This document shows positions 1 through 64,000 of a stretch of 64,000 nucleotides of DNA, piece by piece; position 1 is the stretch's first letter, and every line of letters starts with the position of its first letter. The stretch is from Saprospiraceae bacterium (GTDB lineage Bacteria > Bacteroidota > Bacteroidia > Chitinophagales > Saprospiraceae). The translations under genes were made by a program, and so were the position numbers. The stretch is from assembly GCA_016787525.1 (NCBI GenBank), contig JAEUUP010000010.1, positions 25,619 to 89,618 on the forward strand. Reading direction: 5' to 3'. Below the pieces are notes generated by a model that was given only the letters and a program-made list of their open reading frames with translations, did no database searches and was not told the origin of the DNA.

Positions 1-343
1 CGGCATCCTCCAAAACACAATCACATTCAGATTTATCCCCCTCAGTACGACAAGAAATGCTGAGAACTTTCGATGACGAGGGTGCAATTTTTTCAATGTG
101 ATAAGTGCTATCAAGGGAGACAACCGTTTCCAACGCTTTGCCCGTACTAATCAATTTCGCCTCAGCAAATTGGTTTTGCCCGATTTGACTTTCCCATGTT
201 TTCACCACATCTTCGGGGGTGTTGGGCAGCTGAATAGTCCGTGTAGAAGCGTTTGATGATGAAGCATTTGTATCACCTTGTTTGCATGCAACAGCGAAAA
301 AACATAAAAGTAGAATAGACGCAAAAGCAATAGAATTTTTCAT
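1..343 (-). CDS. Lipoprotein, partial (3' end outside window)
   Basis: The reverse strand is open from an ATG at 343 to the window edge, about 114 codons. It starts MKNSIAFASILLLCFFAVAC, a classic lipoprotein signal peptide with a lipobox ending in Cys20, then a Ser/Asn-rich linker (GDTNASSSNAST). The mature part contains TPEDVVKTWESQIGQNQFAEAK, which resembles the helical start of NTF2-like or DUF4878-type lipoproteins; that match is inference. A dispersed 10-mer at 38-47 encodes Thr-Glu-Gly in CRTEGDK. The stop codon is not in the window, so length and C-terminal domain are unknown. It is transcribed divergently from the gene at 582, with 238 bases between them. Confidence 0.8.
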   Translation of the reverse strand, partial: MKNSIAFASILLLCFFAVACKQGDTNASSSNASTRTIQLPNTPEDVVKTWESQIGQNQFAEAKLISTGKALETVVSLDSTYHIEKIAPSSSKVLSISCRTEGDKSECDCVLEDA

Positions 344-581
344 TCAAATAAGGCTTTGTGTAAAAAAACAGGAGTGGAAATGAATGAGGTTTCAGTTAAG
401 CACGCAAAAGTACGACTTTTTTGGCTTTTTGCTAAGTTTTAGCAAAACTTTGACATAGCATTTTAGTTAAAAATTAGTTTTTCTCAAAATTTGGTTTGAA
501 ATTTGAATATCTAAAAAGTTTAAATAATTGAAAACTACTCAGTTTGGTTCACCAACCAAACACTTAAATCGCGGTAAATCA

Positions 582-1583
582 ATGAAATACCCACAACTTT
601 TACTGGCATCATTTCTTATTTTGCTTTCTGCAAACCTATTTGCACAACGCTTTGGCTACCCCTCAGTACACGAACGCCAACTGATTGGCACAAAATGGCG
701 GTACGCTTACACCTTGCACATCGAGTCGAACACGACCGTTCACCAAGCCGACAAGGACTATCAATACTTCCTGTTTTTCAAATATGACTTCACTTTTGAA
801 CAATCTTTGCATGGCAAATTGTCAAAAGGTAATTGGAGTTTAAGCGGAGGTACATTGTTTTATCCGTTCCGAAATATTAAGAAATTTGAAATTGCGGCAA
901 TAAATAATAAAGCATTAGTGCTTGAATTTCAACAACCTAACTCAAGTGGCACTTATCAATACCATTTCGTAGCGGTTGATAGTAAGGATGCGCCTTTCGT
1001 CCGACCTGCCAATGAGTTGCCCGAAGTCATTGTCGAAGCAGAACCCAAACAACCCAAACGGCGTTCGTGGTGGGCTATCTTAAAAGGCGGCGACGATGAG
1101 CAGAAAAAAGCTGAAACCAAGCGCAAAGAGCAGACTTATATCAGCGTCGAACTCATCGGTGGCGGCTACTACGGCGGCATTGACCCTGTCATCAAAGATT
1201 TTACACGCATCACGACTGATGGGCGTTTGATTCACGAGTTTCAGACAGTGAACAACCCTTTGCGTGTGGTCAAAAAGAACATCAGCCGCAAAGAATTGGA
1301 AGATTTTGCGCAATACATCATGGACAATAAGTTCTTCCAAATGCAGCGTATGTACGATTGCAACAGTCCTGCATGTGAAAAACGCAAAGTGATGAAGCCA
1401 ACGCCGATTCCGCTGCGCTTGACGGTGACTTATGGTGACAAAAAACGCATGGTGACGATTGCCATTTGGGGCGATGATAACTACAAAATGAAATATGTGG
1501 ACTATCCGCCAGCTCTCGACAATATCATCGAGGCGATTCAACGCATGACGCACCGTATAGATGACAAATTGACGCGGTCTTGA
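582..1583 (+). CDS. Secreted protein with lipocalin-like and DUF6438-like halves
   Basis: 333 residues. The longer reading frame begins at a TTG at 528; I prefer the ATG at 582 because it puts a clean signal peptide (MKYPQLLLASFLILLSANLFAQ) at the N-terminus. The first half (residues about 30-145) has the pattern IGTKWRYAYTLHI...GNWSLSGGTLFYPF, like lipocalin-type stress-response or META-type beta barrels. A basic linker (KQPKRRSWWAILKGGDDEQKKAETKRK) follows. The second half has VELIGGGYYGGIDPVIKDFTRITTDGRL and an IIEAIQRM end, like the DUF6438 family. Both family matches rest on pattern only. A dispersed 10-mer at 659 encodes YPSV. It is probably periplasmic; its role is unknown. It ends just before a terminator hairpin. 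Confidence 0.75.
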   Translation: MKYPQLLLASFLILLSANLFAQRFGYPSVHERQLIGTKWRYAYTLHIESNTTVHQADKDYQYFLFFKYDFTFEQSLHGKLSKGNWSLSGGTLFYPFRNIKKFEIAAINNKALVLEFQQPNSSGTYQYHFVAVDSKDAPFVRPANELPEVIVEAEPKQPKRRSWWAILKGGDDEQKKAETKRKEQTYISVELIGGGYYGGIDPVIKDFTRITTDGRLIHEFQTVNNPLRVVKKNISRKELEDFAQYIMDNKFFQMQRMYDCNSPACEKRKVMKPTPIPLRLTVTYGDKKRMVTIAIWGDDNYKMKYVDYPPALDNIIEAIQRMTHRIDDKLTRS

Positions 1584-1605
1584 CAAGCGTTTATAAAAAA
1601 CTATC

Positions 1606-1647
1606 AAAAGGCGTTGAGATACTGAGGGGGTGTCTCAACGCCTTTTT
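1606..1647 (+). terminator. Rho-independent terminator with the dispersed 10-mer as its loop
   Basis: The arms AAAAGGCGTTGAGA (1606-1619) and TCTCAACGCCTTTT (1633-1646) pair over 14 bases and run into a T tract. The 13-base loop (1620-1632) is the 11-base word TACTGAGGGGG plus TG. It serves the gene ending at 1583. Confidence 0.85.
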
Positions 1648-1812
1648 CATAGGTCAGAATAAACTTGTTCAGTTCATTATAAAAATCTAAATTTGCCAAT
1701 CGTATCTCTTAAACCATTTTTATGATATTTTTTTTTGAGAAAATTTAAACAAATTTGGTGTTCTGAGTATTTACCAATTTAAAAATTAAACAATTCTACT
1801 TTGACCAAATAA

Positions 1813-2040
1813 ATGACAACGATAGTGAACAATTTGAAAGATTTATTGGAACGTTCTGCCTTTGGCGTTTGCTCTTACTTAGGCGAAAAAATGAATATAG
1901 CCTCATCACGTGTTCGGCTCTATTTCATCTATATTTCTTTTCTGACGGTCGGTTCGCCTGTCATTTTTTACTTCATTCTGGCTTTTTGGGTCAATGTTCG
2001 GCGTTATATCAAGCGTCACCGCGATGCTTTGTTTGGTTAG
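1813..2040 (+). CDS. Small PspC-domain membrane protein
   Basis: 75 residues. The segment GVCSYLGEKMNIASSRVRLYFIYISFLTVGSPVIFYFILAFWVNVRR matches the PspC fold: a short G-C-S/G-YLGE-K helix turn, then one long transmembrane stretch (about residues 35-62) with a GSP turn, ended by basic residues. PspC proteins sit in the inner membrane and are linked to envelope stress. Bacteroidota often encode single-domain versions like this one, whose function is not established. The gene sits 27 bases before the hydrolase at 2068, and the promoter for that gene overlaps its last codons. Confidence 0.8.
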   Translation: MTTIVNNLKDLLERSAFGVCSYLGEKMNIASSRVRLYFIYISFLTVGSPVIFYFILAFWVNVRRYIKRHRDALFG

Positions 2041-2063
2041 CTGCTTGTATAGCCGTAACTTTG
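2032..2063 (+). promoter_or_regulatory. Bacteroidota-type promoter, nearly leaderless, for the 2068 gene
   Basis: TTTG at 2032-2035, a 20-base spacer and TAACTTTG at 2056-2063 match the Bacteroidota consensus TTTG-N19-TAnnTTTG. The ATG is at 2068, only five bases after the -7 box, so the transcript should start at or next to the start codon. Confidence 0.7.
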
Positions 2064-2067
2064 CCCC

Positions 2068-3018
2068 ATGAATACCACATCACCCGCAGCAACGAGAATC
2101 GAGTATCTCGAATCCAATCATTTTGATGGCAAAACAGAACATGCGCCCAAAATAAAGCCTTGGCAATTGCGCGTAGCACAATTTCTGTTTAGCACTTTTG
2201 GAAGCGTATCCCCTCAGTATATGGCGCGATTGGCTTATAAAATCTTTGCCACACCACGCCACCGCGCCAAACACCGTCAACCCGATGACTTGATTCGAGC
2301 TGCAAAAGTGATTGATTTGCCATTCGACGGGCATATTGTCAAGCTGTATGAATGGGAGAAAGAGCCTGATGCACCCATCATTTTGCTCGCGCATGGTTGG
2401 GAATCGCGCGGTACAGCTTTGCGTATGTTCGTCAAGCCTTTGCTCAATAAGGGTTTCAAAGTCGTTGCTTTCGATGCTTTGGCGCATGGTGATTCGGATG
2501 GCAGCACCAATAATCTGCTGACCAATGCACGCACAATCGCAGCTATTCATGCCCATTATGGCAATATTTATGGCGCGATTGGTCATTCTTTCGGCTGTTC
2601 AAGTTTGGTTTATGCACAGCAATTTGTGAATAATGCGATTGATTTTCAACGACTTGTATTTTTGGCTGTGCCGCACCGTACCAAACGTATCATGGACGGC
2701 TTTCTGGCATACATGAATGCGCCAAATGCTGTCAAAAAAGCTTTTTTTCACTACATCGAAAGCCTGACAAAACAGCCTATTGAGACTTCAGATACAGCCT
2801 TGGCATACCCTTCAGTAAAAGTCGGTCAATTGCTCTTAATCCATGACCAAGACGATGATGTGACTTCTATTGATGCCGCCGAGCGTGTTGTTGAGCATTG
2901 GGACAATGCTCTTTTGTTGGTTACAAAAGGCTATGGACATTTTAGAATTGCCAAAAATCCTGATGTTATTCGCAGGATTGTTGATTTTTTGGAAATGACA
3001 AAGAATGAAGACTTTTAA
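2068..3018 (+). CDS. Alpha/beta-hydrolase fold protein
   Basis: 316 residues with no signal peptide, so probably cytoplasmic. The fold signature is clear: LLAHGWESRG (oxyanion region, about 107-115), a GHSFGCSS nucleophile elbow with Ser174, an acid candidate in LLIHDQDDDVT, and the catalytic His in KGYGHFRIAKN near the C-terminus. This layout fits serine esterases or lipases of the Abhydrolase_6 type; the substrate cannot be told. An N-terminal extension of about 75 residues with a hydrophobic patch may cover the active site or touch the membrane. A dispersed 10-mer at 2210 encodes SPQY, and a one-base variant lies near 2809 (YPSV). A strong hairpin follows. Confidence 0.88.
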   Translation: MNTTSPAATRIEYLESNHFDGKTEHAPKIKPWQLRVAQFLFSTFGSVSPQYMARLAYKIFATPRHRAKHRQPDDLIRAAKVIDLPFDGHIVKLYEWEKEPDAPIILLAHGWESRGTALRMFVKPLLNKGFKVVAFDALAHGDSDGSTNNLLTNARTIAAIHAHYGNIYGAIGHSFGCSSLVYAQQFVNNAIDFQRLVFLAVPHRTKRIMDGFLAYMNAPNAVKKAFFHYIESLTKQPIETSDTALAYPSVKVGQLLLIHDQDDDVTSIDAAERVVEHWDNALLLVTKGYGHFRIAKNPDVIRRIVDFLEMTKNEDF

Positions 3019-3036
3019 ATGATTGATTCGGCAAAG

Positions 3037-3069
3037 ACGTTAGGCAAACTTCCAAAGTTTGCCTAACGT
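3037..3069 (+). terminator. Strong hairpin terminator after the hydrolase gene
   Basis: Perfect 15-base arms ACGTTAGGCAAACTT (3037-3051) and AAGTTTGCCTAACGT (3055-3069) with a 3-base loop, followed by a C/T-rich run. It lies before the likely start of the next gene at 3101. Confidence 0.75.
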
Positions 3070-3100
3070 GACCCTCTTTTTCACTTTTTACTCAATATTG

Positions 3101-4024
3101 ATGCTTGATAGATTAAAAATAGCCGCTCGTTTTCTCAAATTCTATTGGCGAGCAAAAACAAAATACCGCGTTCATTCGCCCTTCGTTTTCCAATTTGTGG
3201 AAGCGGTTTTGGAGGATGACCGTACATTCTATGTTTTTCGTGAAGCAGAAATACTGAGGGGGGAGTTGTTGAATTCTAACGATTCGATTGAGGTAGAGGA
3301 TTTTGGCGCAGGCTCGCATGTGAGTGGCTTGAAAAAGGTGCGCAAAGTGCGCGAAATAGCGGCTTCGGCGTTGTCACCTGCATTTCAATGTGCTTGGTTG
3401 TTTCGGTTAGTTCAGTTCTCTAAGCCTTTGTCTATCATTGAGTTAGGGACATCTTTGGGCGTTTCGACGCTGTATCTTACTGAGGGGTCGCCTCGACAAG
3501 CTCAAGTATTGACTTTGGAAGGTTCTAAAACAATCGCAGATTTGGCACGCCGCAATTTCGATTGGTATTACGATACTTTTTTGAAAATAGGTTTAAAAAG
3601 AAACAATCCCGACATTTTGGATTTTTCAAGTTATGAGAAAAATATAAAAACGGATTTTGAAAAAAATAAAATTCAAATCCTTGTTGGCACATTTGACCAA
3701 ACCTTGCAAAAAGCCCTGAATCAAGTCAAAAAACTGGATTTTGCCTTCATTGATGGCAACCACCGCCGTGAGCCAACGCTCGCTTATTTCAATCAATGTC
3801 TCGCATATGCTCACGAAGGAACGGTTTTGGTTTTTGACGACATTCACTGGTCGGAAGATATGGAATCGGCTTGGGCAACCATCCAATCGCACCCCTCAGT
3901 ACGTTTGACGATTGACTTATTTTGGTGTGGCATCGTGTTTTTTAGGCATGAAAACAAAGAAAAAGAGCATTTTTCGCTGATAAAAGCAGAATGGAAGCCT
4001 TTTTCGTGGGGCTTTTGGGCATAA
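3101..4024 (+). CDS. SAM-dependent class I methyltransferase
   Basis: 307 residues from the ATG at 3101. An in-frame TTG at 3059 lies inside the preceding terminator hairpin and was rejected. The SAM-binding motif I is IIELGTSLGVSTLYLT. A strand-4 acidic motif follows in KLDFAFIDGNHRREPTL, and VLVFDDIHWSEDM supplies further acidic residues. This order resembles O-methyltransferases of the MTF24 type (D-G-N-H after strand 4). The N-terminus (MLDRLKIAARFLKFYWRAKTKYRVHSPFVF) is typical of a Bacteroidota-specific group whose substrate is not known to me. Three dispersed 10-mers fall inside it (3252 LRG, 3478 TEG, 3892 PSV). Confidence 0.82.
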   Translation: MLDRLKIAARFLKFYWRAKTKYRVHSPFVFQFVEAVLEDDRTFYVFREAEILRGELLNSNDSIEVEDFGAGSHVSGLKKVRKVREIAASALSPAFQCAWLFRLVQFSKPLSIIELGTSLGVSTLYLTEGSPRQAQVLTLEGSKTIADLARRNFDWYYDTFLKIGLKRNNPDILDFSSYEKNIKTDFEKNKIQILVGTFDQTLQKALNQVKKLDFAFIDGNHRREPTLAYFNQCLAYAHEGTVLVFDDIHWSEDMESAWATIQSHPSVRLTIDLFWCGIVFFRHENKEKEHFSLIKAEWKPFSWGFWA

Positions 4025-4123
4025 CATTTTTTTAACAATGCGCTTTTATGAAGTATAGAAATATCTCTTTATTTTTGGCAATCTATTCAAAACCTTTGCC
4101 TTCATGCTATAACTTATCCGAAA

Positions 4124-4840
4124 ATGAAAAGAAATGTACTCTTCCTTCTGACTCTTGCTTATTTGGGCGTGTTTTTTAACGGTTGTATGCCCCCTCGAAC
4201 AGCTATTTTGACACCTCAAATTCCCGAAAAATATTTAGACAAAGATGGTTTTGCGATGCAAAAAAGCGACAGTATTGATGTTACTTTTGGCTACCTATTC
4301 AGTACACAAGACTACTTGGTTTTTGAGGTTTCTGTTAAAAACAACAGCACCGATTCGGCATACGTTGATGCGAGCCAATTCACATACTATGCAGCTTCTG
4401 CAAAAGACACAAGCCACCAGATTCGCTACTTCAAAGCCCACAGTATTGACCAAATCACGGAAAAACTCAAGGAACGCGTGCGTGAAAGAAATGTAAAAAC
4501 GGCAATATTGGTTTTGGCAACTGTAGCAGCCGTAGCAGCGGTTGAGTCTAAGAGTCAAAAAAATAGGTCTCCACGTTATCGCGATTATTCGTGGTCAATC
4601 CGAACAGGCGTAGATTTATCGTTCAACTATTTCGATGCTGTTATGTTTAGTCAGTTGACGAAAAAGGAAGCCAGAAAGGGTTTGGAAAAAAGTGTGATGT
4701 TGCCTAAGAAAATTGGAGCAGGCGAAACACATATCGGAGCAGTCTATTTTCCTCGTTTTGATGCGGCTAAGGAGCTCACTTTTAACTTTTATACTGAGGG
4801 GAGGGATTTTGTCACAATATTCAAACAAAAACTTCAGTAG
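4124..4840 (+). CDS. Lipoprotein of unknown function
   Basis: 238 residues. The signal peptide MKRNVLFLLTLAYLGVFFNG is followed by Cys21, the lipidation site. The mature protein has a beta-sandwich-like segment (YLVFEVSVKNNSTDSAYVDASQFTYYAA), often seen in lipoproteins that describe non-covalent surface domains. A hydrophobic Ala/Val stretch (TAILVLATVAAVAAV, about residues 126-140) may be a second membrane segment. No family is recognised. A dispersed 10-mer at 4792 encodes YTEG in the last 20 residues. It is followed by a promoter for proline dehydrogenase, so it is probably monocistronic. Confidence 0.75.
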   Translation: MKRNVLFLLTLAYLGVFFNGCMPPRTAILTPQIPEKYLDKDGFAMQKSDSIDVTFGYLFSTQDYLVFEVSVKNNSTDSAYVDASQFTYYAASAKDTSHQIRYFKAHSIDQITEKLKERVRERNVKTAILVLATVAAVAAVESKSQKNRSPRYRDYSWSIRTGVDLSFNYFDAVMFSQLTKKEARKGLEKSVMLPKKIGAGETHIGAVYFPRFDAAKELTFNFYTEGRDFVTIFKQKLQ

Positions 4841-4872
4841 TGTGCTAAAAATCAAGCTCTTTGTACGACATT

Positions 4873-4902
4873 TTTGGGTTTACTAAAAAACATCTACCTT
4901 TG
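4873..4902 (+). promoter_or_regulatory. Bacteroidota-type promoter for proline dehydrogenase
   Basis: TTTG at 4873-4876, an 18-base spacer and TACCTTTG at 4895-4902 match the consensus. The ATG at 4978 leaves a 5' leader of about 70 bases, which contains a GGAGTCC element (4932-4939). Confidence 0.7.
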
Positions 4903-4977
4903 TCGCCAGAAACAATTCCCCCTTCTCCGCGAGGAGTCCTATCAGCCAGTATCATATCTGAAACTTAACCAAATAGA

Positions 4978-6162
4978 ATGGAAATCAAAAAAAACGAGAT
5001 TAATTTTGCGAATACACAAATCGCTTTTTCCCACAAAACAGATGCAGAACTCAAAAAAATGGCGTGGCTTTTTCGGATGATGAATAAGCCAACTCTGGTC
5101 AATATCGGTACAACTTTGGCGATGAAATCTATTGAATGGGGCTTGCCTTTTGCCGAAACATTGACTAAAAAAACCATTTATGAGCAGTTTTGTGGTGGTA
5201 CAACCCTTCTCGATGCCTCACCTGCCATCGAAAATCTGGCGCGATACAATTCAAAAACCATTCTCGACTATGGTGTAGAAGCCAAAGAAAGCGAAGAAGA
5301 TTTCAATCGCACGATGGTTGAAAATCTGAATACGATTGATTTTGCCTCGCGTTCGGCACATATTCCGTTCATCAGTGTCAAAATCACAGGCATTGCGCGA
5401 TTCGATTTGTTGGCTCGGATTCAGCAAAATGCACCGTTGACGCATGACGAGCAGAATGAATATTTCACAGCATCGAAACGACTTGACGCTATTTGTCATG
5501 CAGGACGTGAAAAAGGTGTGAATGTGTTGATTGATGCTGAAGAGTCGTGGATTCAAGACACGATTGACCGCATGGCGAATATGATGATGGCGCGTTACAA
5601 CCGCGATAAAGCGGTGGTTTTCAACACTTTCCAGATGTATCGTCACGATCGTTTGGCATTTTTGAAAGAGTCGCATGAGTTGGCACAAGAGAAAAGCTAT
5701 GTATTGGGCGCAAAACTTGTGCGCGGTGCATACATGGAAAAAGAGCGCAAAAGAGCTGCTGAGATGGGTTATCCGACACCTATCAATCCCGATAAAGTAG
5801 CGACTGACAAAATGTACAACGATGCTTTGGTGTATAGTATCCAAAACCATGAGCAGATTGCCGTGATGAACGCGACCCACAATGCACAAAGTTCGATGCT
5901 CTTAGCGGATTTGATGGAAGAAATGGGCATCGCACGCGATCATCCTCATTTTTGGTTTTGCCAATTGTATGGTATGAGCGATAATATTTCTTTCAACTTA
6001 GCAGCAGCTGGCTACAATGTTGCAAAATACATGGTCTATGGCATGGTCAGAGATGTTGTCCCTTATCTGGCACGTCGAGCGCAGGAAAATACATCGGTCA
6101 CAGGTGATGTAAGTAGAGAGCTGGCTTTGATTGAAAAGGAAGTCAAACGGCGAGGACTTTGA
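4978..6162 (+). CDS. Proline dehydrogenase (stand-alone PRODH)
   Basis: 394 residues. It oxidises L-proline to delta1-pyrroline-5-carboxylate with FAD and passes electrons to quinone, the first step in using proline as carbon and nitrogen source. Landmarks of the PRODH barrel are present: FISVKITGIARF (131-142), IDAEES (185-190), VFNTFQMYRHDRL (214-226), KLVRGAYMEKER (246-257), FCQLYGMSD (about 328-336) and the C-terminal RRAQENTSV. There is no PutA-type P5C dehydrogenase fusion, and no P5C dehydrogenase gene nearby. The N-terminal helical region is long, as in eukaryotic-like and Bacteroidota PRODH. Its 1.2 kb contain no dispersed 10-mer. It is preceded by a good promoter. Confidence 0.93.
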   Translation: MEIKKNEINFANTQIAFSHKTDAELKKMAWLFRMMNKPTLVNIGTTLAMKSIEWGLPFAETLTKKTIYEQFCGGTTLLDASPAIENLARYNSKTILDYGVEAKESEEDFNRTMVENLNTIDFASRSAHIPFISVKITGIARFDLLARIQQNAPLTHDEQNEYFTASKRLDAICHAGREKGVNVLIDAEESWIQDTIDRMANMMMARYNRDKAVVFNTFQMYRHDRLAFLKESHELAQEKSYVLGAKLVRGAYMEKERKRAAEMGYPTPINPDKVATDKMYNDALVYSIQNHEQIAVMNATHNAQSSMLLADLMEEMGIARDHPHFWFCQLYGMSDNISFNLAAAGYNVAKYMVYGMVRDVVPYLARRAQENTSVTGDVSRELALIEKEVKRRGL

Positions 6163-6166
6163 TTGG

Positions 6167-6225
6167 TTATTAGTCATTAGTTGATTGGTCATTAGCGAAA
6201 AATCAACTAATGACCGATGACAATT
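6167..6225. repeat. Imperfect inverted repeat after proline dehydrogenase
   Basis: The arm TTAGTCATTAGTTGATT pairs with AATCAACTAATGACC, with a further GTCATTAG copy in the loop. Short repeats of the GTCATTAG type are frequent between genes in this phylum. It could act as a weak terminator or simply mark 3' untranslated sequence. Confidence 0.55.
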
Positions 6226-6365
6226 CAAGCAATAACTAATTAATCAATGAATGACAAATAACTGACTGTCATTGGTTTAGAATTAAAAAAAATAAAAATA
6301 AAAGGTAAAAACAAAAAATATACTGAGGGGGCATGATTTTTGGTGGAAAGAAGAACTGAACAAAT

Positions 6366-6403
6366 AAAAAGGAGTTGTGAATCAAACCACTACTCCTTTT
6401 TTT
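6366..6403 (+). terminator. Hairpin terminator between 6162 and 6577
   Basis: AAAAAGGAGTTGTG and CACTACTCCTTTTT pair with one mismatch around a short A-rich loop and end in a T tract. A dispersed 10-mer lies 36 bases upstream (6321-6330). The rest of this 414-base gap is AT-rich and holds nothing else recognisable. Confidence 0.7.
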
Positions 6404-6576
6404 GTTTGTCAAAAAAAGGGCAATTCCAAATAAAATGTTAATGATGGCGTTTTGAAATATAAATGTAATCCTTAAAGCATCTAAATTTTGTAAAAACACC
6501 TAAATTTGTCAATACTTGATAATAATTTTCCAAATACCGACATCTCTTCATGAATATTTTGACAAAACTACTGGCA

Positions 6577-7011
6577 ATGAAAAAAACTATATTTTCTATT
6601 CTCGTTTTTTTGCCACTCTTTTCGTTTGCACAACAAAATTCCCCCGTCACCAAAACGATTGACTCTCGCTTGTACGATGCCTATGGCAAAACGTATGTTG
6701 ACGCAGTGGCACAGACTGACGCATTCTTGATAAAGCGGTGGACGTATTACCTCGACCATGCTTTTTATGTGACAGACGAACTCGTGAGCAAAGATGGTAA
6801 ACCTTTGGACTACCCCTCAGTATCTGTACCCGATTTGGCGCATATTAATATTTTGATTTTGGAAGGTGAGCAAAATTTGAAACGCGATTATTACGTTGAA
6901 ACGATTTATCAAATCAAAGGGACGAATAAGTTTTTGGTTTATCACTCGGGGCAGAATTTTATTGAGAAATTAAATGAGCATCTAAATGAAGAAAAAAAGG
7001 CTGATAAGTAA
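6577..7011 (+). CDS. Small secreted protein, unknown function
   Basis: 144 residues from the ATG at 6577, which gives the signal peptide MKKTIFSILVFLPLFSFAQ. An ATG at 6550 would add nine residues before it and is less likely. The mature protein contains the segment YDAYGKTYVDAVAQTDAFLIKRWTYYLDHAFYVTDEL and a short beta-rich C-terminal half (YYVETIYQIKGTNKFLVYHSGQNF). No family is recognised. A dispersed 10-mer at 6813 encodes YPSV. It lies 122 bases before the giant adhesin gene on the same strand; a link to that system is possible but not shown. Confidence 0.7.
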   Translation: MKKTIFSILVFLPLFSFAQQNSPVTKTIDSRLYDAYGKTYVDAVAQTDAFLIKRWTYYLDHAFYVTDELVSKDGKPLDYPSVSVPDLAHINILILEGEQNLKRDYYVETIYQIKGTNKFLVYHSGQNFIEKLNEHLNEEKKADK

Positions 7012-7133
7012 CAAGTTTTATGTGATATACATCTGTTAAATCAAATCGCAATCAAAATTTACAGTCACATTACAACAATCAAAACCATTTAAAAAAACAA
7101 ATAAGAGAGAACCAATCTTTTATATATAGCATA

Positions 7134-10100
7134 ATGAAAAATATAGCTACAACGTTTATCTGGGCCTTTAGCCTATTTTTTGTCTCAAAAACCGTAATAG
7201 GGCAAACCACTATCACAATGCGCAATGGGTCAGTTAGCACAGGGACTTGTGGTGCAGTTTTCTATGATTCAGGTGGTAATGCGGGGGCGTATAGCAATAA
7301 TCAAGATTTGACCTTCACTATTTGTTCAGACGACCCAATGAATAATCATATTGCTTTGGGTTTCAATGATATAGATATTGCTGCTGGCGACGAACTCTGT
7401 TTTTTTGACGGTTCTGACACCAATGCCCCTTCATTAGGTTGTGCAAGCGATTTTGCCAATAACCCAAACTTAGTTGTTGAGACAAGTGCAAGAAATGGTA
7501 CTGGGTGTATGACAATTCGTTTTAGGTCAAATTCCTCTGGCACAGGACGTGGCTGGTTCGCAAATGTTGTGTGTATCCCTTCTTGTCAGACGTTTACGAC
7601 CAAAATTGTGTCTTCTCGTCCTGCCATTGTACCCGTTGATACAGGTTGGATTGATGCTTGTCCGAATACAACTTCTATCAATTTCAAAGCATCAGGCTCT
7701 TATCCATTGAACAATGTTGCCTACCGCCAATCCGATAGCTTGTCAAAATTTGAATGGAATTTTGACGACGGTACACCTGTGGCTTATGGACCCGATGTGA
7801 ATCATATTTTCACAAAATCAGGTGGTTATGTCGTCAAATTGACGGTGATTGACACACATGGTTGTAAAAATATCAATTATATCAAACAGCGTGTCCGTAT
7901 TGCACCTCGCCCAACGTTTAATTTGGGCTCAATCGTCAGTCAAATTTGTGCAGGACAAGAAGTTAGACTGAGGGGTACGACAGCGCAGATTGACCCTAAC
8001 TATAACGTCTCAACTAAAACAAATGAAGATAGTTTTAGGATTGGTCAAGTGCGTTCGGAGAAGTTATTTATCCCCGATAATCAACGCGACCAATATAAAT
8101 CGAGTGTTTATTTTACCGATTTCAACCCTGGGCAAACTCTACAAAATGCCGCCGACCTGAAGCGAATATTTGTGAACATGGAACACTCTTGGGCGCGTGA
8201 TTTGGAGATTAAAATTGTATGCCCGAGCCAACAGTCGGCTATTTTGCACAAATATGCAGGCCAAACGGGTAATGAAATCCGCATTGGCTTACCGCGTTCT
8301 AATCGTTATACGCCGGGTAGTGATGGTACTGGGACACAACAAAATGACCCCGCCTTCAATCCAGCAGGAACAGGTTTGGAGTATGGTTGGACGAGTTTAG
8401 CAACACGCACTTGGCGTTCTTTCACCAGTGGTGCTATTAGCTTAGCTCCTGGTGATTATGCGCCCGAAGACCCTTTTACACGTTTGGTCGGTTGTCCGTT
8501 GAATGGTGAGTGGTCGCTCTATATCAAAGACCAGTGGACGGGGGACAATGGTTGGATTTTTTATTGGGGTATTGATTTTGAGAAACGACTTTATCCTAAA
8601 ATTGAGACATTTAAGCCTCAAATTGTGAGCCACACATGGTTGATGAACCCGACTGTTACCTCTTACAATATGGACTCCATCGTTGCACGACCACGCAATG
8701 CGGGTATTGCAAGTTATACTTATCAAGTAAAAGATAATTTCAACTGTGTTTGGGATACAGCGGTGAATGTCAATATTTTGCCACCAACCAATGCACAATG
8801 TGCTGTCTGCGATTTGAATTTTCCAGAATTAAAAGATACTTCGTTTTGTGTTGCAGAACCTTTAGGCACTGTTTTGAATAAAACTTCGCTCAATCGGGTG
8901 AACAATTCCGTTACTTTTGATGCTTTTCCAAATGTGCAAATTGACGGAAATACCGCAACTCTATTCAATCCTCATTCTTCTACTATTTTAGTGCGCAATA
9001 TCTTTATGCAAACTCTTACAGACCCTCTGACTCAGTTGGACTCTGTGTGTATTGATGTCAATTCGAGTGTTGCAGATGATTATGTGGTGCAACTGAAAGC
9101 ACCGTCAGGACAAACTATTTTGATGAAACCCGATCGAGTAGGGGGGGTACAAAAAAATATTCGCGCACTGTGTTTCTCACCAACGGCAACAAGAGCCATC
9201 GAATCTGCAGCTTCGCCTTTGACAGGCGATTATCAACCCGCAGGAGGTGTCACAACATGGAACACACTGAGGGGGGCAACGGTGAACGGTAATTGGCAGC
9301 TTCTATCCTCGGTCATTCGAGGAGGTCATACAGATACTTTGACGCATTGGTCTATCACTTTCAAAAGCGGCAATGCCTTGAAATACAGTTGGGCACCAGC
9401 GACAGGTCTGTCTTGCTCAAACTGTGCCACTCCAACCGCTCGACCTACAAATACCACTCAATACATTGTTACAGTTGTGGATAGTTTGAATTGTACGCAT
9501 CGCGATACTGTTCGCGTAACGGTCATTGATAGTTTGGCAGCCCCCAGTTTATCAGTAGGCAATCTCAACTTCTCATGGATTCAATTTGTCTGGGGAGCTG
9601 TGAATGGTGCAACAGGGTATGAAGTGAGTGTGGATAGTGGTAGAACTTGGGTGACACCCAATGGTAATTTACAACACACTGTAACAGGCTTGCGTACTAT
9701 GCAAACAGTGACATTGATGGTACGTGCTTTGGGTGGCACTTGCGGTGCAAGAATTGCACGATTGTCAGAAACTTCAATGGACTGTATTGCAACCATTGGG
9801 CGAGGTGCCAATCGTCGTCTTTTAGTGGACTCAATCCTTTGCTATGGTGGAACAAGCCCTTTTGTTAATTTTGCTTTTGCGAATGGTGTTCAGCCTTTGA
9901 CCTATAAAATTGATACGTTCAGTCAATTACTTGACCCCGTTTTTAGAAATAAAATAAAAGCAGGAAGGCATACAGCTATTGTGATTGATGGCGAAGGATG
10001 TCAAGATACGCTTATCTTTTACTTGGGTCAACCCGACCCCCTCAGTATCCAGAAGACTGTGGACTCTGTCAAATGTAATAATACAGCCACTGGTAAAATA

Positions 10101-13100
10101 AGTCTTGTCGCCTCGGGAGGTGTCGGACGATATGTTTATACCCTCAATTTGAGTCCATTTGGGCGAAATCCAGGTGTTTTTGACAGTTTAGTTGTTGGGA
10201 AATACATTATTGAGGTCGAAGACAGCAATCGCTGTCGTTTCCGCGATTCCGCTACCATCTACCAACCTTCGGCTCTGACTATGAATTTAGTTAAACAAGA
10301 TGTCCGCTGTTTTGGTAATACGAATGGTTCTATTCGCGCTTTAGCTGCTGGCGGTATTTCTCCTTACAGTTACAGTTGGAGCAATGGCAATACAACCAGT
10401 GTGTTGACTAATTTAACAGCTGGCAAATATGTTGTTACCTTAACTGATAAAAATGGCTGTCGAAAAACAGACTCTTCAACCGTCGTCTCTCCCGCTAAGA
10501 TAGTTATAACTCCCGTCCAAGATTCTGTCAAATGCTTCGGAGATGCCACAGGGCGAGCGCGCGCACGAGTGACAGGTGGTTTGACACCATATTCTTATAA
10601 TTGGAACAATACGCAATTTGATAGTATTGCATCGGGTCTCAAAGCTGGATTGCAGCGTGTGACTGTAACAGATGGCATTGGGTGTTCCGACACTGCCAGC
10701 ATTACTGTACTGCAACCTGCCCAAATCCGCTTTGATTCGTTGGTCAGCATGCCTGCTACTTGTAGTAATTTAGCAACAGGGTCAGCACGTGTAGTTGTCA
10801 GTGGGGGTGTGCAGCCTTATCGCTATACTTGGCTTCCAAATGGTGCAACAACGCCTTCGATTTCCAATCTTCCTGCCGCACGCTACGGCATTACAGTCCG
10901 TGATAACAACAATTGTTTCAAAACTGACTCTGTTACTGTTAGTTCTAATCCAGCATTGGTCATTCAAGGCATGGATTTCTCTCAACTCAAGTGCAATGGT
11001 GATGCCACAGGTTCTATTGTGGTAAAAGCGACAGGAGGCACGGGTGTTTACACTTATCGCTGGAGTACATCTCCTATGCAAACCGCAGATACAGCGAAAA
11101 ACTTGACTGCGGGTCGCTATTCTGTGACAGTTACTGACCAAAACAATTGTACAGTGACAAAAGATACGACTTTATCAGAGCCACCGCGACTCAATGCGAC
11201 AATAACACAGTTCAAAAATGTAAAATGTAAGGGCGATGCCAACGGAACAGCGACCCCCTCAGTAACAGGCGGTACGCCATTCCAAAGTAACTTCCGTTAT
11301 ATCTATAAATGGAGTGACCCAAGAGGGCAAGATGCTGTTACAGCAGTTAATTTGGGTGTTGGCACTTATACTGTAAGTGTTACAGATGCCAATGGTTGTG
11401 TGGATACGGCGAATATAACCATTACTGAACCCGCAACAGCCGTACAAGCCTTTCCTGTACAAACCAAGCTATCTTGTTACAATGGTAGCACCGGTGAAGC
11501 CCAAGTCTCTGCAACTGGTGGCTCTGGTAACTATTCTTATCGTTGGAGCAATTTGCAAAATACACAAACAGTCACAGGTCTGTCACGCCAATTCTATTCT
11601 GTCACAGTAACAGATGCTTCTGGCTGCCAAGCTATTGACTCCATCGCTATCCAAAGCCACGATTCTATCAAGGCACAAATCGCTGTTGTACAACCCAGAT
11701 GTTACAATACGTCAACAGGCTCTTTGTCCATTTCTTCTGTCGAAGGTGGTGCAGGTAATGGTAATGTCAATAATTATTTTTATCGTTGGAATACCAATCC
11801 TGCACAGACAAATTATCAAGCGGTCAATATTCCTGGCGGTCGTACCTACTCCGTCACGGTCACAGATACTGAGGGGTGTACCAATACTTTCTTCAAATTC
11901 ATCGGACAACCCGGCCCTATTCTACTTTCAGCGTTTTCAAAACCTGTCAGCTGTTTTGGCGGTTCAGACGGTCAAGCATTGATAACAGCCGTTGGCTCAA
12001 ATAACTCATTTACTTACAAATGGAATGATACCGCAGGACAAACAACCCAACAAGCCACAAAGTTGATTGCAGGACGATATGCTGTAACTATCACAGACTC
12101 AACGGGTTGCAAAAGAGATACTGTTGTGGATGTGTTCCAACCATCGCGCTTGAAAATTGATTCAAAAACCATCACTGACAATAAATGCGTAGGTGATACG
12201 ACAGGACGTATTGATTTGACCGTATCGGGCGGTATTCCTTTTTACAATATCTCTTGGTCGAGTGGCGATACTTCTGCTTCAGCTAAAAAACTCCGTTCGG
12301 GTACATATATCGTCACTATTTCTGATGCCAACGGCTGTAAATTGTTTGATACTATTGTTGTAAAATCGCCACCTGTGCTGGATGCAGACATCTCTGCTAA
12401 CCCTGTCAAATGTTTTGGAGACCAAAACGGTAGTATCATTGTTGATGCTTTTGGTGGCACTCAACCTTATTATTACAGTTTAAATGGTAAAACGTATAAC
12501 GGTATCAGCCAAATTGTGGGCGTAAAAGCGGGTAGTTACGATGTTTATGTCAAAGATGCCAACGGCTGTATTTGGTTTGATAATGTCACAATCGCATCAC
12601 CACCGAAATTTATCGTCGAAGCGTCACCTGATATTACCATCAATTTGGGAGATAAAACCCAACTTTTTGCAAACCCTCTCAACAATCGTGGAACAGTTAC
12701 TTTAACGTGGAAACAACCGTATGACAGCACTTTAAGTTGCTTGAAATGTCCAAACCCTATTGCAAAACCGATGTCCACTATTTTGTATATTGTCAATGGT
12801 GTGGATTCGGCGGGTTGTCGAGCATCGGACAGTGTGAAAATTACGGTGTCAAAACCACGCAATGTTCTCGTGCCAACAGGGTTTACACCGAATGAAGACC
12901 TTATCAACGATAAACTCATTGTGCGCGGTCGCACAGGGACAATCATCAAGGTTTTCAGAATTTATGACCGATGGGGCGAGATGCTTTATGAAGCCACTAA
13001 TTTCCAAATCAATGACGAAAAATCGGGTTGGGATGGCACATTCCGAGGGCAATACATGAATTCTGGTCAGTATGTTTGGTATGTCGAAGCCCAGTACATA

Positions 13101-13148
13101 GATGGTGCAACTGAAATTCTGAAAGGGCATACCACACTCATTCGGTAG
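7134..13148 (+). CDS. Giant SprB-repeat adhesin, T9SS type B cargo
   Basis: 2004 residues, secreted. Order of parts by pattern: signal peptide (1-24); a Cys-bearing CUB-like region (about 25-150); a PKD domain (FEWNFDDGTPVAYGPDVNHIF, about 170-253); two P/Homo B jelly-roll domains (about 300-485 and 615-745), each with an NG-x-W motif; one fibronectin III domain (about 800-870); 11 clear plus one divergent SprB repeats (about 880-1820), each with the pattern C-x-G-x3-G, GG-x2-P-Y-x-Y-x-W and a V-T-V-T-D-x-N-G-C end; and a CHU_C gliding-associated C-terminal domain (VPTGFTPNEDLINDKL...IYDRWGEMLYE...GWDG, from about 1905), the type B sorting signal. Such proteins are surface adhesins for gliding, attachment or polymer binding. 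The next gene is the PorP/SprF partner expected for type B cargo. It contains five dispersed 10-mers. Confidence 0.93.
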   Translation: MKNIATTFIWAFSLFFVSKTVIGQTTITMRNGSVSTGTCGAVFYDSGGNAGAYSNNQDLTFTICSDDPMNNHIALGFNDIDIAAGDELCFFDGSDTNAPSLGCASDFANNPNLVVETSARNGTGCMTIRFRSNSSGTGRGWFANVVCIPSCQTFTTKIVSSRPAIVPVDTGWIDACPNTTSINFKASGSYPLNNVAYRQSDSLSKFEWNFDDGTPVAYGPDVNHIFTKSGGYVVKLTVIDTHGCKNINYIKQRVRIAPRPTFNLGSIVSQICAGQEVRLRGTTAQIDPNYNVSTKTNEDSFRIGQVRSEKLFIPDNQRDQYKSSVYFTDFNPGQTLQNAADLKRIFVNMEHSWARDLEIKIVCPSQQSAILHKYAGQTGNEIRIGLPRSNRYTPGSDGTGTQQNDPAFNPAGTGLEYGWTSLATRTWRSFTSGAISLAPGDYAPEDPFTRLVGCPLNGEWSLYIKDQWTGDNGWIFYWGIDFEKRLYPKIETFKPQIVSHTWLMNPTVTSYNMDSIVARPRNAGIASYTYQVKDNFNCVWDTAVNVNILPPTNAQCAVCDLNFPELKDTSFCVAEPLGTVLNKTSLNRVNNSVTFDAFPNVQIDGNTATLFNPHSSTILVRNIFMQTLTDPLTQLDSVCIDVNSSVADDYVVQLKAPSGQTILMKPDRVGGVQKNIRALCFSPTATRAIESAASPLTGDYQPAGGVTTWNTLRGATVNGNWQLLSSVIRGGHTDTLTHWSITFKSGNALKYSWAPATGLSCSNCATPTARPTNTTQYIVTVVDSLNCTHRDTVRVTVIDSLAAPSLSVGNLNFSWIQFVWGAVNGATGYEVSVDSGRTWVTPNGNLQHTVTGLRTMQTVTLMVRALGGTCGARIARLSETSMDCIATIGRGANRRLLVDSILCYGGTSPFVNFAFANGVQPLTYKIDTFSQLLDPVFRNKIKAGRHTAIVIDGEGCQDTLIFYLGQPDPLSIQKTVDSVKCNNTATGKISLVASGGVGRYVYTLNLSPFGRNPGVFDSLVVGKYIIEVEDSNRCRFRDSATIYQPSALTMNLVKQDVRCFGNTNGSIRALAAGGISPYSYSWSNGNTTSVLTNLTAGKYVVTLTDKNGCRKTDSSTVVSPAKIVITPVQDSVKCFGDATGRARARVTGGLTPYSYNWNNTQFDSIASGLKAGLQRVTVTDGIGCSDTASITVLQPAQIRFDSLVSMPATCSNLATGSARVVVSGGVQPYRYTWLPNGATTPSISNLPAARYGITVRDNNNCFKTDSVTVSSNPALVIQGMDFSQLKCNGDATGSIVVKATGGTGVYTYRWSTSPMQTADTAKNLTAGRYSVTVTDQNNCTVTKDTTLSEPPRLNATITQFKNVKCKGDANGTATPSVTGGTPFQSNFRYIYKWSDPRGQDAVTAVNLGVGTYTVSVTDANGCVDTANITITEPATAVQAFPVQTKLSCYNGSTGEAQVSATGGSGNYSYRWSNLQNTQTVTGLSRQFYSVTVTDASGCQAIDSIAIQSHDSIKAQIAVVQPRCYNTSTGSLSISSVEGGAGNGNVNNYFYRWNTNPAQTNYQAVNIPGGRTYSVTVTDTEGCTNTFFKFIGQPGPILLSAFSKPVSCFGGSDGQALITAVGSNNSFTYKWNDTAGQTTQQATKLIAGRYAVTITDSTGCKRDTVVDVFQPSRLKIDSKTITDNKCVGDTTGRIDLTVSGGIPFYNISWSSGDTSASAKKLRSGTYIVTISDANGCKLFDTIVVKSPPVLDADISANPVKCFGDQNGSIIVDAFGGTQPYYYSLNGKTYNGISQIVGVKAGSYDVYVKDANGCIWFDNVTIASPPKFIVEASPDITINLGDKTQLFANPLNNRGTVTLTWKQPYDSTLSCLKCPNPIAKPMSTILYIVNGVDSAGCRASDSVKITVSKPRNVLVPTGFTPNEDLINDKLIVRGRTGTIIKVFRIYDRWGEMLYEATNFQINDEKSGWDGTFRGQYMNSGQYVWYVEAQYIDGATEILKGHTTLIR

Positions 13149-13161
13149 GTAGTGATAACTA

Positions 13162-13194
13162 AAGTTAGGGAAAATTTAAAATTTTCCCTAACTT
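13162..13194 (+). terminator. Hairpin after the SprB-like gene
   Basis: Perfect 15-base arms AAGTTAGGGAAAATT and AATTTTCCCTAACTT with a 3-base loop. It may reduce read-through into the PorP/SprF gene 48 bases later, which would set a high adhesin to partner ratio; that is inference. Confidence 0.65.
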
Positions 13195-13242
13195 ATTACT
13201 CACAACTACAACCCATTCTCTAATCACCAATTTCTAATATTC

Positions 13243-14298
13243 ATGCAAAGAAATATCTACAATTCATTTCTAACCATTCTATTTGTGGCTGCCACAGCCT
13301 TGAATCTAAAAGCTCAAGACGCTTTTTTCACACAATACTATGCCTCACCTTTGCAAGTAAACCCTGCTATGATGGGTGTTTTTCAAGGGCAATGGCGTAT
13401 GAATGCCAATTATCGGCAACAGTGGGGCGGCATTTTTTCCGATATTCCGATTCGTACCATTCATGGTTCATTCGACTATCGTTTGCGGGTTGTTGATGAA
13501 GATTATCTTGCTTTCGGCATCAACGCCATGCAAGACGAAACGGGTGCATATTCCAAACTTAAATCCACACGTGGCAATTTGGGTATTTCCTATATGAAAC
13601 AACTTTCTGGCAATCGCTACCGTGCTGACGACCAATATCTCGTTGCAGGTATCCAAGTGGGTACTGGTCAATATCGGTCAGGCATAGACGGTTTGTGGTT
13701 CGACCGCCAATATGACAGTGTCGCATTTAATGTCAATACATCGCTTGCTTCGGGCGAAGTAGGGTTACAATCCAATATGTTCCTCGACTACACAGCGGGT
13801 TTGATGTGGTATATGGTTGCTGACGACAATATGAGTTTCTACATTGGTGCCAGTGCGCACCATCTGTCAAGCCCGAACATCTCGTTTTTTGGCAATAAAT
13901 CTGAGAATTTACGCCGTCGGTTCAACCTCAATATGGGTGGAGAGCTACCCCTCAGTGATGAACTCAGTATTTTGCCTTCTATGATGGCTTCTATTCAAGG
14001 ACAGTCTATGATGACTCAGTTTGGGACTAATTTTCGATATTCTAATCACGATTGGCAAGAAGTCGCCATTCGCGTAGGTGGAGCTTATCGTCTTTCCAAC
14101 AAGTACAGTGGCATTTTGGGCGATGCTTTTACCATCACAGGTATGTTAGAAATGAATGGTTGGGTGTTTGGTGCGAGCTACGACATCCATACATCTACCA
14201 TTTTAAGACCTACAAACGGACGCGGTGCATGGGAACTCTCCTTAATTTATGTCGCGCCAGAGCGTTTTCCTGTTAAAACAAGTTGCCCTAAGTTTTGA
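13243..14298 (+). CDS. PorP/SprF family T9SS outer-membrane protein
   Basis: 351 residues. The signal peptide ends at LNLKAQ, followed by the family signature DAFFTQYYASPLQVNPAMMGVFQGQWRM and NYRQQWGGI. The rest is a beta barrel of alternating hydrophobic strands. SprF helps T9SS deliver and anchor SprB on the surface of Flavobacterium; type B cargo genes are usually followed by such a partner, as here. The last residues (VAPERFPVKTSCPKF) end in Phe, common for outer-membrane barrels. A variant 10-mer at 13948 encodes PLS. Confidence 0.92.
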   Translation: MQRNIYNSFLTILFVAATALNLKAQDAFFTQYYASPLQVNPAMMGVFQGQWRMNANYRQQWGGIFSDIPIRTIHGSFDYRLRVVDEDYLAFGINAMQDETGAYSKLKSTRGNLGISYMKQLSGNRYRADDQYLVAGIQVGTGQYRSGIDGLWFDRQYDSVAFNVNTSLASGEVGLQSNMFLDYTAGLMWYMVADDNMSFYIGASAHHLSSPNISFFGNKSENLRRRFNLNMGGELPLSDELSILPSMMASIQGQSMMTQFGTNFRYSNHDWQEVAIRVGGAYRLSNKYSGILGDAFTITGMLEMNGWVFGASYDIHTSTILRPTNGRGAWELSLIYVAPERFPVKTSCPKF

Positions 14299-14309
14299 GA
14301 CAACAGACC

Positions 14310-14354
14310 AAAAGAAAAGGTCAGTGAGAGGGCATCTCACCGACCTTTTCTTTT
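14310..14354. terminator. Bidirectional terminator between convergent genes
   Basis: Arms of 20 bases at 14310-14329 and 14335-14354 pair with one mismatch. There is an A tract on one side and a T tract on the other, so it can stop transcription from both the 13243 gene and the minus-strand genes. Confidence 0.85.
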
Positions 14355-14639
14355 GACAATTCGATTACCCGAAGGTTTTTGCATACGACTTTTGAAACGA
14401 ATAACCTCATCATCGCGCAAAGCTCGGTGTTTCGTGCTACGCCCTTGGACTCGACTGCGCCATTTTTTCCAATTCGACAGTTTCATCTCAGATTTCATCA
14501 GAGCAATCACTTCCGCTTCACTCAAACCAAATTGGAAGGAAATGGCATCGAAAGGTGTCCTATCTTCCCACGCCATTTCAATAATACGGTCAATATCAAT
14601 CGCTGTTAATTGATGCTTTTCAACAAGTTTTTTCGCCAT
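14337..14639 (-). CDS. TIGR03643/DUF2805 family protein
   Basis: 100 residues. The sequence has the pattern of the TIGR03643 (DUF2805) family: a helix-turn-helix-like segment (TAIDIDRIIEMAWEDRTPFDAISFQFGLSEAEVIALMKSEM), then NWKKWRSRVQGRSTKHRAL, and a very basic C-terminus (RKGR). A nucleic-acid-binding role is plausible from charge and HTH shape but has not been shown, as far as I know. It lies 25 bases after the CHAT protease gene on the same strand, and the gap holds a dispersed 10-mer (14647-14656), so the two may be co-transcribed. Confidence 0.85.
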   Translation of the reverse strand: MAKKLVEKHQLTAIDIDRIIEMAWEDRTPFDAISFQFGLSEAEVIALMKSEMKLSNWKKWRSRVQGRSTKHRALRDDEVIRFKSRMQKPSGNRIVKRKGR

Positions 14640-14664
14640 ACGATACCCCCTCAGTATTTTTTGA

Positions 14665-15657
14665 TTATAAATCCATTTTCACGCCCTTATTGTAGAGAAC
14701 GATTAAGTCTTTCGATTTAGGTTTCTTTAGGACAACCTTCTGTTTGCCTGTAACAAAAGCGCGTTCAATAGGTTTTCCTTCACCCATAGCAAAATAAAAA
14801 CCTTCGGCAAATGCCAGAGCCAAATCATCATCGAGCGCACGCGATGAACCTACGACATACGGCACGTGCTTGCCAATAGCTTTGGCTTGTGATTCAGAAT
14901 AGCAACTGTTGAAAACAACGACTTCGAGTGGCACTTTTAAGTCGTTCACCGTTGAATCGAACAAATAATCCAACGATTCATCCTCAATAATCACCAAACC
15001 GCGCATATCATCGTCAAAAACAACGATTCCGCCTTTTTGTTCATAGCCTTCTGGCAAACGTGCAAGCCCTCTTGTTGTATCATTCGTTGCACCATGCTCA
15101 CCCGTTTTCGGGTCTTTACCATGACCCGAAAAGTGAATGATATTCGGATTGTATTTCGAAATCAGTTCTGGAATATCACCCGCACTCAAGAATTTTTCTG
15201 TTTGTAAATTGAATGTATTGCCCACACGTGTCGAAATGCGACTATGCTCCACTTCAAGCTGAATGAAACGCGTTCCCGGCGGATTCGCACCCATAAATAA
15301 GATGGTCTTTTTGCTATCTGTTGTCGTCTGAGTGTTTGAACTGTTGTTCGGTGTGCTGACCGTCGTTGTCCTCGTTTCAGTCGTGGCAACAACCGTTGTC
15401 GAAGCATTACCTACATCTTCCAACAGGGTTAAAACACCGTTTGTAATTTGGTTGCGGCGCATATTAGCTTCCGAATAGCTAATCAAACCCAAATTTTCGT
15501 TGCGTTTCAAAGCAGAATACTGTGCTTTGAGTCCAATCAAGTCATTACTTATATCTGAGCCAGAGGTATTTGCCCAATTTACAAAGAGATCTAAAGCTTT
15601 GTCGCCTTTGCCTGCGCCTATGAGGTCACGAATTTGAGTCCTTAATGCACTATCCAT
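14665..15657 (-). CDS. EAD11-CHAT caspase-like protease
   Basis: 330 residues in three parts. Residues 1-82 (RDLIGAGKGDKALDLFVNWA...SALKRNENLGLISYSEANMRRNQI) fit effector-associated domain 11, an adaptor found in bacterial conflict systems. Residues 84-116 are a Thr/Ser/Asn-rich linker. Residues 117-330 are a CHAT caspase-like domain with the dyad in place: His179 (or His175) in IIHFSGHGKD and Cys252 in VVFNSCYSE. CHAT proteases cut partner proteins when a sensor recruits them through an EAD; in known cases they act in immunity or cell death. No sensor with a matching EAD is visible in this window, so it would have to lie elsewhere. No signal peptide, so cytoplasmic. It contains no dispersed 10-mer. 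Confidence 0.85.
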   Translation of the reverse strand: MDSALRTQIRDLIGAGKGDKALDLFVNWANTSGSDISNDLIGLKAQYSALKRNENLGLISYSEANMRRNQITNGVLTLLEDVGNASTTVVATTETRTTTVSTPNNSSNTQTTTDSKKTILFMGANPPGTRFIQLEVEHSRISTRVGNTFNLQTEKFLSAGDIPELISKYNPNIIHFSGHGKDPKTGEHGATNDTTRGLARLPEGYEQKGGIVVFDDDMRGLVIIEDESLDYLFDSTVNDLKVPLEVVVFNSCYSESQAKAIGKHVPYVVGSSRALDDDLALAFAEGFYFAMGEGKPIERAFVTGKQKVVLKKPKSKDLIVLYNKGVKMDL

Positions 15658-15816
15658 AAATTGTTTTTATTATAGTTTTTTTCAAATAGGTTAATTTTTG
15701 TTTTCTTTTGAAAACGAAAGTATGAAAAAGAATTAAATGCTAAATAAATAATCTCGTTTAAAAATAAAAAATCATAAATCCCTCATTTTCAAAGAGTTTT
15801 TTCGTAAAATATACAT

Positions 15817-16302
15817 TCAACTTTCGTTTTCTTCCAATTTCAGTTTTTTCAAAACATCTCCAATCAAAGCCGATTCAAAGCCGCGTCTGAGTGCAAAAGC
15901 GTACAGTTTTGCCGTTTTTTGCGGGTCAGTGTCTGCTATTTCATGGGCTTTTTGTTTCAAGATTTTTTCTAACACTTCCAAGTATCCCCCCTCAGTATCA
16001 ATAGCTTTCATGGCTTGCTGAATCGAATAGTCTGGGATTTGACGCATTTTTAGTTCCTGCCGAATCCGTATTTTGCCCCAGTGTTTCATACGAAATTTGC
16101 CTCTTGCGTAGGCAATTGCAAACCGTTCCTCGTTCAAAAAATTGTCTTCAATCAATTGCGCCACTATTTCATCTGCCACATCGCCATAGAAACCAAAATC
16201 GCGCAGCTTTGCCATCACTTCCGAATGACAACGCTCTTGGTAAGCGCAAAAGGCTTGCAGTTTTTGCAACGCTGCTTCCTTTGAAATCGTCTTTTTTGCC
16301 AT
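15817..16302 (-). CDS. recX: RecX family regulatory protein
   Basis: 161 residues from the ATG at 16302; an in-frame GTG at 16332 adds ten residues and is less likely. It shows the three-helix repeats of RecX: ALQKLQAFCAYQERCHSEVMAKLRDFGFYGDVADEIVAQLIEDNFLNEERFAIAYARGKFRMKHWGKIRIRQEL. RecX binds RecA filaments and limits recombination and SOS activity. The gene order is HAD phosphatase then recX with a 36-base gap, likely one transcript. A dispersed 10-mer at 15988 encodes DTEG in a less conserved loop. There is no recA nearby. Confidence 0.9.
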   Translation of the reverse strand: MAKKTISKEAALQKLQAFCAYQERCHSEVMAKLRDFGFYGDVADEIVAQLIEDNFLNEERFAIAYARGKFRMKHWGKIRIRQELKMRQIPDYSIQQAMKAIDTEGGYLEVLEKILKQKAHEIADTDPQKTAKLYAFALRRGFESALIGDVLKKLKLEENES

Positions 16303-16338
16303 GATTTTTGATACTTTACCTCGTTTTAGCACAATTTC

Positions 16339-16977
16339 TTACAAAAGCGATTCAATAATATCTATTATTTCGTCGCCCACGCGATGCTGATAGACTTTCA
16401 TGCCCACTCGTTTTGCCCCCTCAGTATTGGCAGCCACATCGTCAATAAATAGCGATTCCTCAGCTTTGAGTTGCGCATCTTGCAGCACATAGTCGTAAAT
16501 GTCCTCATTGGGCTTGCGCAAACCGATGTGATGGGAATAGTAGGCTTTATCAAAATAAGTGTCGCTAAAGTGTTGAATATCAAAGCCATAAACTGTCTTC
16601 AAATAGCCGTCAACGAAATTGTAATGCGTTTCGTTGGTGTTTGACAATAAAAATACGCGGTGGTTTTGCCGCAACCGCAACAACATATCAAAACGTTCGG
16701 GTTTTATGGTCAACAACATGGCGTTCCAAGCCTCTTTGACTTGCCGAATACTGAGGGGTGTCTCCGCAATCGAGCGCAGTGTTTCTAAAAAAGTCTGCTC
16801 CGAGATTTTGCCTATTTCAAAATCCACAAATACGTCTCCGTTTGGGTAAACGGTTTTCAATTTTTGCTCATAATCATCGCCTACAAAATGGCGCAACGAC
16901 ACAAACGTGCGCTCAATATCAAGGTCAATCAACACATTTCCGAAGTCAAAAATGATGTTTTTAGTATTGTTTTGCAT
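16339..16977 (-). CDS. HAD superfamily phosphatase, YihX-like
   Basis: 212 residues, cytoplasmic. HAD motifs: motif I IIFDFGNVLIDLD, with the nucleophile Asp in FDFGN and Gly in place of the usual second Asp two residues on, as in YihX-type enzymes; motif II VFLLSNTNETHY; motif III Lys in GLRKPNEDIYDYVL; motif IV ESLFIDDVAANTEGAKRVGM. The overall pattern tracks E. coli YihX, an alpha-D-glucose-1-phosphate phosphatase, so a sugar phosphate substrate is the best guess. Two dispersed 10-mers: 16417 (NTEG, right after motif IV) and 16749 (PLS). Confidence 0.88.
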   Translation of the reverse strand: MQNNTKNIIFDFGNVLIDLDIERTFVSLRHFVGDDYEQKLKTVYPNGDVFVDFEIGKISEQTFLETLRSIAETPLSIRQVKEAWNAMLLTIKPERFDMLLRLRQNHRVFLLSNTNETHYNFVDGYLKTVYGFDIQHFSDTYFDKAYYSHHIGLRKPNEDIYDYVLQDAQLKAEESLFIDDVAANTEGAKRVGMKVYQHRVGDEIIDIIESLL

Positions 16978-16997
16978 AAAAAACTTGTTTTTAAAGA

Positions 16998-17005
16998 CAA
17001 AGATA
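16998..17005 (-). promoter_or_regulatory. -7 promoter box for the HAD-recX transcript
   Basis: The reverse strand reads TATCTTTG, matching TAnnTTTG, about 20 bases before the HAD start codon. No clear -33 box was found. Confidence 0.5.
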
Positions 17006-17082
17006 AAAGGTGTTCGGTCTAAAATAACTAAAATTGCAGGTCAAATAGCAGAATCCACAGAATCAAAACATAAATTTAAACC

Positions 17083-18582
17083 GTGTTAAAAAAACTCGCA
17101 GGACAAACTGCCATCTATGGTTTATCGAGCATCGTCGGACGCTTTCTGAACTATTTGCTCGTCCCGATTTATACCCGTGTTCTCGACCCGACCGAGTATG
17201 GTGCTTCGTCTTGGTTCTATGCCATCGCTGCTTTTATGGCGGTGATTTATACCTATGGCATGGAAACGGCTTTCTTCAGATTCACACAAAAAGAAGACAG
17301 CGATAAAGAAAAAGTTTTTTCCACTTCTGCTATTTCCATCTTAGCGACTTCATTGATTTTTAGTGGATTAATCATCTTTTTTGCCACGCCTTTGGCGCAT
17401 TTTACTAAAAATGAGGGGCGCGAATTGTACTTTATTTACTTCGCCATCATCTTCGCTGCCGATGCCATCACAACGATTCCTTTTGCTTGGTTGCGGCACC
17501 AAAATGAACCTTTACGCTTTGCCTTTTTGCGCCTTTTGAGCATCGGAACGAATATTGGATTGAATCTTTTTTTCTATATCGTCATTCCGTTTTTCTCGGC
17601 TCGGGGGCTGCTCGCACCGCTTGATACTGAGGGGGTGTCTATCAAGTGGATGTTTATTGCCAATGTGTTGTCGAGTATCGTTGTACTGCCTTTCTTCTCA
17701 AATGAACTAAAACTTTTGAAACACGGCTTGGACAAAACGCTCTGGCGCGAGATGCTTACCTACGCTTTCCCATTGATTTTCATGGGTTTAGCAGGTATGG
17801 TGAACGAAACGCTCGACCGCATTTTGCTCAAAGAAATGATAGCCGACCAAGCCTACGCCGAAGCGCAAATTGGCATTTATTCTGCCAACTACAAGCTCTC
17901 CATCATCATCACCCTGTTCATCCAAGCGTTCCGATTTGGTGCAGAGCCGTTCTTTTTTGCGCAAGCCAAAGAGAAAGATTCGCGGCAAACTTATGCCAAA
18001 GTGATGCAATATTTTATGCTGGTATGCGCCACTATTTTTATTGGTGTGTTGCTCTATCTCGATATTTTCAAAGGTTTTATCGGCAAAAAGTATTGGGAAG
18101 GCTTGACTGTTGTGCCTATTCTACTGATGGCAAACGTTTTTTTAGGCGCGTACTACAATCTTTCTGTCTGGTACAAATTGACAGATAGAACCCAAATGGG
18201 TGCTGTTGTCAGCCTGATTGGTGCAGCTATTACATTAATTCTAAATTGGTTATGGATTCCCACAATGGGCTATGAAGGCTCGGCTTGGGCAACATTGATT
18301 TGTTATTTTTCAATGGCAGCCATCAGCTTTGGCATGGGACAAAAATATTACCCAATTCCTTACCCGACGCGCCGCATTGCTGCTTATTTGGCATTGGCTC
18401 TCACCGCTTATTTTATGAGTGAAATGTTGGCAGAGCATTTTGGATTGACAACTCTTGTCAAATTAGCGGTTAATACATTGATTTTTGCTGTCTATCTTTT
18501 AGTGTTATATAAAATGGAGGAAAAACAAATACAACCACTCAAGACATTGATTTTAAGCAAATTGAAAAGAGGTAAACCTTGA
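17083..18582 (+). CDS. Polysaccharide (Wzx-type) flippase
   Basis: 499 residues with a GTG start. The N-terminus LAGQTAIYGLSSIVGRFLNYLLVPIYTRVLDPTEYG is the hallmark of the polysaccharide biosynthesis/MOP flippase family, followed by 12 to 14 hydrophobic helices across the length. Such proteins move undecaprenyl-linked sugar units across the inner membrane for capsule, O-antigen or exopolysaccharide. There are no glycosyltransferase neighbours, which is common for the stand-alone Bacteroidota type. A dispersed 10-mer at 17625 encodes DTEGVS in a loop. After it there is no copy for 2.8 kb. Confidence 0.88.
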   Translation: MLKKLAGQTAIYGLSSIVGRFLNYLLVPIYTRVLDPTEYGASSWFYAIAAFMAVIYTYGMETAFFRFTQKEDSDKEKVFSTSAISILATSLIFSGLIIFFATPLAHFTKNEGRELYFIYFAIIFAADAITTIPFAWLRHQNEPLRFAFLRLLSIGTNIGLNLFFYIVIPFFSARGLLAPLDTEGVSIKWMFIANVLSSIVVLPFFSNELKLLKHGLDKTLWREMLTYAFPLIFMGLAGMVNETLDRILLKEMIADQAYAEAQIGIYSANYKLSIIITLFIQAFRFGAEPFFFAQAKEKDSRQTYAKVMQYFMLVCATIFIGVLLYLDIFKGFIGKKYWEGLTVVPILLMANVFLGAYYNLSVWYKLTDRTQMGAVVSLIGAAITLILNWLWIPTMGYEGSAWATLICYFSMAAISFGMGQKYYPIPYPTRRIAAYLALALTAYFMSEMLAEHFGLTTLVKLAVNTLIFAVYLLVLYKMEEKQIQPLKTLILSKLKRGKP

Positions 18583-18643
18583 TTTCAATCCCCCGATTGA
18601 AATTGGAGGCTACCAATGTGTCGAGCCTACGGCTCTTTTTTTT
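18582..18643 (+). terminator. Two hairpins after the flippase gene
   Basis: ATTTCAATC/GATTGAAAT (18582-18603) overlaps the stop codon. GAGCC-TAC-GGCTC (18623-18635) runs straight into eight Ts and is a textbook intrinsic terminator. Confidence 0.8.
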
Positions 18644-18691
18644 CATATGCGGAATTGCTGACTTAATTTCCGAGCATTCTGCACAGCTCAC

Positions 18692-18757
18692 TTCTTTGCG
18701 AGAATGTCTCATTTCTTTGCGAAATTGTCTCACTCCTTTATGAGAATGTCTCATTTC
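18692..18757. repeat. Three degenerate 22-base direct repeats
   Basis: Three tandem copies of the pattern TTTGCGAGAATGTCTCATTTC, with drift in each. They lie between the flippase terminator and the transposase remnant; function is unknown. Confidence 0.55.
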
Positions 18758-18879
18758 CCGATAAGTAATTGCAGCGATGTTCGTAGTTGTGTTTTGTTTG
18801 TTGCAGCTGGTGTCGGCGGCTGAAACACGAAATTTCTCTCAACTAGTACCTTTGTTGGATAAAAAAAGGAGTAATTAGT

Positions 18880-19005
18880 GTTGAAAAACTATTATCGTGT
18901 ATTCCAGATAGTGACTTAGAGGGCATCAGAGAACCAAGTAAAGTTGACTATCAAGTGAAACGGTTATATGGGAAAACTGTGTTTCATTTATTGTTGTATT
19001 ATCAG
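18880..19005 (+). pseudogene. Remnant of an IS4-like transposase N-terminus
   Basis: One frame reads VEKLLSCIPDSDLEGIREPS then KVDYQVKRLYGKTVFHLLLYYQ, the style of the N-terminal helical domain of Bacteroidota IS4/IS1182-like transposases. The match then stops, and the sequence continues into the end of the convergent peptidase gene. A promoter-like TACCTTTG and a GGAGT box lie just upstream, as if the original start region was kept. The catalytic DDE domain is missing, as are terminal repeats. I recognise the family by style only. Confidence 0.45.
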
Positions 19006-19009
19006 TACC

Positions 19010-20548
19010 TCAATGTTTGGCAGGCTGCCCAGGCTTTGGTAAAGACTGTTTGATAAACTGTCGAATATCTTCATTGGCGGTTTGTAAATCCTCTTTGCGC
19101 AGATACATCATGTGTCCGCTGCGGTATCCTTTCCACGACATGCGGTCTTTCAATCGGCCGCTGGGGTCCATTTGCCACAGGTTGTATTTGGCGTTGAAAT
19201 AGTCGCACGCGCCGTCGTAATAGCCCGATTGTACCATGAGGTGCAGATAGGGATTTTGAGCCATGGCTTGGCGCAAGTTTTCAGCCGTTTTGTCATTTGT
19301 TCTGTCCCACGGACTGACGGGACCAAACATCAAATATTTAAGGTCAGTTTTGTAATTGAGGTCGTTGCGGAGGTAAATATTGATAGCAGGCGTAAAAGAA
19401 TGCAACCAAGAAGTCAGTTCGGAGTTGAAATCGGGTCTCATACCTGCATCTTGACGGTCAATGCCTCGATAGCGTGAATCCAAACGACCGACAGTAAAAC
19501 CTTTATCGCGCAACAGTTCTTTCCAAAAGAAGTCGGTGGGTACTTGCAGGTTGTTTTGTAAAATAACTTTTTCAGACAATCCCGAATAACGCGCCATTTT
19601 AGCGGCTATTTCTTTGCGTTTTGCCTCTTCAAGAAATCCGCCGCGACTGATGGCGGATAAAAGTTCGTTGATGGTGAAGTTTTCCACTTCGGGGAGCATG
19701 TCGGTGAGGTCTTTTTGTTGCAAATCGGCGGGCAACATCTTGTGAAACCATGCTGTTGCGGCAAAATAAGGCAGATTCAGTGCAGCATCTGAAACCACAC
19801 CACGTTCGATACCCAAATCGGTGGGTGATACCAAAATCACACCGTTCAAGTACATCCATTCGTTGTTTTGCAAAGCCAGAGCCAAGCCCGAAACGCGGGT
19901 TGTGCCATAACTTTCACCAATCAAATATTTAGGTGAAGCCCACCGATTGGTGCGGGTAACAAATGTGCCAATCCAACTTGCTAAATACTTGATATCGGCA
20001 TTCACCCCAAAAAACTTTGCAGCAACACCTTCTTTGATAAGGGCGCGAGAATAGCCTGTATTGACAGGATTCACAAAAACAATGTCGGCAACATCTAAAA
20101 TGGAATAAGGGTTTTCTTTGATGCCATAAGGTTGTACGGGGTAGCCTTCGTCGTCAATATTGAGCAAATGTGGACCCGTGTAAGCAATGTGCATCCAAAC
20201 CGAAGCCGAGCCAGGACCGCCATTGAAAGAAATGACCAGCGGGCGCGCGGCTTTGTCTTTGACATCTGTGCGCTCATAGTAGGTGTAGAACAAACCCGCG
20301 ATGGCTTTGTCATCTTCGTCCCACACGGGCATCGTGCCTGTGGTAGCAGCGAAGGGTACTTTTTGCCCTTTGATGGTTGTCGTAAACTGAGTGACGACTT
20401 GATTATCTGGGTCGAATGGAATGGATACCGATACCGATGTTGTCTTTTCTACTGAGGGGGGAGGCGGTGCCGCAGGAGCTGGTTTGTTTTGGGCTTGGAT
20501 TATGTCACCACATACTGTGAATAACAGGAGAGTCAATATTTTTTTCAT
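19010..20548 (-). CDS. S10 family serine carboxypeptidase-like protein
   Basis: 512 residues. The signal peptide ends near DIIQAQ and is followed by a Pro/Ala-rich linker (KPAPAAPPPPSVEK). S10 marks: LVISFNGGPGSASVWMH (oxyanion hole, 104-120), nucleophile Ser213 in LIGESYGTTRVSG, an acid candidate in SGYYDGACDYF, and His in GYRSGHMMYLRKEDL. S10 enzymes remove C-terminal residues at acid pH. Bacterial members are exported, and their targets are poorly known. The linker carries a dispersed 10-mer (20450, PPSV). It faces the IS remnant at its 3' end and a repeat-rich gap at its 5' end. Confidence 0.9.
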   Translation of the reverse strand: MKKILTLLLFTVCGDIIQAQNKPAPAAPPPPSVEKTTSVSVSIPFDPDNQVVTQFTTTIKGQKVPFAATTGTMPVWDEDDKAIAGLFYTYYERTDVKDKAARPLVISFNGGPGSASVWMHIAYTGPHLLNIDDEGYPVQPYGIKENPYSILDVADIVFVNPVNTGYSRALIKEGVAAKFFGVNADIKYLASWIGTFVTRTNRWASPKYLIGESYGTTRVSGLALALQNNEWMYLNGVILVSPTDLGIERGVVSDAALNLPYFAATAWFHKMLPADLQQKDLTDMLPEVENFTINELLSAISRGGFLEEAKRKEIAAKMARYSGLSEKVILQNNLQVPTDFFWKELLRDKGFTVGRLDSRYRGIDRQDAGMRPDFNSELTSWLHSFTPAINIYLRNDLNYKTDLKYLMFGPVSPWDRTNDKTAENLRQAMAQNPYLHLMVQSGYYDGACDYFNAKYNLWQMDPSGRLKDRMSWKGYRSGHMMYLRKEDLQTANEDIRQFIKQSLPKPGQPAKH

Positions 20549-20754
20549 TGAATGTTGATTTTAATGATTGTTTGAATGGTGGTAAAGCTATTACAAAAAT
20601 ATTAAACCCAATACTGAGGGGGGGATTTATAATTTGACGCTACCGTGAAATTGTCTCTGTGGAACGTTTGATGCGAAAACATGTATGTGAAAGGCTTTTG
20701 CATACACCTTGCTGGCATAAGGTACTCAAAAAAACGCCCACGTTCGTAAGTTTG

Positions 20755-20964
20755 ATAGCGACATTTAAAAGTGCTAAACACTCACTGTTTTTCGCTTTGC
20801 TCAAAATGCGTGCTTTTAAATAATTTTTTATGGAGCGAAGTCAATTTTTGAGATCGAAAAGCTCAAAAATTGACTTCGCTCCATAAAAAATTATTTTGTA
20901 ACGAGGGAGCTTGCGACCAATGTTGTGTCTATTCTTAGCATTTGTCTATGTCGTTATCAAAGTG
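20755..20964 (+). repeat. 210-bp repeat, copy A, with 32-bp palindromic core
   Basis: It matches copy B at 35048-35257 over the same 210 bases. It begins ATAGCGACATTTAAAAGTGC, has a large hairpin (arms 20821-20852 and 20862-20893, 9-base loop) and ends GAGGGAGCTTGCGACCAATG plus about 45 further bases. No protein is evident. It may be a small non-autonomous mobile element, an RNA gene or a long terminator-type repeat. Confidence 0.85.
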
Positions 20965-20987
20965 TCTTTAAATGTGACACACACTGT

Positions 20988-21137
20988 TTTGCAAGCGATG
21001 AGATACCACTCCTCAGTATTTTTGCTAACCTCGGAAGTTGGCATTTGTGAAAGCATAGGAAAGTTGAAAGGCTTTTATTCCAGAAAATACTGAGAGGTAT
21101 CATATCGCTTGGCGCGGATAGATACCCCTCAGTATTT
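20988..21137. repeat. Inverted pair of long-form 10-mer variants plus a third exact copy
   Basis: GCAAGCGATGAGATACC-ACTCCTCAGTATTTTT (about 20992-21023) and, inverted, AAAATACTGAGAGGTATC-ATATCGCTTG (about 21083-21112) form an imperfect inverted repeat. Each carries a decayed 10-mer at the same relative place. A third copy follows at 21121-21137 as GATACCCCTCAGTATTTTT. All three share the longer context GATACC(CC)TCAGTATTTT. Confidence 0.7.
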
Positions 21138-21190
21138 TTCTAAAAAACTGTTTTAAACTTAAAAGTACAATTAGTGACTGTTTTTCTGTT

Positions 21191-21207
21191 CCGAAGGAGT
21201 CCTATGG
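21191..21207. repeat. CCGAAGGAGTCCTATGG palindrome-like element
   Basis: A near-palindromic 17-mer of a second minor repeat family. Relatives are at 30825-30841, 30846-30858, 37842-37859 and, more diverged, 4927-4941. Confidence 0.5.
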
Positions 21208-21243
21208 ACAAGCAGAAAAAAGCGTACAAAGAAGGATTTTTAT

Positions 21244-21295
21244 AGAGCGCATGTCAGTTTTGCCTCGTTGACGAGGCAAAACTGACATGCGCTCT
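21244..21295. repeat. Perfect 25-bp-arm palindrome plus inverted piece of the 210-bp repeat
   Basis: Arms 21244-21268 and 21271-21295 are perfectly complementary with a TG loop. Just after (about 21313-21350), CACGCATTTCGAGCGCAGCG-AGAAACAGTGAGTG is the reverse complement of a segment of copies A and B. This is therefore a third, rearranged member of that family. The rest of the 20549-21395 gap is AT-rich and has a 10-mer at 20612 with seven Gs. Confidence 0.7.
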
Positions 21296-21395
21296 GAAAG
21301 AATTCTCTTCATAGCACGCATTTCGAGCGCAGCGAGAAACAGTGAGTGGTAAGTTTTAAAACAGTTTCTAAGTACCGTCATTTCCGTACGAAAAT

Positions 21396-24300
21396 TCAGT
21401 CAATGACAAGTTTCTTATTTAAAACCTGTTTTTGTCCTTTTAATAACATCAAATAAACACCTTTTGCCAAACCTTCTGTCTCAACTGTATGCACGTTATT
21501 GTTTGATACTTGGGTTGAACGGACGATTCTGCCATTAGAATCGAAGATAGTCAAGTTGATGGCTTCGTCCATATCGAAACCACTCACCATAATATTAGTA
21601 AAACCATTAGAAGCTGGATTAGGGAATATTTGCATAAACGGTTCTTCTTTAATTTGACTGAAGAGTAAAGAATTAGAAGCGTTTGATTGCTTGAGAACGC
21701 CTGCTCCGTTATTGTACAGAGCCGATACGTCAGTGGCACTTAATGCGCGATTGTAAATGCGTGCATCGTCAATCCGTCCATTAAAGAAATTTTCCCAGCT
21801 ACCTCTTGTGCCAATGAAAACGCTTTCTGGATTGGTGCCAATTGCGCCTGTTCCTGCCACAGTGGCTACTAATGTGCCATTGATATACAATTTTTTGTTG
21901 ACACCATCGTAGGTTGCAGTGACCAAATTCCATGCGCCTACTGAGGGGGCATTGGTCGTTATACCGCCTGGACCCGACAGGTTAAACACCAATTGACCGC
22001 CATAAACAGCTAATTCAAAAGCAGGGTCATAATGCCGTTTTTGGAAAATAACTCTATTACCAGAAAGGTCGGTCGCGTTTATCCAAGCAGACAAAGTGAT
22101 AGCCGTGGTTGGATTAAGTGAAGCACTGTTGTTCACAACCACATATTGATTACTACCATTTAAGGAGATAGCATTGCCATTTTTCCCTGCTACAAAAGAG
22201 GCACTATTGGTCAAACTGCCAATATTGTTATTTCCAGAAGCATCAGATGCGACTACACCGCTTGTTTCATTGAATTTCAGGTGCATGACCAAGCCACTTG
22301 TAATATTCGCACTTGTCGTTGCATTGGTTTTTACGCTCAGTGCCGTACTCGCCACCGAAAGATTGCCCGCCGCATCTTTCGCTCTGACTGTCATTGAATA
22401 AGTTGTATTAGCTGCCAGTCCTGTGACATTAAAAGAGGTAACGCCAGTCGTTGAACCAATAAGAACGCCTCCACGATAGACATTATAGCCCGTTACACCA
22501 ACATTGTCGGTAGAAGCCGTCCAATTGAGTGTAAAGCTTGTGGTTGAAATGTTTGTTGCATTGAGACCTGTTGGAACAGTCGGTGCTTGGGTATCAGGAC
22601 AAGCAGAAGTCGTGACATTTAAAGTACTGCTTGCCGCAGAAATATTGCCCGCCGCATCTTTCGCTTTGACACTCATGGCAGAAAGAGTGGCACATGTCAA
22701 GCCTGTGACAGTGTAAGTGGTCGCACCTGTGGTAGAACCCAATAGTGTTGTCCCACGATAGACATCATAACCCGTTACACCAACATTGTCAGTAGAAGCT
22801 GTCCAATTGAGTGTGAATCCAGTAGTTGAAATGCTTGTGGCACTGAGACCTGTCGGTGCAGTCGGTGCTTGGGTGTCAGGACAAGCAGAAGTCGTGACAT
22901 TTAAAGCACTGCTTGCCGCAGAAATATTGCCCGCCGCATCTTTCGCTTTGACACTCATCGCAGAAAGAGTGGCACACGTCAAGCCTGTGACAGTATAAGT
23001 CGTCGCCCCAGTGGTAGAACCCAATAGTGTTGTCCCGCGATACACATCATAGCCCGTTACGCCAACATTGTCAGTAGAAGCCGTCCAATTGAGTGTGAAT
23101 CCCGTAGTTGAGATGCTTGTGGCACTGAGACTTGTCGGTGCAGTCGGTGCTTGCGTGTCAGTAACGGTACTTGAATTAATCAACACCTTACTCGTAAATG
23201 GTTGTAAAGTCAGCGTAGATACGTTTTGATTGTTCAAATCAACCGTATTTGTATAATTATAAGTCACTGGCGATACCGTATTATTGACAACCAAAAAAGA
23301 GTTATCGGTTGGATAAGTCCAAGAATAGTAGCTGCCAACAGAAGCCGCATCAAGTCCAGAGGTATTTCTCCATTGCGTTAAAGTAAATGTTTGAGGATTT
23401 GACCAAATATATCTAACAGAAGCCGTAGAAAATGGGTTACACAAAAAATTATTATTTGACCCAGTAAAAACGCTATAATTATTATCATCAGAAGCAATTT
23501 CTATCGGAATAGCACCAAGAGCGTTGACATAGAGCGTATTACCCGCGGCACTATTTCCATACACACCTTGTCCCGATTGCCAATCATAAAAACCTAAGCC
23601 AACTGTACATTTATAGGTTACATTATTATTAAAAATGTTATCATGAGAGCCTGTATTGACAATCATTGCCGAACCTAATACATCATAGACAGTATTGTTT
23701 TGAACTGTAATATGGTGGACATTATTATCCAAATAAATCGCGTTGACAATCGCCCCTGTACCCGTAGGTCTTGCTGCTACATTTCCGACTATGCCAGAAA
23801 CAATATTATTTTGAATGATATTATTGTAAGAATTTGAACCATAAGTATATATGCACCCGCCGTCAGCAGAAAGGGCGAGCGAATTGGTAACTATATTTTT
23901 CTCGATTAAAGCACCGTCCATATTAACGGTTAATCCGTTATACCCTGTATTCGTGATGACATTTTGGCGAATGACAGCTCCACTACCATTCCACAATCGG
24001 ATGGCTTGTAAATCACCCACCCCACTGTTGCCCAATCCAGCAACCATTCCGATATTGTTAAATTGGTTGTTTGCAATGGTAATATTGGATGTAGCATAGC
24101 CATTAACCCCCAATCCACCAACGTCATTGAAAGTATTATTGCTGATAACTAAGTTGGCACCCATCATTGTAAGGGCACTTTGGGCTTGTCCAGAAAATTG
24201 GCAGTTTAAAATTTTATTATCTTGACAAGGTGCGCCTTGCATCCAAACGCCATCAACATTTTGTCCTTGGAATTGAAGATTCTGAATGGTAATATATTTC

Positions 24301-25115
24301 CTATTCCAATTGGCATAAACGCCATAGTCATAGATAGAAGCTCTTATATTTCTGCTATTGGGGTCGGTTGTGCTGTATAAATACAAGGTTTGCGTCGCAT
24401 TGTCGTAGCACCACTCGTTCGCCTGATCCAGAAAACTCAATTTATTAGTAAAAAAATACCCTAAATCGGCTTGATTACCATATGCCGTTGCAGGACTATA
24501 ACTAACATAACCTGCGGAGTTGCTGCTTGTCACCGTCGAAATATCCCAGTTAAAATCACTTGTTGGCATAACCACTGTTGCCCCATTAAAATAGTCGTTG
24601 GGGAAAGTTAAATCCGTATCTGTAAAGGAGTTATAAGAACCTCCAGTATTCATGCGCAAAAAACCTGAATTGGGGTAGCGTCCAATAGGTAAGCGACTGC
24701 CATTTTCAAAAAGTTGTTTTACAACACTGGCTGTCAGCTGTTTTTTCCAAATATTGGTTGCATGTAAAGTCCAACCCGTCACAGCCGTCGTACCTGTAAT
24801 GATTGGATTATTACCTGACCCATAAGCATCTAAGGTAATTGGATTTCCAGCCACACCATCGTTGGCTAAGCCAATTTGTCCTTCAAACGTATCTCCTTTT
24901 CGGAAAAAAATCTTATCGCCTGCTTGAATGCCCCAGATAGAAGCATTGAGCTTATTAATTGTTTTCCAAGCAGTTGTGGTGGATTTGCCATCATTATTAT
25001 CATCGCCATTAGCAGCAATGTAATAGGATGTTTGCGCAAAGTTACCCATGCAAAAACTCAACGACAATAACAGCATCAGTGTGCATTTTGTGAAATTTGG
25101 ATAGTTTACTTTCAT
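21396..25115 (-). CDS. Secreted beta-helix / FnIII / LamG protein, T9SS type A cargo
   Basis: 1239 residues from the ATG at 25115, which gives the signal peptide [20 protein letters not shown]...NFAQ; the open frame runs 32 codons further upstream without a better start. Order: a right-handed parallel beta-helix (about 30-600) with many N-N-I and N-N-T coil turns ([17 protein letters not shown]), as in polysaccharide lyase-like proteins; three tandem fibronectin III domains (about 652-930); a LamG-type concanavalin domain ([15 protein letters not shown]...LSAWIN..., about 940-1140); and a type A sorting domain ([16 protein letters not shown]...[10 protein letters not shown], from about 1155). 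It looks like an exported carbohydrate-active or binding protein. Only one dispersed 10-mer occurs in 3.7 kb (21939, PSV). Confidence 0.88.
22320..23159 (-). repeat. Three tandem 282-bp fibronectin III repeats
   Basis: Units start at 23159, 22877 and 22595, exactly 282 bases (94 residues) apart, each opening with DTQAPT. The first two are nearly identical at the DNA level and the third is more diverged, so the first two arose by recent duplication or are kept alike by gene conversion. Confidence 0.9.
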
Positions 25116-25196
25116 AACCCCATTAATAGTTTTAGTTATAGTTAAATGATTATTGCTAAATGTATTGTTAATTAACGCGCTATTAACTCTGTTCTG

Positions 25197-25204
25197 CAAA
25201 AGTA
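25197..25204 (-). promoter_or_regulatory. -7 promoter box for the beta-helix gene
   Basis: The reverse strand reads TACTTTTG (TAnnTTTG), about 80 bases before the ATG at 25115. It supports that start, because the longer open frame begins at 25211, upstream of the promoter. No convincing -33 box. Confidence 0.5.
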
Positions 25205-25263
25205 AATACACCCCATAAGCGGTTTAGGGTCAACGTTGACCTTTCTCACAGAAAACATAAAAA

Positions 25264-25293
25264 AATCGCACCATGTATTCACGTGGTGCGATT
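25264..25293 (-). terminator. Terminator for the 25485-26339 gene
   Basis: Perfect 10-base arms AATCGCACCA and TGGTGCGATT with a 10-base loop. On the minus strand the stem runs into seven Ts. A dispersed 10-mer lies between it and the gene (25382). Confidence 0.75.
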
Positions 25294-25484
25294 GTGCTGT
25301 TATATGAAAACCTGAATTTGAATATCTCTGTCAGAGGCTTTGAAAGTACGCGACATGCCGCTTTGTTCAGAAAGAAGGATACCCCTCAGTATTTCAATAT
25401 GTTAATTAGCCTTTTAATTGCTAAAGTAGAATGGAAATCTATTTCTCATAAATCATTGCCATTATTTCCTTTTTGTTTAACAGG

Positions 25485-26339
25485 CTAATCCAACATGTCT
25501 TTTTCTTTTAAATAAGTTGCCAAAAGCTCAACTCTTTGAAATTTATAGCCAAAAAATGAAGTTGCTTTATGCACAATCTTGAAGCGCAGTTTATTCAAAT
25601 AGTCTTTCGTATGTTGCTCTTTTGCGCCATCTTCCACTCCAGCATAGTCTTTAATTAAATTCCATTCTGTGGGACTAAAAAAATCAGCTAATTTTTCTCT
25701 CATTGATTTGGCTGCCATTTTATGAAATAAAAGCCCTAAAAAACCATCAATATAAAAATTTATCTCCAGTATATTTGAAATACCATCAATGTATGGTTTT
25801 ATTTGTTCGTAACGAACGATGTGTGATATAATGTGACCGTGTCTATCATATTTAAGTATCTGTGTTCTTATTTCAAACCAATGATACTGACGGTTGTAAC
25901 ATTCTAAAGGAATAACAAAACCCGCAGAAAAAGCGCGTGGATTTTTTAGTACTTCAGAACCATATTTCAATGTCGCCATATAAATAGAATAAGATTGATG
26001 CGAAATAGCATCTCCATAGAGCGGATGATAGCATTTGGTTATTTTATTAAACGCTTCAAGACTTGGTTTACCTGGTTCAACATCTTTTATTCTAAAGAAA
26101 TCATTTAGCCCGAAACTAAAATCAATTTGCACATTTTTGATATTAAACTCAAGAATACAAAACGGGCGTTGGATGTGATTGCGTCTTTGTTCTTTATATT
26201 CTGTTCTGTATTGCTCAACAATCCTAAGATAATCTGCTTCCGTCATATTGAAAGGTTCTTCTTCAACATGAGGCGCGTAATTTGTTTTCATTAAATTAAC
26301 GTATTCATTCAAAACAATATCGTAAGTTCTTTGCTCCAT
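25485..26339 (-). CDS. PAS-like protein, possible transcription regulator
   Basis: 284 residues, no signal peptide. I do not recognise a named family. The middle (AGFVIPLECYNRQYHWFEIRTQILKYDRHGHIISHIVRYEQI, about 155-195) has the strand pattern of the PAS fold seen in Bacteroidota LuxR-type regulators. The C-terminus (FFSPTEWNLIKDYAG...TKDYLNKLRFKIVHKATSFFGYKFQRVELLATYLKE, about 220-280) is placed and shaped like a helix-turn-helix domain. A cytoplasmic sensor-regulator is therefore a reasonable guess and no more. It has its own terminator and no dispersed 10-mer. Confidence 0.7.
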   Translation of the reverse strand: MEQRTYDIVLNEYVNLMKTNYAPHVEEEPFNMTEADYLRIVEQYRTEYKEQRRNHIQRPFCILEFNIKNVQIDFSFGLNDFFRIKDVEPGKPSLEAFNKITKCYHPLYGDAISHQSYSIYMATLKYGSEVLKNPRAFSAGFVIPLECYNRQYHWFEIRTQILKYDRHGHIISHIVRYEQIKPYIDGISNILEINFYIDGFLGLLFHKMAAKSMREKLADFFSPTEWNLIKDYAGVEDGAKEQHTKDYLNKLRFKIVHKATSFFGYKFQRVELLATYLKEKDMLD

Positions 26340-26523
26340 TCTATTTAGGCATTGTTTTTAGTTTTAGAAACTGATTTAAAATATTAAATTTAAAGCAGTG
26401 AAAACATTTAAAATAGTTGAAAAGAAATCCATGACTCCTAAATCAACAGTAACGAGTACAGCACAAATATCGCCAAAATATAAGAATTGCACGCTCACCA
26501 AGACTATAAGTTTAAATAAACAT

Positions 26524-27357
26524 TCATGGCTCTACTCCCCCCTCAGTATTTTTCTCGCTATACATATCTTTAAACTTTCGTTGCGACCACTGAATGCCAT
26601 AATGCACAACGGACGGAAAAAATCTAACAATAAAAGCTAAAGATTTGCCAATAGCAGAGAGGACAACCCGATTCCTTCGACGGGCTGTGAGATTGACAAT
26701 GGATTGTGCAACTTGCTCTTGGGTCTGCTGTATCAATCGAGAACGGGCGGCAACGGGTACAAGATTGCCTTGAGCATCCAAAACCCGTTTGTCATCGTCG
26801 TTTTCAGTAAAACCGACATAAACAATGCCCACATGAACACCTTTGGGCGTGAGTTCTGCCCTTAAACTTTGCGAAAAAGCCGTCAAAGCCGTCTTACCTG
26901 TCGAATAAGCCGACGCACTCGGTAAACCATAAAATCCTGCCACCGAACCGATGAGTACGATGCTGCCTTTTGAAGCCGTGATAGCATCGAGTGCCGCATA
27001 AATGGGCATAATCGAACCATAAAGATTACTGTCCAAGACCGTTTTGAATGCTTCGGGCGACATTTCATCGAATCGCGCCCGCATCGAAAGACTGGCATTG
27101 GTGACCAGCACATCGAGCCGACCAAAAGTGTCTAATGTTTTCTGAACCAATATTTTACAATCTTCAAAGTTGGTAATATCTGCTGCATGAGCTGCAACGG
27201 TGAAACCCATACCCCTCAGTAATTCTTCTGTTTTTGCCAGTTTTTCGGCATTGCGTCCATTGAGCATCACTTTTGCACCGCGTTTGCAAAAAGCTATCGC
27301 AGTGGCTTTCCCAATGCCACCGCCCGAACCTGTAATGATGACGACTTTATCTTTCAT
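26524..27357 (-). CDS. Short-chain dehydrogenase/reductase (SDR)
   Basis: 277 residues. NAD(P)-binding motif VVIITGSGGGIGKATA at the N-terminus, NAS (VTNASLSM) in place of NAAG-type, catalytic Ser in VLIGSVAGFYGLPSASAYSTGKTAL, and the YxxxK pair in AYSTGKTALTAF. ARG/NGRN after strand 2 suggests NADP. The C-terminal hydrophobic stretch (SLAFIVRFFPSVVHYGIQW) may lie on the membrane. The substrate is unknown. The last residues (NTEGGVEP) come from a dispersed 10-mer at 26539; another is at 27212 (LLRG). Confidence 0.9.
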   Translation of the reverse strand: MKDKVVIITGSGGGIGKATAIAFCKRGAKVMLNGRNAEKLAKTEELLRGMGFTVAAHAADITNFEDCKILVQKTLDTFGRLDVLVTNASLSMRARFDEMSPEAFKTVLDSNLYGSIMPIYAALDAITASKGSIVLIGSVAGFYGLPSASAYSTGKTALTAFSQSLRAELTPKGVHVGIVYVGFTENDDDKRVLDAQGNLVPVAARSRLIQQTQEQVAQSIVNLTARRRNRVVLSAIGKSLAFIVRFFPSVVHYGIQWSQRKFKDMYSEKNTEGGVEP

Positions 27358-27433
27358 TAATAGCTAATTTTTATACTAAAAACAATTATTTGTTTGAACA
27401 GTGTAAAATTTTAGAAAACAATAAATGTAAAAT

Positions 27434-27441
27434 TATCTTTG
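27434..27441 (+). promoter_or_regulatory. -7 promoter box for the Rpn-type gene
   Basis: TATCTTTG, 21 bases before the ATG at 27463. The -33 region (around 27411) has no TTTG. Confidence 0.45.
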
Positions 27442-27462
27442 TTGTTCAAAAAGTAAGCAGCT

Positions 27463-28479
27463 ATGACAAACCGCCGTAAAACCCGTAATCGCGACCACGA
27501 TATATTTATCAAAGGCATTTTGAGTATCAATGAATTAGTCCTGTTGCTCTTGCATCGGTATATTCCTCTGGATTTACAGCCTTATATTGACTTTTCAACT
27601 TTACAAGCTCTCTCCGATGCGCATATTGACAATAAACTTGTCGCTCAATATTCAGACAGCATTCACGAATGTGCTTTAGTAAAAGAGCGATTGCCAAAAT
27701 CCATCCAAGATTTATCTGATTTACCCAATTTCCGTTTTTGTTTTCTTTGGGAACATAAAAGCTCAAAACCTACTGACCCGATAGAAGGGCAAGTTGAAAG
27801 ATATCGCTATGCCATTATTAGTTCTGACTTAAAAAACAAACGAAAACCGAGTATTATCCTTCCAATAATCCTATACCATGGTAAAACCAAATGGACAAAA
27901 AAAATGGTATTTGAAGATTATGAAACCCACTTACCATCTGAAATACTAAAATATTTGCCCGCTCCACGTTACATATTCATTGATATTGCTGACATGAGTA
28001 AGCAAGAAATCGAGCAAATGATTGACCTAAAAATCTTGCGTTCCGCTTTTATTGCCTTAAAATTTGCCCACGATGAAAAGTTTTTTCAAGATAATTTAGC
28101 AGAAATCCTTAAATTTGTCGAAACTTCTTCCAGCGAAATCGTCTTTCAATCATTTTTTAAAATGCTTTTAGAATACGTTCAACGACGTTCGCAAATGGAA
28201 GCAGATGCGTTCAATAAAATTGTTCAACAAAAATTAGAACCCAACATGGTCACAAATATTAAAACCATTTTTGAAATCGCTGAAGAAAAAGCTGAATTAC
28301 GCGGTATTGAAAAAGGTATCGAAGAAGGCAGACAAGAGACTGCTCGAATCGCTATCATCAATATGCTTAAATTAAAGACCTTTTCAAACTCTCAGATTGC
28401 CGATATTTTAGAAGTGGATATTGATTTTGTAAAAAAGGTGCAAGATGAACTGGCATCAAATCCTCTTTTGAAAGGATAA
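27463..28479 (+). CDS. Rpn family recombination-promoting nuclease / Transposase_31
   Basis: 338 residues. PD-(D/E)xK nuclease features of the Rpn (YhgA-like, PF04754) family: HDIFIKGIL near the N-terminus, Asp65 in AQYSDSIHEC, and Glu97-x-Lys99 in FLWEHKSSK, followed by GQVERYRYAI and ILPIILYHGKTKW. E. coli Rpn proteins promote RecA-independent recombination and cut DNA. The C-terminal third has the usual EKGIEEGRQE helix and a short HTH-like tail (TFSNSQIADILEVDIDFVKKV). Cytoplasmic. It lacks any dispersed 10-mer, fitting a mobile or recently gained gene. Confidence 0.9.
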   Translation: MTNRRKTRNRDHDIFIKGILSINELVLLLLHRYIPLDLQPYIDFSTLQALSDAHIDNKLVAQYSDSIHECALVKERLPKSIQDLSDLPNFRFCFLWEHKSSKPTDPIEGQVERYRYAIISSDLKNKRKPSIILPIILYHGKTKWTKKMVFEDYETHLPSEILKYLPAPRYIFIDIADMSKQEIEQMIDLKILRSAFIALKFAHDEKFFQDNLAEILKFVETSSSEIVFQSFFKMLLEYVQRRSQMEADAFNKIVQQKLEPNMVTNIKTIFEIAEEKAELRGIEKGIEEGRQETARIAIINMLKLKTFSNSQIADILEVDIDFVKKVQDELASNPLLKG

Positions 28480-28515
28480 AACCCCTATCAACTCAACTGA
28501 ATTTGTTGGCGACCA

Positions 28516-29517
28516 TCAATCCTTTGTCAAGTATCCATTGTCTCTCAGCCATTCATAGCTTTCTTTGATGGCAATACTGAGGGGGGTCTGAGGCAAATCA
28601 ATCTCACGAACAGCTTTAGCAGCCGTAAAATAATGTTCATCGCAAGCGATTTGCGCCATTGGAAAACTGATATTGGGCAATGTTCCTCGCAGTTTCGCAA
28701 AAAATGTCAATATCAGAGCAAAAGCTTTGGTGACAAAAGCAGGAAAATAAATCTTCGGCGGCGGCACACCAATAGTATTAGCAATCAACGTGAAGGCTTC
28801 TTTATAGCTCAGGTTTTGATTGCCCAAAATATAGCTTTCACCAACCTTACCTTTTTCCAAAGCATTGACCACACCGCAAGCAGCATCTTTCACATAAATA
28901 TAATTGCGTCCGCCGTTCGTATAGCCCGGCACTTTGCCTTGATAAAGATTGACTATCATCGCACCCGAGCTGGGCTTTACATCATAAGGTCCGAGCATAA
29001 AAGTGGGATTCACGACAACCGCAGGGAGTTTGTCTTCTTTGACCGCTTTCATCAGTGCCAGATAAGCTTCGTATTTGCTGTCCATATAGTCCAAACCGTA
29101 TTGTGCGCCACTGTAGGGTGTGCCTTCGTGTCCGGGGTTTTCTTTGCTGCCAAAACTAAACGTGTTGGCAGTGCCAATGAAAACCAATCGCTCGACCTCG
29201 TTTTGCAAAGCCGCTTGGATGATATTGAGCGTGCCATCCAGATTGACCCGCCGAATGATTTCAGACCGTGCAGGCACAATCGTCGTATTGGCAGCTGCAT
29301 GAATAATCAGAGAACACCCCTCAGTAGCGTGCGTGACATCGGCAGGATTGAGCAAATCACCGCGAAAAAAGGTGATATTTGGCAAGTCTTCAAGCGTTTT
29401 CGGCTGTCGTGTGGGTTCGATAAAAGCGCGGATTTCATAACCTCGATTCAGCAATTCGCGGACAATATTGTTGCCCAAAAAGCCATCTGCGCCTGTGAGT
29501 AATACTTTTTTTGTCAT
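28516..29517 (-). CDS. NAD-dependent epimerase/dehydratase, DFR-like
   Basis: 333 residues. Extended SDR: VLLTGADGFLGNNIVRELL (GxxGxxG), TFFRGDLLNPADV (Asp for the adenine), IIHAAANTTI, then the YxxxK pair in GLDYMDSKYEAYLALM. The overall layout resembles dihydroflavonol-4-reductase-like and 3-beta-HSD-like enzymes that reduce carbonyls; the true substrate is unknown. The C-terminal half has hydrophobic helices (AFALILTFFAKLRG). Two dispersed 10-mers: 28575 (PLS) and 29317 (TEG). Confidence 0.88.
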   Translation of the reverse strand: MTKKVLLTGADGFLGNNIVRELLNRGYEIRAFIEPTRQPKTLEDLPNITFFRGDLLNPADVTHATEGCSLIIHAAANTTIVPARSEIIRRVNLDGTLNIIQAALQNEVERLVFIGTANTFSFGSKENPGHEGTPYSGAQYGLDYMDSKYEAYLALMKAVKEDKLPAVVVNPTFMLGPYDVKPSSGAMIVNLYQGKVPGYTNGGRNYIYVKDAACGVVNALEKGKVGESYILGNQNLSYKEAFTLIANTIGVPPPKIYFPAFVTKAFALILTFFAKLRGTLPNISFPMAQIACDEHYFTAAKAVREIDLPQTPLSIAIKESYEWLRDNGYLTKD

Positions 29518-29614
29518 TTGTTATTCGTTATCGGTGTATTGATAACACGTAATGGGTGTTGGTTTTTCATACGTTTTTAAGATATTGGTGTCGCGGGTCA
29601 AAGACCCATTTAAT

Positions 29615-29790
29615 AGTGGATTTCGGTGAAAAAACCGAAATCAGCACGTTCGCTTTTTAGATTAATGATAGAGCTTAACTTAACTAATACCAGTGGGGTA
29701 TTTCTTGAAATTCCGCACATACCCCTCAGTATAGACCTTGGTTTTGTACGAAATTTCACTTTTTACACAGTCTTACTCATATTAATCAGC
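29615..29790. repeat. Hairpin plus 34-bp dispersed repeat, first copy
   Basis: A hairpin (GATTTCGGT/ACCGAAATC, about 29618-29642) is followed by 29645-29678 (CACGTTCGCTTTTTAGATTA and on to GAGCTTAA), which is repeated at 31000-31033. A dispersed 10-mer sits at 29722. Nothing else is visible between 29518 and 29792. Confidence 0.6.
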
Positions 29791-29792
29791 GG

Positions 29793-30311
29793 TTAATCAA
29801 TATACACAACATAGGGCATTTTAGACTCCAAGCATTTTAAGAAAATTTTATCTTTCAACAATTGAAGCATAAAGATATTGAACTCATTATCAAGATAGGT
29901 ATCGTTTTCGTATAGGAATAACGAAAAGAATATTCTATCTTTATCTATCATTTTAATAAAGCTTAGCTCTCCTCCATATTTAACTAATAAATCCGTTTTT
30001 TCTGATTTGAGATTTTCTATCATTAAATCAATAAGTTGAATAGCATCATTTAGCATAACTGTACTAAATGAAACCAACTCAGAATCTACCAATTCATTGT
30101 TTTTTCGCTTGAAAAGAGGAAATAATGAGTCAATATCTACCCAATTTTGAGCAATTTCATTGAAAGAATTTGTTGAGAAACTCGCCTCAAATAAAGAGAT
30201 AAACTTTTCATAACTTAGTTCTTTTGCATAATATAAGAGCATCAACCAATCTCCAAAATAAATCCTAACGCTATTATCGGCTATTTCAAAATTAAAATAT
30301 CGTTGACCCAT
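29793..30311 (-). CDS. Hypothetical protein
   Basis: 172 residues, no signal peptide. Not recognised. It opens with the beta-rich stretch MGQRYFNFEIADNSVRIYFG followed by a mainly helical body with alternating Leu/Ile and acidic residues. Its DNA is clearly more AT-rich than its neighbours and has no dispersed 10-mer. Together with its position between repeats, this suggests acquired DNA. Small, acidic, single-gene orphans of this kind are sometimes immunity proteins for toxins, but no toxin partner is seen here. Confidence 0.6.
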   Translation of the reverse strand: MGQRYFNFEIADNSVRIYFGDWLMLLYYAKELSYEKFISLFEASFSTNSFNEIAQNWVDIDSLFPLFKRKNNELVDSELVSFSTVMLNDAIQLIDLMIENLKSEKTDLLVKYGGELSFIKMIDKDRIFFSLFLYENDTYLDNEFNIFMLQLLKDKIFLKCLESKMPYVVYID

Positions 30312-30477
30312 GATTTTTATTTTAATTTATTTCTAATCAATTCTTTTTAGCCGTACCCGCTGAACTAAGTCTTTCCCATTACTTACACTAAATAGCACTG
30401 CACAGCACCGCTCGCTTCAGCCTCCAGCCTGAAGCATTTTATTCGCACGTCCTGCTCGGCAAACCTCTTCCTAAAAA

Positions 30478-30818
30478 CACCCCACAAAGCTACAACAAAC
30501 GTCCGACACTGCTGGGTTCGATGTTTGATCTGCTGCGAGTTTTATTGCATACGTTGTAGCGTCTATTGCATAAGTTATAGCGTCTATTGCATAAGTTATA
30601 GCGTCTATTGCATAAGTTATAGCGTCTATTGCATAAGTTGTAGCGTCTATTGCATAAGTTATAGCGTCTATTGCATAAGTTGTAGCGTCTATTGCATAAG
30701 TTGTAGCGTCTATTGCATACGCTGTAGCGGCTATCGCATACGCTGTAGCGGCTGGTAGACCTACTGTTTCCTAGTCTTTCAAAACACCCTACAAAGCTAC
30801 AACAAACGTCCGACACTG
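30478..30818. repeat. Array of ten 21-bp units flanked by 34-bp direct repeats
   Basis: Ten units of TTGCATAAGTTATAGCGTCT plus A run from 30545 to 30754. Units 2-8 differ only by A/G at one place, and units 1, 9 and 10 are more diverged at the ends. Flanks 30478-30511 and 30785-30818 are the same 34-base direct repeat (CACCCYACAAAGCTACAACA and on) with one difference. The period is a multiple of three, so a 108-residue reverse frame stays open, but it has no start context and is just the repeat translated. The rest of 30312-31284 has hairpins and two 10-mers (30890, 31126). Confidence 0.92.
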
Positions 30819-30978
30819 TCCGATCCGAAGGATTCCTTTGGAAATGACTCCTTTGGAGCTGTTTTCAGCCTTTTCACCGAATGCTTCTATACTGAGGGGT
30901 CTCTTATTGCTTGGATTTGTAAGACCAAGAATAGTATTTGGAACCGCTCACGAGCAGGTGCATTTTGGGGAACACCCT

Positions 30979-31033
30979 GTGTCAGCAGAGCTCTTCTGAC
31001 ACGTTCATTTTTTAGCTTAACGATAGAGCTTAA
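30979..31033. repeat. Palindrome plus 34-bp dispersed repeat, second copy
   Basis: GTGTCAGCAGAGCTC/TTCTGACAC forms an imperfect palindrome (30979-31002). It is followed by 31000-31033, the second copy of the 29645-29678 repeat. Further on, ACGAGGGAGTTAGCAACC (31069-31086) echoes the tail of the 210-bp repeats. Confidence 0.6.
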
Positions 31034-31082
31034 TTATGCCTAGCGAGATTGCCGCATTTTCTGCTTGACGAGGGAGTTAGCA

Positions 31083-31115
31083 ACCGCCCTTGTAAAGTGT
31101 TTTTGCAAGGGCGGT
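31083..31115 (+). terminator. Terminator-like hairpin with no gene upstream
   Basis: ACCGCCCTTG (31083-31092) and CAAGGGCGGT (31106-31115) pair perfectly around a 13-base loop and are followed by TGTTTTA and a dispersed 10-mer. No gene on this strand ends nearby, so it may stop a non-coding transcript or be left from a lost gene. Confidence 0.5.
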
Positions 31116-31284
31116 ATGTTTTACCCCCCTCAGTATTTTCACCTTTAAACAAGCGTTTTTATCCTCCTTTCACGCCACAAATAGCAATATTTACAATCCT
31201 GTTACATTCTTTTACACTTATTCCCTTTGGGGCTTTGACAAAACGGATACTTTTACCCCGTTCTTTTTATAAACTATAAAAATT

Positions 31285-32349
31285 ATGATGACATTGAACA
31301 AAATATTACTTTTTAGCTTTTTGGCTATTTTTACTTCCTGCAACGGACAAGAAAAAACAAATACATCTAAGGATTCCAATGCTTCTAAACTAAGCCCAAC
31401 TGTCATAAGTAGTTTTAAGCCCATTCCTTTAGCTCCTGATTTTGACACAACCTTAGTCAGTCAATATATCCGAAGTATTTTTCAGGATACCAAAGGGCAT
31501 TTATGGTTCGGTACAATCGGCCAAGGCGTAGTTAGGTATGACCAAAAAACATTGAGGTACTTTTCCAACCCTGATGGTTTTATTAACACCTCTGTTTTTG
31601 CCATTAATGAAGATAAAAAGGGTAATCTTTGGTTTGGGACTGACGCGGGCGTTTATAAATATGATGGCAAAACCTTTAGAAATTACAATCAAAAAGATGG
31701 TTTGAACTCCATTGATATAACGCGAAAAGGCATCCTTGTGGACAAGTCGGGTACGATTTGGGTAGGCACACACGGCGGCGTTTACCGATATGACCCCGCT
31801 TCGGATAGTTTTTCATTATTTCAACAACTTCCGCCTATCAATGTGGCGGGTATTATGGAAGCCCAAAACGGCAATATTTGGTTTGCGTCTTCTAATAAAG
31901 GTGTTTTTCGCTATAATGGTAAAACAATTACGAATATTGCAGAAAAGGAAGGTTTAGGCGAAAACTATGCGGGCGGCATCGCAGAGGATAAAGATGGTAA
32001 TATGTGGTTCACGATGAAGAACGGCATTTGCAAATATGATGGAAAAACCTTTACGGAATACACCGCCAAAGATGGCTTAGGTGGAACAGAGTTTTGGGGC
32101 ATCATTATAGAACGGTCAGGTATTATTTGGGTGACAGCACGTGGAAGTACCACAAGATTTGACCCCTCGCTCGACAAAACTGACCCAAAGGCATTTACCG
32201 TTTTCACCCCCAACGACGGACTCAATTGTTGTGTTCAAAGTATGTTTCAAGACAAATCAGGTAATATGTGGTGGGGTGCAGGATCAGGTCTTTATCGGTT
32301 TGATGGCAAACGGTTTTATCAAGTTAAGAAGAAAGGGCCTTGGAAATAG
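31285..32349 (+). CDS. Lipoprotein with two-component-regulator beta-propeller
   Basis: 354 residues. Lipoprotein signal MMTLNKILLFSFLAIFTSC, with lipidation expected at Cys19. The mature part is a row of propeller blades with the motif D-x-x-G-x-L/I-W-F/V-G-T (DTKGHLWFGTIGQGVVRYD, DKKGNLWFGTDAGVYKYDG, DKSGTIWVGTHGGVYRYD and others), about seven. These blades normally form the periplasmic sensor of hybrid two-component systems, but here no membrane kinase part is attached. It may be an anchored sensor or binding protein. A 10-mer with seven Gs (32356) follows the stop codon. Confidence 0.88.
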   Translation: MMTLNKILLFSFLAIFTSCNGQEKTNTSKDSNASKLSPTVISSFKPIPLAPDFDTTLVSQYIRSIFQDTKGHLWFGTIGQGVVRYDQKTLRYFSNPDGFINTSVFAINEDKKGNLWFGTDAGVYKYDGKTFRNYNQKDGLNSIDITRKGILVDKSGTIWVGTHGGVYRYDPASDSFSLFQQLPPINVAGIMEAQNGNIWFASSNKGVFRYNGKTITNIAEKEGLGENYAGGIAEDKDGNMWFTMKNGICKYDGKTFTEYTAKDGLGGTEFWGIIIERSGIIWVTARGSTTRFDPSLDKTDPKAFTVFTPNDGLNCCVQSMFQDKSGNMWWGAGSGLYRFDGKRFYQVKKKGPWK

Positions 32350-32403
32350 TTTTAATACTGAGGGGGGGCAAAAAATGTGTTTATTCAAAATCAATTTTTA
32401 TAA

Positions 32404-33276
32404 ATGAAAAATATTGTATTAGTTTTAATCTTAGCACTGGTCAATTCCCAAATTAATGGACAGGACACGGATTTTCCTTATCCTTCATTTAGTCCGAAAG
32501 GGAATATTGCTCAAACGGTCGGCAACACGTTGATAGAAGTTGAATACGAAAGACCCTCGGTTCGAAAAAGACAAATTTTTGGCGGATTGGTGCCGTGGAA
32601 TAAGGTGTGGCGAACTGGGGCGGGCAATTGTACCAAAATCAAATTTGACAAAGATGTAAAAGTTGGCGGTCAAAATGTATCGGCTGGGAATTACTCATTA
32701 TTCACCATTCCAAACACCAAAGATTGGGTTGTGATAATCAATAAAGATACAGGCTTATATGGCACTTCCCGTTATGATTTCAAAAAAGATGTGGCAAGAT
32801 TCGTCGTCATTCCAAACGAATCAAGCCGTTTCTACGAAACATTAACGATTGATATTGAATTAATCGAACACAATGCAAAAATGTATATTTCGTGGGCGAA
32901 TACCCAAATTAGCTTTGATATTGAAACATCTACCAACGAAAACATTGAAAAGCTAATACGAGAGGAATTATTAACTGGAAAAAACAAAGTATCTGACAAT
33001 TACGCAGGTGCTGCTGCTTATCTGGCTTTTCGAGGCAAAGATTTAACAAACGCATTGAAATTAGCTGACAAAGGCATAGAGCTTGACAAAAATAGTGAGT
33101 GGATTTACGTCATAAAGATGGAGATATACGAAAGTTTAAGGCTTTACGATAATGCCTTGGAAGAAATTAATCAATTACTAACGATACTTAAAAGAAATAA
33201 AGAAGACCGTCGTGATGAAATTCAAAAAATGGAATCTGAATATGAACGGATAAATAAATTAAAGAAACAACCTTAG
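32404..33276 (+). CDS. DUF2911 protein with TPR-like tail
   Basis: 290 residues. Signal peptide ends near NSQINGQ. Residues about 25-170 match DUF2911: FPSP-like opening, VEYERPSVRKRQIFGGLVPWNKVWRTGAGNCTKIKF, then AGNYSLFTIPNTKDWVVIINKD and YISWANTQISFDI. The domain is common in Bacteroidota periplasmic proteins and its function is unknown. The C-terminal 110 residues are helical with TPR spacing (AAAYLAFRGKDLTNALKLADKGIELD...YDNALEEINQLL). It is three bases from the next gene, so they form one operon. No 10-mer. Confidence 0.88.
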   Translation: MKNIVLVLILALVNSQINGQDTDFPYPSFSPKGNIAQTVGNTLIEVEYERPSVRKRQIFGGLVPWNKVWRTGAGNCTKIKFDKDVKVGGQNVSAGNYSLFTIPNTKDWVVIINKDTGLYGTSRYDFKKDVARFVVIPNESSRFYETLTIDIELIEHNAKMYISWANTQISFDIETSTNENIEKLIREELLTGKNKVSDNYAGAAAYLAFRGKDLTNALKLADKGIELDKNSEWIYVIKMEIYESLRLYDNALEEINQLLTILKRNKEDRRDEIQKMESEYERINKLKKQP

Positions 33277-33279
33277 TAC

Positions 33280-35037
33280 ATGACCCACTTTTATGCAATT
33301 TTAATTTGCTGTTTGTTCTCTGCTTGCAGAAATAAGCCTATTTCTACGACTGTAGTTAATCATTTACAGCCCAATGAAATCAAGACTAAAAAATTATCCA
33401 TTGTCGAAAAACTTAAAGAAAATGCGCATCTGCCCATTGAAGCACGGATAGCTTTTTATCATAAGCTCAAAAAAGAAAATTTGGCTTTATACGATTTTGG
33501 CAATGAGACAGAATTAACACTATATGGTTACTCGTTTTTATGGGAAAACAAGTTAAATGATGCTATTGCTATTTTTAAACTCATTATTTCTGAATTTCCT
33601 CATTCGGCTAATGCTTATGACAGTATGGGTGAGGCATTTCTACAAGCAAAAGACAGTATTAAAGCACTTCAAAATTATGAGAAATCATTGTTGATGAACC
33701 CTGATAATTTTCACGCAGAAGATGTTATCGAGCAAATTAAATATCCAAATATTAAGCCTTTAACCGCAAAAGAAAAATTTTCAAAGGTTTATACTCAAAA
33801 AGAATATTGGGCAGATTTAGACCAATTGGGTCAAAAACTATTAGTTATTCATCCACATGCACTTAAATTTATTACGAAAGACCAATTTTGGGAAAATATT
33901 GAGCGTAAAAAAGCATTGATTACTGAAAAAACGACCTATGCGGAATTTGCTTGGCATTGCAATGCCATCATTGCGAGTATAGGTTGCTCGCATACAGCTT
34001 CTTCTACGATGCAAAATGATTACCATGAATTTTCTATCTTACCATTAGAAAACAGTTTTCCATTGCAACTTAGATGTATAAATAAGCAATTATTCGTCGT
34101 AAATCCGATGAATAATGCAGATAAGGTTAAAGTCAAAGACGAAATATTGAGTATAAATAGCGTTGAAACAGCAAAACTTATGTCAGATATTTCCGACCAC
34201 ATCGTTGCACAGGCTCATATTCAAACCTATAAAACACAACATTTCAACACCTATTTTGCGGCTTTGATACCCTACGCATTGGGTTTGCCACATACTTTTG
34301 AAATTGTCGTCAAAGGAAATAATGGTTCTATTAAATTGCACAAAGCCCAAAAGATGGCAACTGAATTATATGACCCCTCAGTAAACAGTTGTAAAAAAGA
34401 CCTGTGTTTAGAAAACGTAGATGGAAAAACTGCTATTTTAACCATCTCGTCCTTCAATTATTATGAGTGGAACAATTATCCTGTTTTTAAATCTTTTATT
34501 GACAGCAGTATGAATGTTATCCATAATAAAAAAATTAAAAACCTTATTATTGATGTGCGCTACAATGGCGGCGGCTCTCAATATCCGAGCATTTATCTGC
34601 TTCAACACCTTATGAACAAACCTTTTACCTATTACTCAAAGGCAGAATTTGAAGGAAAAACTGATAAAATATATGGTGAAGACCTTATTTACCCACTTGA
34701 AAATCGCTTTAAAGGAAAAGTTTATTTTCTGATAGATGGCAATGGAAACTCTACCACGGGGCATTTTATGAGTTTAGTGAAAGCGCACAATTTAGGAACA
34801 ATCATAGGAGAGGAGTTGGGTTCAAACCAATTTTGTACGGCGGGACAAACGCTCTGTCGCTTGAATCATACAAAATTAGTCGTCTCGGTGGCGAATAATA
34901 CGCATATATCCACGGCCACAAAATTGCCCGATGACAAAGGCATTCTCCCCGATATTTGTGTAACCCAAAGCATTGATGAGTATTTAAACAAAGTTGACGC
35001 TGTAAAGGCTTATACACTTAAATTGATTAGGCAATAA
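33280..35037 (+). CDS. Lipoprotein with TPR and S41-type protease domain
   Basis: 585 residues. Lipobox CLFSAC near residue 15. A TPR unit follows (YDSMGEAFLQAKDSIKALQNYEKSLLMNPDN). Then comes a PDZ-like stretch (VKVKDEILSINSVE) and an S41 tail protease domain (KNLIIDVRYNGGGSQYPSIYLLQHL...KVYFLIDGNGNSTTGHFMSLVKAHNLGTIIGEELGS...LPDDKGILPDICV). The probable nucleophile is Ser in GNSTTGH, where S41 enzymes usually have T-x-S-A-x-E; a general-base Lys is not evident, so activity is uncertain. A 10-mer at 34374 encodes DPSV. It is in an operon with the DUF2911 gene. Confidence 0.82.
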   Translation: MTHFYAILICCLFSACRNKPISTTVVNHLQPNEIKTKKLSIVEKLKENAHLPIEARIAFYHKLKKENLALYDFGNETELTLYGYSFLWENKLNDAIAIFKLIISEFPHSANAYDSMGEAFLQAKDSIKALQNYEKSLLMNPDNFHAEDVIEQIKYPNIKPLTAKEKFSKVYTQKEYWADLDQLGQKLLVIHPHALKFITKDQFWENIERKKALITEKTTYAEFAWHCNAIIASIGCSHTASSTMQNDYHEFSILPLENSFPLQLRCINKQLFVVNPMNNADKVKVKDEILSINSVETAKLMSDISDHIVAQAHIQTYKTQHFNTYFAALIPYALGLPHTFEIVVKGNNGSIKLHKAQKMATELYDPSVNSCKKDLCLENVDGKTAILTISSFNYYEWNNYPVFKSFIDSSMNVIHNKKIKNLIIDVRYNGGGSQYPSIYLLQHLMNKPFTYYSKAEFEGKTDKIYGEDLIYPLENRFKGKVYFLIDGNGNSTTGHFMSLVKAHNLGTIIGEELGSNQFCTAGQTLCRLNHTKLVVSVANNTHISTATKLPDDKGILPDICVTQSIDEYLNKVDAVKAYTLKLIRQ

Positions 35038-35047
35038 GTATAATTTT

Positions 35048-35257
35048 ATAGCGACATTTAAAAGTGCTAAACACTCACTGTTTTTCGCTTCGCTCAAAAT
35101 GCGTGCTTTGGAATAATCTTTTCAGAACGAAGTCCATTTTTGAGCTTGAAAAGCTCAAAAATGGACTTCGCTCTATAAAAAATTATTTCTTTAACGAGGG
35201 AGCTTGCGACCAATGTTGTGTCTATTCTTAGCATTTGTCTATGGCGGTATCAAAGTG
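35048..35257 (+). repeat. 210-bp repeat, copy B, with palindromic core
   Basis: Same orientation and length as copy A (20755-20964). The central hairpin (arms 35124-35147 and 35151-35174, one mismatch) differs from that of copy A by paired changes: GTCAATTTTT/AAAAATTGAC in A is GTCCATTTTT/AAAAATGGAC in B, so pairing is kept. A 10-mer lies 80 bases after it (35338). Confidence 0.85.
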
Positions 35258-35410
35258 AAGACACCTTATCCTCTGCTCTCCTCGCTTTTCAAGCATTCTC
35301 ACATTTTAACATTTCTTTAATGCCTTTCTGCCGTATTTACTGAGGGGGTGCGACCCAAGTTTAGATGTCTCATAGAAAACAATAATTCTTCACATCTAAA
35401 AAATAGGTCA

Positions 35411-35830
35411 ATGAAAAAGTACATACCACTTTTAGGCAGTTTGGCTGTTTTTTTCTTACTGTTTTCATCTTTTATTCTGCAACATCAAAGCCATGCCGTC
35501 GCAAGCGAACACAGCACGCTATCCGATTTGTCCATCCAACAGTTGAGTTTTTGGCAAAAGGCGGCTTTGTTTTTCGGCGCATCAGCCAGCACATCATGGT
35601 TCATGCACAGACACTATCGGCGGCATTATGGCGAAGGCTTGGGCTGTCTGGGCGTTTTGGGCATCATCATTTTAGGCGCGTTGGTGATTGCATTATTGCC
35701 ATTGATTTTAGTAGCGGCCCTTGTGATGCTCATTTTTGGCATTCCATTCCCACGTTGGGGTGGCCGACGCTATGACCGCCGCGATCGTTATGACAGGTAT
35801 CGGCACCATCATCGTCGCCGTCGGTGGTAG
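35411..35830 (+). CDS. Small membrane protein with His/Arg-rich tail
   Basis: 139 residues from the ATG at 35411; the open frame starts earlier at a GTG (35348) inside a 10-mer, but MKKYIPLLGSLAVFFLLFSS makes a proper signal or membrane start. A second hydrophobic block (LGCLGVLGIIILGALVIALLPLILVAALVMLIFGI, about 75-110) spans the membrane once or twice. The end is RWGGRRYDRRDRYDRY plus a run of His and Arg, strongly basic. No family recognised; similar small proteins with a basic tail are common in Bacteroidota. It is followed by a hairpin. Confidence 0.7.
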   Translation: MKKYIPLLGSLAVFFLLFSSFILQHQSHAVASEHSTLSDLSIQQLSFWQKAALFFGASASTSWFMHRHYRRHYGEGLGCLGVLGIIILGALVIALLPLILVAALVMLIFGIPFPRWGGRRYDRRDRYDRYRHHHRRRRW

Positions 35831-35844
35831 TGAATAATTCTCTA

Positions 35845-35880
35845 ATTTTGAAGGGGCTTTTAATGTATTGCCCCTTCAAA
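35845..35880 (+). terminator. Hairpin after the 35411 gene
   Basis: Perfect 12-base arms TTTTGAAGGGGC and GCCCCTTCAAAA with a 12-base loop. The following T tract is weak. It covers the TTG that opens the long frame of the next gene, one more reason to reject that start. Confidence 0.65.
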
Positions 35881-35927
35881 ATTGCTCTATTTCAGCGGGC
35901 AAAAGCCTTGATTTTGAGCCAATAGGC

Positions 35928-35957
35928 TTTGATAGCAATAAGAATTGGTTATTTTTG
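35928..35957 (+). promoter_or_regulatory. Bacteroidota-type promoter for the second Rpn-type gene
   Basis: TTTG at 35928-35931, an 18-base spacer and TATTTTTG at 35950-35957. It lies 51 bases before the ATG at 36009 and inside the longer open frame, so it decides the start. Confidence 0.7.
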
Positions 35958-36008
35958 CAAGAACAAACAAGACTCTTGTACCGACATATTAGAAAACGTA
36001 TTGACAAA

Positions 36009-37013
36009 ATGGTAAACAAACATTCGAGCAAAGCCAGTAACTCATCCAAAAAGTCTATAACAAAGACCGCCAAAAAAGAAGGGAATATCTATGACAAGAT
36101 TTTTAAAGAAAACGTTGAAAAAATTTTCCGCCCCTTGATTGAAAAACAGTTGGGTGCGAAAATTGCTAAAGCAACCCCTTTGAAGGAAAAAATGCAGACG
36201 ACTGTGGAGTTAGAAATGGATTTTTTCTATGAAATCTTGACGGATACAGGAGAACAGTTTATCTTGCACTTAGAATTTGAAAGTGGCATCAACTACAATA
36301 TGGTCTATCGAGTTGGTGAATATCACAGCATGGCATTGCGTCGCTACAAATTAGACATTCGACACATTGTCGTGTATCTCGGTGAAGAGCCGCCACCGAT
36401 GCGCACACAACTCAAGCCTGAGGAAATTTATACAGGTTTCGATTTGTTGAATGTTCAGGGCTTGGATACAAACCAATTATTGAGTTCGCAAGTGCCAGAG
36501 GTTGTATTAATTGCAGTGCTGTCCAATTATCCCAAAGAAGAAGCAGAGCGAGTTCTGCGCCAAATTATTCTCAACTTAAAGCAGCTTGTCAAACACAAAA
36601 GGACTTTAAAAAAGTATTTGAATCAGTTGATGATGCTCTCACGACTGCGCAAAATAGAAGAGTTAACAATTAAAATTACAGAAGAAATGCCTATACATTA
36701 TAATATCGAAACGGATGCGCTTTATTTAAAAGGCTCGGAAAAAGGTAAACTCGAAGGTAAACTCGAAGAAGCTGCAAAAAAAGATTATCTTTTTGTTTCT
36801 AATCTTTTAACGAATACCGATTTTGATGATGAAAAAATAGCAAATTTAGCCAATGTAACCTTGGCATTCGTACAACAAGTGAAGGGAGAAAGCGCTGATT
36901 TAATCCAAATTAGCCCTTATTTGCAAGAGGCTAATTTCGATGATGAAAAAATAGCACGTTTAACCAATGTCTCTCTCGCATTTATTAAAAAAATACGGTT
37001 GATATTTTCGTGA
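36009..37013 (+). CDS. Rpn-like PD-(D/E)xK family protein, diverged active site
   Basis: 334 residues. Basic N-terminus (MVNKHSSKASNSSKKSITKTAKK), then IYDKIFKENVEKIFRPLIEKQL, as in Rpn/DUF4351-like putative transposases. The nuclease core is EMDFFYEIL (Asp71) and FILHLEFESG, where Glu89-x-Glu91 replaces the Glu-x-Lys/Gln seen in active relatives, so catalysis may be altered. GEYHSMALRRYKL and IVVYLGEEPP follow the family pattern. The C-terminus has two similar units (FDDEKIANLANVTLAFVQQV and FDDEKIARLTNVSLAFIKKI), a duplicated version of the HTH-like tail of the 27463 protein. No 10-mer inside, but one six bases after the stop codon. Confidence 0.8.
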   Translation: MVNKHSSKASNSSKKSITKTAKKEGNIYDKIFKENVEKIFRPLIEKQLGAKIAKATPLKEKMQTTVELEMDFFYEILTDTGEQFILHLEFESGINYNMVYRVGEYHSMALRRYKLDIRHIVVYLGEEPPPMRTQLKPEEIYTGFDLLNVQGLDTNQLLSSQVPEVVLIAVLSNYPKEEAERVLRQIILNLKQLVKHKRTLKKYLNQLMMLSRLRKIEELTIKITEEMPIHYNIETDALYLKGSEKGKLEGKLEEAAKKDYLFVSNLLTNTDFDDEKIANLANVTLAFVQQVKGESADLIQISPYLQEANFDDEKIARLTNVSLAFIKKIRLIFS

Positions 37014-37018
37014 AGTAT

Positions 37019-37060
37019 CCCCTCAGTATCGCTCAATTTCAATCGCGATACTGAGAAGAA
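37019..37060. terminator. 10-mer with an inverted partner between convergent genes
   Basis: CCCCTCAGTATCGC (37019-37032) pairs in part with GCGATACTGAG (about 37045-37055), giving a CTCAGTATCGC hairpin across the gap between convergent genes. Here the 10-mer forms a stem rather than a loop. Confidence 0.55.
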
Positions 37061-37072
37061 TTTTACAATCCA

Positions 37073-38521
37073 TCACAAGTCCAACTTTTCTAACAACCAG
37101 ACACGCTCTGCCAAGTATTTTGTTTCTGCAATCATACCGCTCAGTAAAAGGCGTTTTTTAGGGTCTGCTTTTAACAACATTTCTAATATTTTGAAGAAAT
37201 TGAGGTACATTTCTCTATGATAACCAATACCTTTTTGGCGATGTAGATAAATTTTTGAACTTTCAATTAGTGAATCTAAAGCTGTCCACTCATTCAATTC
37301 AAAATAGATGCGTGCCAGAAGTCGGCGTGTATCCAAATTAAAAAGCACTTCACGTAAATTCACCGTTTGTAACAAAATCATAGCCGCAGTATAGTCGTTG
37401 ATTCTAAAAAAATACAAGGCTTTGTTGTATTTATAAATCATGTCGCGGTCTTGCGGTGGCAAAAAAGGTTTGTATTCGTCCAAAAATGCTTTAGCCCAAT
37501 CCATTTCGCCCACCTTCAGAGCAGCCATCATCGTATTTTTGTAAGTATAGGGTGAAAGTTGATTGTTCTCAAAAAGCAGGCGATTGGTTAGACCGATTTT
37601 ATAAATTTCCAGCACTTCTCGCTCATAAGGTTGCTCGCCACGGTTCATTTTTTTGATACAAAAATTAATCGCCATCACATACAAACCGTGCATTTCAGCC
37701 GCAGGAAATTGTTGCCATTCTGTTTCTAAAATATGCCTGAGTTCTTGAAAATGGAATTTTTGTGTTACTGTATCACCTTCGTTCGACAGTGATTGATAGG
37801 CATGGTAATAAGCCTTGCAAGCAACTGACCCTCTCCCTTTTCCGAAGGAGTCTTCTCGGATAGTATCGCTCGCAATTTTTAAAGCGACCTCTAACAACGG
37901 GAGATTATAGTTGCGCTTTGAAAATGCCTGTTGCGTCAACATCGAACAACCTTGACGCAACACTTCTGCTACTGCAAAAGCTGTAAAAGTATCCGCAGAC
38001 TCCTGCAAACTCGTGTCATCTGTGCGCTCTCGGCTGCTGTTGAGGTCGTACAGAGCATGATGCAGCTTAAAACTGTGATAATGTGCCGACGCATTTTGTA
38101 TCTGCTGCGATTCTAATGTCTGTTGAGCAGTAGTCAAAACCTTAGTCGCCAATTTGAACTGCCCCCTCAGTATAAACGCCTTTTGTAATAAAAAATCAGA
38201 ATCCCACGAATCATTCTGTAATTGATTGATTATCAAATAATCGCGTATCACTTTATCTAAAAATGAGCATGTATAATTCAACTTTTTGGCATCGAAACTC
38301 ACTTTTGTCGCCCCCTCAGTATGCGCATTAAAAACAGCATCAAAAATGCTTTCTTTGTTCATGTTTCGCTCTGCTGAATCCATAGAATTGTCTAAGTATT
38401 CGTACAAGCGCACCACATCCTCCCGTGTATTGTGAAAAGGTGAACGCACAAACGAACGTAAATTTCGACGGTCTTGTCGTGTCAAACATTGAAAAATTTG
38501 CATCAATTGGCTTTCTTGCAT
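37073..38521 (-). CDS. Helical-repeat protein of unknown function
   Basis: 482 residues, no signal peptide, predicted almost wholly helical by composition. The N-terminus (MQIFQCLTRQDRRNLRSFVRSPFHNTREDVVRLYEYLD) is a pattern I associate with conserved hypothetical proteins of Saprospiria and Cytophagia. The rest reads like degenerate TPR or SEL-type helical pairs (FAVAEVLRQGCSMLTQQAFSKRNYNLPLLEVALKIASD). Cytoplasmic scaffold is a guess. Two 10-mers, at 38163 (ILRG) and 38312 (HTEG), lie 150 bases apart, and a CCGAAGGAGTC element at 37842 encodes DSFGK. Confidence 0.75.
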   Translation of the reverse strand: MQESQLMQIFQCLTRQDRRNLRSFVRSPFHNTREDVVRLYEYLDNSMDSAERNMNKESIFDAVFNAHTEGATKVSFDAKKLNYTCSFLDKVIRDYLIINQLQNDSWDSDFLLQKAFILRGQFKLATKVLTTAQQTLESQQIQNASAHYHSFKLHHALYDLNSSRERTDDTSLQESADTFTAFAVAEVLRQGCSMLTQQAFSKRNYNLPLLEVALKIASDTIREDSFGKGRGSVACKAYYHAYQSLSNEGDTVTQKFHFQELRHILETEWQQFPAAEMHGLYVMAINFCIKKMNRGEQPYEREVLEIYKIGLTNRLLFENNQLSPYTYKNTMMAALKVGEMDWAKAFLDEYKPFLPPQDRDMIYKYNKALYFFRINDYTAAMILLQTVNLREVLFNLDTRRLLARIYFELNEWTALDSLIESSKIYLHRQKGIGYHREMYLNFFKILEMLLKADPKKRLLLSGMIAETKYLAERVWLLEKLDL

Positions 38522-38675
38522 ATTGGTGATTTTTTATTTATTTTTCTGATTAACAGTGAATTACAAAATTTTTCAATTGGCAATTTAGGTATTTTGTAAT
38601 TTTTTTAATCAGAAAAGTACCTGATTTTTGTTGGGCTATTGAAATTGAACTTTTATCTTCTAAAAACTTGTCCAC

Positions 38676-41498
38676 ATGAAACATAGAATCGTGTACTATT
38701 CTTTTATTCTCATTTTTTTACTTCAAAGTCCAAGACTGTTGGCACAAGGCTGGGAAAAACTATACCCTTCCCAATCCAGTTTTTCGAGTTCAATCAGTAG
38801 TATTGTAGAAACACCTGATAGTGGATTTGTATTTGCCAAAAGTGAGTTGAGGTTAAGCCCTTATAATGGCCACATGCTTTCAGTGAATAGAATTGACAAA
38901 TTTGGCACCCTTGTTTGGCAGTATAAACCCAGCGATATTCTCGTTTCTGACACTATTCGGGTGCTTAGAACATCCGATAATGGTTTTATGGTCATTGTGA
39001 CAGAAATCAAAAGTTTAGTTTTAACCTTACCCAGCATCTTGATGATAAAGCTCAATAATCAAGGTGTTGAACAATTTAGAAAGTATTACTTGGAAGATAA
39101 TGTGTTAATAGATGCAGATATTGACGGCACAAGAGATAGAATAAGCGTAATTACGAAGCGAAATAATGACCGTTTAGAGTCTGGCGGCTATTTGATTGAA
39201 GCAACGCTGAATGGCGATACGCTCAGAACAACGTTTTTTAGAAACGTCAAATTTGAGAGTCTAATTTGTGTTGATAACCATCAATATATATCAAATAGAA
39301 ATTTACCCTTACTTTCAGAACATCTTAATGTTATCAAAGTAGATTCATTAGGAAATCAAGTATGGTCTCGAACCCGCATTGGCTATTGGGGGACACCCAC
39401 TCGGCTTAAAAAGGGACTGGGTAAAAAAATATTAGTCAGTGGAAATTGGGTTTTAGATAGTAATGGAAACACTGTATGGACAGGAGCATTGATACATTAT
39501 GGCAATAATTTCACCAGTTATCGAAATAATAATCATACTGTGACTCTTCTCCAACAAGCTGACCCAACAGGAACGACTGCTGACTGGTATTTCATAAAAA
39601 GAGATTCTATGGGGATAGAATTAAGTCGAGTTGATTTTAAGTCCGAAGACTATCAATTCAAAGATATTATTGCTACATCTGACAGTGGTTTCATTATTTT
39701 TGGGCATTATGGTTTACAAGGGAGGACTTTACACGCTTGTTTGATAAAGGTAAATAGTGAAGGCTCAATCTATGCTAATACCATCAAAGGCAAATTTTTC
39801 ATTGATTCTATTCAAAATTGTAGCATTGAGACTTACGAAAAAGGGTTTCCACAACGTTTAGTTTCAATTGAAAAAAATAACAATACTCAATGGGCAAAAA
39901 CTGACTCATACGGCAACTACGAAATCCAAGTTGACACAGGTAACTATACCATTCGTGGTATTCTACCAAATAGTAATTGGCGTTTTTGTACCCCCTCAGT
40001 AAATAAACAGTTGACAAGCTTTGGTACAACAGATACCGTCAATTTTGCGGCTCAAGCACTCGTTTTTTGCCCGCAATTGCGTGTCAGTACAGCCACAAGT
40101 GGTTTGCGACGCTGTTTTGACAACAATTATTACACCATTCGCTACACAAATGAAGGAACACAAGCCGCCCAGAATGCTTACATCACACTAAAACTCGACT
40201 CACTTTTAGAATACATCAACGCAACACGCCCCCTCAGTAATCGGCAAGGACAAACACTGCGTTTTGACATGGGTACTGTGCCAATTGGCAGTGAGGGTAG
40301 TTTCTCAGTTCGAGTAAGGGTTCGTTGTGGCGATTCGACGCGACTGGGGCAAGCCTTATGCACCGAAGCACATATTTTCCCCGATACATTTTGTGTACCT
40401 ACACCCAATTGGTCAGGTGCAAACATCATTGTTAATGGACGATGTGACCGCGATTCTGTACGATTTTTGATTCAAAATACGGGCAATGTACCCAGTTCTT
40501 TGCTCAAAAGGCAAATTGTGGAAGATGAAATCGTCTTTTTGAATGGCTTGATAAGCGTGCCTGCCAATGGCTCGCAAACTATTTCACTACCTGCAAACGG
40601 TAAAACTTGGCAACTTTTTGTGCAACAAGAACCCAATCACCCCCTCAGTAATCACCCAACAGCAGTGGTTGAAGGTTGTCGTTTGGGTCAAAATCAACCG
40701 TTTTCAACAGGTTTTGTCAATCAGTTCCCTACTGACGATGGTTCGCCGACGATTGACAATGTTTGCAGTGCAATCATCGGTAGTTTTGACCCGAACGACA
40801 AAGAAGGTCTGCCTTTGGGCTACAAAACTGCTCATTTTATTGAGCCAAACCAAGATATTGAATACCGCATTCGTTTTCAAAATACTGGCACAGACACGGC
40901 GTTTACAATCGTCGTCCGCGACACTTTGAGCGATTTTCTCAATATTTCAAGTCTCAAAATGGGTGCAAGCAGCCATCGGTTCGATTGGATGATTGAGGAT
41001 AAAAACGTTTTAGTTTTCCGTTTCAGCAATATTCTTTTGCCCGATAGTTTCCGCAATGAAGCCGCTTCACATGGTTTTGTCACATTTAAAATCAGTCAAA
41101 AAAAAGACTTAGCTTTGGGTACAAAAATCACAAACCAAGCGAATATTTACTTTGATTTCAATGCACCAATTCGCACAAACAAAACCACGCATACGATTGG
41201 TAAAGACTTCATTATCACTGCCTTACAAACCGTTTCGACTCAAAGTAAGGTTGAAATAAAAGTTTACCCAAATCCATTCAATGCTGACGCAACGATTGAC
41301 CTTCAAGGTTTTAACCCCCTCAGTATCAGCAATCAATTTTATCTGTTTGACGCGCTCGGCAGGCAAATACGGCATGAAAAGTTTGGTAGTAATCAATTTC
41401 TTTTTGAGCGTCGTGATTTGTTGCCAGGTATTTATTTCTTCAAAATAGAAAACAACAGTGGGCAAACTATAGGAATAGGGAAGTTTTTAGTGAAATAA
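38676..41498 (+). CDS. Large secreted T9SS type A cargo protein
   Basis: 940 residues. Signal peptide ends at SPRLLAQ. Residues about 30-370 have repeated D-x-G-F-V/I and DSLGN motifs, as in propeller-like delta-60 repeats. A Cys-bearing region follows (about 470-690) with DUF11-like features (RYTNEGTQAAQNAYITLKLDSLLEY). Residues about 698-838 match the DUF7619-type domain (GSFDPNDKEGLPLGYKTAHFIEPNQDIEYRIRFQNTGTDTAF...ANIYFDFNAPIRTN). The end is a type A sorting domain (IKVYPNPFNADATIDL...LLPGIYFFKIEN). Function is probably at the cell surface. Four 10-mers: 39992 (PSV), 40230, 40641 and 41316 (PLS each); the last is within the sorting domain. Confidence 0.85.
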   Translation: MKHRIVYYSFILIFLLQSPRLLAQGWEKLYPSQSSFSSSISSIVETPDSGFVFAKSELRLSPYNGHMLSVNRIDKFGTLVWQYKPSDILVSDTIRVLRTSDNGFMVIVTEIKSLVLTLPSILMIKLNNQGVEQFRKYYLEDNVLIDADIDGTRDRISVITKRNNDRLESGGYLIEATLNGDTLRTTFFRNVKFESLICVDNHQYISNRNLPLLSEHLNVIKVDSLGNQVWSRTRIGYWGTPTRLKKGLGKKILVSGNWVLDSNGNTVWTGALIHYGNNFTSYRNNNHTVTLLQQADPTGTTADWYFIKRDSMGIELSRVDFKSEDYQFKDIIATSDSGFIIFGHYGLQGRTLHACLIKVNSEGSIYANTIKGKFFIDSIQNCSIETYEKGFPQRLVSIEKNNNTQWAKTDSYGNYEIQVDTGNYTIRGILPNSNWRFCTPSVNKQLTSFGTTDTVNFAAQALVFCPQLRVSTATSGLRRCFDNNYYTIRYTNEGTQAAQNAYITLKLDSLLEYINATRPLSNRQGQTLRFDMGTVPIGSEGSFSVRVRVRCGDSTRLGQALCTEAHIFPDTFCVPTPNWSGANIIVNGRCDRDSVRFLIQNTGNVPSSLLKRQIVEDEIVFLNGLISVPANGSQTISLPANGKTWQLFVQQEPNHPLSNHPTAVVEGCRLGQNQPFSTGFVNQFPTDDGSPTIDNVCSAIIGSFDPNDKEGLPLGYKTAHFIEPNQDIEYRIRFQNTGTDTAFTIVVRDTLSDFLNISSLKMGASSHRFDWMIEDKNVLVFRFSNILLPDSFRNEAASHGFVTFKISQKKDLALGTKITNQANIYFDFNAPIRTNKTTHTIGKDFIITALQTVSTQSKVEIKVYPNPFNADATIDLQGFNPLSISNQFYLFDALGRQIRHEKFGSNQFLFERRDLLPGIYFFKIENNSGQTIGIGKFLVK

Positions 41499-41502
41499 AA
41501 AT

Positions 41503-41542
41503 AAAAAGCCACGAAATACAAGGATGTACTTCGTGGCTTTTA
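41503..41542. terminator. Bidirectional terminator between convergent genes
   Basis: AAAAGCCACGAA (41504-41515) and TTCGTGGCTTTT (41530-41541) pair perfectly, with A and T tracts on the two sides. It serves both the 38676 gene and pdhB. Confidence 0.85.
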
Positions 41543-41564
41543 ACTATCGAAAAATCAAACCGCT

Positions 41565-42632
41565 TTAAGAGGCAACGTACATCACACTCTTGACGGCTTT
41601 GATGATTTTTGCAGGATTTGGCAAATAAGCCTCAACTAATGCAGCCGCATACGGCATCGAAGCATCGGCACCACTGACACGTGTGATAGGCGCATCGAGA
41701 TAATCGAAAGCATATTTTTGTACTTCATAAGCCACCTCGGCAGCAACACCAAACATGGGCCATGCTTCGTCAACAATGACCAAACGGTTTGTTTTTTTGA
41801 CCGAATTGACAATCGTAGCAGCATCGAGCGGGCGAATGGAACGCAAGTCAATCACTTCTGCCGAAATGCCTTCTTTTTCCAATTCCATCGCTGCATAGCA
41901 GGCTTCGATGACCATTTTATTGTAAGATACGATAGTCACATCCGTTCCTTCACGACGAATCGCTGCTTTGCCGATAGGCACGATAATGTCTTCATTCTCA
42001 GGTACTTCGCCATAGCTGTCATAAGGTAATGGTTTCAAATTACCATTTTTGTCTTTACCCAAGTGCCACATACCCGTTATGCGGTCTTGCATCGGATAGC
42101 CATACATCACTTCTGACTCCATCACACAAACGGGGTCTGGGTCGCGAATCGCTGCTTTCAATAATGCCTTTGCATCGTAAGGGTCAACGATGGAAATGAC
42201 TTTCAAGCCCGGCGTATTGCCCATCCATGACTCGAAAGTTTGAGAGTGTTGTTGCGCCAATTGTCCTGCCGAACCCGATGGGCCGCGAAAAACAATGGGG
42301 CAGCTGACCTGACCTGCTGATTGAGACAAGGTTTTGGCTGCGTTGTTCACAATCTGGTCGAATGCCAAAATCGCAAAGTTCCAAGTCATAAACTCAACCA
42401 CAGGGCGGATACCGTTCATCGCTGCACCGACACCAATCGAAGCAAAACCCAACTCCGCAATAGGTGTGTCAATGACGCGGCGTTCGCCAAATTCGTCGAG
42501 CAAACCTTCGCTGACTTTATACGCACCGTTGTATTCAGCGACCTCTTCACCCATGATGCAGACGAGGTCGTCACGGCGCATTTCTTCTTGAAGTGCCTCG
42601 CGCAAGGCTTGGCGTAATGTTATTCTTCTCAT
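41565..42632 (-). CDS. pdhB: Pyruvate dehydrogenase E1 component, beta subunit
   Basis: 355 residues, cytoplasmic. With the alpha subunit and thiamine diphosphate it decarboxylates pyruvate for acetyl-CoA synthesis. Family marks: MRRITLRQALREALQEEMRRDDLVCIMGEEVAEYNGAYKVSEGL, DTPIAELGFASIGVGAAMNGIRPVVEFMTWNF, FRGPSGSAGQLAQQHSQ, EGISAEVIDLRSIRPLD and VDEAWPMFGVAAEVAYEV. The match to PdhB rather than a branched-chain 2-oxoacid E1 beta is by length and motif style. The alpha subunit gene is not next to it, common in Bacteroidota. It has no dispersed 10-mer. Confidence 0.93.
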   Translation of the reverse strand: MRRITLRQALREALQEEMRRDDLVCIMGEEVAEYNGAYKVSEGLLDEFGERRVIDTPIAELGFASIGVGAAMNGIRPVVEFMTWNFAILAFDQIVNNAAKTLSQSAGQVSCPIVFRGPSGSAGQLAQQHSQTFESWMGNTPGLKVISIVDPYDAKALLKAAIRDPDPVCVMESEVMYGYPMQDRITGMWHLGKDKNGNLKPLPYDSYGEVPENEDIIVPIGKAAIRREGTDVTIVSYNKMVIEACYAAMELEKEGISAEVIDLRSIRPLDAATIVNSVKKTNRLVIVDEAWPMFGVAAEVAYEVQKYAFDYLDAPITRVSGADASMPYAAALVEAYLPNPAKIIKAVKSVMYVAS

Positions 42633-42682
42633 TTTTTATATTGAAATTGGTTGGTTGATTTGTTATTCGTTGCTCGTTATGG

Positions 42683-42716
42683 GTTATTCGTTAATGATGG
42701 AAAACTCACGAATAAC
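42683..42716. repeat. GTTATTCG/CGAATAAC hairpin between pdhB and the TerB-like gene
   Basis: Arms at 42683-42690 and 42709-42716, with extra TTATTCGT copies nearby. The same TTATTCGTTA word occurs upstream of the epimerase gene (29519). Probably a minor intergenic repeat or weak terminator. Confidence 0.5.
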
Positions 42717-42735
42717 GCGAGTAATCAATAACGAA

Positions 42736-43230
42736 CTATTCTTCTGTTTCTTCTTCATTTTCATCAACGAAAGGCGGAATCGGTGTAATCATCGGTAAAC
42801 CGAGTAACTTTTCTTCTGCACCACTCACTGAACCAAAACCGAGAATGCCACCCGATGCTTTTGCAATACTTTTTGCCAAGGTCACGTAGCTGTGATAGAC
42901 ATGGTAGCTTGTGCGAGCATCCAATTTGGCTAAAATAGGGTTGACTTGTGCGATACTTTCTGACAAGGCCGCTTGACGCTCGGCTGTATTTTGAGAACTG
43001 TTTTTGACCAAATCACGGAATTTGATATTAAAATTTGCCTCTACTTGCTCATAAAACTCTTGCAACGATTTATCGCCTGAATAACTGCGGATGTGCATCA
43101 ATTTCGATGCCCAATCTGTCTCATCTTTGTCAATAGTCCCGTCAGCACCTGCTATCAAAACGGCGATTTGCGAGACAGCGTTTTCCAAAATCTGCAATTC
43201 GTCGGCAGAGATATTTTCAAAATATTTCAT
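42736..43230 (-). CDS. TerB-like helical protein
   Basis: 164 residues. QIAVLIAGADGTIDKDETDWASKLMHIRSY resembles the calcium/metal-binding loop and helix of TerB-type domains (A-x-A-D-G-x-I-x-x-x-E). The rest is helical, ending with an acidic tail (PPFVDENEEETEE). TerB domains occur in tellurite-resistance and stress proteins, but this family match is tentative. Cytoplasmic. A good -7 box lies upstream. It sits upstream of pdhB on the same strand with a 103-base gap. Confidence 0.65.
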   Translation of the reverse strand: MKYFENISADELQILENAVSQIAVLIAGADGTIDKDETDWASKLMHIRSYSGDKSLQEFYEQVEANFNIKFRDLVKNSSQNTAERQAALSESIAQVNPILAKLDARTSYHVYHSYVTLAKSIAKASGGILGFGSVSGAEEKLLGLPMITPIPPFVDENEEETEE

Positions 43231-43269
43231 AAATGATGTTTTTTAGTTTTCTACGTTTCAATTTTCTCG

Positions 43270-43277
43270 CAAATATA
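43270..43277 (-). promoter_or_regulatory. -7 promoter box for the TerB-like gene
   Basis: The reverse strand reads TATATTTG (TAnnTTTG), about 40 bases before the start codon. No clear -33 box. Confidence 0.45.
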
Positions 43278-43538
43278 AAACTAAGATTGGTAGGATAAGT
43301 TTGATTTTTGGGAAATAAAATCACCCCCTCAGTATTTTGTGTGCTTTGTAGCAGGTTTTCACTATTTAAAAGTTTTGACCGATGTGGTTATACTGCGTGT
43401 ACCAATTTTCTAAAGCAAATATTCATTAAATAAATTCTGTAAATTGTAAATTTTTCTTCTGTAAAAATTTGGAAAATAGAGATTTATGACTAATTTTAAC
43501 GGACTTTGAAAGTAAGAGTCGTTGGCTTAAGTGCCCAA

Positions 43539-43598
43539 AGTCATTCGAACCAAGACTAACTAATACAAACCAAAGCTAACGCTCTCTGTCGAATGACT
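43539..43598 (+). promoter_or_regulatory. Possible structured leader of the EF-G-like gene
   Basis: AGTCATTCGA (43539-43548) and TCGAATGACT (43589-43598) pair perfectly around a 40-base loop and end 25 bases before the start codon. A role in translation control is only a guess. The rest of the 43231-43622 gap is AT-rich and has a 10-mer at 43325. Confidence 0.4.
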
Positions 43599-43622
43599 GT
43601 CGGCTATTTTCTCACCATTTAA

Positions 43623-45773
43623 ATGTATCAAGCTATGACTTACGACGCAAAAAATCTACGTAACGTAGTCTTGTTGGGGCATTCGGGCTCCGGAAAAACC
43701 TCCTTCGTTGAATGTATGCTTTATGAAGCTAAAGCAATTCCGCGAAGGGGGCGTACAGAAGACGGTAACACCGTCAGTGACTTTACACAGATTGAACAAA
43801 GTCGGGGTAACTCGATTTTTTCAACTTTGATGCACGTTGGTTGGAAAGATTGTAAAATTAACATCATTGACACGCCGGGCGCAGATGATTTTGTAGGCGA
43901 AATCGTCTCAGCCCTTAAAGTAGCCGACACGGCTGTCATGATGCTCAACGCTCGCTCGGGCGTTGAAGTCGGCACAGAACTCATCTGGGAATACGTTCAG
44001 ACAAACAAAACGCCTACGCTATTCGTTATCAATCACTTAGACCACGAAAAGGCGGACTTTGATGCCACTCTCGAACAAGCTCAAGCGCGATTTGGCTCGA
44101 AAGTGTTGCCCGTTCAGTACCCCCTCAGTACAGGCGATGGTTTCAATACCATCGTTGATGCTTTGCGGATGGTCGTTTATAAATTTCCAAAACCAGGCGG
44201 CAAACCAGAGAAGCACCCTATTCCTGCTTCCGAAATGGAACGCGCCGAAGAAATGCACCAAGCCCTCGTCGAAGCCGCAGCCGAAGGCGATGAAGGATTA
44301 ATGGATTTGTTTTTTGAAAATGGTACGCTCACCGAAGAAGAATTGACCAAAGGTTTGAATATCGCTTTGGCAACACAATCTTTTTTCCCTGTTTTCTGCG
44401 TCTCAGCTACACGCAACATGGGTAGCGGTCGCGTCATGGGCTTCATCCACGATATTTGCCCTGCACCCAATGAGCGTCCAGCAGCCCCCCTCAGTAGTGG
44501 CAGCACTTTAGCATGCGATGAAAAGGGTAAAACGGCTGTTTTCATTTACAAAACCATGTCTGAACCCAATGTGGGCAACGTGTCCTACTTCAAAGTGTTT
44601 AGTGGTACCTTGAAAAGTGGCGATGACTTGGTGAATGCCGAGAATGGCACTGTCGAACGCATCAATCAAATGTTCATCTCAGAGGGTAAAACCCGCGAAT
44701 TGGTGAATGAGTTGCGGGCAGGCGATATTGGCGTGACTGTTAAGTTGAAAAATTCTCATACCAATAATACATTGAATGTCAAGGGCTCTGATATTAAAAT
44801 TGAACCCATACATTTTCCAGCACCGCGTATGCGCGTAGCTGTTTCGCCACCATCTAAAAACGAGGTGGAAAAACTCGCCCGCGCTTTACATACGATTCAA
44901 GAGGAAGATCCGACCATCATTATGGAGCAAAGCGTGGAATTGAAACAAATGATTCTGCACGCACAAGGTCAGATGCACCTCGATATTGTGAAATATCGCC
45001 TTGAAAAAGTATTCAATGTACATGTAGATTATATAAAACCACGCATTCCGTATCGCGAAACGATAACGAAAGAAGCCAACCACAGCTATCGTCACAAAAA
45101 ACAATCGGGTGGTGCAGGGCAGTTTGCCGAAGTCCATATGCGGATTGAGCCTTATACTGAGGGGATGCCTGCGCCATCAGGTCTCAATGTTAGGAACACT
45201 GAGGAGCATGAACTTGCTTGGGGTGGTAAATTGGTTTTTTTGAATTGTATCGTTGGTGGTGCTATTGATGCTCGTTTTTTATCAGCTATTTTAAAAGGCA
45301 TAATGAGCAAAATGCACGAAGGCCCATTGACAGGCAGTTATGTGCGGGACATCCGCGTTTCGATTTACGATGGTAAAATGCACGCCGTGGACTCTAACGA
45401 TATGGCCTTTATGATAGCCAGCTCGCAAGGGTTCAAGGAGGCTTTCCCGATGGCTGCGCCACAGATTTTAGAGCCTATCAACGATTTAGAAATCCTGTGC
45501 GATGGTGAAGTCATGGGTGAAGTCATGGGCGATTTGCAAACACGCCGTGCCATCATCATGGGTATGGATTCGGAAGGGCATTATCAAAAAATCTTGGCGC
45601 GTGTACCACTTTCCGAGTTGCACGGCTATTCATCCGCTTTGCGTTCTATCACGCAAGGTAAAGCGAAATTTACAACTAAGTTTGCTGATTATCAAGCCGT
45701 TCCAGGCGATATTCAACAACGATTGATAGAAGACCATAAACATGAAATGGCAGAGGAACATGCGCATCATTGA
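43623..45773 (+). CDS. Divergent elongation factor G-like GTPase
   Basis: 716 residues with the full EF-G layout: GTPase domain (G1 GHSGSGKT, 19-26; RGNSIFST at the G2 place; G3 DTPG, 83-86; G4 NHLD, 137-140, in place of NKxD), domain II (SYFKVFSGTLKSGDDLVNAE), domain III (PSKNEVEKLARALHTIQEEDPTI), domain IV (GQFAEVHMRIEP...GAIDARFLSAILKGIMSKM) and domain V (LEPINDLEILCDGEVMGEVMGDLQTRRA). The altered G2 and G4 set it apart from the housekeeping EF-G. It fits the Bacteroidota EF-G-like second copy, whose role in translocation or recycling is not known to me. Three exact 10-mers: 44121, 44487 (PLS) and 45155 (TEG). Confidence 0.9.
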   Translation: MYQAMTYDAKNLRNVVLLGHSGSGKTSFVECMLYEAKAIPRRGRTEDGNTVSDFTQIEQSRGNSIFSTLMHVGWKDCKINIIDTPGADDFVGEIVSALKVADTAVMMLNARSGVEVGTELIWEYVQTNKTPTLFVINHLDHEKADFDATLEQAQARFGSKVLPVQYPLSTGDGFNTIVDALRMVVYKFPKPGGKPEKHPIPASEMERAEEMHQALVEAAAEGDEGLMDLFFENGTLTEEELTKGLNIALATQSFFPVFCVSATRNMGSGRVMGFIHDICPAPNERPAAPLSSGSTLACDEKGKTAVFIYKTMSEPNVGNVSYFKVFSGTLKSGDDLVNAENGTVERINQMFISEGKTRELVNELRAGDIGVTVKLKNSHTNNTLNVKGSDIKIEPIHFPAPRMRVAVSPPSKNEVEKLARALHTIQEEDPTIIMEQSVELKQMILHAQGQMHLDIVKYRLEKVFNVHVDYIKPRIPYRETITKEANHSYRHKKQSGGAGQFAEVHMRIEPYTEGMPAPSGLNVRNTEEHELAWGGKLVFLNCIVGGAIDARFLSAILKGIMSKMHEGPLTGSYVRDIRVSIYDGKMHAVDSNDMAFMIASSQGFKEAFPMAAPQILEPINDLEILCDGEVMGEVMGDLQTRRAIIMGMDSEGHYQKILARVPLSELHGYSSALRSITQGKAKFTTKFADYQAVPGDIQQRLIEDHKHEMAEEHAHH

Positions 45774-45793
45774 GTGTTTTTGTGAATAAAGAC

Positions 45794-45828
45794 AAACGGC
45801 TACTGAGGGGTACTTGGTAGCCGTTTTT
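45794..45828 (+). terminator. Terminator whose loop is formed by a dispersed 10-mer
   Basis: AAACGGCTAC (45794-45803) and GTAGCCGTTT (45817-45826) pair perfectly and end in TTTTT. The 10-mer at 45801-45810 supplies the last three stem bases and most of the 13-base loop. The loop size equals that of the terminator at 1606. Confidence 0.85.
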
Positions 45829-45873
45829 ATCAATCATCTTATTTCAAAAATTAGAAAAAATAAACCTAAAAAC

Positions 45874-46572
45874 ATGAAAAAATCTCTCTTTTTTCTAACA
45901 ACTCTCTGCTTCATAGTTTCTTGCATACCAAAAGATAGCTCAAAATGGTCTTACACAAGGGAACGACGGTATGAAAACAGTATAAAATGTACATTAGGCA
46001 CAAAATACACTGCTGAACAAAGGCGTGAAACCTTTCCTTTTAACAAAGCGAAAAAGGTTTTATTTATATCTTATCAGAACAGAGAATTTGGTATTGAGAC
46101 TGTAAAATGGGACACATTCATTGGTTCGGATGGAACACCTATTATTTTATCAAATATAGATCAAGAAGTATGTGAACTCAAAAAAAACAATAAAAAATGG
46201 GGGTACTTAGATACAGATACAAGTCAAAAATTCAAAATCTATCCAAATTATTGTGCCATCGAGTCAGTTGAGTTCAATGCAAATCAAGTGGATACTTTAT
46301 CCAATATTCTACTCAATTATCAACTCAATAAAACACCTCTGAATCATTTTAGCGTTGCATGTTATACCCCCAGAAACGCTATTCTCTTTCTGAATGAAAA
46401 AAATCAAGTCGTCGCACTCATTGAAATATGCTTTGAATGTTTTCAAATGAAATTTTCTTATGGCGAAGATTATCCACTCATTTGCGATTGTCATTGCGGG
46501 GTAAGATTAGAAGCAGTAAGAGAACTATTTGCCAACTATGGAATCAAATATGGCATAACAAATAGGCATTGA
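45874..46572 (+). CDS. Lipoprotein of unknown function
   Basis: 232 residues from the ATG at 45874, which gives the lipoprotein signal MKKSLFFLTTLCFIVSC; the longer frame starts inside the terminator and was rejected. The mature part includes KVLFISYQNREFGIETVKWDTF and a Cys-rich end (MLF-like ICFECFQMKFSYGEDYPLICDCHCGVRLEAVRELFANYGIKYG), in which CxxC and CDCHC could bind a metal. No family recognised. AT-rich and without a 10-mer. Confidence 0.72.
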   Translation: MKKSLFFLTTLCFIVSCIPKDSSKWSYTRERRYENSIKCTLGTKYTAEQRRETFPFNKAKKVLFISYQNREFGIETVKWDTFIGSDGTPIILSNIDQEVCELKKNNKKWGYLDTDTSQKFKIYPNYCAIESVEFNANQVDTLSNILLNYQLNKTPLNHFSVACYTPRNAILFLNEKNQVVALIEICFECFQMKFSYGEDYPLICDCHCGVRLEAVRELFANYGIKYGITNRH

Positions 46573-46628
46573 TTGTTAAACAACTTATTCTAAAATGAGC
46601 CATTTTACTGAGGGGGCGCGCACAGCAC

Positions 46629-47102
46629 CTAATCATACGTAATCCCCATCAATCTATCCCGATTGTAAAGATAAAAAGTCAGCAAAACGGCAGCACCGAA
46701 CAGTGTCATTGTCACAGCAATGACCAAACGAGTTGGGTTGTGAACGTAAAATACTGAGGGGTCGTTCTTTTGATAGAAAACACGGATGGTTTTCATGGTA
46801 TTCAAAATGATGGGTGACAAATGAAACGTTCCGAGGCGTTTTTGACCGTCTGCTGAATAATACTGAATCACAAAATTCGTACTGCCGCCACTGAATTGTC
46901 CGCTTTGAATACCCTCCGTACCGACCAATTCGCCGACTGTCTCTTGCCAACCCCACCAACTCGGCGGACGTAAGCAATCTAAAAGCAAAACAAAGCCAAT
47001 GACGAAAACCATGACACCAAAGCCAAACGTTTTCTTTTCATTGCCACTCAGTGCTTTGTAAAACTCTTGGAAAAATGTTTTATTTATGTTTTTCACAATC
47101 AA
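46629..47102 (-). CDS. DUF3592-type membrane protein
   Basis: 157 residues. One transmembrane helix near the N-terminus (FGFGVMVFVIGFVLLLDCL, about 26-45), then a beta-rich extracytoplasmic domain (GELVGTEGIQSG...FVIQYYSADGQKRLGTFHLSPI...IRVFYQKNDPSVFYVHNPTR), and a second helix (LVIAVTMTLFGAAVLLTFYLY). This order and the VFYQKNDPS motif fit DUF3592. Function unknown. A 10-mer at 46752 encodes exactly the DPSV part of this motif. Confidence 0.82.
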   Translation of the reverse strand: MIVKNINKTFFQEFYKALSGNEKKTFGFGVMVFVIGFVLLLDCLRPPSWWGWQETVGELVGTEGIQSGQFSGGSTNFVIQYYSADGQKRLGTFHLSPIILNTMKTIRVFYQKNDPSVFYVHNPTRLVIAVTMTLFGAAVLLTFYLYNRDRLMGITYD

Positions 47103-47153
47103 TTTATTGACATTTTATACACAAAATACGTTATCCTCATCAAAAACAAAGTT

Positions 47154-48563
47154 TTACTGAGGGGGCCCTTTTACTTTAAACACAACAAACCGCCAATCTT
47201 TTTCGGCTTTGACATCTTCTATTTTTTCTAAACGGGTATCTTTTTCGACTTTTTCTAATGGAATGCCTGCGTCAACGACACAAAACCAACTGTCCCAAAT
47301 CAAAATGGCGTTTGGTGGCAAGGGTTGTTGTCCATATTTGCCGAAATCGCGGACTTGGGTATCGTCAAAATAATCCAGGTCAAGTGATAAAGCTATTTGC
47401 GGATGCAACAAATAGTAAATGTGATACGGATATTTTGCTTTCAAAACCTCAGCAATTTGTCGGGCGACGACTTGGTTGTTTTCCGCCATCAATTTTCGTT
47501 TAGGATTGATAGCCGCAGGGTTTGAGGTGAGTGGAAAAATGAGTAGTAGGCTGATAAAAACCGTTTTAAGAATGGTTTTTCCTTTTTCATTTGTTATAAA
47601 AGTTGCTAAAAAATTGAACCCACATAAACCGATGAGCGCAAAAAGTGGCATCACAGCATTCAAAACGCGGCTCAAACCCATGCTCATAAAAACGCCAAAA
47701 TACCAAAACAATGAATGGGCGATGAAAAGCGCAAAAAAGCAACCATAAACAAGTATCAAAAGGCTTTTATACTGAGGGGTGCGTTTTTTTAAGATAAAAA
47801 CGACTGAAACAACGCCTAAAACCCACAAAATGAACTGTGGAAGACCCGTCATATAGTACAGTTTCTCAAAAAAATCGAATAAGCCGCCGTGTCCATACGC
47901 ATTGAGCGTAGCATAAGGGATTTTTGTGAAAATCCAGAAGACGCTGCCATGCACCATCGCACCTGCCAAACCATAAACAAGGTGTCCAACAGTTAAGAAA
48001 GGCAGCATTTTCCACTGTTTTTGAGATAAAAGATACAAACCAACTAAACCAACCATCAATAAACCTTCCGAGCGCACAAAGGGTAAAAAGGAAATAAGAA
48101 CAGAACCCAAAAGATACCCCTCAGTATGAAGCTCCAAAATCGCCCAAACGAGTAAGAGAGCGAACAAATGCTCAGTCAAACCCGAAAAAGTCAAAGTAAA
48201 ATAGCCCGAACAGGTCGCTAAAATCAAAACAGCGACGAAGGGATGGCGTAAATCGAGCCGTTTTGCCAATTGATAGGTCAGCCATAAAGTCAATGTGGCA
48301 TTGATAAGGTTGAAAAACTTAATTCCATTGAAACCGAACTGTGCGAAAGGCGATGCTAACAGAACAAATAGCGGTTTTGCCCAATGATGAAAGAACAAAT
48401 CGGGATGCACCACAGCATAACGTGCATAAAAATAATGCGTAATGCTATCGCCCGTGTCGCCTGTGCCGTCGAATCGCGCAATGACCCAACAGCCTATGGC
48501 AAAAAATAGTGCAATGAGGATTTTAACCAGCGTCGGTTCTTTTATTTTTGTTGTATCAATCAT
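47154..48563 (-). CDS. GT-C type membrane glycosyltransferase-like protein
   Basis: 469 residues with about ten hydrophobic helices. The first loop holds the acidic motif FDGTGDTGDSITHYFYARYAVVHPDLFFHHWAKPLFVLLASPF, placed like the catalytic D-x-D/E of GT-C enzymes (ArnT and PMT relatives) that use lipid-linked sugars. A soluble C-terminal part (about 370-469) follows. Donor and acceptor are unknown. Three 10-mers: 48117 (TEG), 47770 (TPQY) and 47155, where the word gives the last two residues and the stop codon. Confidence 0.8.
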   Translation of the reverse strand: MIDTTKIKEPTLVKILIALFFAIGCWVIARFDGTGDTGDSITHYFYARYAVVHPDLFFHHWAKPLFVLLASPFAQFGFNGIKFFNLINATLTLWLTYQLAKRLDLRHPFVAVLILATCSGYFTLTFSGLTEHLFALLLVWAILELHTEGYLLGSVLISFLPFVRSEGLLMVGLVGLYLLSQKQWKMLPFLTVGHLVYGLAGAMVHGSVFWIFTKIPYATLNAYGHGGLFDFFEKLYYMTGLPQFILWVLGVVSVVFILKKRTPQYKSLLILVYGCFFALFIAHSLFWYFGVFMSMGLSRVLNAVMPLFALIGLCGFNFLATFITNEKGKTILKTVFISLLLIFPLTSNPAAINPKRKLMAENNQVVARQIAEVLKAKYPYHIYYLLHPQIALSLDLDYFDDTQVRDFGKYGQQPLPPNAILIWDSWFCVVDAGIPLEKVEKDTRLEKIEDVKAEKDWRFVVFKVKGPPQ

Positions 48564-48697
48564 TTGCCAAAAATAGTCACTGCATGATTATTTGGCGCAC
48601 GTTTGTTCACAATAATCTGATAAGTGCTTGAAATAAAATTACCTCATTGATGCGAGCATCAACAAGGCAATCACTGTTATTATACATACAGATTTAC

Positions 48698-48905
48698 TTA
48701 CGATACATAAACGGGCAGTGAAGCAGACCATTAGCTCGATATACTTCCAGAACCCAAAGCAGATACTTCAAATTCGTAAACCGTATCAGACTCCAAGTTC
48801 GTGAATGCGTACTCTAAATCATCGCAGTGAATACCATTTTGCCAGATAGTATCCGATTTCTCTTATAACGAATGGCGTAATTGATAGCATTGGGTACTTT
48901 TTTCA
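48698..48905 (-). pseudogene. Decayed fibronectin III C-terminus
   Basis: In the minus frames the region reads VPNAINYAIRYKRN, then after a frameshift SDTIWQNGIHCDDLEYAFTN and LESDTVYEFEVSALGSGSIS, an in-frame TAA, and WSASLPVYVS before the final stop at 48698. This is the B-to-G strand order of an FnIII domain with a frameshift and an internal stop. It is likely the tail of a lost secreted protein. Confidence 0.5.
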
Positions 48906-49374
48906 CTTAATTGTGCATAACCCGCCATTTCCATATTGACAGCCTTCACAACAGGTGTGGCTATGGTTGGCACTGATGTCGTCAATAAGGTTGAGTGGCG
49001 TATAAACCGCATTATTGGACATGCGCTCGAAAATAGTGTTGGCAAATGACATTTATTTGTCATCTGGATACTGCTTGAAAGCCATTGAAACATAAAATAC
49101 CATACTTATATTTTATTTAAATGTTAGGCAAAAAGCTATTGTATTTAATTTCACCAAATATTGTGCCAGTTTATATAATATTTTAGCCAGTATGCAATTT
49201 GTAAAAAAAAATATGGAAGTTTTTTATAACTTTGGAATAAGATTCCTACTAGATGCCCTTATTATTTGTCAGATAACTTTAATTTTTATTGACTTAGTTT
49301 AGAGAAAATTAAGGCTTGATTTGAGGTACATTAGACTGTATTACCCGATGGCTTTGATATTGATCAGTGCTGTT

Positions 49375-49411
49375 CAGACTTAGGGAAATTTTAAATTTTT
49401 CTAAGTCTGAT
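49375..49411. repeat. CAGACTTAG/CTAAGTCTG hairpin
   Basis: Perfect 9-base arms around an A/T-rich spacer that is itself partly self-complementary. Between 48906 and 49530 nothing else stands out: AT-rich, no open frame of note, no 10-mer. A TAACTTCG box (49513-49520) just before the 49531 gene resembles a -7 element. Confidence 0.5.
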
Positions 49412-49530
49412 GTAACTTTAAAGCCGTAGCTCTACAACCTAAATAGTTACAAAACAAGATTACCCATATCCAAAAAAAAAACCATTCACTACATTCAAAT
49501 GGTAAATAACATGTAACTTCGCCACCGAAA

Positions 49531-50382
49531 ATGGGACGTATAAATCAAGAAATAGTCGAATTTGCGTTTTCAGCTAAGGCAACGCAAACGTATGAGTTAA
49601 ACATTTTGGTCGGTTCGGACAGTGTTTATTATTTGGTCAACGATGCACAATTGAATGTGTTGGCATTGAAAAGCTTCCACTTCGACCACCGTCGTGACAA
49701 GTCTGCCCCGCTCAATCTGAAGTCTGTTTTCATCGAAGATGAAATATTAAAGCTCCCTTATCGGGTCACCAAGATTGCTTTCACAACGCCTCATTTCACG
49801 CTGATTCCATCTAAGTTTTATGACGACAAAAGCCGTTTAGCTTATTTTGACAACATGACAAACTTGTCAGGATTCGAGCAATTTGAGTTCGATGTCATTA
49901 AAAGTATCGAATCTCACAATGTTTATTTGGTTGATTCATCACTTGTTGCTGCCATGAAATCAACCTTCCCTTTGGCGCAACAACACCATTATATGACAGC
50001 CTTGATTTTGGGTTGTCAAAAATTGGCAGAAAGAAAAGAAGGGCATCAAGTTTTTGCAAATATCCGCGATGGACAAGTACAAATCCTGTTTTTTGATCAC
50101 AAAAGCCTGATTTTTGCCAATTCGTTCCCTTTCCGAACACCTCAAGATTTGGTCTATTTCATCCTCAATGTCTATGAGCAATTCAAGCTCAGTCCAGAAG
50201 TGACCCCCCTCAGTATTAGTGGCTCGTTGACAGAAGATTCTGATATTTTCAAATTTATATATCGGTATGTGCGTTATATCAACTTCATACATGCACCGTC
50301 TTACTACCGATTCGGTCAACAATTTACGGGCATTCCGCAGCATTTTTATTTTGACCTATTTTCGGTAAAATTGTGTGATTGA
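49531..50382 (+). CDS. DUF3822 family protein
   Basis: 283 residues, cytoplasmic. The opening LNILVGSDSVYYLVNDAQLNVLALKSFHF and SKFYDDKSRLAYF...VDSSLVAAMKSTFP, with FANIRDGQVQILFFDHKSLIFANSFPFRTPQDLVYFILNVYEQF, fit the Bacteroidota DUF3822 family, which has an actin-like (ASKHA) fold by motif style. In many genomes it precedes rsmD; here the antiporter gene follows instead, overlapping in its longest frame. Function unknown. A 10-mer at 50206 encodes PLS. Confidence 0.88.
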   Translation: MGRINQEIVEFAFSAKATQTYELNILVGSDSVYYLVNDAQLNVLALKSFHFDHRRDKSAPLNLKSVFIEDEILKLPYRVTKIAFTTPHFTLIPSKFYDDKSRLAYFDNMTNLSGFEQFEFDVIKSIESHNVYLVDSSLVAAMKSTFPLAQQHHYMTALILGCQKLAERKEGHQVFANIRDGQVQILFFDHKSLIFANSFPFRTPQDLVYFILNVYEQFKLSPEVTPLSISGSLTEDSDIFKFIYRYVRYINFIHAPSYYRFGQQFTGIPQHFYFDLFSVKLCD

Positions 50383-50420
50383 GCGGTAAACGATACAACC
50401 AAAATTACCTACTTATTCTA

Positions 50421-52472
50421 ATGCGAACATTACTTTTCGATATAGCTCTGCCATTCAAAGACCCTGTGTTCGTTTTTGCAACACTTTTGGTGATCATTTT
50501 AGTGATGCCCATTTTGTTGAAAAAAATTCATATCCCAGGCATTGTCGGATTGATTTTAGCAGGAGTTGCCATCGGCCCTAAAGGTTTTAAAGTCATCGAA
50601 TTAGACCCTTCTATCAAGTTGCTCAGCACCATTGGCTTGCTCTACATCATGTTTTTAGCGGGTTTGGAAATTGACTTTCGAGATTTCCAGCGCAATCGGA
50701 ACAAGAGTTTGGTGTATGGATTTTTGACATTTAGCATACCCCTCAGTATTGGCACAGTCACGACGCTCTATGTACTCAATTTTAAACTCGATTCGTCCTT
50801 ACTTTTGGCTTCGATGTACGCCACGCACACGCTTATTTCCTATCCGATTGTTTCCAGGTTGGGTGTGACGAAAAATGAAGCCGTCACCATCACGGTAGGC
50901 GGCACAATCGTGACCGATACAGCGGCTCTATTGCTTTTATCTTTCATCACAGCCTATGCAAAAGGTGGCGATTTGCAAGATATTGCTTTGAAAATGAGCG
51001 TTTCGTTCGCTATTTTCCTATTGATGGTCATGGGCGTTTTTCCACGTATCGCACGATGGTTTTTTAAAAGCGTTGAGGCGGAAGGGACTTCGCAATATAT
51101 TTTTTCGCTTTTGGTGGTTTTCGCATCTGCTGTGATGGCTGAACTGGCTAATATTGAACCGATTATCGGGGCATTCATGGCGGGCTTGGTACTCAACCGA
51201 CTTATACCGCATTCTTCTGTTCTGATGAATCGGGTCAATTTTATTGGCAATGCTTTGTTCATTCCTTTGTTTTTGGTTTCGGTGGGTATGCGGGTGGATT
51301 TGAATGTTCTTTTTGCCGATGTCAATTCTTGGAAAGTGGCCATTACGATTATCGTTGTTGCTTATGTGACAAAATGGATTGCTGCCTTTTTGACTCAAAA
51401 GATTTATCATTATTCCAAAACCGAACGTCAAATCATTTTTGGTTTGGGCAGTTCTCATGCGGCGGCTACGTTGGCGATTATCCTCATTGGTTTTGATTTG
51501 AAATTGTTCGATGCGTCGGTACTGAATGGTACGATTTTGATGATTCTCGTCACTTGTTTGGCTTCTACTTTTATCACTGAAAATGCGGGTAAAAAATTGG
51601 CGGTCAAAGAATTAGAAAAAGCAGCGGCGGATACTGAGGGGGTCGAGCGCATCCTTGTGCCTGTTGCCAACCCTGCCAACTTTCAGGCTTTGATTGACCT
51701 CGCTATTTTAATCAAAAACCCCAAATCGCAAGAACCTATTTACCCACTTTCTGTGGTCAATGACGATGCTGAAAGCCGCAAACGCATTTTGTTGAATGAT
51801 AAACTGTTTGAAAATGCCATCGCCCATGCGCGCGCCGCCGAAGTGAATGTAGATGTCATTTCGCGGGTAGATTTGAATGTAGCAGGAGGTATTATTCGGG
51901 CTGTCAAAGATTTAGCTATTTCGGATGTGGTGATTGGTTGGAATGGCAAACCGTCGGCGGTGGATATTTTTTTCGGCACAATTATGTCGCAAGTTTTGCA
52001 AAAAACATCTCAGACAGTCATCGTGTCTAAAATCAATCAACCCATCAACACTTTCCGTCGTATCATTGTCGTTGTACCCCAACGCGCGGAGTTGGAAGCA
52101 GGTTTTGGGCGATGGTTGATGATTATTAATCGGTTTGTGGCTCAAATTGGGGCAAAATTGACATTCTACAGCGTCGAACAAGAGTCCACTAAACTTCAGG
52201 AACAATTAGTAAAGTACCCTGCATTGTTGCAATCAGAGTTTTTGCACCTACCTTTTTGGGAAAACATTGGCGATATAGCACCTCTACTGCGAGGCGAAGA
52301 TTTGCTGATTGTGGTCAGTGCGCGGGCGCAAACATTGTCTTATTCAAAAACGATGGAACGTTTGCCACGCCTTTTGTCCGACAATTTTGAAGTTCATTCT
52401 TTTCTTATTTTGTTTCCAGAACAAGCTTCCGCTATTGATACTGAGGGGGTTAGCCAGCAGTTTGTAGGATAA
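50421..52472 (+). CDS. CPA2-type cation/proton antiporter with C-terminal Usp-like domains
   Basis: 683 residues from the ATG at 50421; an earlier GTG-type frame (50379) overlaps the previous gene. The first 410 residues are 12 to 13 helices of the Na+/H+ exchanger fold (VIILVMPILLKKIHIPGIVGLILAGVAIGPKG; GLLYIMFLAGLEIDF; GGTIVTDTAALLLLSFI, with the Asp expected on the unwound helix 5). The C-terminal part (GVERILVPVANPANFQALIDLAILI and later repeats) has the layout of universal-stress-type domains that gate such transporters. It probably exchanges Na+ or K+ for protons. Three 10-mers: 50739 (PLS), 51632 and 52439 (DTEGV each). Confidence 0.9.
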   Translation: MRTLLFDIALPFKDPVFVFATLLVIILVMPILLKKIHIPGIVGLILAGVAIGPKGFKVIELDPSIKLLSTIGLLYIMFLAGLEIDFRDFQRNRNKSLVYGFLTFSIPLSIGTVTTLYVLNFKLDSSLLLASMYATHTLISYPIVSRLGVTKNEAVTITVGGTIVTDTAALLLLSFITAYAKGGDLQDIALKMSVSFAIFLLMVMGVFPRIARWFFKSVEAEGTSQYIFSLLVVFASAVMAELANIEPIIGAFMAGLVLNRLIPHSSVLMNRVNFIGNALFIPLFLVSVGMRVDLNVLFADVNSWKVAITIIVVAYVTKWIAAFLTQKIYHYSKTERQIIFGLGSSHAAATLAIILIGFDLKLFDASVLNGTILMILVTCLASTFITENAGKKLAVKELEKAAADTEGVERILVPVANPANFQALIDLAILIKNPKSQEPIYPLSVVNDDAESRKRILLNDKLFENAIAHARAAEVNVDVISRVDLNVAGGIIRAVKDLAISDVVIGWNGKPSAVDIFFGTIMSQVLQKTSQTVIVSKINQPINTFRRIIVVVPQRAELEAGFGRWLMIINRFVAQIGAKLTFYSVEQESTKLQEQLVKYPALLQSEFLHLPFWENIGDIAPLLRGEDLLIVVSARAQTLSYSKTMERLPRLLSDNFEVHSFLILFPEQASAIDTEGVSQQFVG

Positions 52473-52490
52473 GTATTTTTAATTTTTTGT

Positions 52491-52558
52491 CTCGGATTTC
52501 ACAGATTTAAGGTTCTTTACAAAGTAATCTAAAAATCCTTAAATCTGTGAAATCCGAG
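52491..52558. terminator. 22-bp perfect inverted repeat between convergent genes
   Basis: Arms CTCGGATTTCACAGATTTAA plus GG (52491-52512) and its exact complement (52537-52558), with a 24-base loop. This word is a frequent intergenic repeat in the phylum, and here it probably ends both transcripts. Confidence 0.75.
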
Positions 52559-52568
52559 GCTGCATCTT

Positions 52569-55565
52569 TTAAAACTTCACAGTTTCAGTTTTTTCTGCAT
52601 CACCATCCAAATTCGCTGCACGAATCAAGAAAGTATAGGATTGCCCACTTTTTATTGGGAAACTGTAACGAAACTGCCCTGTTAAATCATCAAAATCAAA
52701 GTTTGTCACGTCTTCACCATTCACTTTGAATAGAATAGAAGCTTTTTGAACTTTTGTAATCGTCGCCGTCACGACACTCACCAAAGGTTTTGGGTCGAAC
52801 GGGTCGGTCACAGGCTGTGTCACATTGAAGTTTTGAATCGTCGGTTTAGGTGAATCCATTGGCGTTGGATTGTTGCGCGAAGGAATAACGCCACCGTCTT
52901 TTGAAGGCGGTGTAATCACCGTTTTTGAATAAGTGACACGCACCATTTTTTCATCTGCGCCATCTTGCGTTTTTGCTCGCACCGTTATTGTATTTACACC
53001 CTCGACCAAAGTCAAACGCTGGCGAATTTGGCGCATAACATTCATTGCTGCATCCATTTCCACACCGTTCAAAATGACTTTCACTTGTCTTTGACCTGCT
53101 TGTACATTCTCTGCTTGTGCTTCGAGCGTCACCACAGGCTCAGTCACACGTGAACCGTCCGCAGGTTTAGCGATGAAGACACGCGGTGGGCGAGGAGTCG
53201 TGTTTTCCGCAGGACGGCTGTATGTTACGGTCGTTGTAGCCGCATCGTTGCCGCTTTCGTTGCGAACGGCGACTCTTATCGTATTCGAGCCTGCATCCAA
53301 ATTCAATCTTGTTGTCACGATACCCGTAGAAGGGTCGAAATTGAAAGTTTGGATGCCTTTGGAATTTAAGGATACTTCGACTTGATTTCTGTCTTTTATG
53401 CCTACTGTATTGGCTTGTAAATCAATAGCTTGTGCTTTTGTGGCTGTGCCATTGACAGGTTGCGCAATCGTTACACGAGGCGGTGAAGAAATGATCTTCG
53501 GACGATAAGTAACACGAATTATATCCTCATTTGAGCCATCATTATTATTGGCACGAATGCGAATATTGTTTTCTCCTTCGTTCAGATTCACCCTTGCAAC
53601 AACCGATTTGTCGAATGAATAGTAGCTGAAATCCGAAGTTTGGAAACCATTGAGATAAACAGCAACTTCGTTTTTGGAAGTAATATTCGACACTGTTGCC
53701 CGCACATCAATTGTTTTTTGGTCAGTCGCCGAGCCATTTGTAGGCTGCGAAATGCGTACAGAAGGCGGATTGCGCTGGCGTTGTGTACAAGTCACATCGG
53801 CACGGTCGCTACTTTCGCCAGCATCATTTCTGGCACGAATGGCAATTTGATTAGAACCCGTAGCCAAACTAATAGTACCCCTCAGTATTTTTGATGAAAA
53901 ATTGTAAGAAAAATCAGTCGTCGAGCGTCCGTTTACGGTCAAAGTAATGTCGCGCTGACCTGCCACATTTTCCACTCTGGCTTCAATCGTTGTCGAGCAA
54001 CCGCCATAAGAGTTTTCCGAAGGGTTACTTGTTGATGTGATACGTACAACTGGATAATTCACCGTTGGCGTTTGGCGACGATAGTTGACCGTTATCGCAT
54101 CAGAAGCCGAACCTGCTGCATTGTGACCAGAAACCACGATTGAGTTTTGACCTTCAGTCAAAGGCGCATCGTAGCTCAACTCACCATAGCTAAAGCGAAA
54201 ATCGGTGTAGCTGCGACCGTTAATCGTCAGAGTCACATCTTGATAATTCGATACATTTTCTACTTGTACCCGAATGGCCTGTCGGTTTTGGTCAGTTTCT
54301 GAATACGATGCAGGATTCATAAACCTGACGCGAGGCTGTTGGACGGTGTTGTTATTGTTATTATTATTTGAATTGTTGCCATTGTTTCCGTTTGTCGGAT
54401 TGTTGTTTATCGGCGGGTCAGGCAATCTTTGTTTGTCTAAAACATTGATAATCAGTTTTTTGAAATTAGACCCATGCTGGTTTTCGCCTTTAACAATGAT
54501 TTCATTCTCGCCTTTTTTCAACAATACATCAGACGTTAATTCATTGTTTTTAAACTTGAAATTGGCTTGCAAACCATTCACCGTCAAAGTCACATCCTCT
54601 TGGAAAGTTACGCCCAATACTTCGGCACGCACCGTTTCGATATTGTCGTAGGTGTTGAAAGGATTTTGCATAGGGCGCAAAAACGTAATTTTCGGTGGGT
54701 CGCCGTCCAAAACCTGGCGTTTGCGTTCGCCTAAAATCCATTTGAATTGCAGATTAGTATAGTGGTGATAATCACTTTTTGCTGTCAAAGTCGTGTTATC
54801 TGCCCAACGTTGTCCATCGAATAAGTCTGTTTTGGTAAAAGTCATTTTATGACCTAAAACCACCATAAAGCGAGGCGAAAAATGATAACCCAACTCGAAA
54901 CCAATATTAGGCATGAAATTATTGTGCAGACTGTCTTTAAAACCATCGGCTTTGGTTTCAAATTTGCCATCCAATAAGCCTTTAACGTCGGCAATCGTTG
55001 GATTTTGGAGCGATTTATAATTGTATTTATTGCCGCTTGCGTCGAGCTGGTCAATTTTTGTACTGAAAAAATCTAAGCCAAAACCGCCAAAAAGCGTCGC
55101 ATACACGCCCGTGCGTTCGCGCAAACGGTTCAAAGTTAACACCGCTTCGAGTCCCAATTCAAATTGGTCGGTGCGGTAGTTCGCAAAATAAGACCCCTCA
55201 GTCGTGTAGTTGCTTGAGGTGTTGTAAGTGCCGTTCACGGCAGGATTGCTGGCAATACCCTTCGAGGCGGATGTATTGAAACCCAATGAGTTAGCGTACA
55301 ACAAACGCCCTCTTGCGCCCAAATCAATAGCACCGCCTTTTTGGTGTGCCAAGTTTTTTTCGAGGGTCAAACCAACACCCCAACCACCAAATGAAGATTT
55401 CACATCGCTCGATTGATAGGATAAACCCACATCTAAACCCAAAGTTTTGTAGCCTTTGGGTTCGTCGAAAAACGAAATAGCAGGTTTGGCATCTTGCCCA
55501 AAAGAAGTGCAAATAGCTGTGAAAAACAGCCCTAAAATGCTCAGAAAACGGAAAGATTTTTTCAT
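52569..55565 (-). CDS. Outer-membrane protein with seven Ig-like repeats
   Basis: 998 residues. Signal peptide MKKSFRFLSILGLFFTAICTSFGQ. Residues about 40-290 are a beta-barrel-like domain (YKTLGLDVGLSYQSS...FELGYHFSPRFMVVLGHKMTF). Then come seven bacterial Ig-like units of 85-95 residues, each with the order P-x-V-x-I/F-x-x-P, V-x-V-x-G-V-x-N-V, V-x-L-x-V-N-G, F-x-Y, L-x-x-G-x-N-x-I-x-V-x-x-x-N and a VTY end. A run of Asn/Gly (NNPTNGNNGNNSNNNNNNN) separates units 1 and 2. The repeats face the periplasm or surface; adhesion or envelope anchoring is plausible. 10-mers at 53878 (LRG) and 55194 (TEG). Confidence 0.82.
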   Translation of the reverse strand: MKKSFRFLSILGLFFTAICTSFGQDAKPAISFFDEPKGYKTLGLDVGLSYQSSDVKSSFGGWGVGLTLEKNLAHQKGGAIDLGARGRLLYANSLGFNTSASKGIASNPAVNGTYNTSSNYTTEGSYFANYRTDQFELGLEAVLTLNRLRERTGVYATLFGGFGLDFFSTKIDQLDASGNKYNYKSLQNPTIADVKGLLDGKFETKADGFKDSLHNNFMPNIGFELGYHFSPRFMVVLGHKMTFTKTDLFDGQRWADNTTLTAKSDYHHYTNLQFKWILGERKRQVLDGDPPKITFLRPMQNPFNTYDNIETVRAEVLGVTFQEDVTLTVNGLQANFKFKNNELTSDVLLKKGENEIIVKGENQHGSNFKKLIINVLDKQRLPDPPINNNPTNGNNGNNSNNNNNNNTVQQPRVRFMNPASYSETDQNRQAIRVQVENVSNYQDVTLTINGRSYTDFRFSYGELSYDAPLTEGQNSIVVSGHNAAGSASDAITVNYRRQTPTVNYPVVRITSTSNPSENSYGGCSTTIEARVENVAGQRDITLTVNGRSTTDFSYNFSSKILRGTISLATGSNQIAIRARNDAGESSDRADVTCTQRQRNPPSVRISQPTNGSATDQKTIDVRATVSNITSKNEVAVYLNGFQTSDFSYYSFDKSVVARVNLNEGENNIRIRANNNDGSNEDIIRVTYRPKIISSPPRVTIAQPVNGTATKAQAIDLQANTVGIKDRNQVEVSLNSKGIQTFNFDPSTGIVTTRLNLDAGSNTIRVAVRNESGNDAATTTVTYSRPAENTTPRPPRVFIAKPADGSRVTEPVVTLEAQAENVQAGQRQVKVILNGVEMDAAMNVMRQIRQRLTLVEGVNTITVRAKTQDGADEKMVRVTYSKTVITPPSKDGGVIPSRNNPTPMDSPKPTIQNFNVTQPVTDPFDPKPLVSVVTATITKVQKASILFKVNGEDVTNFDFDDLTGQFRYSFPIKSGQSYTFLIRAANLDGDAEKTETVKF

Positions 55566-55583
55566 ATTCGATTAGATTTTGCT

Positions 55584-55591
55584 CAAAAGTA
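55584..55591 (-). promoter_or_regulatory. -7 promoter box for the Ig-repeat gene
   Basis: The reverse strand reads TACTTTTG (TAnnTTTG), about 20 bases before the start codon. The remaining 55592-55928 gap is AT-rich and has a variant 10-mer (TACTGAGGGA, 55656-55665); nothing else is recognised. Confidence 0.5.
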
Positions 55592-55928
55592 GGTTTTCAG
55601 ATTCAATTTAAAAAATGATAACGAATTGTCAATTTAACAATGTAAAGCTTTTTTATACTGAGGGATATGTATTTAACGGATTGATTTTCAAGAGGTTGTT
55701 GATAAATAACTATTTTTTAGTGATAAATACGGTTTTCTTTTTATGTTAAAGTCTTGTTCAAAAACTCTGAGGATTAACTAAAAATTAAAATTTTGATGCT
55801 TGTTGTTCCTTTTAAAACAGCTTCTAAAATTATATTCAATACACGTCTTTTTTGCTTGCAAAAAACAGTCTGTAATGATGTAGTTTGTTTTTGTTACGTT
55901 ACTAATCAATAAAGAACTATTTTTGTCT

Positions 55929-56750
55929 ATGAATCATACTCGAATATCGCCCATTTTGCGCATAAATACTGAGGGGGGCAAAATCGTTGACGACAAACTG
56001 ACCGTCGAAGAGCCGCTTGAAATTGTGGTTGGCTTTGGTACAGCACAAAAACGACAGCGACAAACCATTGCGGTCACAATGCGTACACCCGACCATGATT
56101 TTGACTTAGCTCTTGGGTTCTTATTTACTGAGGGGGTGATTGCGCGAAAAAAAGATGTGGCGAATATTCGATTTTTAAGCGAAAATAAGGTTTTAGTAGA
56201 TTTAAACGAGCATATTTCACTCGATATTAATCGTTTGAACCGACATTTCTACACAACATCGAGTTGTGGTGTATGTGGTAAAAGTTCGTTAGAAGCTGTT
56301 GCAACGACGAGCTGCTTTTTCTTAAACCCTCAAAAACCATTGATTCGTCAAGATTTCTTTTTCGATTTACCTACAAAATTGAGACTGGCGCAGTCTGTTT
56401 TTGACGAAACGGGTGGCACACATGCCTCGGCCTTGTTCGATACTGAGGGGGTACTTTTGACCGTTTTTGAAGACGTTGGACGACACAATGCTCTTGACAA
56501 GCTCGTCGGCTGGGCGTTGCAACAGGAACTTTTGCCTTTAGACAATCACATTTTGTTGGTCAGTGGGCGCACGAGTTTTGAGTTGATTCAGAAAGCTGTC
56601 ATGGCAGGTATTCCGATTGTGGCGGCAGTGGGTGCGCCATCGAGTTTGGCGGTTGAGTTGGCAGAAGAAAATAATGTGACATTGGTGGGCTTTTTGAGAA
56701 AGAATGGTTTTAATGTTTATAGCGGCTCACAAAGAATTGATTTTAAATGA
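55929..56750 (+). CDS. fdhD: Formate dehydrogenase accessory sulfurtransferase FdhD
   Basis: 273 residues from the ATG at 55929; a TTG two codons earlier is less likely. FdhD carries sulfur from a cysteine desulfurase to the molybdenum cofactor of formate dehydrogenase-type enzymes. Marks: EEPLEIVVGFG, DFDLALGFLFTEGVI, the sulfur-carrying loop TTSSCGVCGKSSLEA (Cys113 and Cys116), GTHASALFD-like segment, VFEDVGRHNALDKLVGWAL and LVSGRTSFELIQKA. Its target, the oxidoreductase at 56777, is next to it. Three 10-mers in 0.8 kb (55967, 56127, 56441), all read as TEG; the middle one is the conserved FTEG of the family. Confidence 0.95.
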   Translation: MNHTRISPILRINTEGGKIVDDKLTVEEPLEIVVGFGTAQKRQRQTIAVTMRTPDHDFDLALGFLFTEGVIARKKDVANIRFLSENKVLVDLNEHISLDINRLNRHFYTTSSCGVCGKSSLEAVATTSCFFLNPQKPLIRQDFFFDLPTKLRLAQSVFDETGGTHASALFDTEGVLLTVFEDVGRHNALDKLVGWALQQELLPLDNHILLVSGRTSFELIQKAVMAGIPIVAAVGAPSSLAVELAEENNVTLVGFLRKNGFNVYSGSQRIDFK

Positions 56751-56776
56751 TTTAAGAAGATATATTTTTCTAAAAA

Positions 56777-59083
56777 ATGGAAAAAGAAACAATAAACGAC
56801 AGTACAAACGCCCTTACGCCTGAAGGTTTTACGGGCTTGAAATTGAAAAAGCCTGCTGCAAAAGCGGTGGGTATGCCTGCCATCACATCTGCGATGAAAC
56901 ACGCTTTTAAGTGGATGGATGCAGGGGACGCTGTCAAAGTCATGTTCAAAGTCAATCAAAAAGGTGGTTTTGACTGCCCAAGTTGTGCGTGGGCTGACCC
57001 TGACGGCGAGCGTTCGCATTTGGGTGAATATTGCGAAAATGGCATGAAAGCCATTGCTGAAGAGGCGACAAATCGGCATTTGACGGCTGAATTTTTCAAA
57101 AAACATTCGATTCAAGAGCTGTCAAGTTGGTCGGATTATCAAATTGGCAAAAGTGGGCGATTGACCGAGCCAATGATACTGAGGGGTAGTCATTACGAAC
57201 CCATCAGTTGGAGCGATGCATTTGCAACCATCGCGTCGCATTTGACGGCTTTACGAAACCCGAATGAAGCGATTTTTTACACATCTGGACGAACGAGTAA
57301 CGAAGCGGCGTTTTTATATCAACTCTTTATACGACAATTTGGGACGAATAATATGCCCGATTGTTCCAATATGTGCCACGAGTCAAGTGGCAAAGGCTTG
57401 ATGAATACAGTTGGCATCGGCAAAGGTTCGGTGACATTGGAGGATTTTTATAAAGCCGATTTGGTGATGGTCATTGGGCAGAACCCTGGGACAAATCACC
57501 CACGGATGTTGTCGGCATTGGAAAAATGTAAGGAAAACGGCGGTAAAATTATTGCAGTCAACCCTTTGCCCGAGGCGGGTTTGTTGCATTATATCAATCC
57601 TCAGAGCGTTGGTAAGATGATCACAGGCGGCATTCCGTTGGCAGATTTGTTTTTGCAAGTCAAAATCAATGGCGATATCGCATTGCTCAAAGCAATCATG
57701 TTTTTGCTATTGGAAAAAGAAAAAAACATAGGAGGCGTTTTTGATTGGGATTTTATCAAAAGTAAAACAGAGGGTTTCGATGCGTTTTTAGAAGATTTGA
57801 AACAAGCTGATTTCCAACAACTTGTGCGATTAAGTGGTGTTCCTGAAACCCAAATTCTACAAGCCGCAGATATGATTTGCGCTCGAAAAAATATGATTAT
57901 TTGTTGGGCAATGGGTCTGACACAACATAAAAACGCTGTGGGCAATGTTCAAGAAATCGTAAATCTGCTTTTACTGAGGGGTTCGATTGGTAGGGAAGGA
58001 GCAGGTACTTGCCCTGTGCGTGGTCACTCCAATGTACAAGGCGACCGAACGATGGGTATTTGGGAAGCTCCCAAAGAGGCTTTTTTGGATAGTTTGAAAA
58101 AGGTATTTGATTTCGAACCACCTCGTCAGCATGGTTATGACACAGTTGCGGCGATTCAAGCGATGCACAATCGAAAAGCCAGTGTGTTTTTTGCTTTGGG
58201 TGGCAATTTTCTTTCGGCTACGCCTGACACAGAGTTCACAGCAGAAGCATTACGTCGGTGTGATTTGACAGTGCATGTTTCGACCAAACTCAACCGCAGC
58301 CATTTGGTACATGGTAAAACAGTTTTGATTTTACCCTGTTTGGGACGCACGGATATTGACCGACAAGCCAGTGGTGAGCAGTTTGTCAGTTGCGAAAACT
58401 CGATGGGTGTGGTGCATAGTTCGCGGGGCGTTTTAGAGCCATGTAGCCCTTACTTAAAAAGCGAAGTAGCGATTATTTGTGAACTGGCACAAGCCGTTTT
58501 AGGTCAAAAATCGCGTGTAAAATGGGCTGAATTGGTCAAAAATTACGATTTAATTCGCGATTTGATTGAAAAAACGATTGAGGGATTCAACGACTACAAT
58601 AAACGAATACGACAACCCGAAGGCTTCTATTTGCCCAATGGTTCACGTGTTCAAGATTTTAAAACGGTAACAGGAAAAGCGAATTTTACTATCAACAAAC
58701 CAGCCGAATGGTCGCTCAAAAAAGGAGAGTATATGATGATGACGATTCGTAGCCACGACCAATTCAATACGACGATTTATGGACTCGACGACCGTTATCG
58801 CGGTATTTTCAACGAGCGTAGAGTGATTTTGATGAATGAAAAAGACATGACTACTGAGGGGGTCAAAATGGGCGATGTGGTGGATTTGGTAGGCGAATAT
58901 AACGGGGTGACACGCGAAGCGAAACGATTTATCGTCGTGCCTTTTGATATTCCTCAAGGCGATGTCGCTACGTATTTTCCAGAAGCCAATACTTTGATTC
59001 CGATTGATTCTTTTGCAGATGTGAGTCATACACCGACTTCAAAATCGGTTGTGATTACTTTGCGACGGAGTATGAGTCAGTAG
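56777..59083 (+). CDS. FdhF/YdeP family molybdopterin oxidoreductase
   Basis: 768 residues. Pattern of the TIGR01701/YdeP group: KAVGMPAITSAMKH near the start, an Fe-S type Cys set (Cys67, Cys70, Cys86: CPSCAWADPDGERSHLGEYC), SGRTSNEAAFLYQLFIRQFGTNNMPDCSNMCHESSG, GQNPGTNHPRML, LLLRGSIGREGAGTCPVRGHSNVQGDRTMG and a C-terminal cofactor-binding domain (YMMMTIRSHDQFNTTIYGLDDRYRG). E. coli YdeP is linked to acid resistance; the substrate is unknown, and it may not be formate. It has no twin-arginine signal, so it is cytoplasmic. It is 26 bases after fdhD, one operon. Three 10-mers: 57177 and 57972 (LRG) and 58852 (TEG). Confidence 0.9.
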   Translation: MEKETINDSTNALTPEGFTGLKLKKPAAKAVGMPAITSAMKHAFKWMDAGDAVKVMFKVNQKGGFDCPSCAWADPDGERSHLGEYCENGMKAIAEEATNRHLTAEFFKKHSIQELSSWSDYQIGKSGRLTEPMILRGSHYEPISWSDAFATIASHLTALRNPNEAIFYTSGRTSNEAAFLYQLFIRQFGTNNMPDCSNMCHESSGKGLMNTVGIGKGSVTLEDFYKADLVMVIGQNPGTNHPRMLSALEKCKENGGKIIAVNPLPEAGLLHYINPQSVGKMITGGIPLADLFLQVKINGDIALLKAIMFLLLEKEKNIGGVFDWDFIKSKTEGFDAFLEDLKQADFQQLVRLSGVPETQILQAADMICARKNMIICWAMGLTQHKNAVGNVQEIVNLLLLRGSIGREGAGTCPVRGHSNVQGDRTMGIWEAPKEAFLDSLKKVFDFEPPRQHGYDTVAAIQAMHNRKASVFFALGGNFLSATPDTEFTAEALRRCDLTVHVSTKLNRSHLVHGKTVLILPCLGRTDIDRQASGEQFVSCENSMGVVHSSRGVLEPCSPYLKSEVAIICELAQAVLGQKSRVKWAELVKNYDLIRDLIEKTIEGFNDYNKRIRQPEGFYLPNGSRVQDFKTVTGKANFTINKPAEWSLKKGEYMMMTIRSHDQFNTTIYGLDDRYRGIFNERRVILMNEKDMTTEGVKMGDVVDLVGEYNGVTREAKRFIVVPFDIPQGDVATYFPEANTLIPIDSFADVSHTPTSKSVVITLRRSMSQ

Positions 59084-59106
59084 TCATTGGTCATTATTGA
59101 GTCATT

Positions 59107-59143
59107 AAAAAAGTCGTGCAGTATTAACCACACGACTTTTTTT
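59107..59143. terminator. Bidirectional terminator between convergent genes
   Basis: AAAAAAGTCGTG (59107-59118) and CACGACTTTTTT (59131-59142) pair perfectly with A and T tracts on the two sides. Confidence 0.85.
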
Positions 59144-59166
59144 ATTTTCATGAATGATGACAATGA

Positions 59167-60585
59167 CTAATTATCTTCTTCTTTATTCAAAATCTCATAA
59201 ATATCACGATTGATTTTTTGAATCAAATTATTCGCAACAACAGTTGACGTACTTTCTGCATAGATGCGAATGATAGGCTCTGTATTTGACTTACGCATGT
59301 GAATCCAGTTGCCATCATTAAACTCTAATTTCAGGCCATCAAGGCGGTTGCGTTTGCAACTTTTCATCAATTTGTATTTATCGTCTAACTCATTGATGAT
59401 GTCGTCCACATTCACATCTTTAGGCAAGTCCAATTTTTTCTTAGCAATTTCATATTCAGGAAAACGTTTTTTCAAGAATGACAAAGGTTTGCCAAATTGT
59501 GCCAACGATGTCAACATCAAGGCAACACCTACGAGGGCATCACGACCATAGTGCAATTCAGGATAGATGACACCGCCGTTGCCTTCACCGCCAATAACGG
59601 CGTTTATTTCTTTCATTTTTGTTACAACATTGACTTCGCCAACGGCAGCAGCTTCGTATTGACCGCCTCTTTTTTCGGTCACATCTCGCAAAGCTTTTGT
59701 TGAACTGAGGTTTGAAACAGTATTTTTTACCCCCTCAGTATGTTGCAGCACATAATCGGCAATAGCTACCAAAGTATATTCTTCACCGAACATTTCGCCA
59801 TCATCGCGGACAAAAGCCAAGCGATCAACATCTGGGTCAACAGAGATACCTAAATGTGCTTTTTTGTTAATAACTTCTCTGGCGAGGTCGTTCAGATGTT
59901 CTGGTAGTGGTTCGGGGTTATGGGCAAAATTACCATTCATCGTGCCATTGATGACAAAGACTGTGCAACCCATTTGTTCTAAAAGCGGAACTATCGAGAT
60001 AGCACCAGTTGAATTCACTGGGTCAACGACAACACGGAAGTTTTTTGATGCAACAAGGTCTCTATCAACTAATTTTAGGGCAAGAATTTTATCAATGTGT
60101 TTCTGGATATAGGAATTATCGCTTCGGTAAGTACCCAATTGTTCGACATCAGCATATTTAATGCCTCCTTTTTCAATCAGAGAAAGTACAGTTTGACCAT
60201 CTTCTGCTGAGATAAATTCGCCTTTCTCATTCAATAATTTGAGTGCATTCCACTCTTTTGGGTTGTGGCTTGCTGTCAAAATAATACCTGCATCTGCATT
60301 TTCAGCAGGTACGGCAATTTCCACTGTAGGGGTAGTTGAAAGACCTAAATCCACAACGTCAATACCCAACGCAATGAGGGTATTGACAACTAAACTGCTG
60401 ACAGTTGCACCAGACATACGAGCATCGCGTCCAATCACGATTTTTGCGCGTTTTTCTTTTTTGCGATTCAGAACCCATGTTCCAAAAGCTGCAGTTGATT
60501 CAACGATGTCTTGTGGCGTTAAATTCGTACCGTAGCTGCCTCCTATCGTTCCTCTGATTCCTGAAATTGATTTTATGAGTGCCAA
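59167..60585 (-). CDS. glmM: Phosphoglucosamine mutase
   Basis: 472 residues. It turns glucosamine-6-phosphate into glucosamine-1-phosphate for UDP-GlcNAc and cell-wall synthesis. Marks: SISGIRGTIGG at the start, the phosphoserine loop TASHNP (104-109, Ser106), the metal loop DPDVDRLAF (250-258), the sugar loop GEGNGGVIYP, and the phosphate-binding RKSNTEPIIRIYAES at the end. The start is a TTG at 60585; it yields MALIKSISG, in line with the usual start of Bacteroidota GlmM, and no ATG is near. A phosphomannomutase role cannot be ruled out. A 10-mer at 59731 encodes HTEGV. Confidence 0.9.
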   Translation of the reverse strand: MALIKSISGIRGTIGGSYGTNLTPQDIVESTAAFGTWVLNRKKEKRAKIVIGRDARMSGATVSSLVVNTLIALGIDVVDLGLSTTPTVEIAVPAENADAGIILTASHNPKEWNALKLLNEKGEFISAEDGQTVLSLIEKGGIKYADVEQLGTYRSDNSYIQKHIDKILALKLVDRDLVASKNFRVVVDPVNSTGAISIVPLLEQMGCTVFVINGTMNGNFAHNPEPLPEHLNDLAREVINKKAHLGISVDPDVDRLAFVRDDGEMFGEEYTLVAIADYVLQHTEGVKNTVSNLSSTKALRDVTEKRGGQYEAAAVGEVNVVTKMKEINAVIGGEGNGGVIYPELHYGRDALVGVALMLTSLAQFGKPLSFLKKRFPEYEIAKKKLDLPKDVNVDDIINELDDKYKLMKSCKRNRLDGLKLEFNDGNWIHMRKSNTEPIIRIYAESTSTVVANNLIQKINRDIYEILNKEEDN

Positions 60586-60761
60586 AGTTGTCTTATTAAG
60601 TGGTTCAACGTTAGTTATTTTTTGTCGCTGTTAGTAGACTTTGTGGGTAATTTTAGGCTATGTACTAATATGAGCGCAAAATTAGCAAAACTCAGGACTT
60701 TTAAAAGTTAAAATTGAGCTTGTATAAAATAAATTCGACAGACTGACGCAGTTGTGAAATT

Positions 60762-61562
60762 TTAGAATCGTTTTAAGAGAAACTCTTGCATCTGCTTTTG
60801 TACTTTCTTTGCTGCTAATCGCGCTTTTTCAGCAAAATCCTCACCATTGCTGGCATAAATAATCTCGCGACTCGAATTTATCAGCAAACCACAATGTTCG
60901 TTCATGCCATATTCAGAAACTTTCGCTAAATCTCCTCCCTGCGCACCAATGCCAGGTACCAGAAAGAAATTATTGGGTGCTATTTTTCTTATTTCTATAA
61001 ATCGCTCGGGATGTGTTGCTCCGATTACAAACATCAAATTATTAGGCGTACCCCAACTTTGAGCTGTGCGCAGCACTATTTTGAACAAATCGTGACTAAA
61101 TTGAAAATCCATCGAGCCATTATTTGAAGTCAATGCCAGAAGTATCACCCATTTGCCGTCAAATTCCATAAACGGCTTCACAGAGTCTTCGCCCATATAC
61201 GGTGCAACGGTCACAGAATCGAAATTCATGTTTTGAAAAAAGGCTTTGGCATACATTTTCGACGTGTTGCCAATATCGCCACGTTTAGCATCGGCAATCG
61301 TAAAGTGTTCATTACCAATATATTGGACGGTTTTTTCCAAAGCTGCCCAGCCTTTTAAACCTTGTGCTTCATAAAAAGCCAAATTAGGTTTATACGCCAC
61401 GCACAAGTCGCGTGTCGCATCAATGATGGCTTTATTAAACTCAAAAATTGGGTCTTCAGCCGAAAGTAGGTGTTTAGGAATTTTGTCCAAATCGGTATCC
61501 AAACCGACGCAGAGGTAGGATTTTTTCTCTAAGATTTTTTGAAAAAGGTCTTGTCGAGTCAT
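60762..61562 (-). CDS. pyrF: Orotidine 5'-phosphate decarboxylase
   Basis: 266 residues, the long (type 2) form. It converts OMP to UMP, the last step of pyrimidine synthesis. Marks: CVGLDTDL (18-25), [10 protein letters not shown] (Lys58), the catalytic [10 protein letters not shown] (91-100), [19 protein letters not shown] and [10 protein letters not shown]. The start codon is only 17 bases after the stop of the TOPRIM gene, and a 10-mer (61567-61576) fills nearly all of that gap. So pyrF may be expressed from the ATPase/TOPRIM transcript as well as its own. Confidence 0.94.
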
Positions 61563-61579
61563 TTTTTACTGAGGGGGTG

Positions 61580-62188
61580 TTATATTTTAAAACTAATTAG
61601 TTTTTTAGTTTGCAAATCATCGGCAAATGCTTGAAAACTGCGTTCGCCTTTGTGATTTTTGTAAATCGTTTTGAAATCAAGTATCTGAAAAATTTTAGGA
61701 GCATGTTTGGGTTCGTATTTTCCCTTTTGAGTTTTAGCGGTTTCTTTCATTAAGTATTCTTTTGGGTCTTTTTTATTCATCGGGTCGCCTACGGGTTTTA
61801 GTTTCAAGTCGTAATATTCATTCAATTTTTGAATATCTGATAAGATTAAAGCTTCCATTTCGTAGATTGCTAAAAAGAAAATACCTTTATTATTCGCACG
61901 TTTATTGGCTTTGTTAAACCATAAATCTTTGATTTCTAACTTTTTAGTATCCGATATTAAACCATCTAAATCCCGCACCAAAATTATCCAATCCAAAAAC
62001 AATGATTCGGCTTCTAATGTACGAAAAAACTTATCACCATCTAATTGACCACCATCGAACCGTTTAGGATAGACTGTAAATTCAACGTCTTCGGCAGCGA
62101 CAGATTTTAACAGTGTTTGTAGTGCTTCCGAATCATTTTTAATGTTTTCGCCTACAATACCAACTTTGATTCTATTCTTCGATTTCAT
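61580..62188 (-). CDS. TOPRIM-like (DUF4276-type) putative nuclease
   Basis: 202 residues. TOPRIM pattern: strand plus Glu in KVGIVGENIKNDSEALQTLL (Glu14), the D-x-D pair in DWIILVRDLDGLISD (Asp73, Asp75), and IYEMEALILSDI (about 108-119), matching the E-x-E-A-x-x-x-x-D motif of DUF4276. DUF4276 genes usually follow an AAA ATPase gene, and here the start overlaps the ATPase gene by 17 bases, so the two are translated together. By analogy with split OLD-type, RloAB-like and PARIS ATPase-TOPRIM pairs, a phage-defence nuclease is likely; it is not proven for this family. AT-rich, no 10-mer. Confidence 0.75.
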   Translation of the reverse strand: MKSKNRIKVGIVGENIKNDSEALQTLLKSVAAEDVEFTVYPKRFDGGQLDGDKFFRTLEAESLFLDWIILVRDLDGLISDTKKLEIKDLWFNKANKRANNKGIFFLAIYEMEALILSDIQKLNEYYDLKLKPVGDPMNKKDPKEYLMKETAKTQKGKYEPKHAPKIFQILDFKTIYKNHKGERSFQAFADDLQTKKLISFKI

Positions 62189-63320
62189 ACTCTTCGAGGT
62201 TTGAATGTACCCAATAATCGCTCAAATGACCTACTTTCTCCATATATGTTTGCCCTTTTTTAATTTGTGTAGGTGATAGCCTATGCATTTGCGTCCCTTT
62301 TTCTTCATCATAACGAGTCACGATGATGTGGTCAAGCTCATCTTTTCCTAAAATATTCAACACCTCTGGCGAATGAGTTGTAATGATGATTTGCTTCTCT
62401 TTGGATTGTTCTTTCAAAAAATCCATGAGTTTGTAAAGCTGGTCGGGGTGAATGCCGAGTTCGGGTTCTTCTACAAAGAATATTTTTCTATTCAAGTAAT
62501 AATCATACACATATGTTACTAAATAAAATAATCTTTTAGTCCCATCTGATAATTGACTCCATTGATACCATTCTTTATTCACTTTGAAATTTAAAAATAT
62601 ATTTTCAACTATGATATTAGAAGAGCTTTTATCTTTAAATTGTCTAATTGAATCTTTATCAAATCTAACATCTTGTATTGGTGTGAAGCGATGTAAAATA
62701 TCAATTATTTTTGGCTCAAATTCAAAATATTTTTTCACTTTTTTTAAATCAGGTATCGGATCTAAATTTATTTTTTCCTTAAACGAACTAGGATAAATCC
62801 CTTTAATATTACGAATAACTAATTCACCCGATTTGATTTTTAAAATTTTTAATGAACTACCTGTAGTCAGGGCTTCATTTAACGGATTTCCATGCTTTAT
62901 AAGAATAGGAATAGGAAATAATTTATTTTTTTCTTCTTTTTTTTCTTTTTGAATACTTGTTCGTTCATTAAGAAATTCATCTAAAATAAACTGTTTGGAA
63001 TAGACCTCTTCTTCTCCTTTTAGCAAGCGATCTGTAGTTAACAACTTTAGATTTGGCTCCTTCTCATATGATGATTCAATTTTATTTGTATAAATATTTT
63101 CATTTAGGTAAAAGTCTATTTTGGAGTATAAATTAACATCATCAATCTCTAAATTATTTTCAGAAATAGTCTCTAAAAACTCCAAAAAATTCGTCTTCCC
63201 ACTCCCATTCGGTCCAATAATAATATTCAGCCCCGGCTTGAGGTCAATCTCTAAGTCGCGGATGCTTTTATAACCTTTTAGGTGAACGCGGCTGATATAG
63301 GCTTGATTCGTCTCACTCAT
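62172..63320 (-). CDS. AAA (ABC-type) ATPase of a putative defence pair
   Basis: 382 residues. AAA_21/SMC-like ATPase: Walker A GPNGSGKT (36-43), signature LSDGTKRL (257-264), Walker B KIFFVEEPELGIHP (279-292) and H-loop TTHSPEVL with His316. The middle (about 60-240) is low-similarity, Lys/Glu-rich and AT-rich. VHLKGYKSIRDLEIDLKPGLNIIIG is the typical start of OLD and RloA-like ATPases. It overlaps the TOPRIM gene. Together they would form a sensor ATPase and effector. No 10-mer is found in the 1.7 kb pair. The 10-mer at 63344 lies just upstream of its start. Confidence 0.85.
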   Translation of the reverse strand: MSETNQAYISRVHLKGYKSIRDLEIDLKPGLNIIIGPNGSGKTNFLEFLETISENNLEIDDVNLYSKIDFYLNENIYTNKIESSYEKEPNLKLLTTDRLLKGEEEVYSKQFILDEFLNERTSIQKEKKEEKNKLFPIPILIKHGNPLNEALTTGSSLKILKIKSGELVIRNIKGIYPSSFKEKINLDPIPDLKKVKKYFEFEPKIIDILHRFTPIQDVRFDKDSIRQFKDKSSSNIIVENIFLNFKVNKEWYQWSQLSDGTKRLFYLVTYVYDYYLNRKIFFVEEPELGIHPDQLYKLMDFLKEQSKEKQIIITTHSPEVLNILGKDELDHIIVTRYDEEKGTQMHRLSPTQIKKGQTYMEKVGHLSDYWVHSNLEEYEIEE

Positions 63321-63360
63321 TTTTTATGTATTTTCGGCAAATATACTGAGGGGGTACGAC

Positions 63361-63400
63361 ATAAAAAAACGCTGAACGTTTTTAAGCAACATTCAGCGTT
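63361..63400 (-). terminator. Terminator of the Nfu gene
   Basis: AACGCTGAA (63368-63376) and TTCAGCGTT (63392-63400) pair. On the minus strand the stem ends in seven Ts. Confidence 0.8.
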
Positions 63401-63421
63401 AAAATACTGTTTTACAATATT

Positions 63422-63679
63422 TTAGGCGATACCATTTAAGGCAACGACATTCTGGATTTCGGGTAGTTTGGATTTAATGGCTTGCTCAATACCTGCTTTC
63501 ATGGTCATACGCGACATGGAACAGTTTTCACAATTGCCCAACCACCGCACTTGAACGGTCATTTCGTCGGTCACGTCCACCACTTCTACATTGCCACCAT
63601 CCACTTCTAAAAAGGGGCGAATTTCATTTAAAGCACCGTTGATACGGTCTATTAACTGGCTTTTATCTTCTAATATCAT
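63422..63679 (-). CDS. NifU C-terminal-domain (Nfu) iron-sulfur carrier
   Basis: 85 residues, the Nfu domain alone. INGALNEIRPFLEVDGGNVEVVDV and VRWLGNCENCSMSRMTMKAGIEQAIKSKLPEIQNVVAL, with Cys50-x2-Cys53, which holds a 4Fe-4S cluster between two subunits for transfer to target enzymes. Single-domain Nfu proteins are common in Bacteroidota and are not tied to nitrogen fixation. It has a -7 box upstream and a terminator downstream, so it is a one-gene unit. No 10-mer. Confidence 0.92.
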   Translation of the reverse strand: MILEDKSQLIDRINGALNEIRPFLEVDGGNVEVVDVTDEMTVQVRWLGNCENCSMSRMTMKAGIEQAIKSKLPEIQNVVALNGIA

Positions 63680-63710
63680 TTTGATAATTGTTATTCAGAC
63701 AAATTAAACA

Positions 63711-63718
63711 CAAAGATA
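63711..63718 (-). promoter_or_regulatory. -7 promoter box for the Nfu gene
   Basis: The reverse strand reads TATCTTTG (TAnnTTTG), 32 bases before the start codon. No clear -33 box. Confidence 0.5.
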
Positions 63719-63820
63719 GAGAAATAGTTGAGAAATCATGGCGCATTTCTCGGTAGCCGTTTATGTTTCTGCCATTTTTACCCCTCAGTAAAAAGAACCC
63801 AAAATGGTATAGTAAAGGCT

Positions 63821-64000
63821 TTAGAATGAAACCTCCATCGAAGCGTTGAAACGACGACCTAATCCAAAGAAAACGGTGGCTGATTTGGCATCAAAATCTC
63901 TTGTACCGACGACATTGCCTAAAGTATCGTTGTTGCGGGCATCGGCAATGTAGGTGGTGTTGAAGATATTGAGTAAACTGAATCTAAAATCAACCGTTGG
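63821..64000 (-). CDS. TonB-dependent receptor, C-terminal end (partial)
   Basis: The minus strand is open from the window edge to a TAA at 63821-63823 and gives 59 residues: DFRFSLLNIFNTTYIADARN, then GNVVGTRDFDAKSATVFFGLGRRFNASMEVSF. The LLNIFNTTYI part is the late-barrel motif of TonB-dependent receptors (N-L-F-N-x-x-Y), and the protein ends in Phe after two strands with alternating residues, the outer-membrane insertion signal. The ligand cannot be told. A 10-mer (63781) lies 30 bases after the stop. Confidence 0.8.
   Translation of the reverse strand, partial: PTVDFRFSLLNIFNTTYIADARNNDTLGNVVGTRDFDAKSATVFFGLGRRFNASMEVSF

What the first reader, a model, noticed from the sequence alone, without database searches (positions are those of the whole stretch)
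37..63790. A genome-seeded 10-mer, TACTGAGGGG, about one copy per 930 bases
I counted 69 copies of the core CTGAGGGG on either strand, 65 as the full 10-mer; equal base frequencies would give about 0.12 of the 10-mer in 64 kb. Copies are spread over housekeeping, surface and intergenic DNA, with no strand bias (33 to 36). DNA uptake sequences of Neisseriaceae and Pasteurellaceae have this length, density, asymmetry and strand balance. Other options are a HIP1-like word kept by a methylase or repair system, or the site of a nucleoid or segregation protein. I know of no uptake sequence described for Bacteroidota.
Basis: partly seen in the sequence, partly recalled or inferred. Interest (0 to 1): 0.93.

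Follow-up and report, generated by a model that had tools for sequence, protein, structure and literature searches.

The report
Seven-thousand-copy DNA self-recognition word
A Bacteroidota bacterium carries the same ten-letter DNA word about 7,000 times, roughly once per thousand letters, set in flanking DNA whose composition keeps step with the turns of the double helix; the word likely serves as a badge by which cells would recognise and take up DNA of their own kind.

Summary
Among the genomes searched only this one is seeded. The other 149 family genomes, including the only other genus member held, have 0-14 copies each, and a paired-word scan of one genome per species for 84,980 species found nothing. 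Most copies checked arose by substitution inside existing genes. The flanks carry an AA/TT-versus-GC rhythm of about 10.5 bp locked to the word, from about 85 bp upstream to 165 bp downstream, in intergenic DNA and in every codon frame. Neighbouring words exclude each other. Word-rich phage contigs exist, and two groups of them show the same flanks. My Haemophilus-type USS sample has two strong AT tracts on one side; the neisserial DUS sample has no clear ones. The statistics match uptake sequences. The genome has ComEC, an adjacent quadruple-HHH protein and NamZ, counterparts of Riemerella transformation genes, but no type IV pilus ATPase over cut-off and no secretin. Best reading (0.55): an independently evolved self-uptake word read by a pilus-free importer. 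Main rival (0.27): a nucleoid protein's wrapping site.

The parts
38..47 (-). word copy
659..668 (-). word copy
1620..1629 (+). word copy
2210..2219 (-). word copy
3252..3261 (+). word copy
3478..3487 (+). word copy
3892..3901 (-). word copy
4792..4801 (+). word copy
6321..6330 (+). word copy
6813..6822 (-). word copy
10038..10047 (-). word copy
11255..11264 (-). word copy
11867..11876 (+). word copy
14647..14656 (-). word copy
15988..15997 (-). word copy
16417..16426 (-). word copy
16749..16758 (+). word copy
17625..17634 (+). word copy
20450..20459 (+). word copy
20612..20621 (+). word copy
21125..21134 (-). word copy
21939..21948 (+). word copy
25382..25391 (-). word copy
26539..26548 (-). 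word copy
27212..27221 (-). word copy
28575..28584 (+). word copy
29317..29326 (-). word copy
29722..29731 (-). word copy
30890..30899 (+). word copy
31126..31135 (-). word copy
32356..32365 (+). word copy
34374..34383 (-). word copy
35338..35347 (+). word copy
37019..37028 (-). word copy
38163..38172 (-). word copy
38312..38321 (-). word copy
39992..40001 (-). word copy
40230..40239 (-). word copy
40641..40650 (-). word copy
41316..41325 (-). word copy
43325..43334 (-). word copy
44121..44130 (-). word copy
44487..44496 (-). word copy
45155..45164 (+). word copy
45801..45810 (+). word copy
46606..46615 (+). word copy
46752..46761 (+). word copy
47155..47164 (+). word copy
47770..47779 (+). 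word copy
48117..48126 (-). word copy
50206..50215 (-). word copy
50739..50748 (-). word copy
51632..51641 (+). word copy
52439..52448 (+). word copy
53878..53887 (-). word copy
55967..55976 (+). word copy
56126..56135 (+). word copy
56441..56450 (+). word copy
57177..57186 (+). word copy
57972..57981 (+). word copy
58852..58861 (+). word copy
59731..59740 (-). word copy
61567..61576 (+). word copy
63344..63353 (+). word copy
63781..63790 (-). word copy

Best explanation
TACTGAGGGG(G/T) is a genome-seeded DNA word of 6,920 copies, carried in helically phased flanks, that likely works as a self-recognition uptake sequence: a predicted surface receptor would grip the strict core, the phased flanks would let the DNA bend around it, and the bent DNA would likely be drawn in by a pilus-free, ComEC-based importer. 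SHOWN: the count and strand balance; restriction to this species among the genomes searched; origin of most checked copies by substitution; near-absence of decayed cores; the roughly 10.5-bp flank rhythm at about -85 to +165; mutual exclusion of neighbours, somewhat stronger when the downstream sides face each other (p about 0.01-0.02); word-rich phage contigs; ComEC, an adjacent quadruple-HHH protein and NamZ in the genome; no pilus ATPase over cut-off and no secretin detected. INFERRED: that a protein binds the word, that the DNA bends, that the site acts during uptake, and that recombination of taken-up kin DNA (molecular drive) made and keeps the copies. The receptor is unknown. A candidate, for its position only, is the TonB-type outer-membrane barrel with a carboxypeptidase-regulatory domain encoded near comEC.
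For: Density (one per 1.05 kb) and strand balance as in DUS/USS. Near-words are about as scarce as in my USS and DUS samples: excess one-mismatch copies are about 11% of exact ones here, about 5% for USS and about 24% for DUS; positions 2-6 show no excess at all, 11 seen against 12 expected. Copies arose mainly by substitution: in 43 of 48 homologous alignments the relative has no gap within 4 codons of the word, in 64 of 76 none within 3 codons in a larger set. Intergenic density 1.70/kb against genic 0.84/kb, and convergent close pairs in hairpins, as I recall for uptake sequences. Phased AT tracts fall 5 and 16 bases after the core, the same offsets as in my USS sample. Seven viral contigs carry the word at about 0.6 per kb or more in the stretches read; phages lysogenising Pasteurellaceae accumulate USS (PMC6776037, passages). 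ComEC, an adjacent protein with four HHH_3 repeats and NamZ/DUF1343 are counterparts, by domain, of three of the eight genes essential for Riemerella anatipestifer transformation; four of those eight resemble no known machinery, and the authors suggest a new one (PMC8459023, passages). R. columbina prefers its own DNA (PMC7965970, section 16).
Against: No competence was tested, and no receptor is known. No type IV pilus or T2SS ATPase over cut-off and no secretin, although the USS/DUS species use pili (recalled; PMC7965970 introduction says so for Neisseria and Haemophilus). That Riemerella transforms without a pilus is my inference: the passages I saw name no pilus gene among its essential genes but do not say it lacks one, and one essential protein is predicted to lie in a fimbrium. 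ComEC, the HHH neighbour and NamZ also occur in kin that lack the word, so they do not explain it. The flank rhythm is much longer than the strong tracts of USS. Words avoid each other (3.6% within 100 bp, 17.7% expected), whereas 23% of H. influenzae USS10 lie within 100 bp of another (PMC7811141, passage); that looks like physical footprints on the chromosome. The two genus members lack a second, canonical HU, which fits a nucleoid reading. Words near alignment gaps are more frequent than background (12 of 76 against 150 of 2,980 windows), so a few copies may have come by insertion.
Confidence: 0.55

Rival explanations
1. The word is the nucleation site of a nucleoid protein (a sequence-specified, nucleosome-like wrap). 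A cytoplasmic protein would bind the core and wrap up to about 250 bp, spacing the wraps along the chromosome; selection on chromosome organisation would keep each site.
For: Phase-locked AA/TT against GC rhythm of about 10.5 bp over about 250 bp, present whatever the codon frame. Neighbour exclusion that depends on orientation: 46 convergent against 75 divergent pairs at 50-400 bp, p 0.011 (distance ranges chosen after seeing the counts). No known uptake pilus detected. Own genome and its genus mate have one HU-family gene, all 11 other kin searched have two or more.
Against: I recall no nucleoid protein with a strict 11-bp site at one per kb. The genus mate also lacks the second HU but has only 3 words. 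No histone-fold gene (PF00808) in own or 12 kin. Pair distances show no helical phasing. A role for the word in several unrelated phages is less direct.
Confidence: 0.27
2. A strong DNA-gyrase site: gyrase of this species would prefer the word and wrap the phased flanks on its GyrA C-terminal domains.
For: The E. coli gyrase motif is a core with two periodic wings of 10.75 bp (PMC6379681, passages), and gyrases of three species share GC-periodic flanks (PMC12324340, passages).
Against: That motif is symmetric, degenerate and 130 bp long; here the core is strict, asymmetric, and the rhythm runs to about +165. The open frames of the two PF00521 genes, 873 and 908 aa, lie within the range of kin. 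No reason for 6,920 strict sites in one species only.
Confidence: 0.05
3. A HIP1-like word or self tag kept by a methylase, repair or defence system: marked DNA would be spared, so the genome and its phages would accumulate the mark.
For: Seven viral contigs of more than one phage type are word-rich.
Against: The word is not palindromic; the requirement extends to helically phased flanks over about 250 bp, which a base-modification site would not need. No methylation data.
Confidence: 0.07
4. A Chi- or KOPS-like polar sequence for recombination or chromosome segregation.
For: G-rich, asymmetric core; short local same-strand runs occur (six in a row twice on C74).
Against: No strand bias genome-wide or over five stretches of 149-161 kb (80 of 156 to 89 of 167 on +); about 1,000-fold enrichment, far above what I recall for Chi.
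Confidence: 0.02

Closest known systems
Uptake signal sequence (USS) of Pasteurellaceae
   Same: About one per kb, both strands, asymmetric core, few near-words, present in temperate phages (PMC6776037, passages); AT tracts 5 and 16 bases after the core. Origin by substitution and hairpin pairs are recalled for USS.
   Different: Unrelated word; Bacteroidota; the rhythm runs about eight turns upstream and more than ten downstream, where my USS sample has two strong downstream tracts and only weak signal farther out (0.028-0.029 at 45-87 bp, noise 0.011); neighbours exclude each other; no pilus ATPase over cut-off or secretin found.
DNA uptake sequence (DUS) of Neisseriaceae
   Same: 10-mer, similar density and strand balance, scarce near-words.
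   Different: My DUS sample shows no clear flank rhythm: of six windows tested only one (upstream 24-66 bp) stood well above noise, in 70 copies. The ComP minor-pilin receptor (recalled) has no detected pilus to sit in here.
Natural transformation of Riemerella (Bacteroidota; PMC8459023, PMC7965970)
   Same: ComEC, helix-hairpin-helix protein and DUF1343/NamZ are present here; R. columbina prefers kin DNA; essential outer proteins unlike known machinery.
   Different: No strong word: k-mer counts there list only A-rich words (PMC7965970 Table 3). DUF5689 was not searched and the cognate outer-membrane protein was not identified here.
E. coli DNA-gyrase motif (PMC6379681)
   Same: Central core with helically periodic GC wings.
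   Different: Symmetric, degenerate, 130 bp; no genome seeding.
HIP1 of cyanobacteria (recalled)
   Same: Extremely over-represented short word.
   Different: Palindromic; no phased flanks known to me.

Membership tests
DNA uptake sequence (USS/DUS kind) | Short word massively over-represented genome-wide on both strands | tested here: met
   6,920 against 3 for the reversed word, 3,457/3,463
DNA uptake sequence (USS/DUS kind) | Word promotes uptake of DNA | not testable with these tools
   needs competition assays
DNA uptake sequence (USS/DUS kind) | Copies arise by point mutation, not insertion | tested here: met
   43 of 48 and 64 of 76 alignments without a gap in the relative at the word; gapped share (16%) above background (5%)
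DNA uptake sequence (USS/DUS kind) | Transformation machinery in the genome | tested here: inconclusive
   ComEC, HHH x4, NamZ present; DprA, ComF, ComM, DUF5689 not searched
DNA uptake sequence (USS/DUS kind) | Type IV pilus and secretin, as in the known USS/DUS species (recalled) | tested here: not met
   PF00437 only below cut-off, PF00263 none; genome 98% complete
DNA uptake sequence (USS/DUS kind) | Accumulates in temperate phages of the host | tested here: inconclusive
   7 of 10 viral contigs found by paired words hold about 0.6 per kb or more in the stretches read; the paired search favours word-rich stretches, and the host link rests on the word itself
Pasteurellaceae USS | Core AAGTGCGGT with two downstream AT tracts | tested here: not met
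   different core; tracts continue on both sides
Neisseriaceae DUS | GCCGTCTGAA or a dialect of it | tested here: not met
   unrelated sequence
Gyrase cleavage motif | Symmetric periodic wings within about 65 bp | tested here: not met
   asymmetric, to about +165
HIP1-like palindrome | Palindromic word | tested here: not met
   TACTGAGGGG is not palindromic
KOPS/Chi | Strand polarity along replichores | tested here: not met
   (draft assembly, stretches to 161 kb)
Histone-type chromatin | Histone-fold gene | tested here: not met
   PF00808 0 of 13 genomes; divergent bacterial histones could be missed

The most novel reading that the evidence does not exclude
A bacterium whose chromosome is indexed by a strict, asymmetric 11-bp word that positions about 7,000 nucleosome-like wraps of DNA: sequence-coded chromatin in a lineage that has lost its canonical HU.
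Probability: 0.22. Interest if true: 0.97.

Novelty: new variant of a known kind. Interest (0 to 1): 0.88.

Why it matters
Uptake sequences are known, as far as I recall and found in my searches, only from two families of Proteobacteria with type IV pili. A third, independent origin in Bacteroidota without a detected pilus would show that biased uptake can seed a genome by itself, and would give a handle on the unknown outer-membrane step of Bacteroidota transformation: the receptor must read this word. The helically phased flanks, and the way neighbouring words exclude each other, make the physical recognition step directly testable with short DNA fragments. If the nucleoid reading is right instead, it would be, to my knowledge, the first sequence-addressed chromatin in a bacterium.

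Tried and rejected
Contig-scale strand polarity suggested by the place list was a listing artefact. Insertion of a mobile 10-mer as the main source: rejected by homologous alignments without a gap at the word. Codon or protein origin of the flank rhythm: rejected; upstream amplitude is 0.060-0.068 in intergenic DNA and all five usable frames, downstream 0.019-0.053 and noisier in small classes. Generic property of common words: 150 control 7-mers reach at most 0.035 (one with n=32 reaches 0.059) against 0.064 upstream of the word; the downstream amplitude, 0.035, is no higher than the best A-rich controls, so the downstream claim rests on its range and fixed phase. Dialects in kin: none in the top-six word lists of 34 other genomes sampled at 13-81 kb each; the many-copy 10-mers there looked like simple or dispersed repeats (for example ACAACAACAA in G055, CGCCGCCGCC in G001, CGGATGACGC in G046). 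Assembly artefact: rejected, viral contigs from seven data sets carry the word. Prophage source: the Mu-like transposition gene was not detected in this genome (no positive control). Quantised spacing between words: none. I first thought the scarcity of near-words unusual; the USS/DUS yardstick showed it is not.

Dropped rows: the flank yardstick used only USS/DUS loci with at least 0.4 words per kb; the near-word yardstick used 34 of 49 USS and 7 of 11 DUS loci. Of ten viral contigs found by word pairs three (L287, L335, L336) hold 2-3 copies at 0.26-0.35 per kb, near chance or repeats. The flank test on 16 words of L330, L331, L333 and L336 was inconclusive in phase.
Full report
WHAT IS THERE. 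The window holds 65 exact copies of TACTGAGGGG (0.06 expected) and 69 of its 8-base core, 33 and 36 per strand. The whole genome (7,267,541 bases in 169 contigs, 98% complete) holds 6,920, split 3,457/3,463; the reversed word occurs 3 times. Enrichment over a third-order Markov model is about 1,000-fold. In the 1.616 Mb I read (22% of the genome) there are 1,576 copies, 0.98 per kb, and the largest gap between neighbours is 5.9 kb. In the first 854-kb sample the two longest gaps, both on contig C110, lie mostly inside one 4,341-aa gene that is likely a surface protein. Base 11 is G (485), T (290), A (34) or C (3) among 812 copies.

WHO HAS IT. Among 150 genomes of the family, only this one is seeded; the other 149 have 0-14 copies, like the reversed control (0-15). 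The genus holds two genomes and the second (G046) has 3 copies. A scan for two words at a fixed distance in one genome for each of 84,980 species returned nothing. This genome itself, apparently left out there, would give about 13 (3 such pairs in 1.616 Mb); sparser seeding would escape that scan. G046 is a Chitinophagales MAG (JAAFJT01, 100% match) whose next hits are Saprospiraceae MAGs at 62%; the family name is therefore inferred. Samples of 34 other genomes showed no other word near one per kb in their top-six lists, apart from simple or dispersed repeats.

HOW THE COPIES AROSE. In homologous protein alignments the word mostly replaces aligned codons: in 43 of 48 alignments the relative has no gap within four codons, and in a larger set 64 of 76 have none within three. 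The 12 gapped ones exceed background (150 of 2,980), which fits words settling in variable stretches, or a few insertions. Residue identity at word codons is 98 of 304 (32%) against 56% elsewhere. By my simple gene of 812 copies are genic, 196 intergenic and 2 at edges (0.84 against 1.70 per kb). All five usable reading frames are used and the frame with the in-frame stop is never used. Near-words are scarce: 108 one-mismatch copies against 27 expected, with no excess at positions 2-6. USS and DUS samples behave alike.

THE FLANKS. Across 804 aligned copies the smoothed A+T fraction swings between about 0.71 and 0.46 upstream with a period of 10.4-10.5 bp. 200 sets of random positions give at most 4% of that power. 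The rhythm is in AA/TT against GC, not TA, and stays above noise (z over 3, 42-bp windows, 782 copies) from about -85 to +166. Across the word its phase shifts by nearly half a turn, and beyond about +80 the phase drifts as if the period were nearer 11. It is present in intergenic DNA, sense and antisense and in every frame, with upstream amplitude 0.060-0.068 throughout and a noisier downstream part, so it is a property of the DNA and not of proteins. Control 7-mers stay below the upstream value, but the best A-rich ones equal the downstream value. On held-out copies, 83% score above the random median (AUC 0.75), so it does not come from a few copies. My USS sample (164 copies) shows two strong AT tracts downstream at +5 and +16 and, farther out (45-87 bp, both sides), only a weak signal of 0.028-0.029 against noise 0.011. 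My DUS sample (70 copies) shows nothing consistent; one of six windows, upstream 24-66 bp, rose well above noise. Words in the Mu-like phage contigs (19) and in two other phage contigs (28) show phases close to those of the host.

SPACING. Only 56 of 1,576 words (3.6%) lie within 100 bp of another, against 17.7% for random placement. At 50-200 bp there are 7 convergent, 20 divergent and 51 same-strand pairs, against 58, 58 and 115 expected; convergent against divergent p 0.019. At 50-400 bp convergent pairs (46) are rarer than divergent (75), p 0.011. Both ranges were chosen after seeing the counts. The longer downstream flank would thus match the stronger downstream exclusion. Of 17 pairs closer than 50 bp, 11 are convergent; those listed mostly form hairpins, as I recall for terminators made of USS/DUS pairs.

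PHAGES. Seven viral contigs carry the word at about 0.6 per kb or more in the stretches read; the paired search favours word-rich stretches. Two of them, L041 and L042, share the same word layout and are near copies of one Mu-like phage with portal, head, tail-sheath and transposition proteins; another is a 42-kb phage with terminase and helicase. Phages lysogenising Pasteurellaceae accumulate USS in the same way, while large, likely lytic ones do not (PMC6776037, passages). That these phages infect this species is inferred from the word itself.

MACHINERY. ComEC is present with an intact 722-aa frame, as in 27 of 30 genomes searched, own included. Three bases after it lies a 402-aa protein with four ComEA-type HHH_3 repeats (C7:136723-137931). 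A relative of it lies near comEC in 7 of 14 kin examined. Further along, on the same strand, are a 3D/MltA-type protein and an 848-aa TonB-type outer-membrane barrel with a carboxypeptidase-regulatory domain. Neither was found in those kin neighbourhoods, though that of the genus mate is only 3.8 kb long. NamZ/DUF1343 is present twice, and at least once in all 6 kin searched. In R. anatipestifer eight genes are essential for transformation: ComEC, DprA, ComF, RecA, an HHH protein, DUF1343, an outer-membrane protein with a carboxypeptidase-regulatory domain and a DUF5689 protein. The last four have no counterpart in known machines (PMC8459023, passages). So Bacteroidota have a route whose known essential parts are not pilus genes, and by domain part of it is here; that Riemerella has no pilus at all is my inference. 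No pilus or T2SS ATPase reached the cut-off (best 23.1 of 24.9 bits), and no secretin was found. DprA, ComF, ComM and DUF5689 were not searched.

WEIGHING. The word's statistics and its spread into phage contigs are those of uptake sequences, the only known things of this density and asymmetry that I can recall; that is the best reading at 0.55. The long flank rhythm and the footprint-like exclusion would fit either a curved landing tract for an importer that takes in a bent loop, or a nucleoid protein that wraps DNA. The second gains from the single HU gene in this genus (two draft genomes) and from the undetected pilus, and loses from the genus mate, which shares that loss but has no word excess. 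I hold it at 0.27. Gyrase, methylation or self-tag, and Chi/KOPS readings are less likely for the reasons given in their rows.

LITERATURE. Six text searches showed no uptake sequence reported for Bacteroidota in the listings I saw, which were capped. PMC7965970 (sections 14 and 16 read, passages elsewhere) reports self-preference in R. columbina, but only A-rich k-mers. The exact word occurs in 18 papers; the 5 listed are unrelated. PMC1939737, PMC7811141, PMC6379681, PMC12393610 and PMC12324340 were seen as passages only. Only openly licensed PMC papers were searched.

Noticed in passing
own genome C7:85483-85749: This genome and its genus mate each have one HU-family (PF00216) gene; all 11 other relatives searched have at least two, including a stronger canonical HU not found here (both are drafts, 97-98% complete).
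   Followed up: partly
own genome C7:132773-137931: comEC is followed on the same strand by a quadruple-HHH protein, a 3D/MltA-type protein and a TonB-type barrel; the last two were not found next to comEC in the kin examined.
   Followed up: partly
L020, L041 (IMGVR_UViG_3300037309_000133) and L042: Mu-like Bacteroidota phage rich in the word, with close convergent word pairs; its transposition gene was not detected in this genome.
   Followed up: yes
own genome, for example C74:65000-70000 and 80000-85000: Words cluster locally by strand: at 400-800 bp there are 296 same-strand pairs (307 expected) but 127 convergent and 117 divergent (154 expected each); probably a gene-level frame preference.
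   Followed up: no
G046 sample (L021-L023) and own L009: A dispersed repeat containing CGGATGACGC occurs 11 times in 59 kb of G046, and CAGTGAACGC 8 times in 20 kb of this genome; possibly an intergenic repeat family.
   Followed up: no
G082, L027: Palindrome ACCTAGGT is counted 8 times in 20 kb with both strands read (so about 4 sites), 23-fold over expectation; a possible HIP1-like word.
   Followed up: no
window:7134-13148: A 2004-aa open frame that carries three words in 6 kb, about half the average density, like the giant word-poor gene on C110.
   Followed up: no
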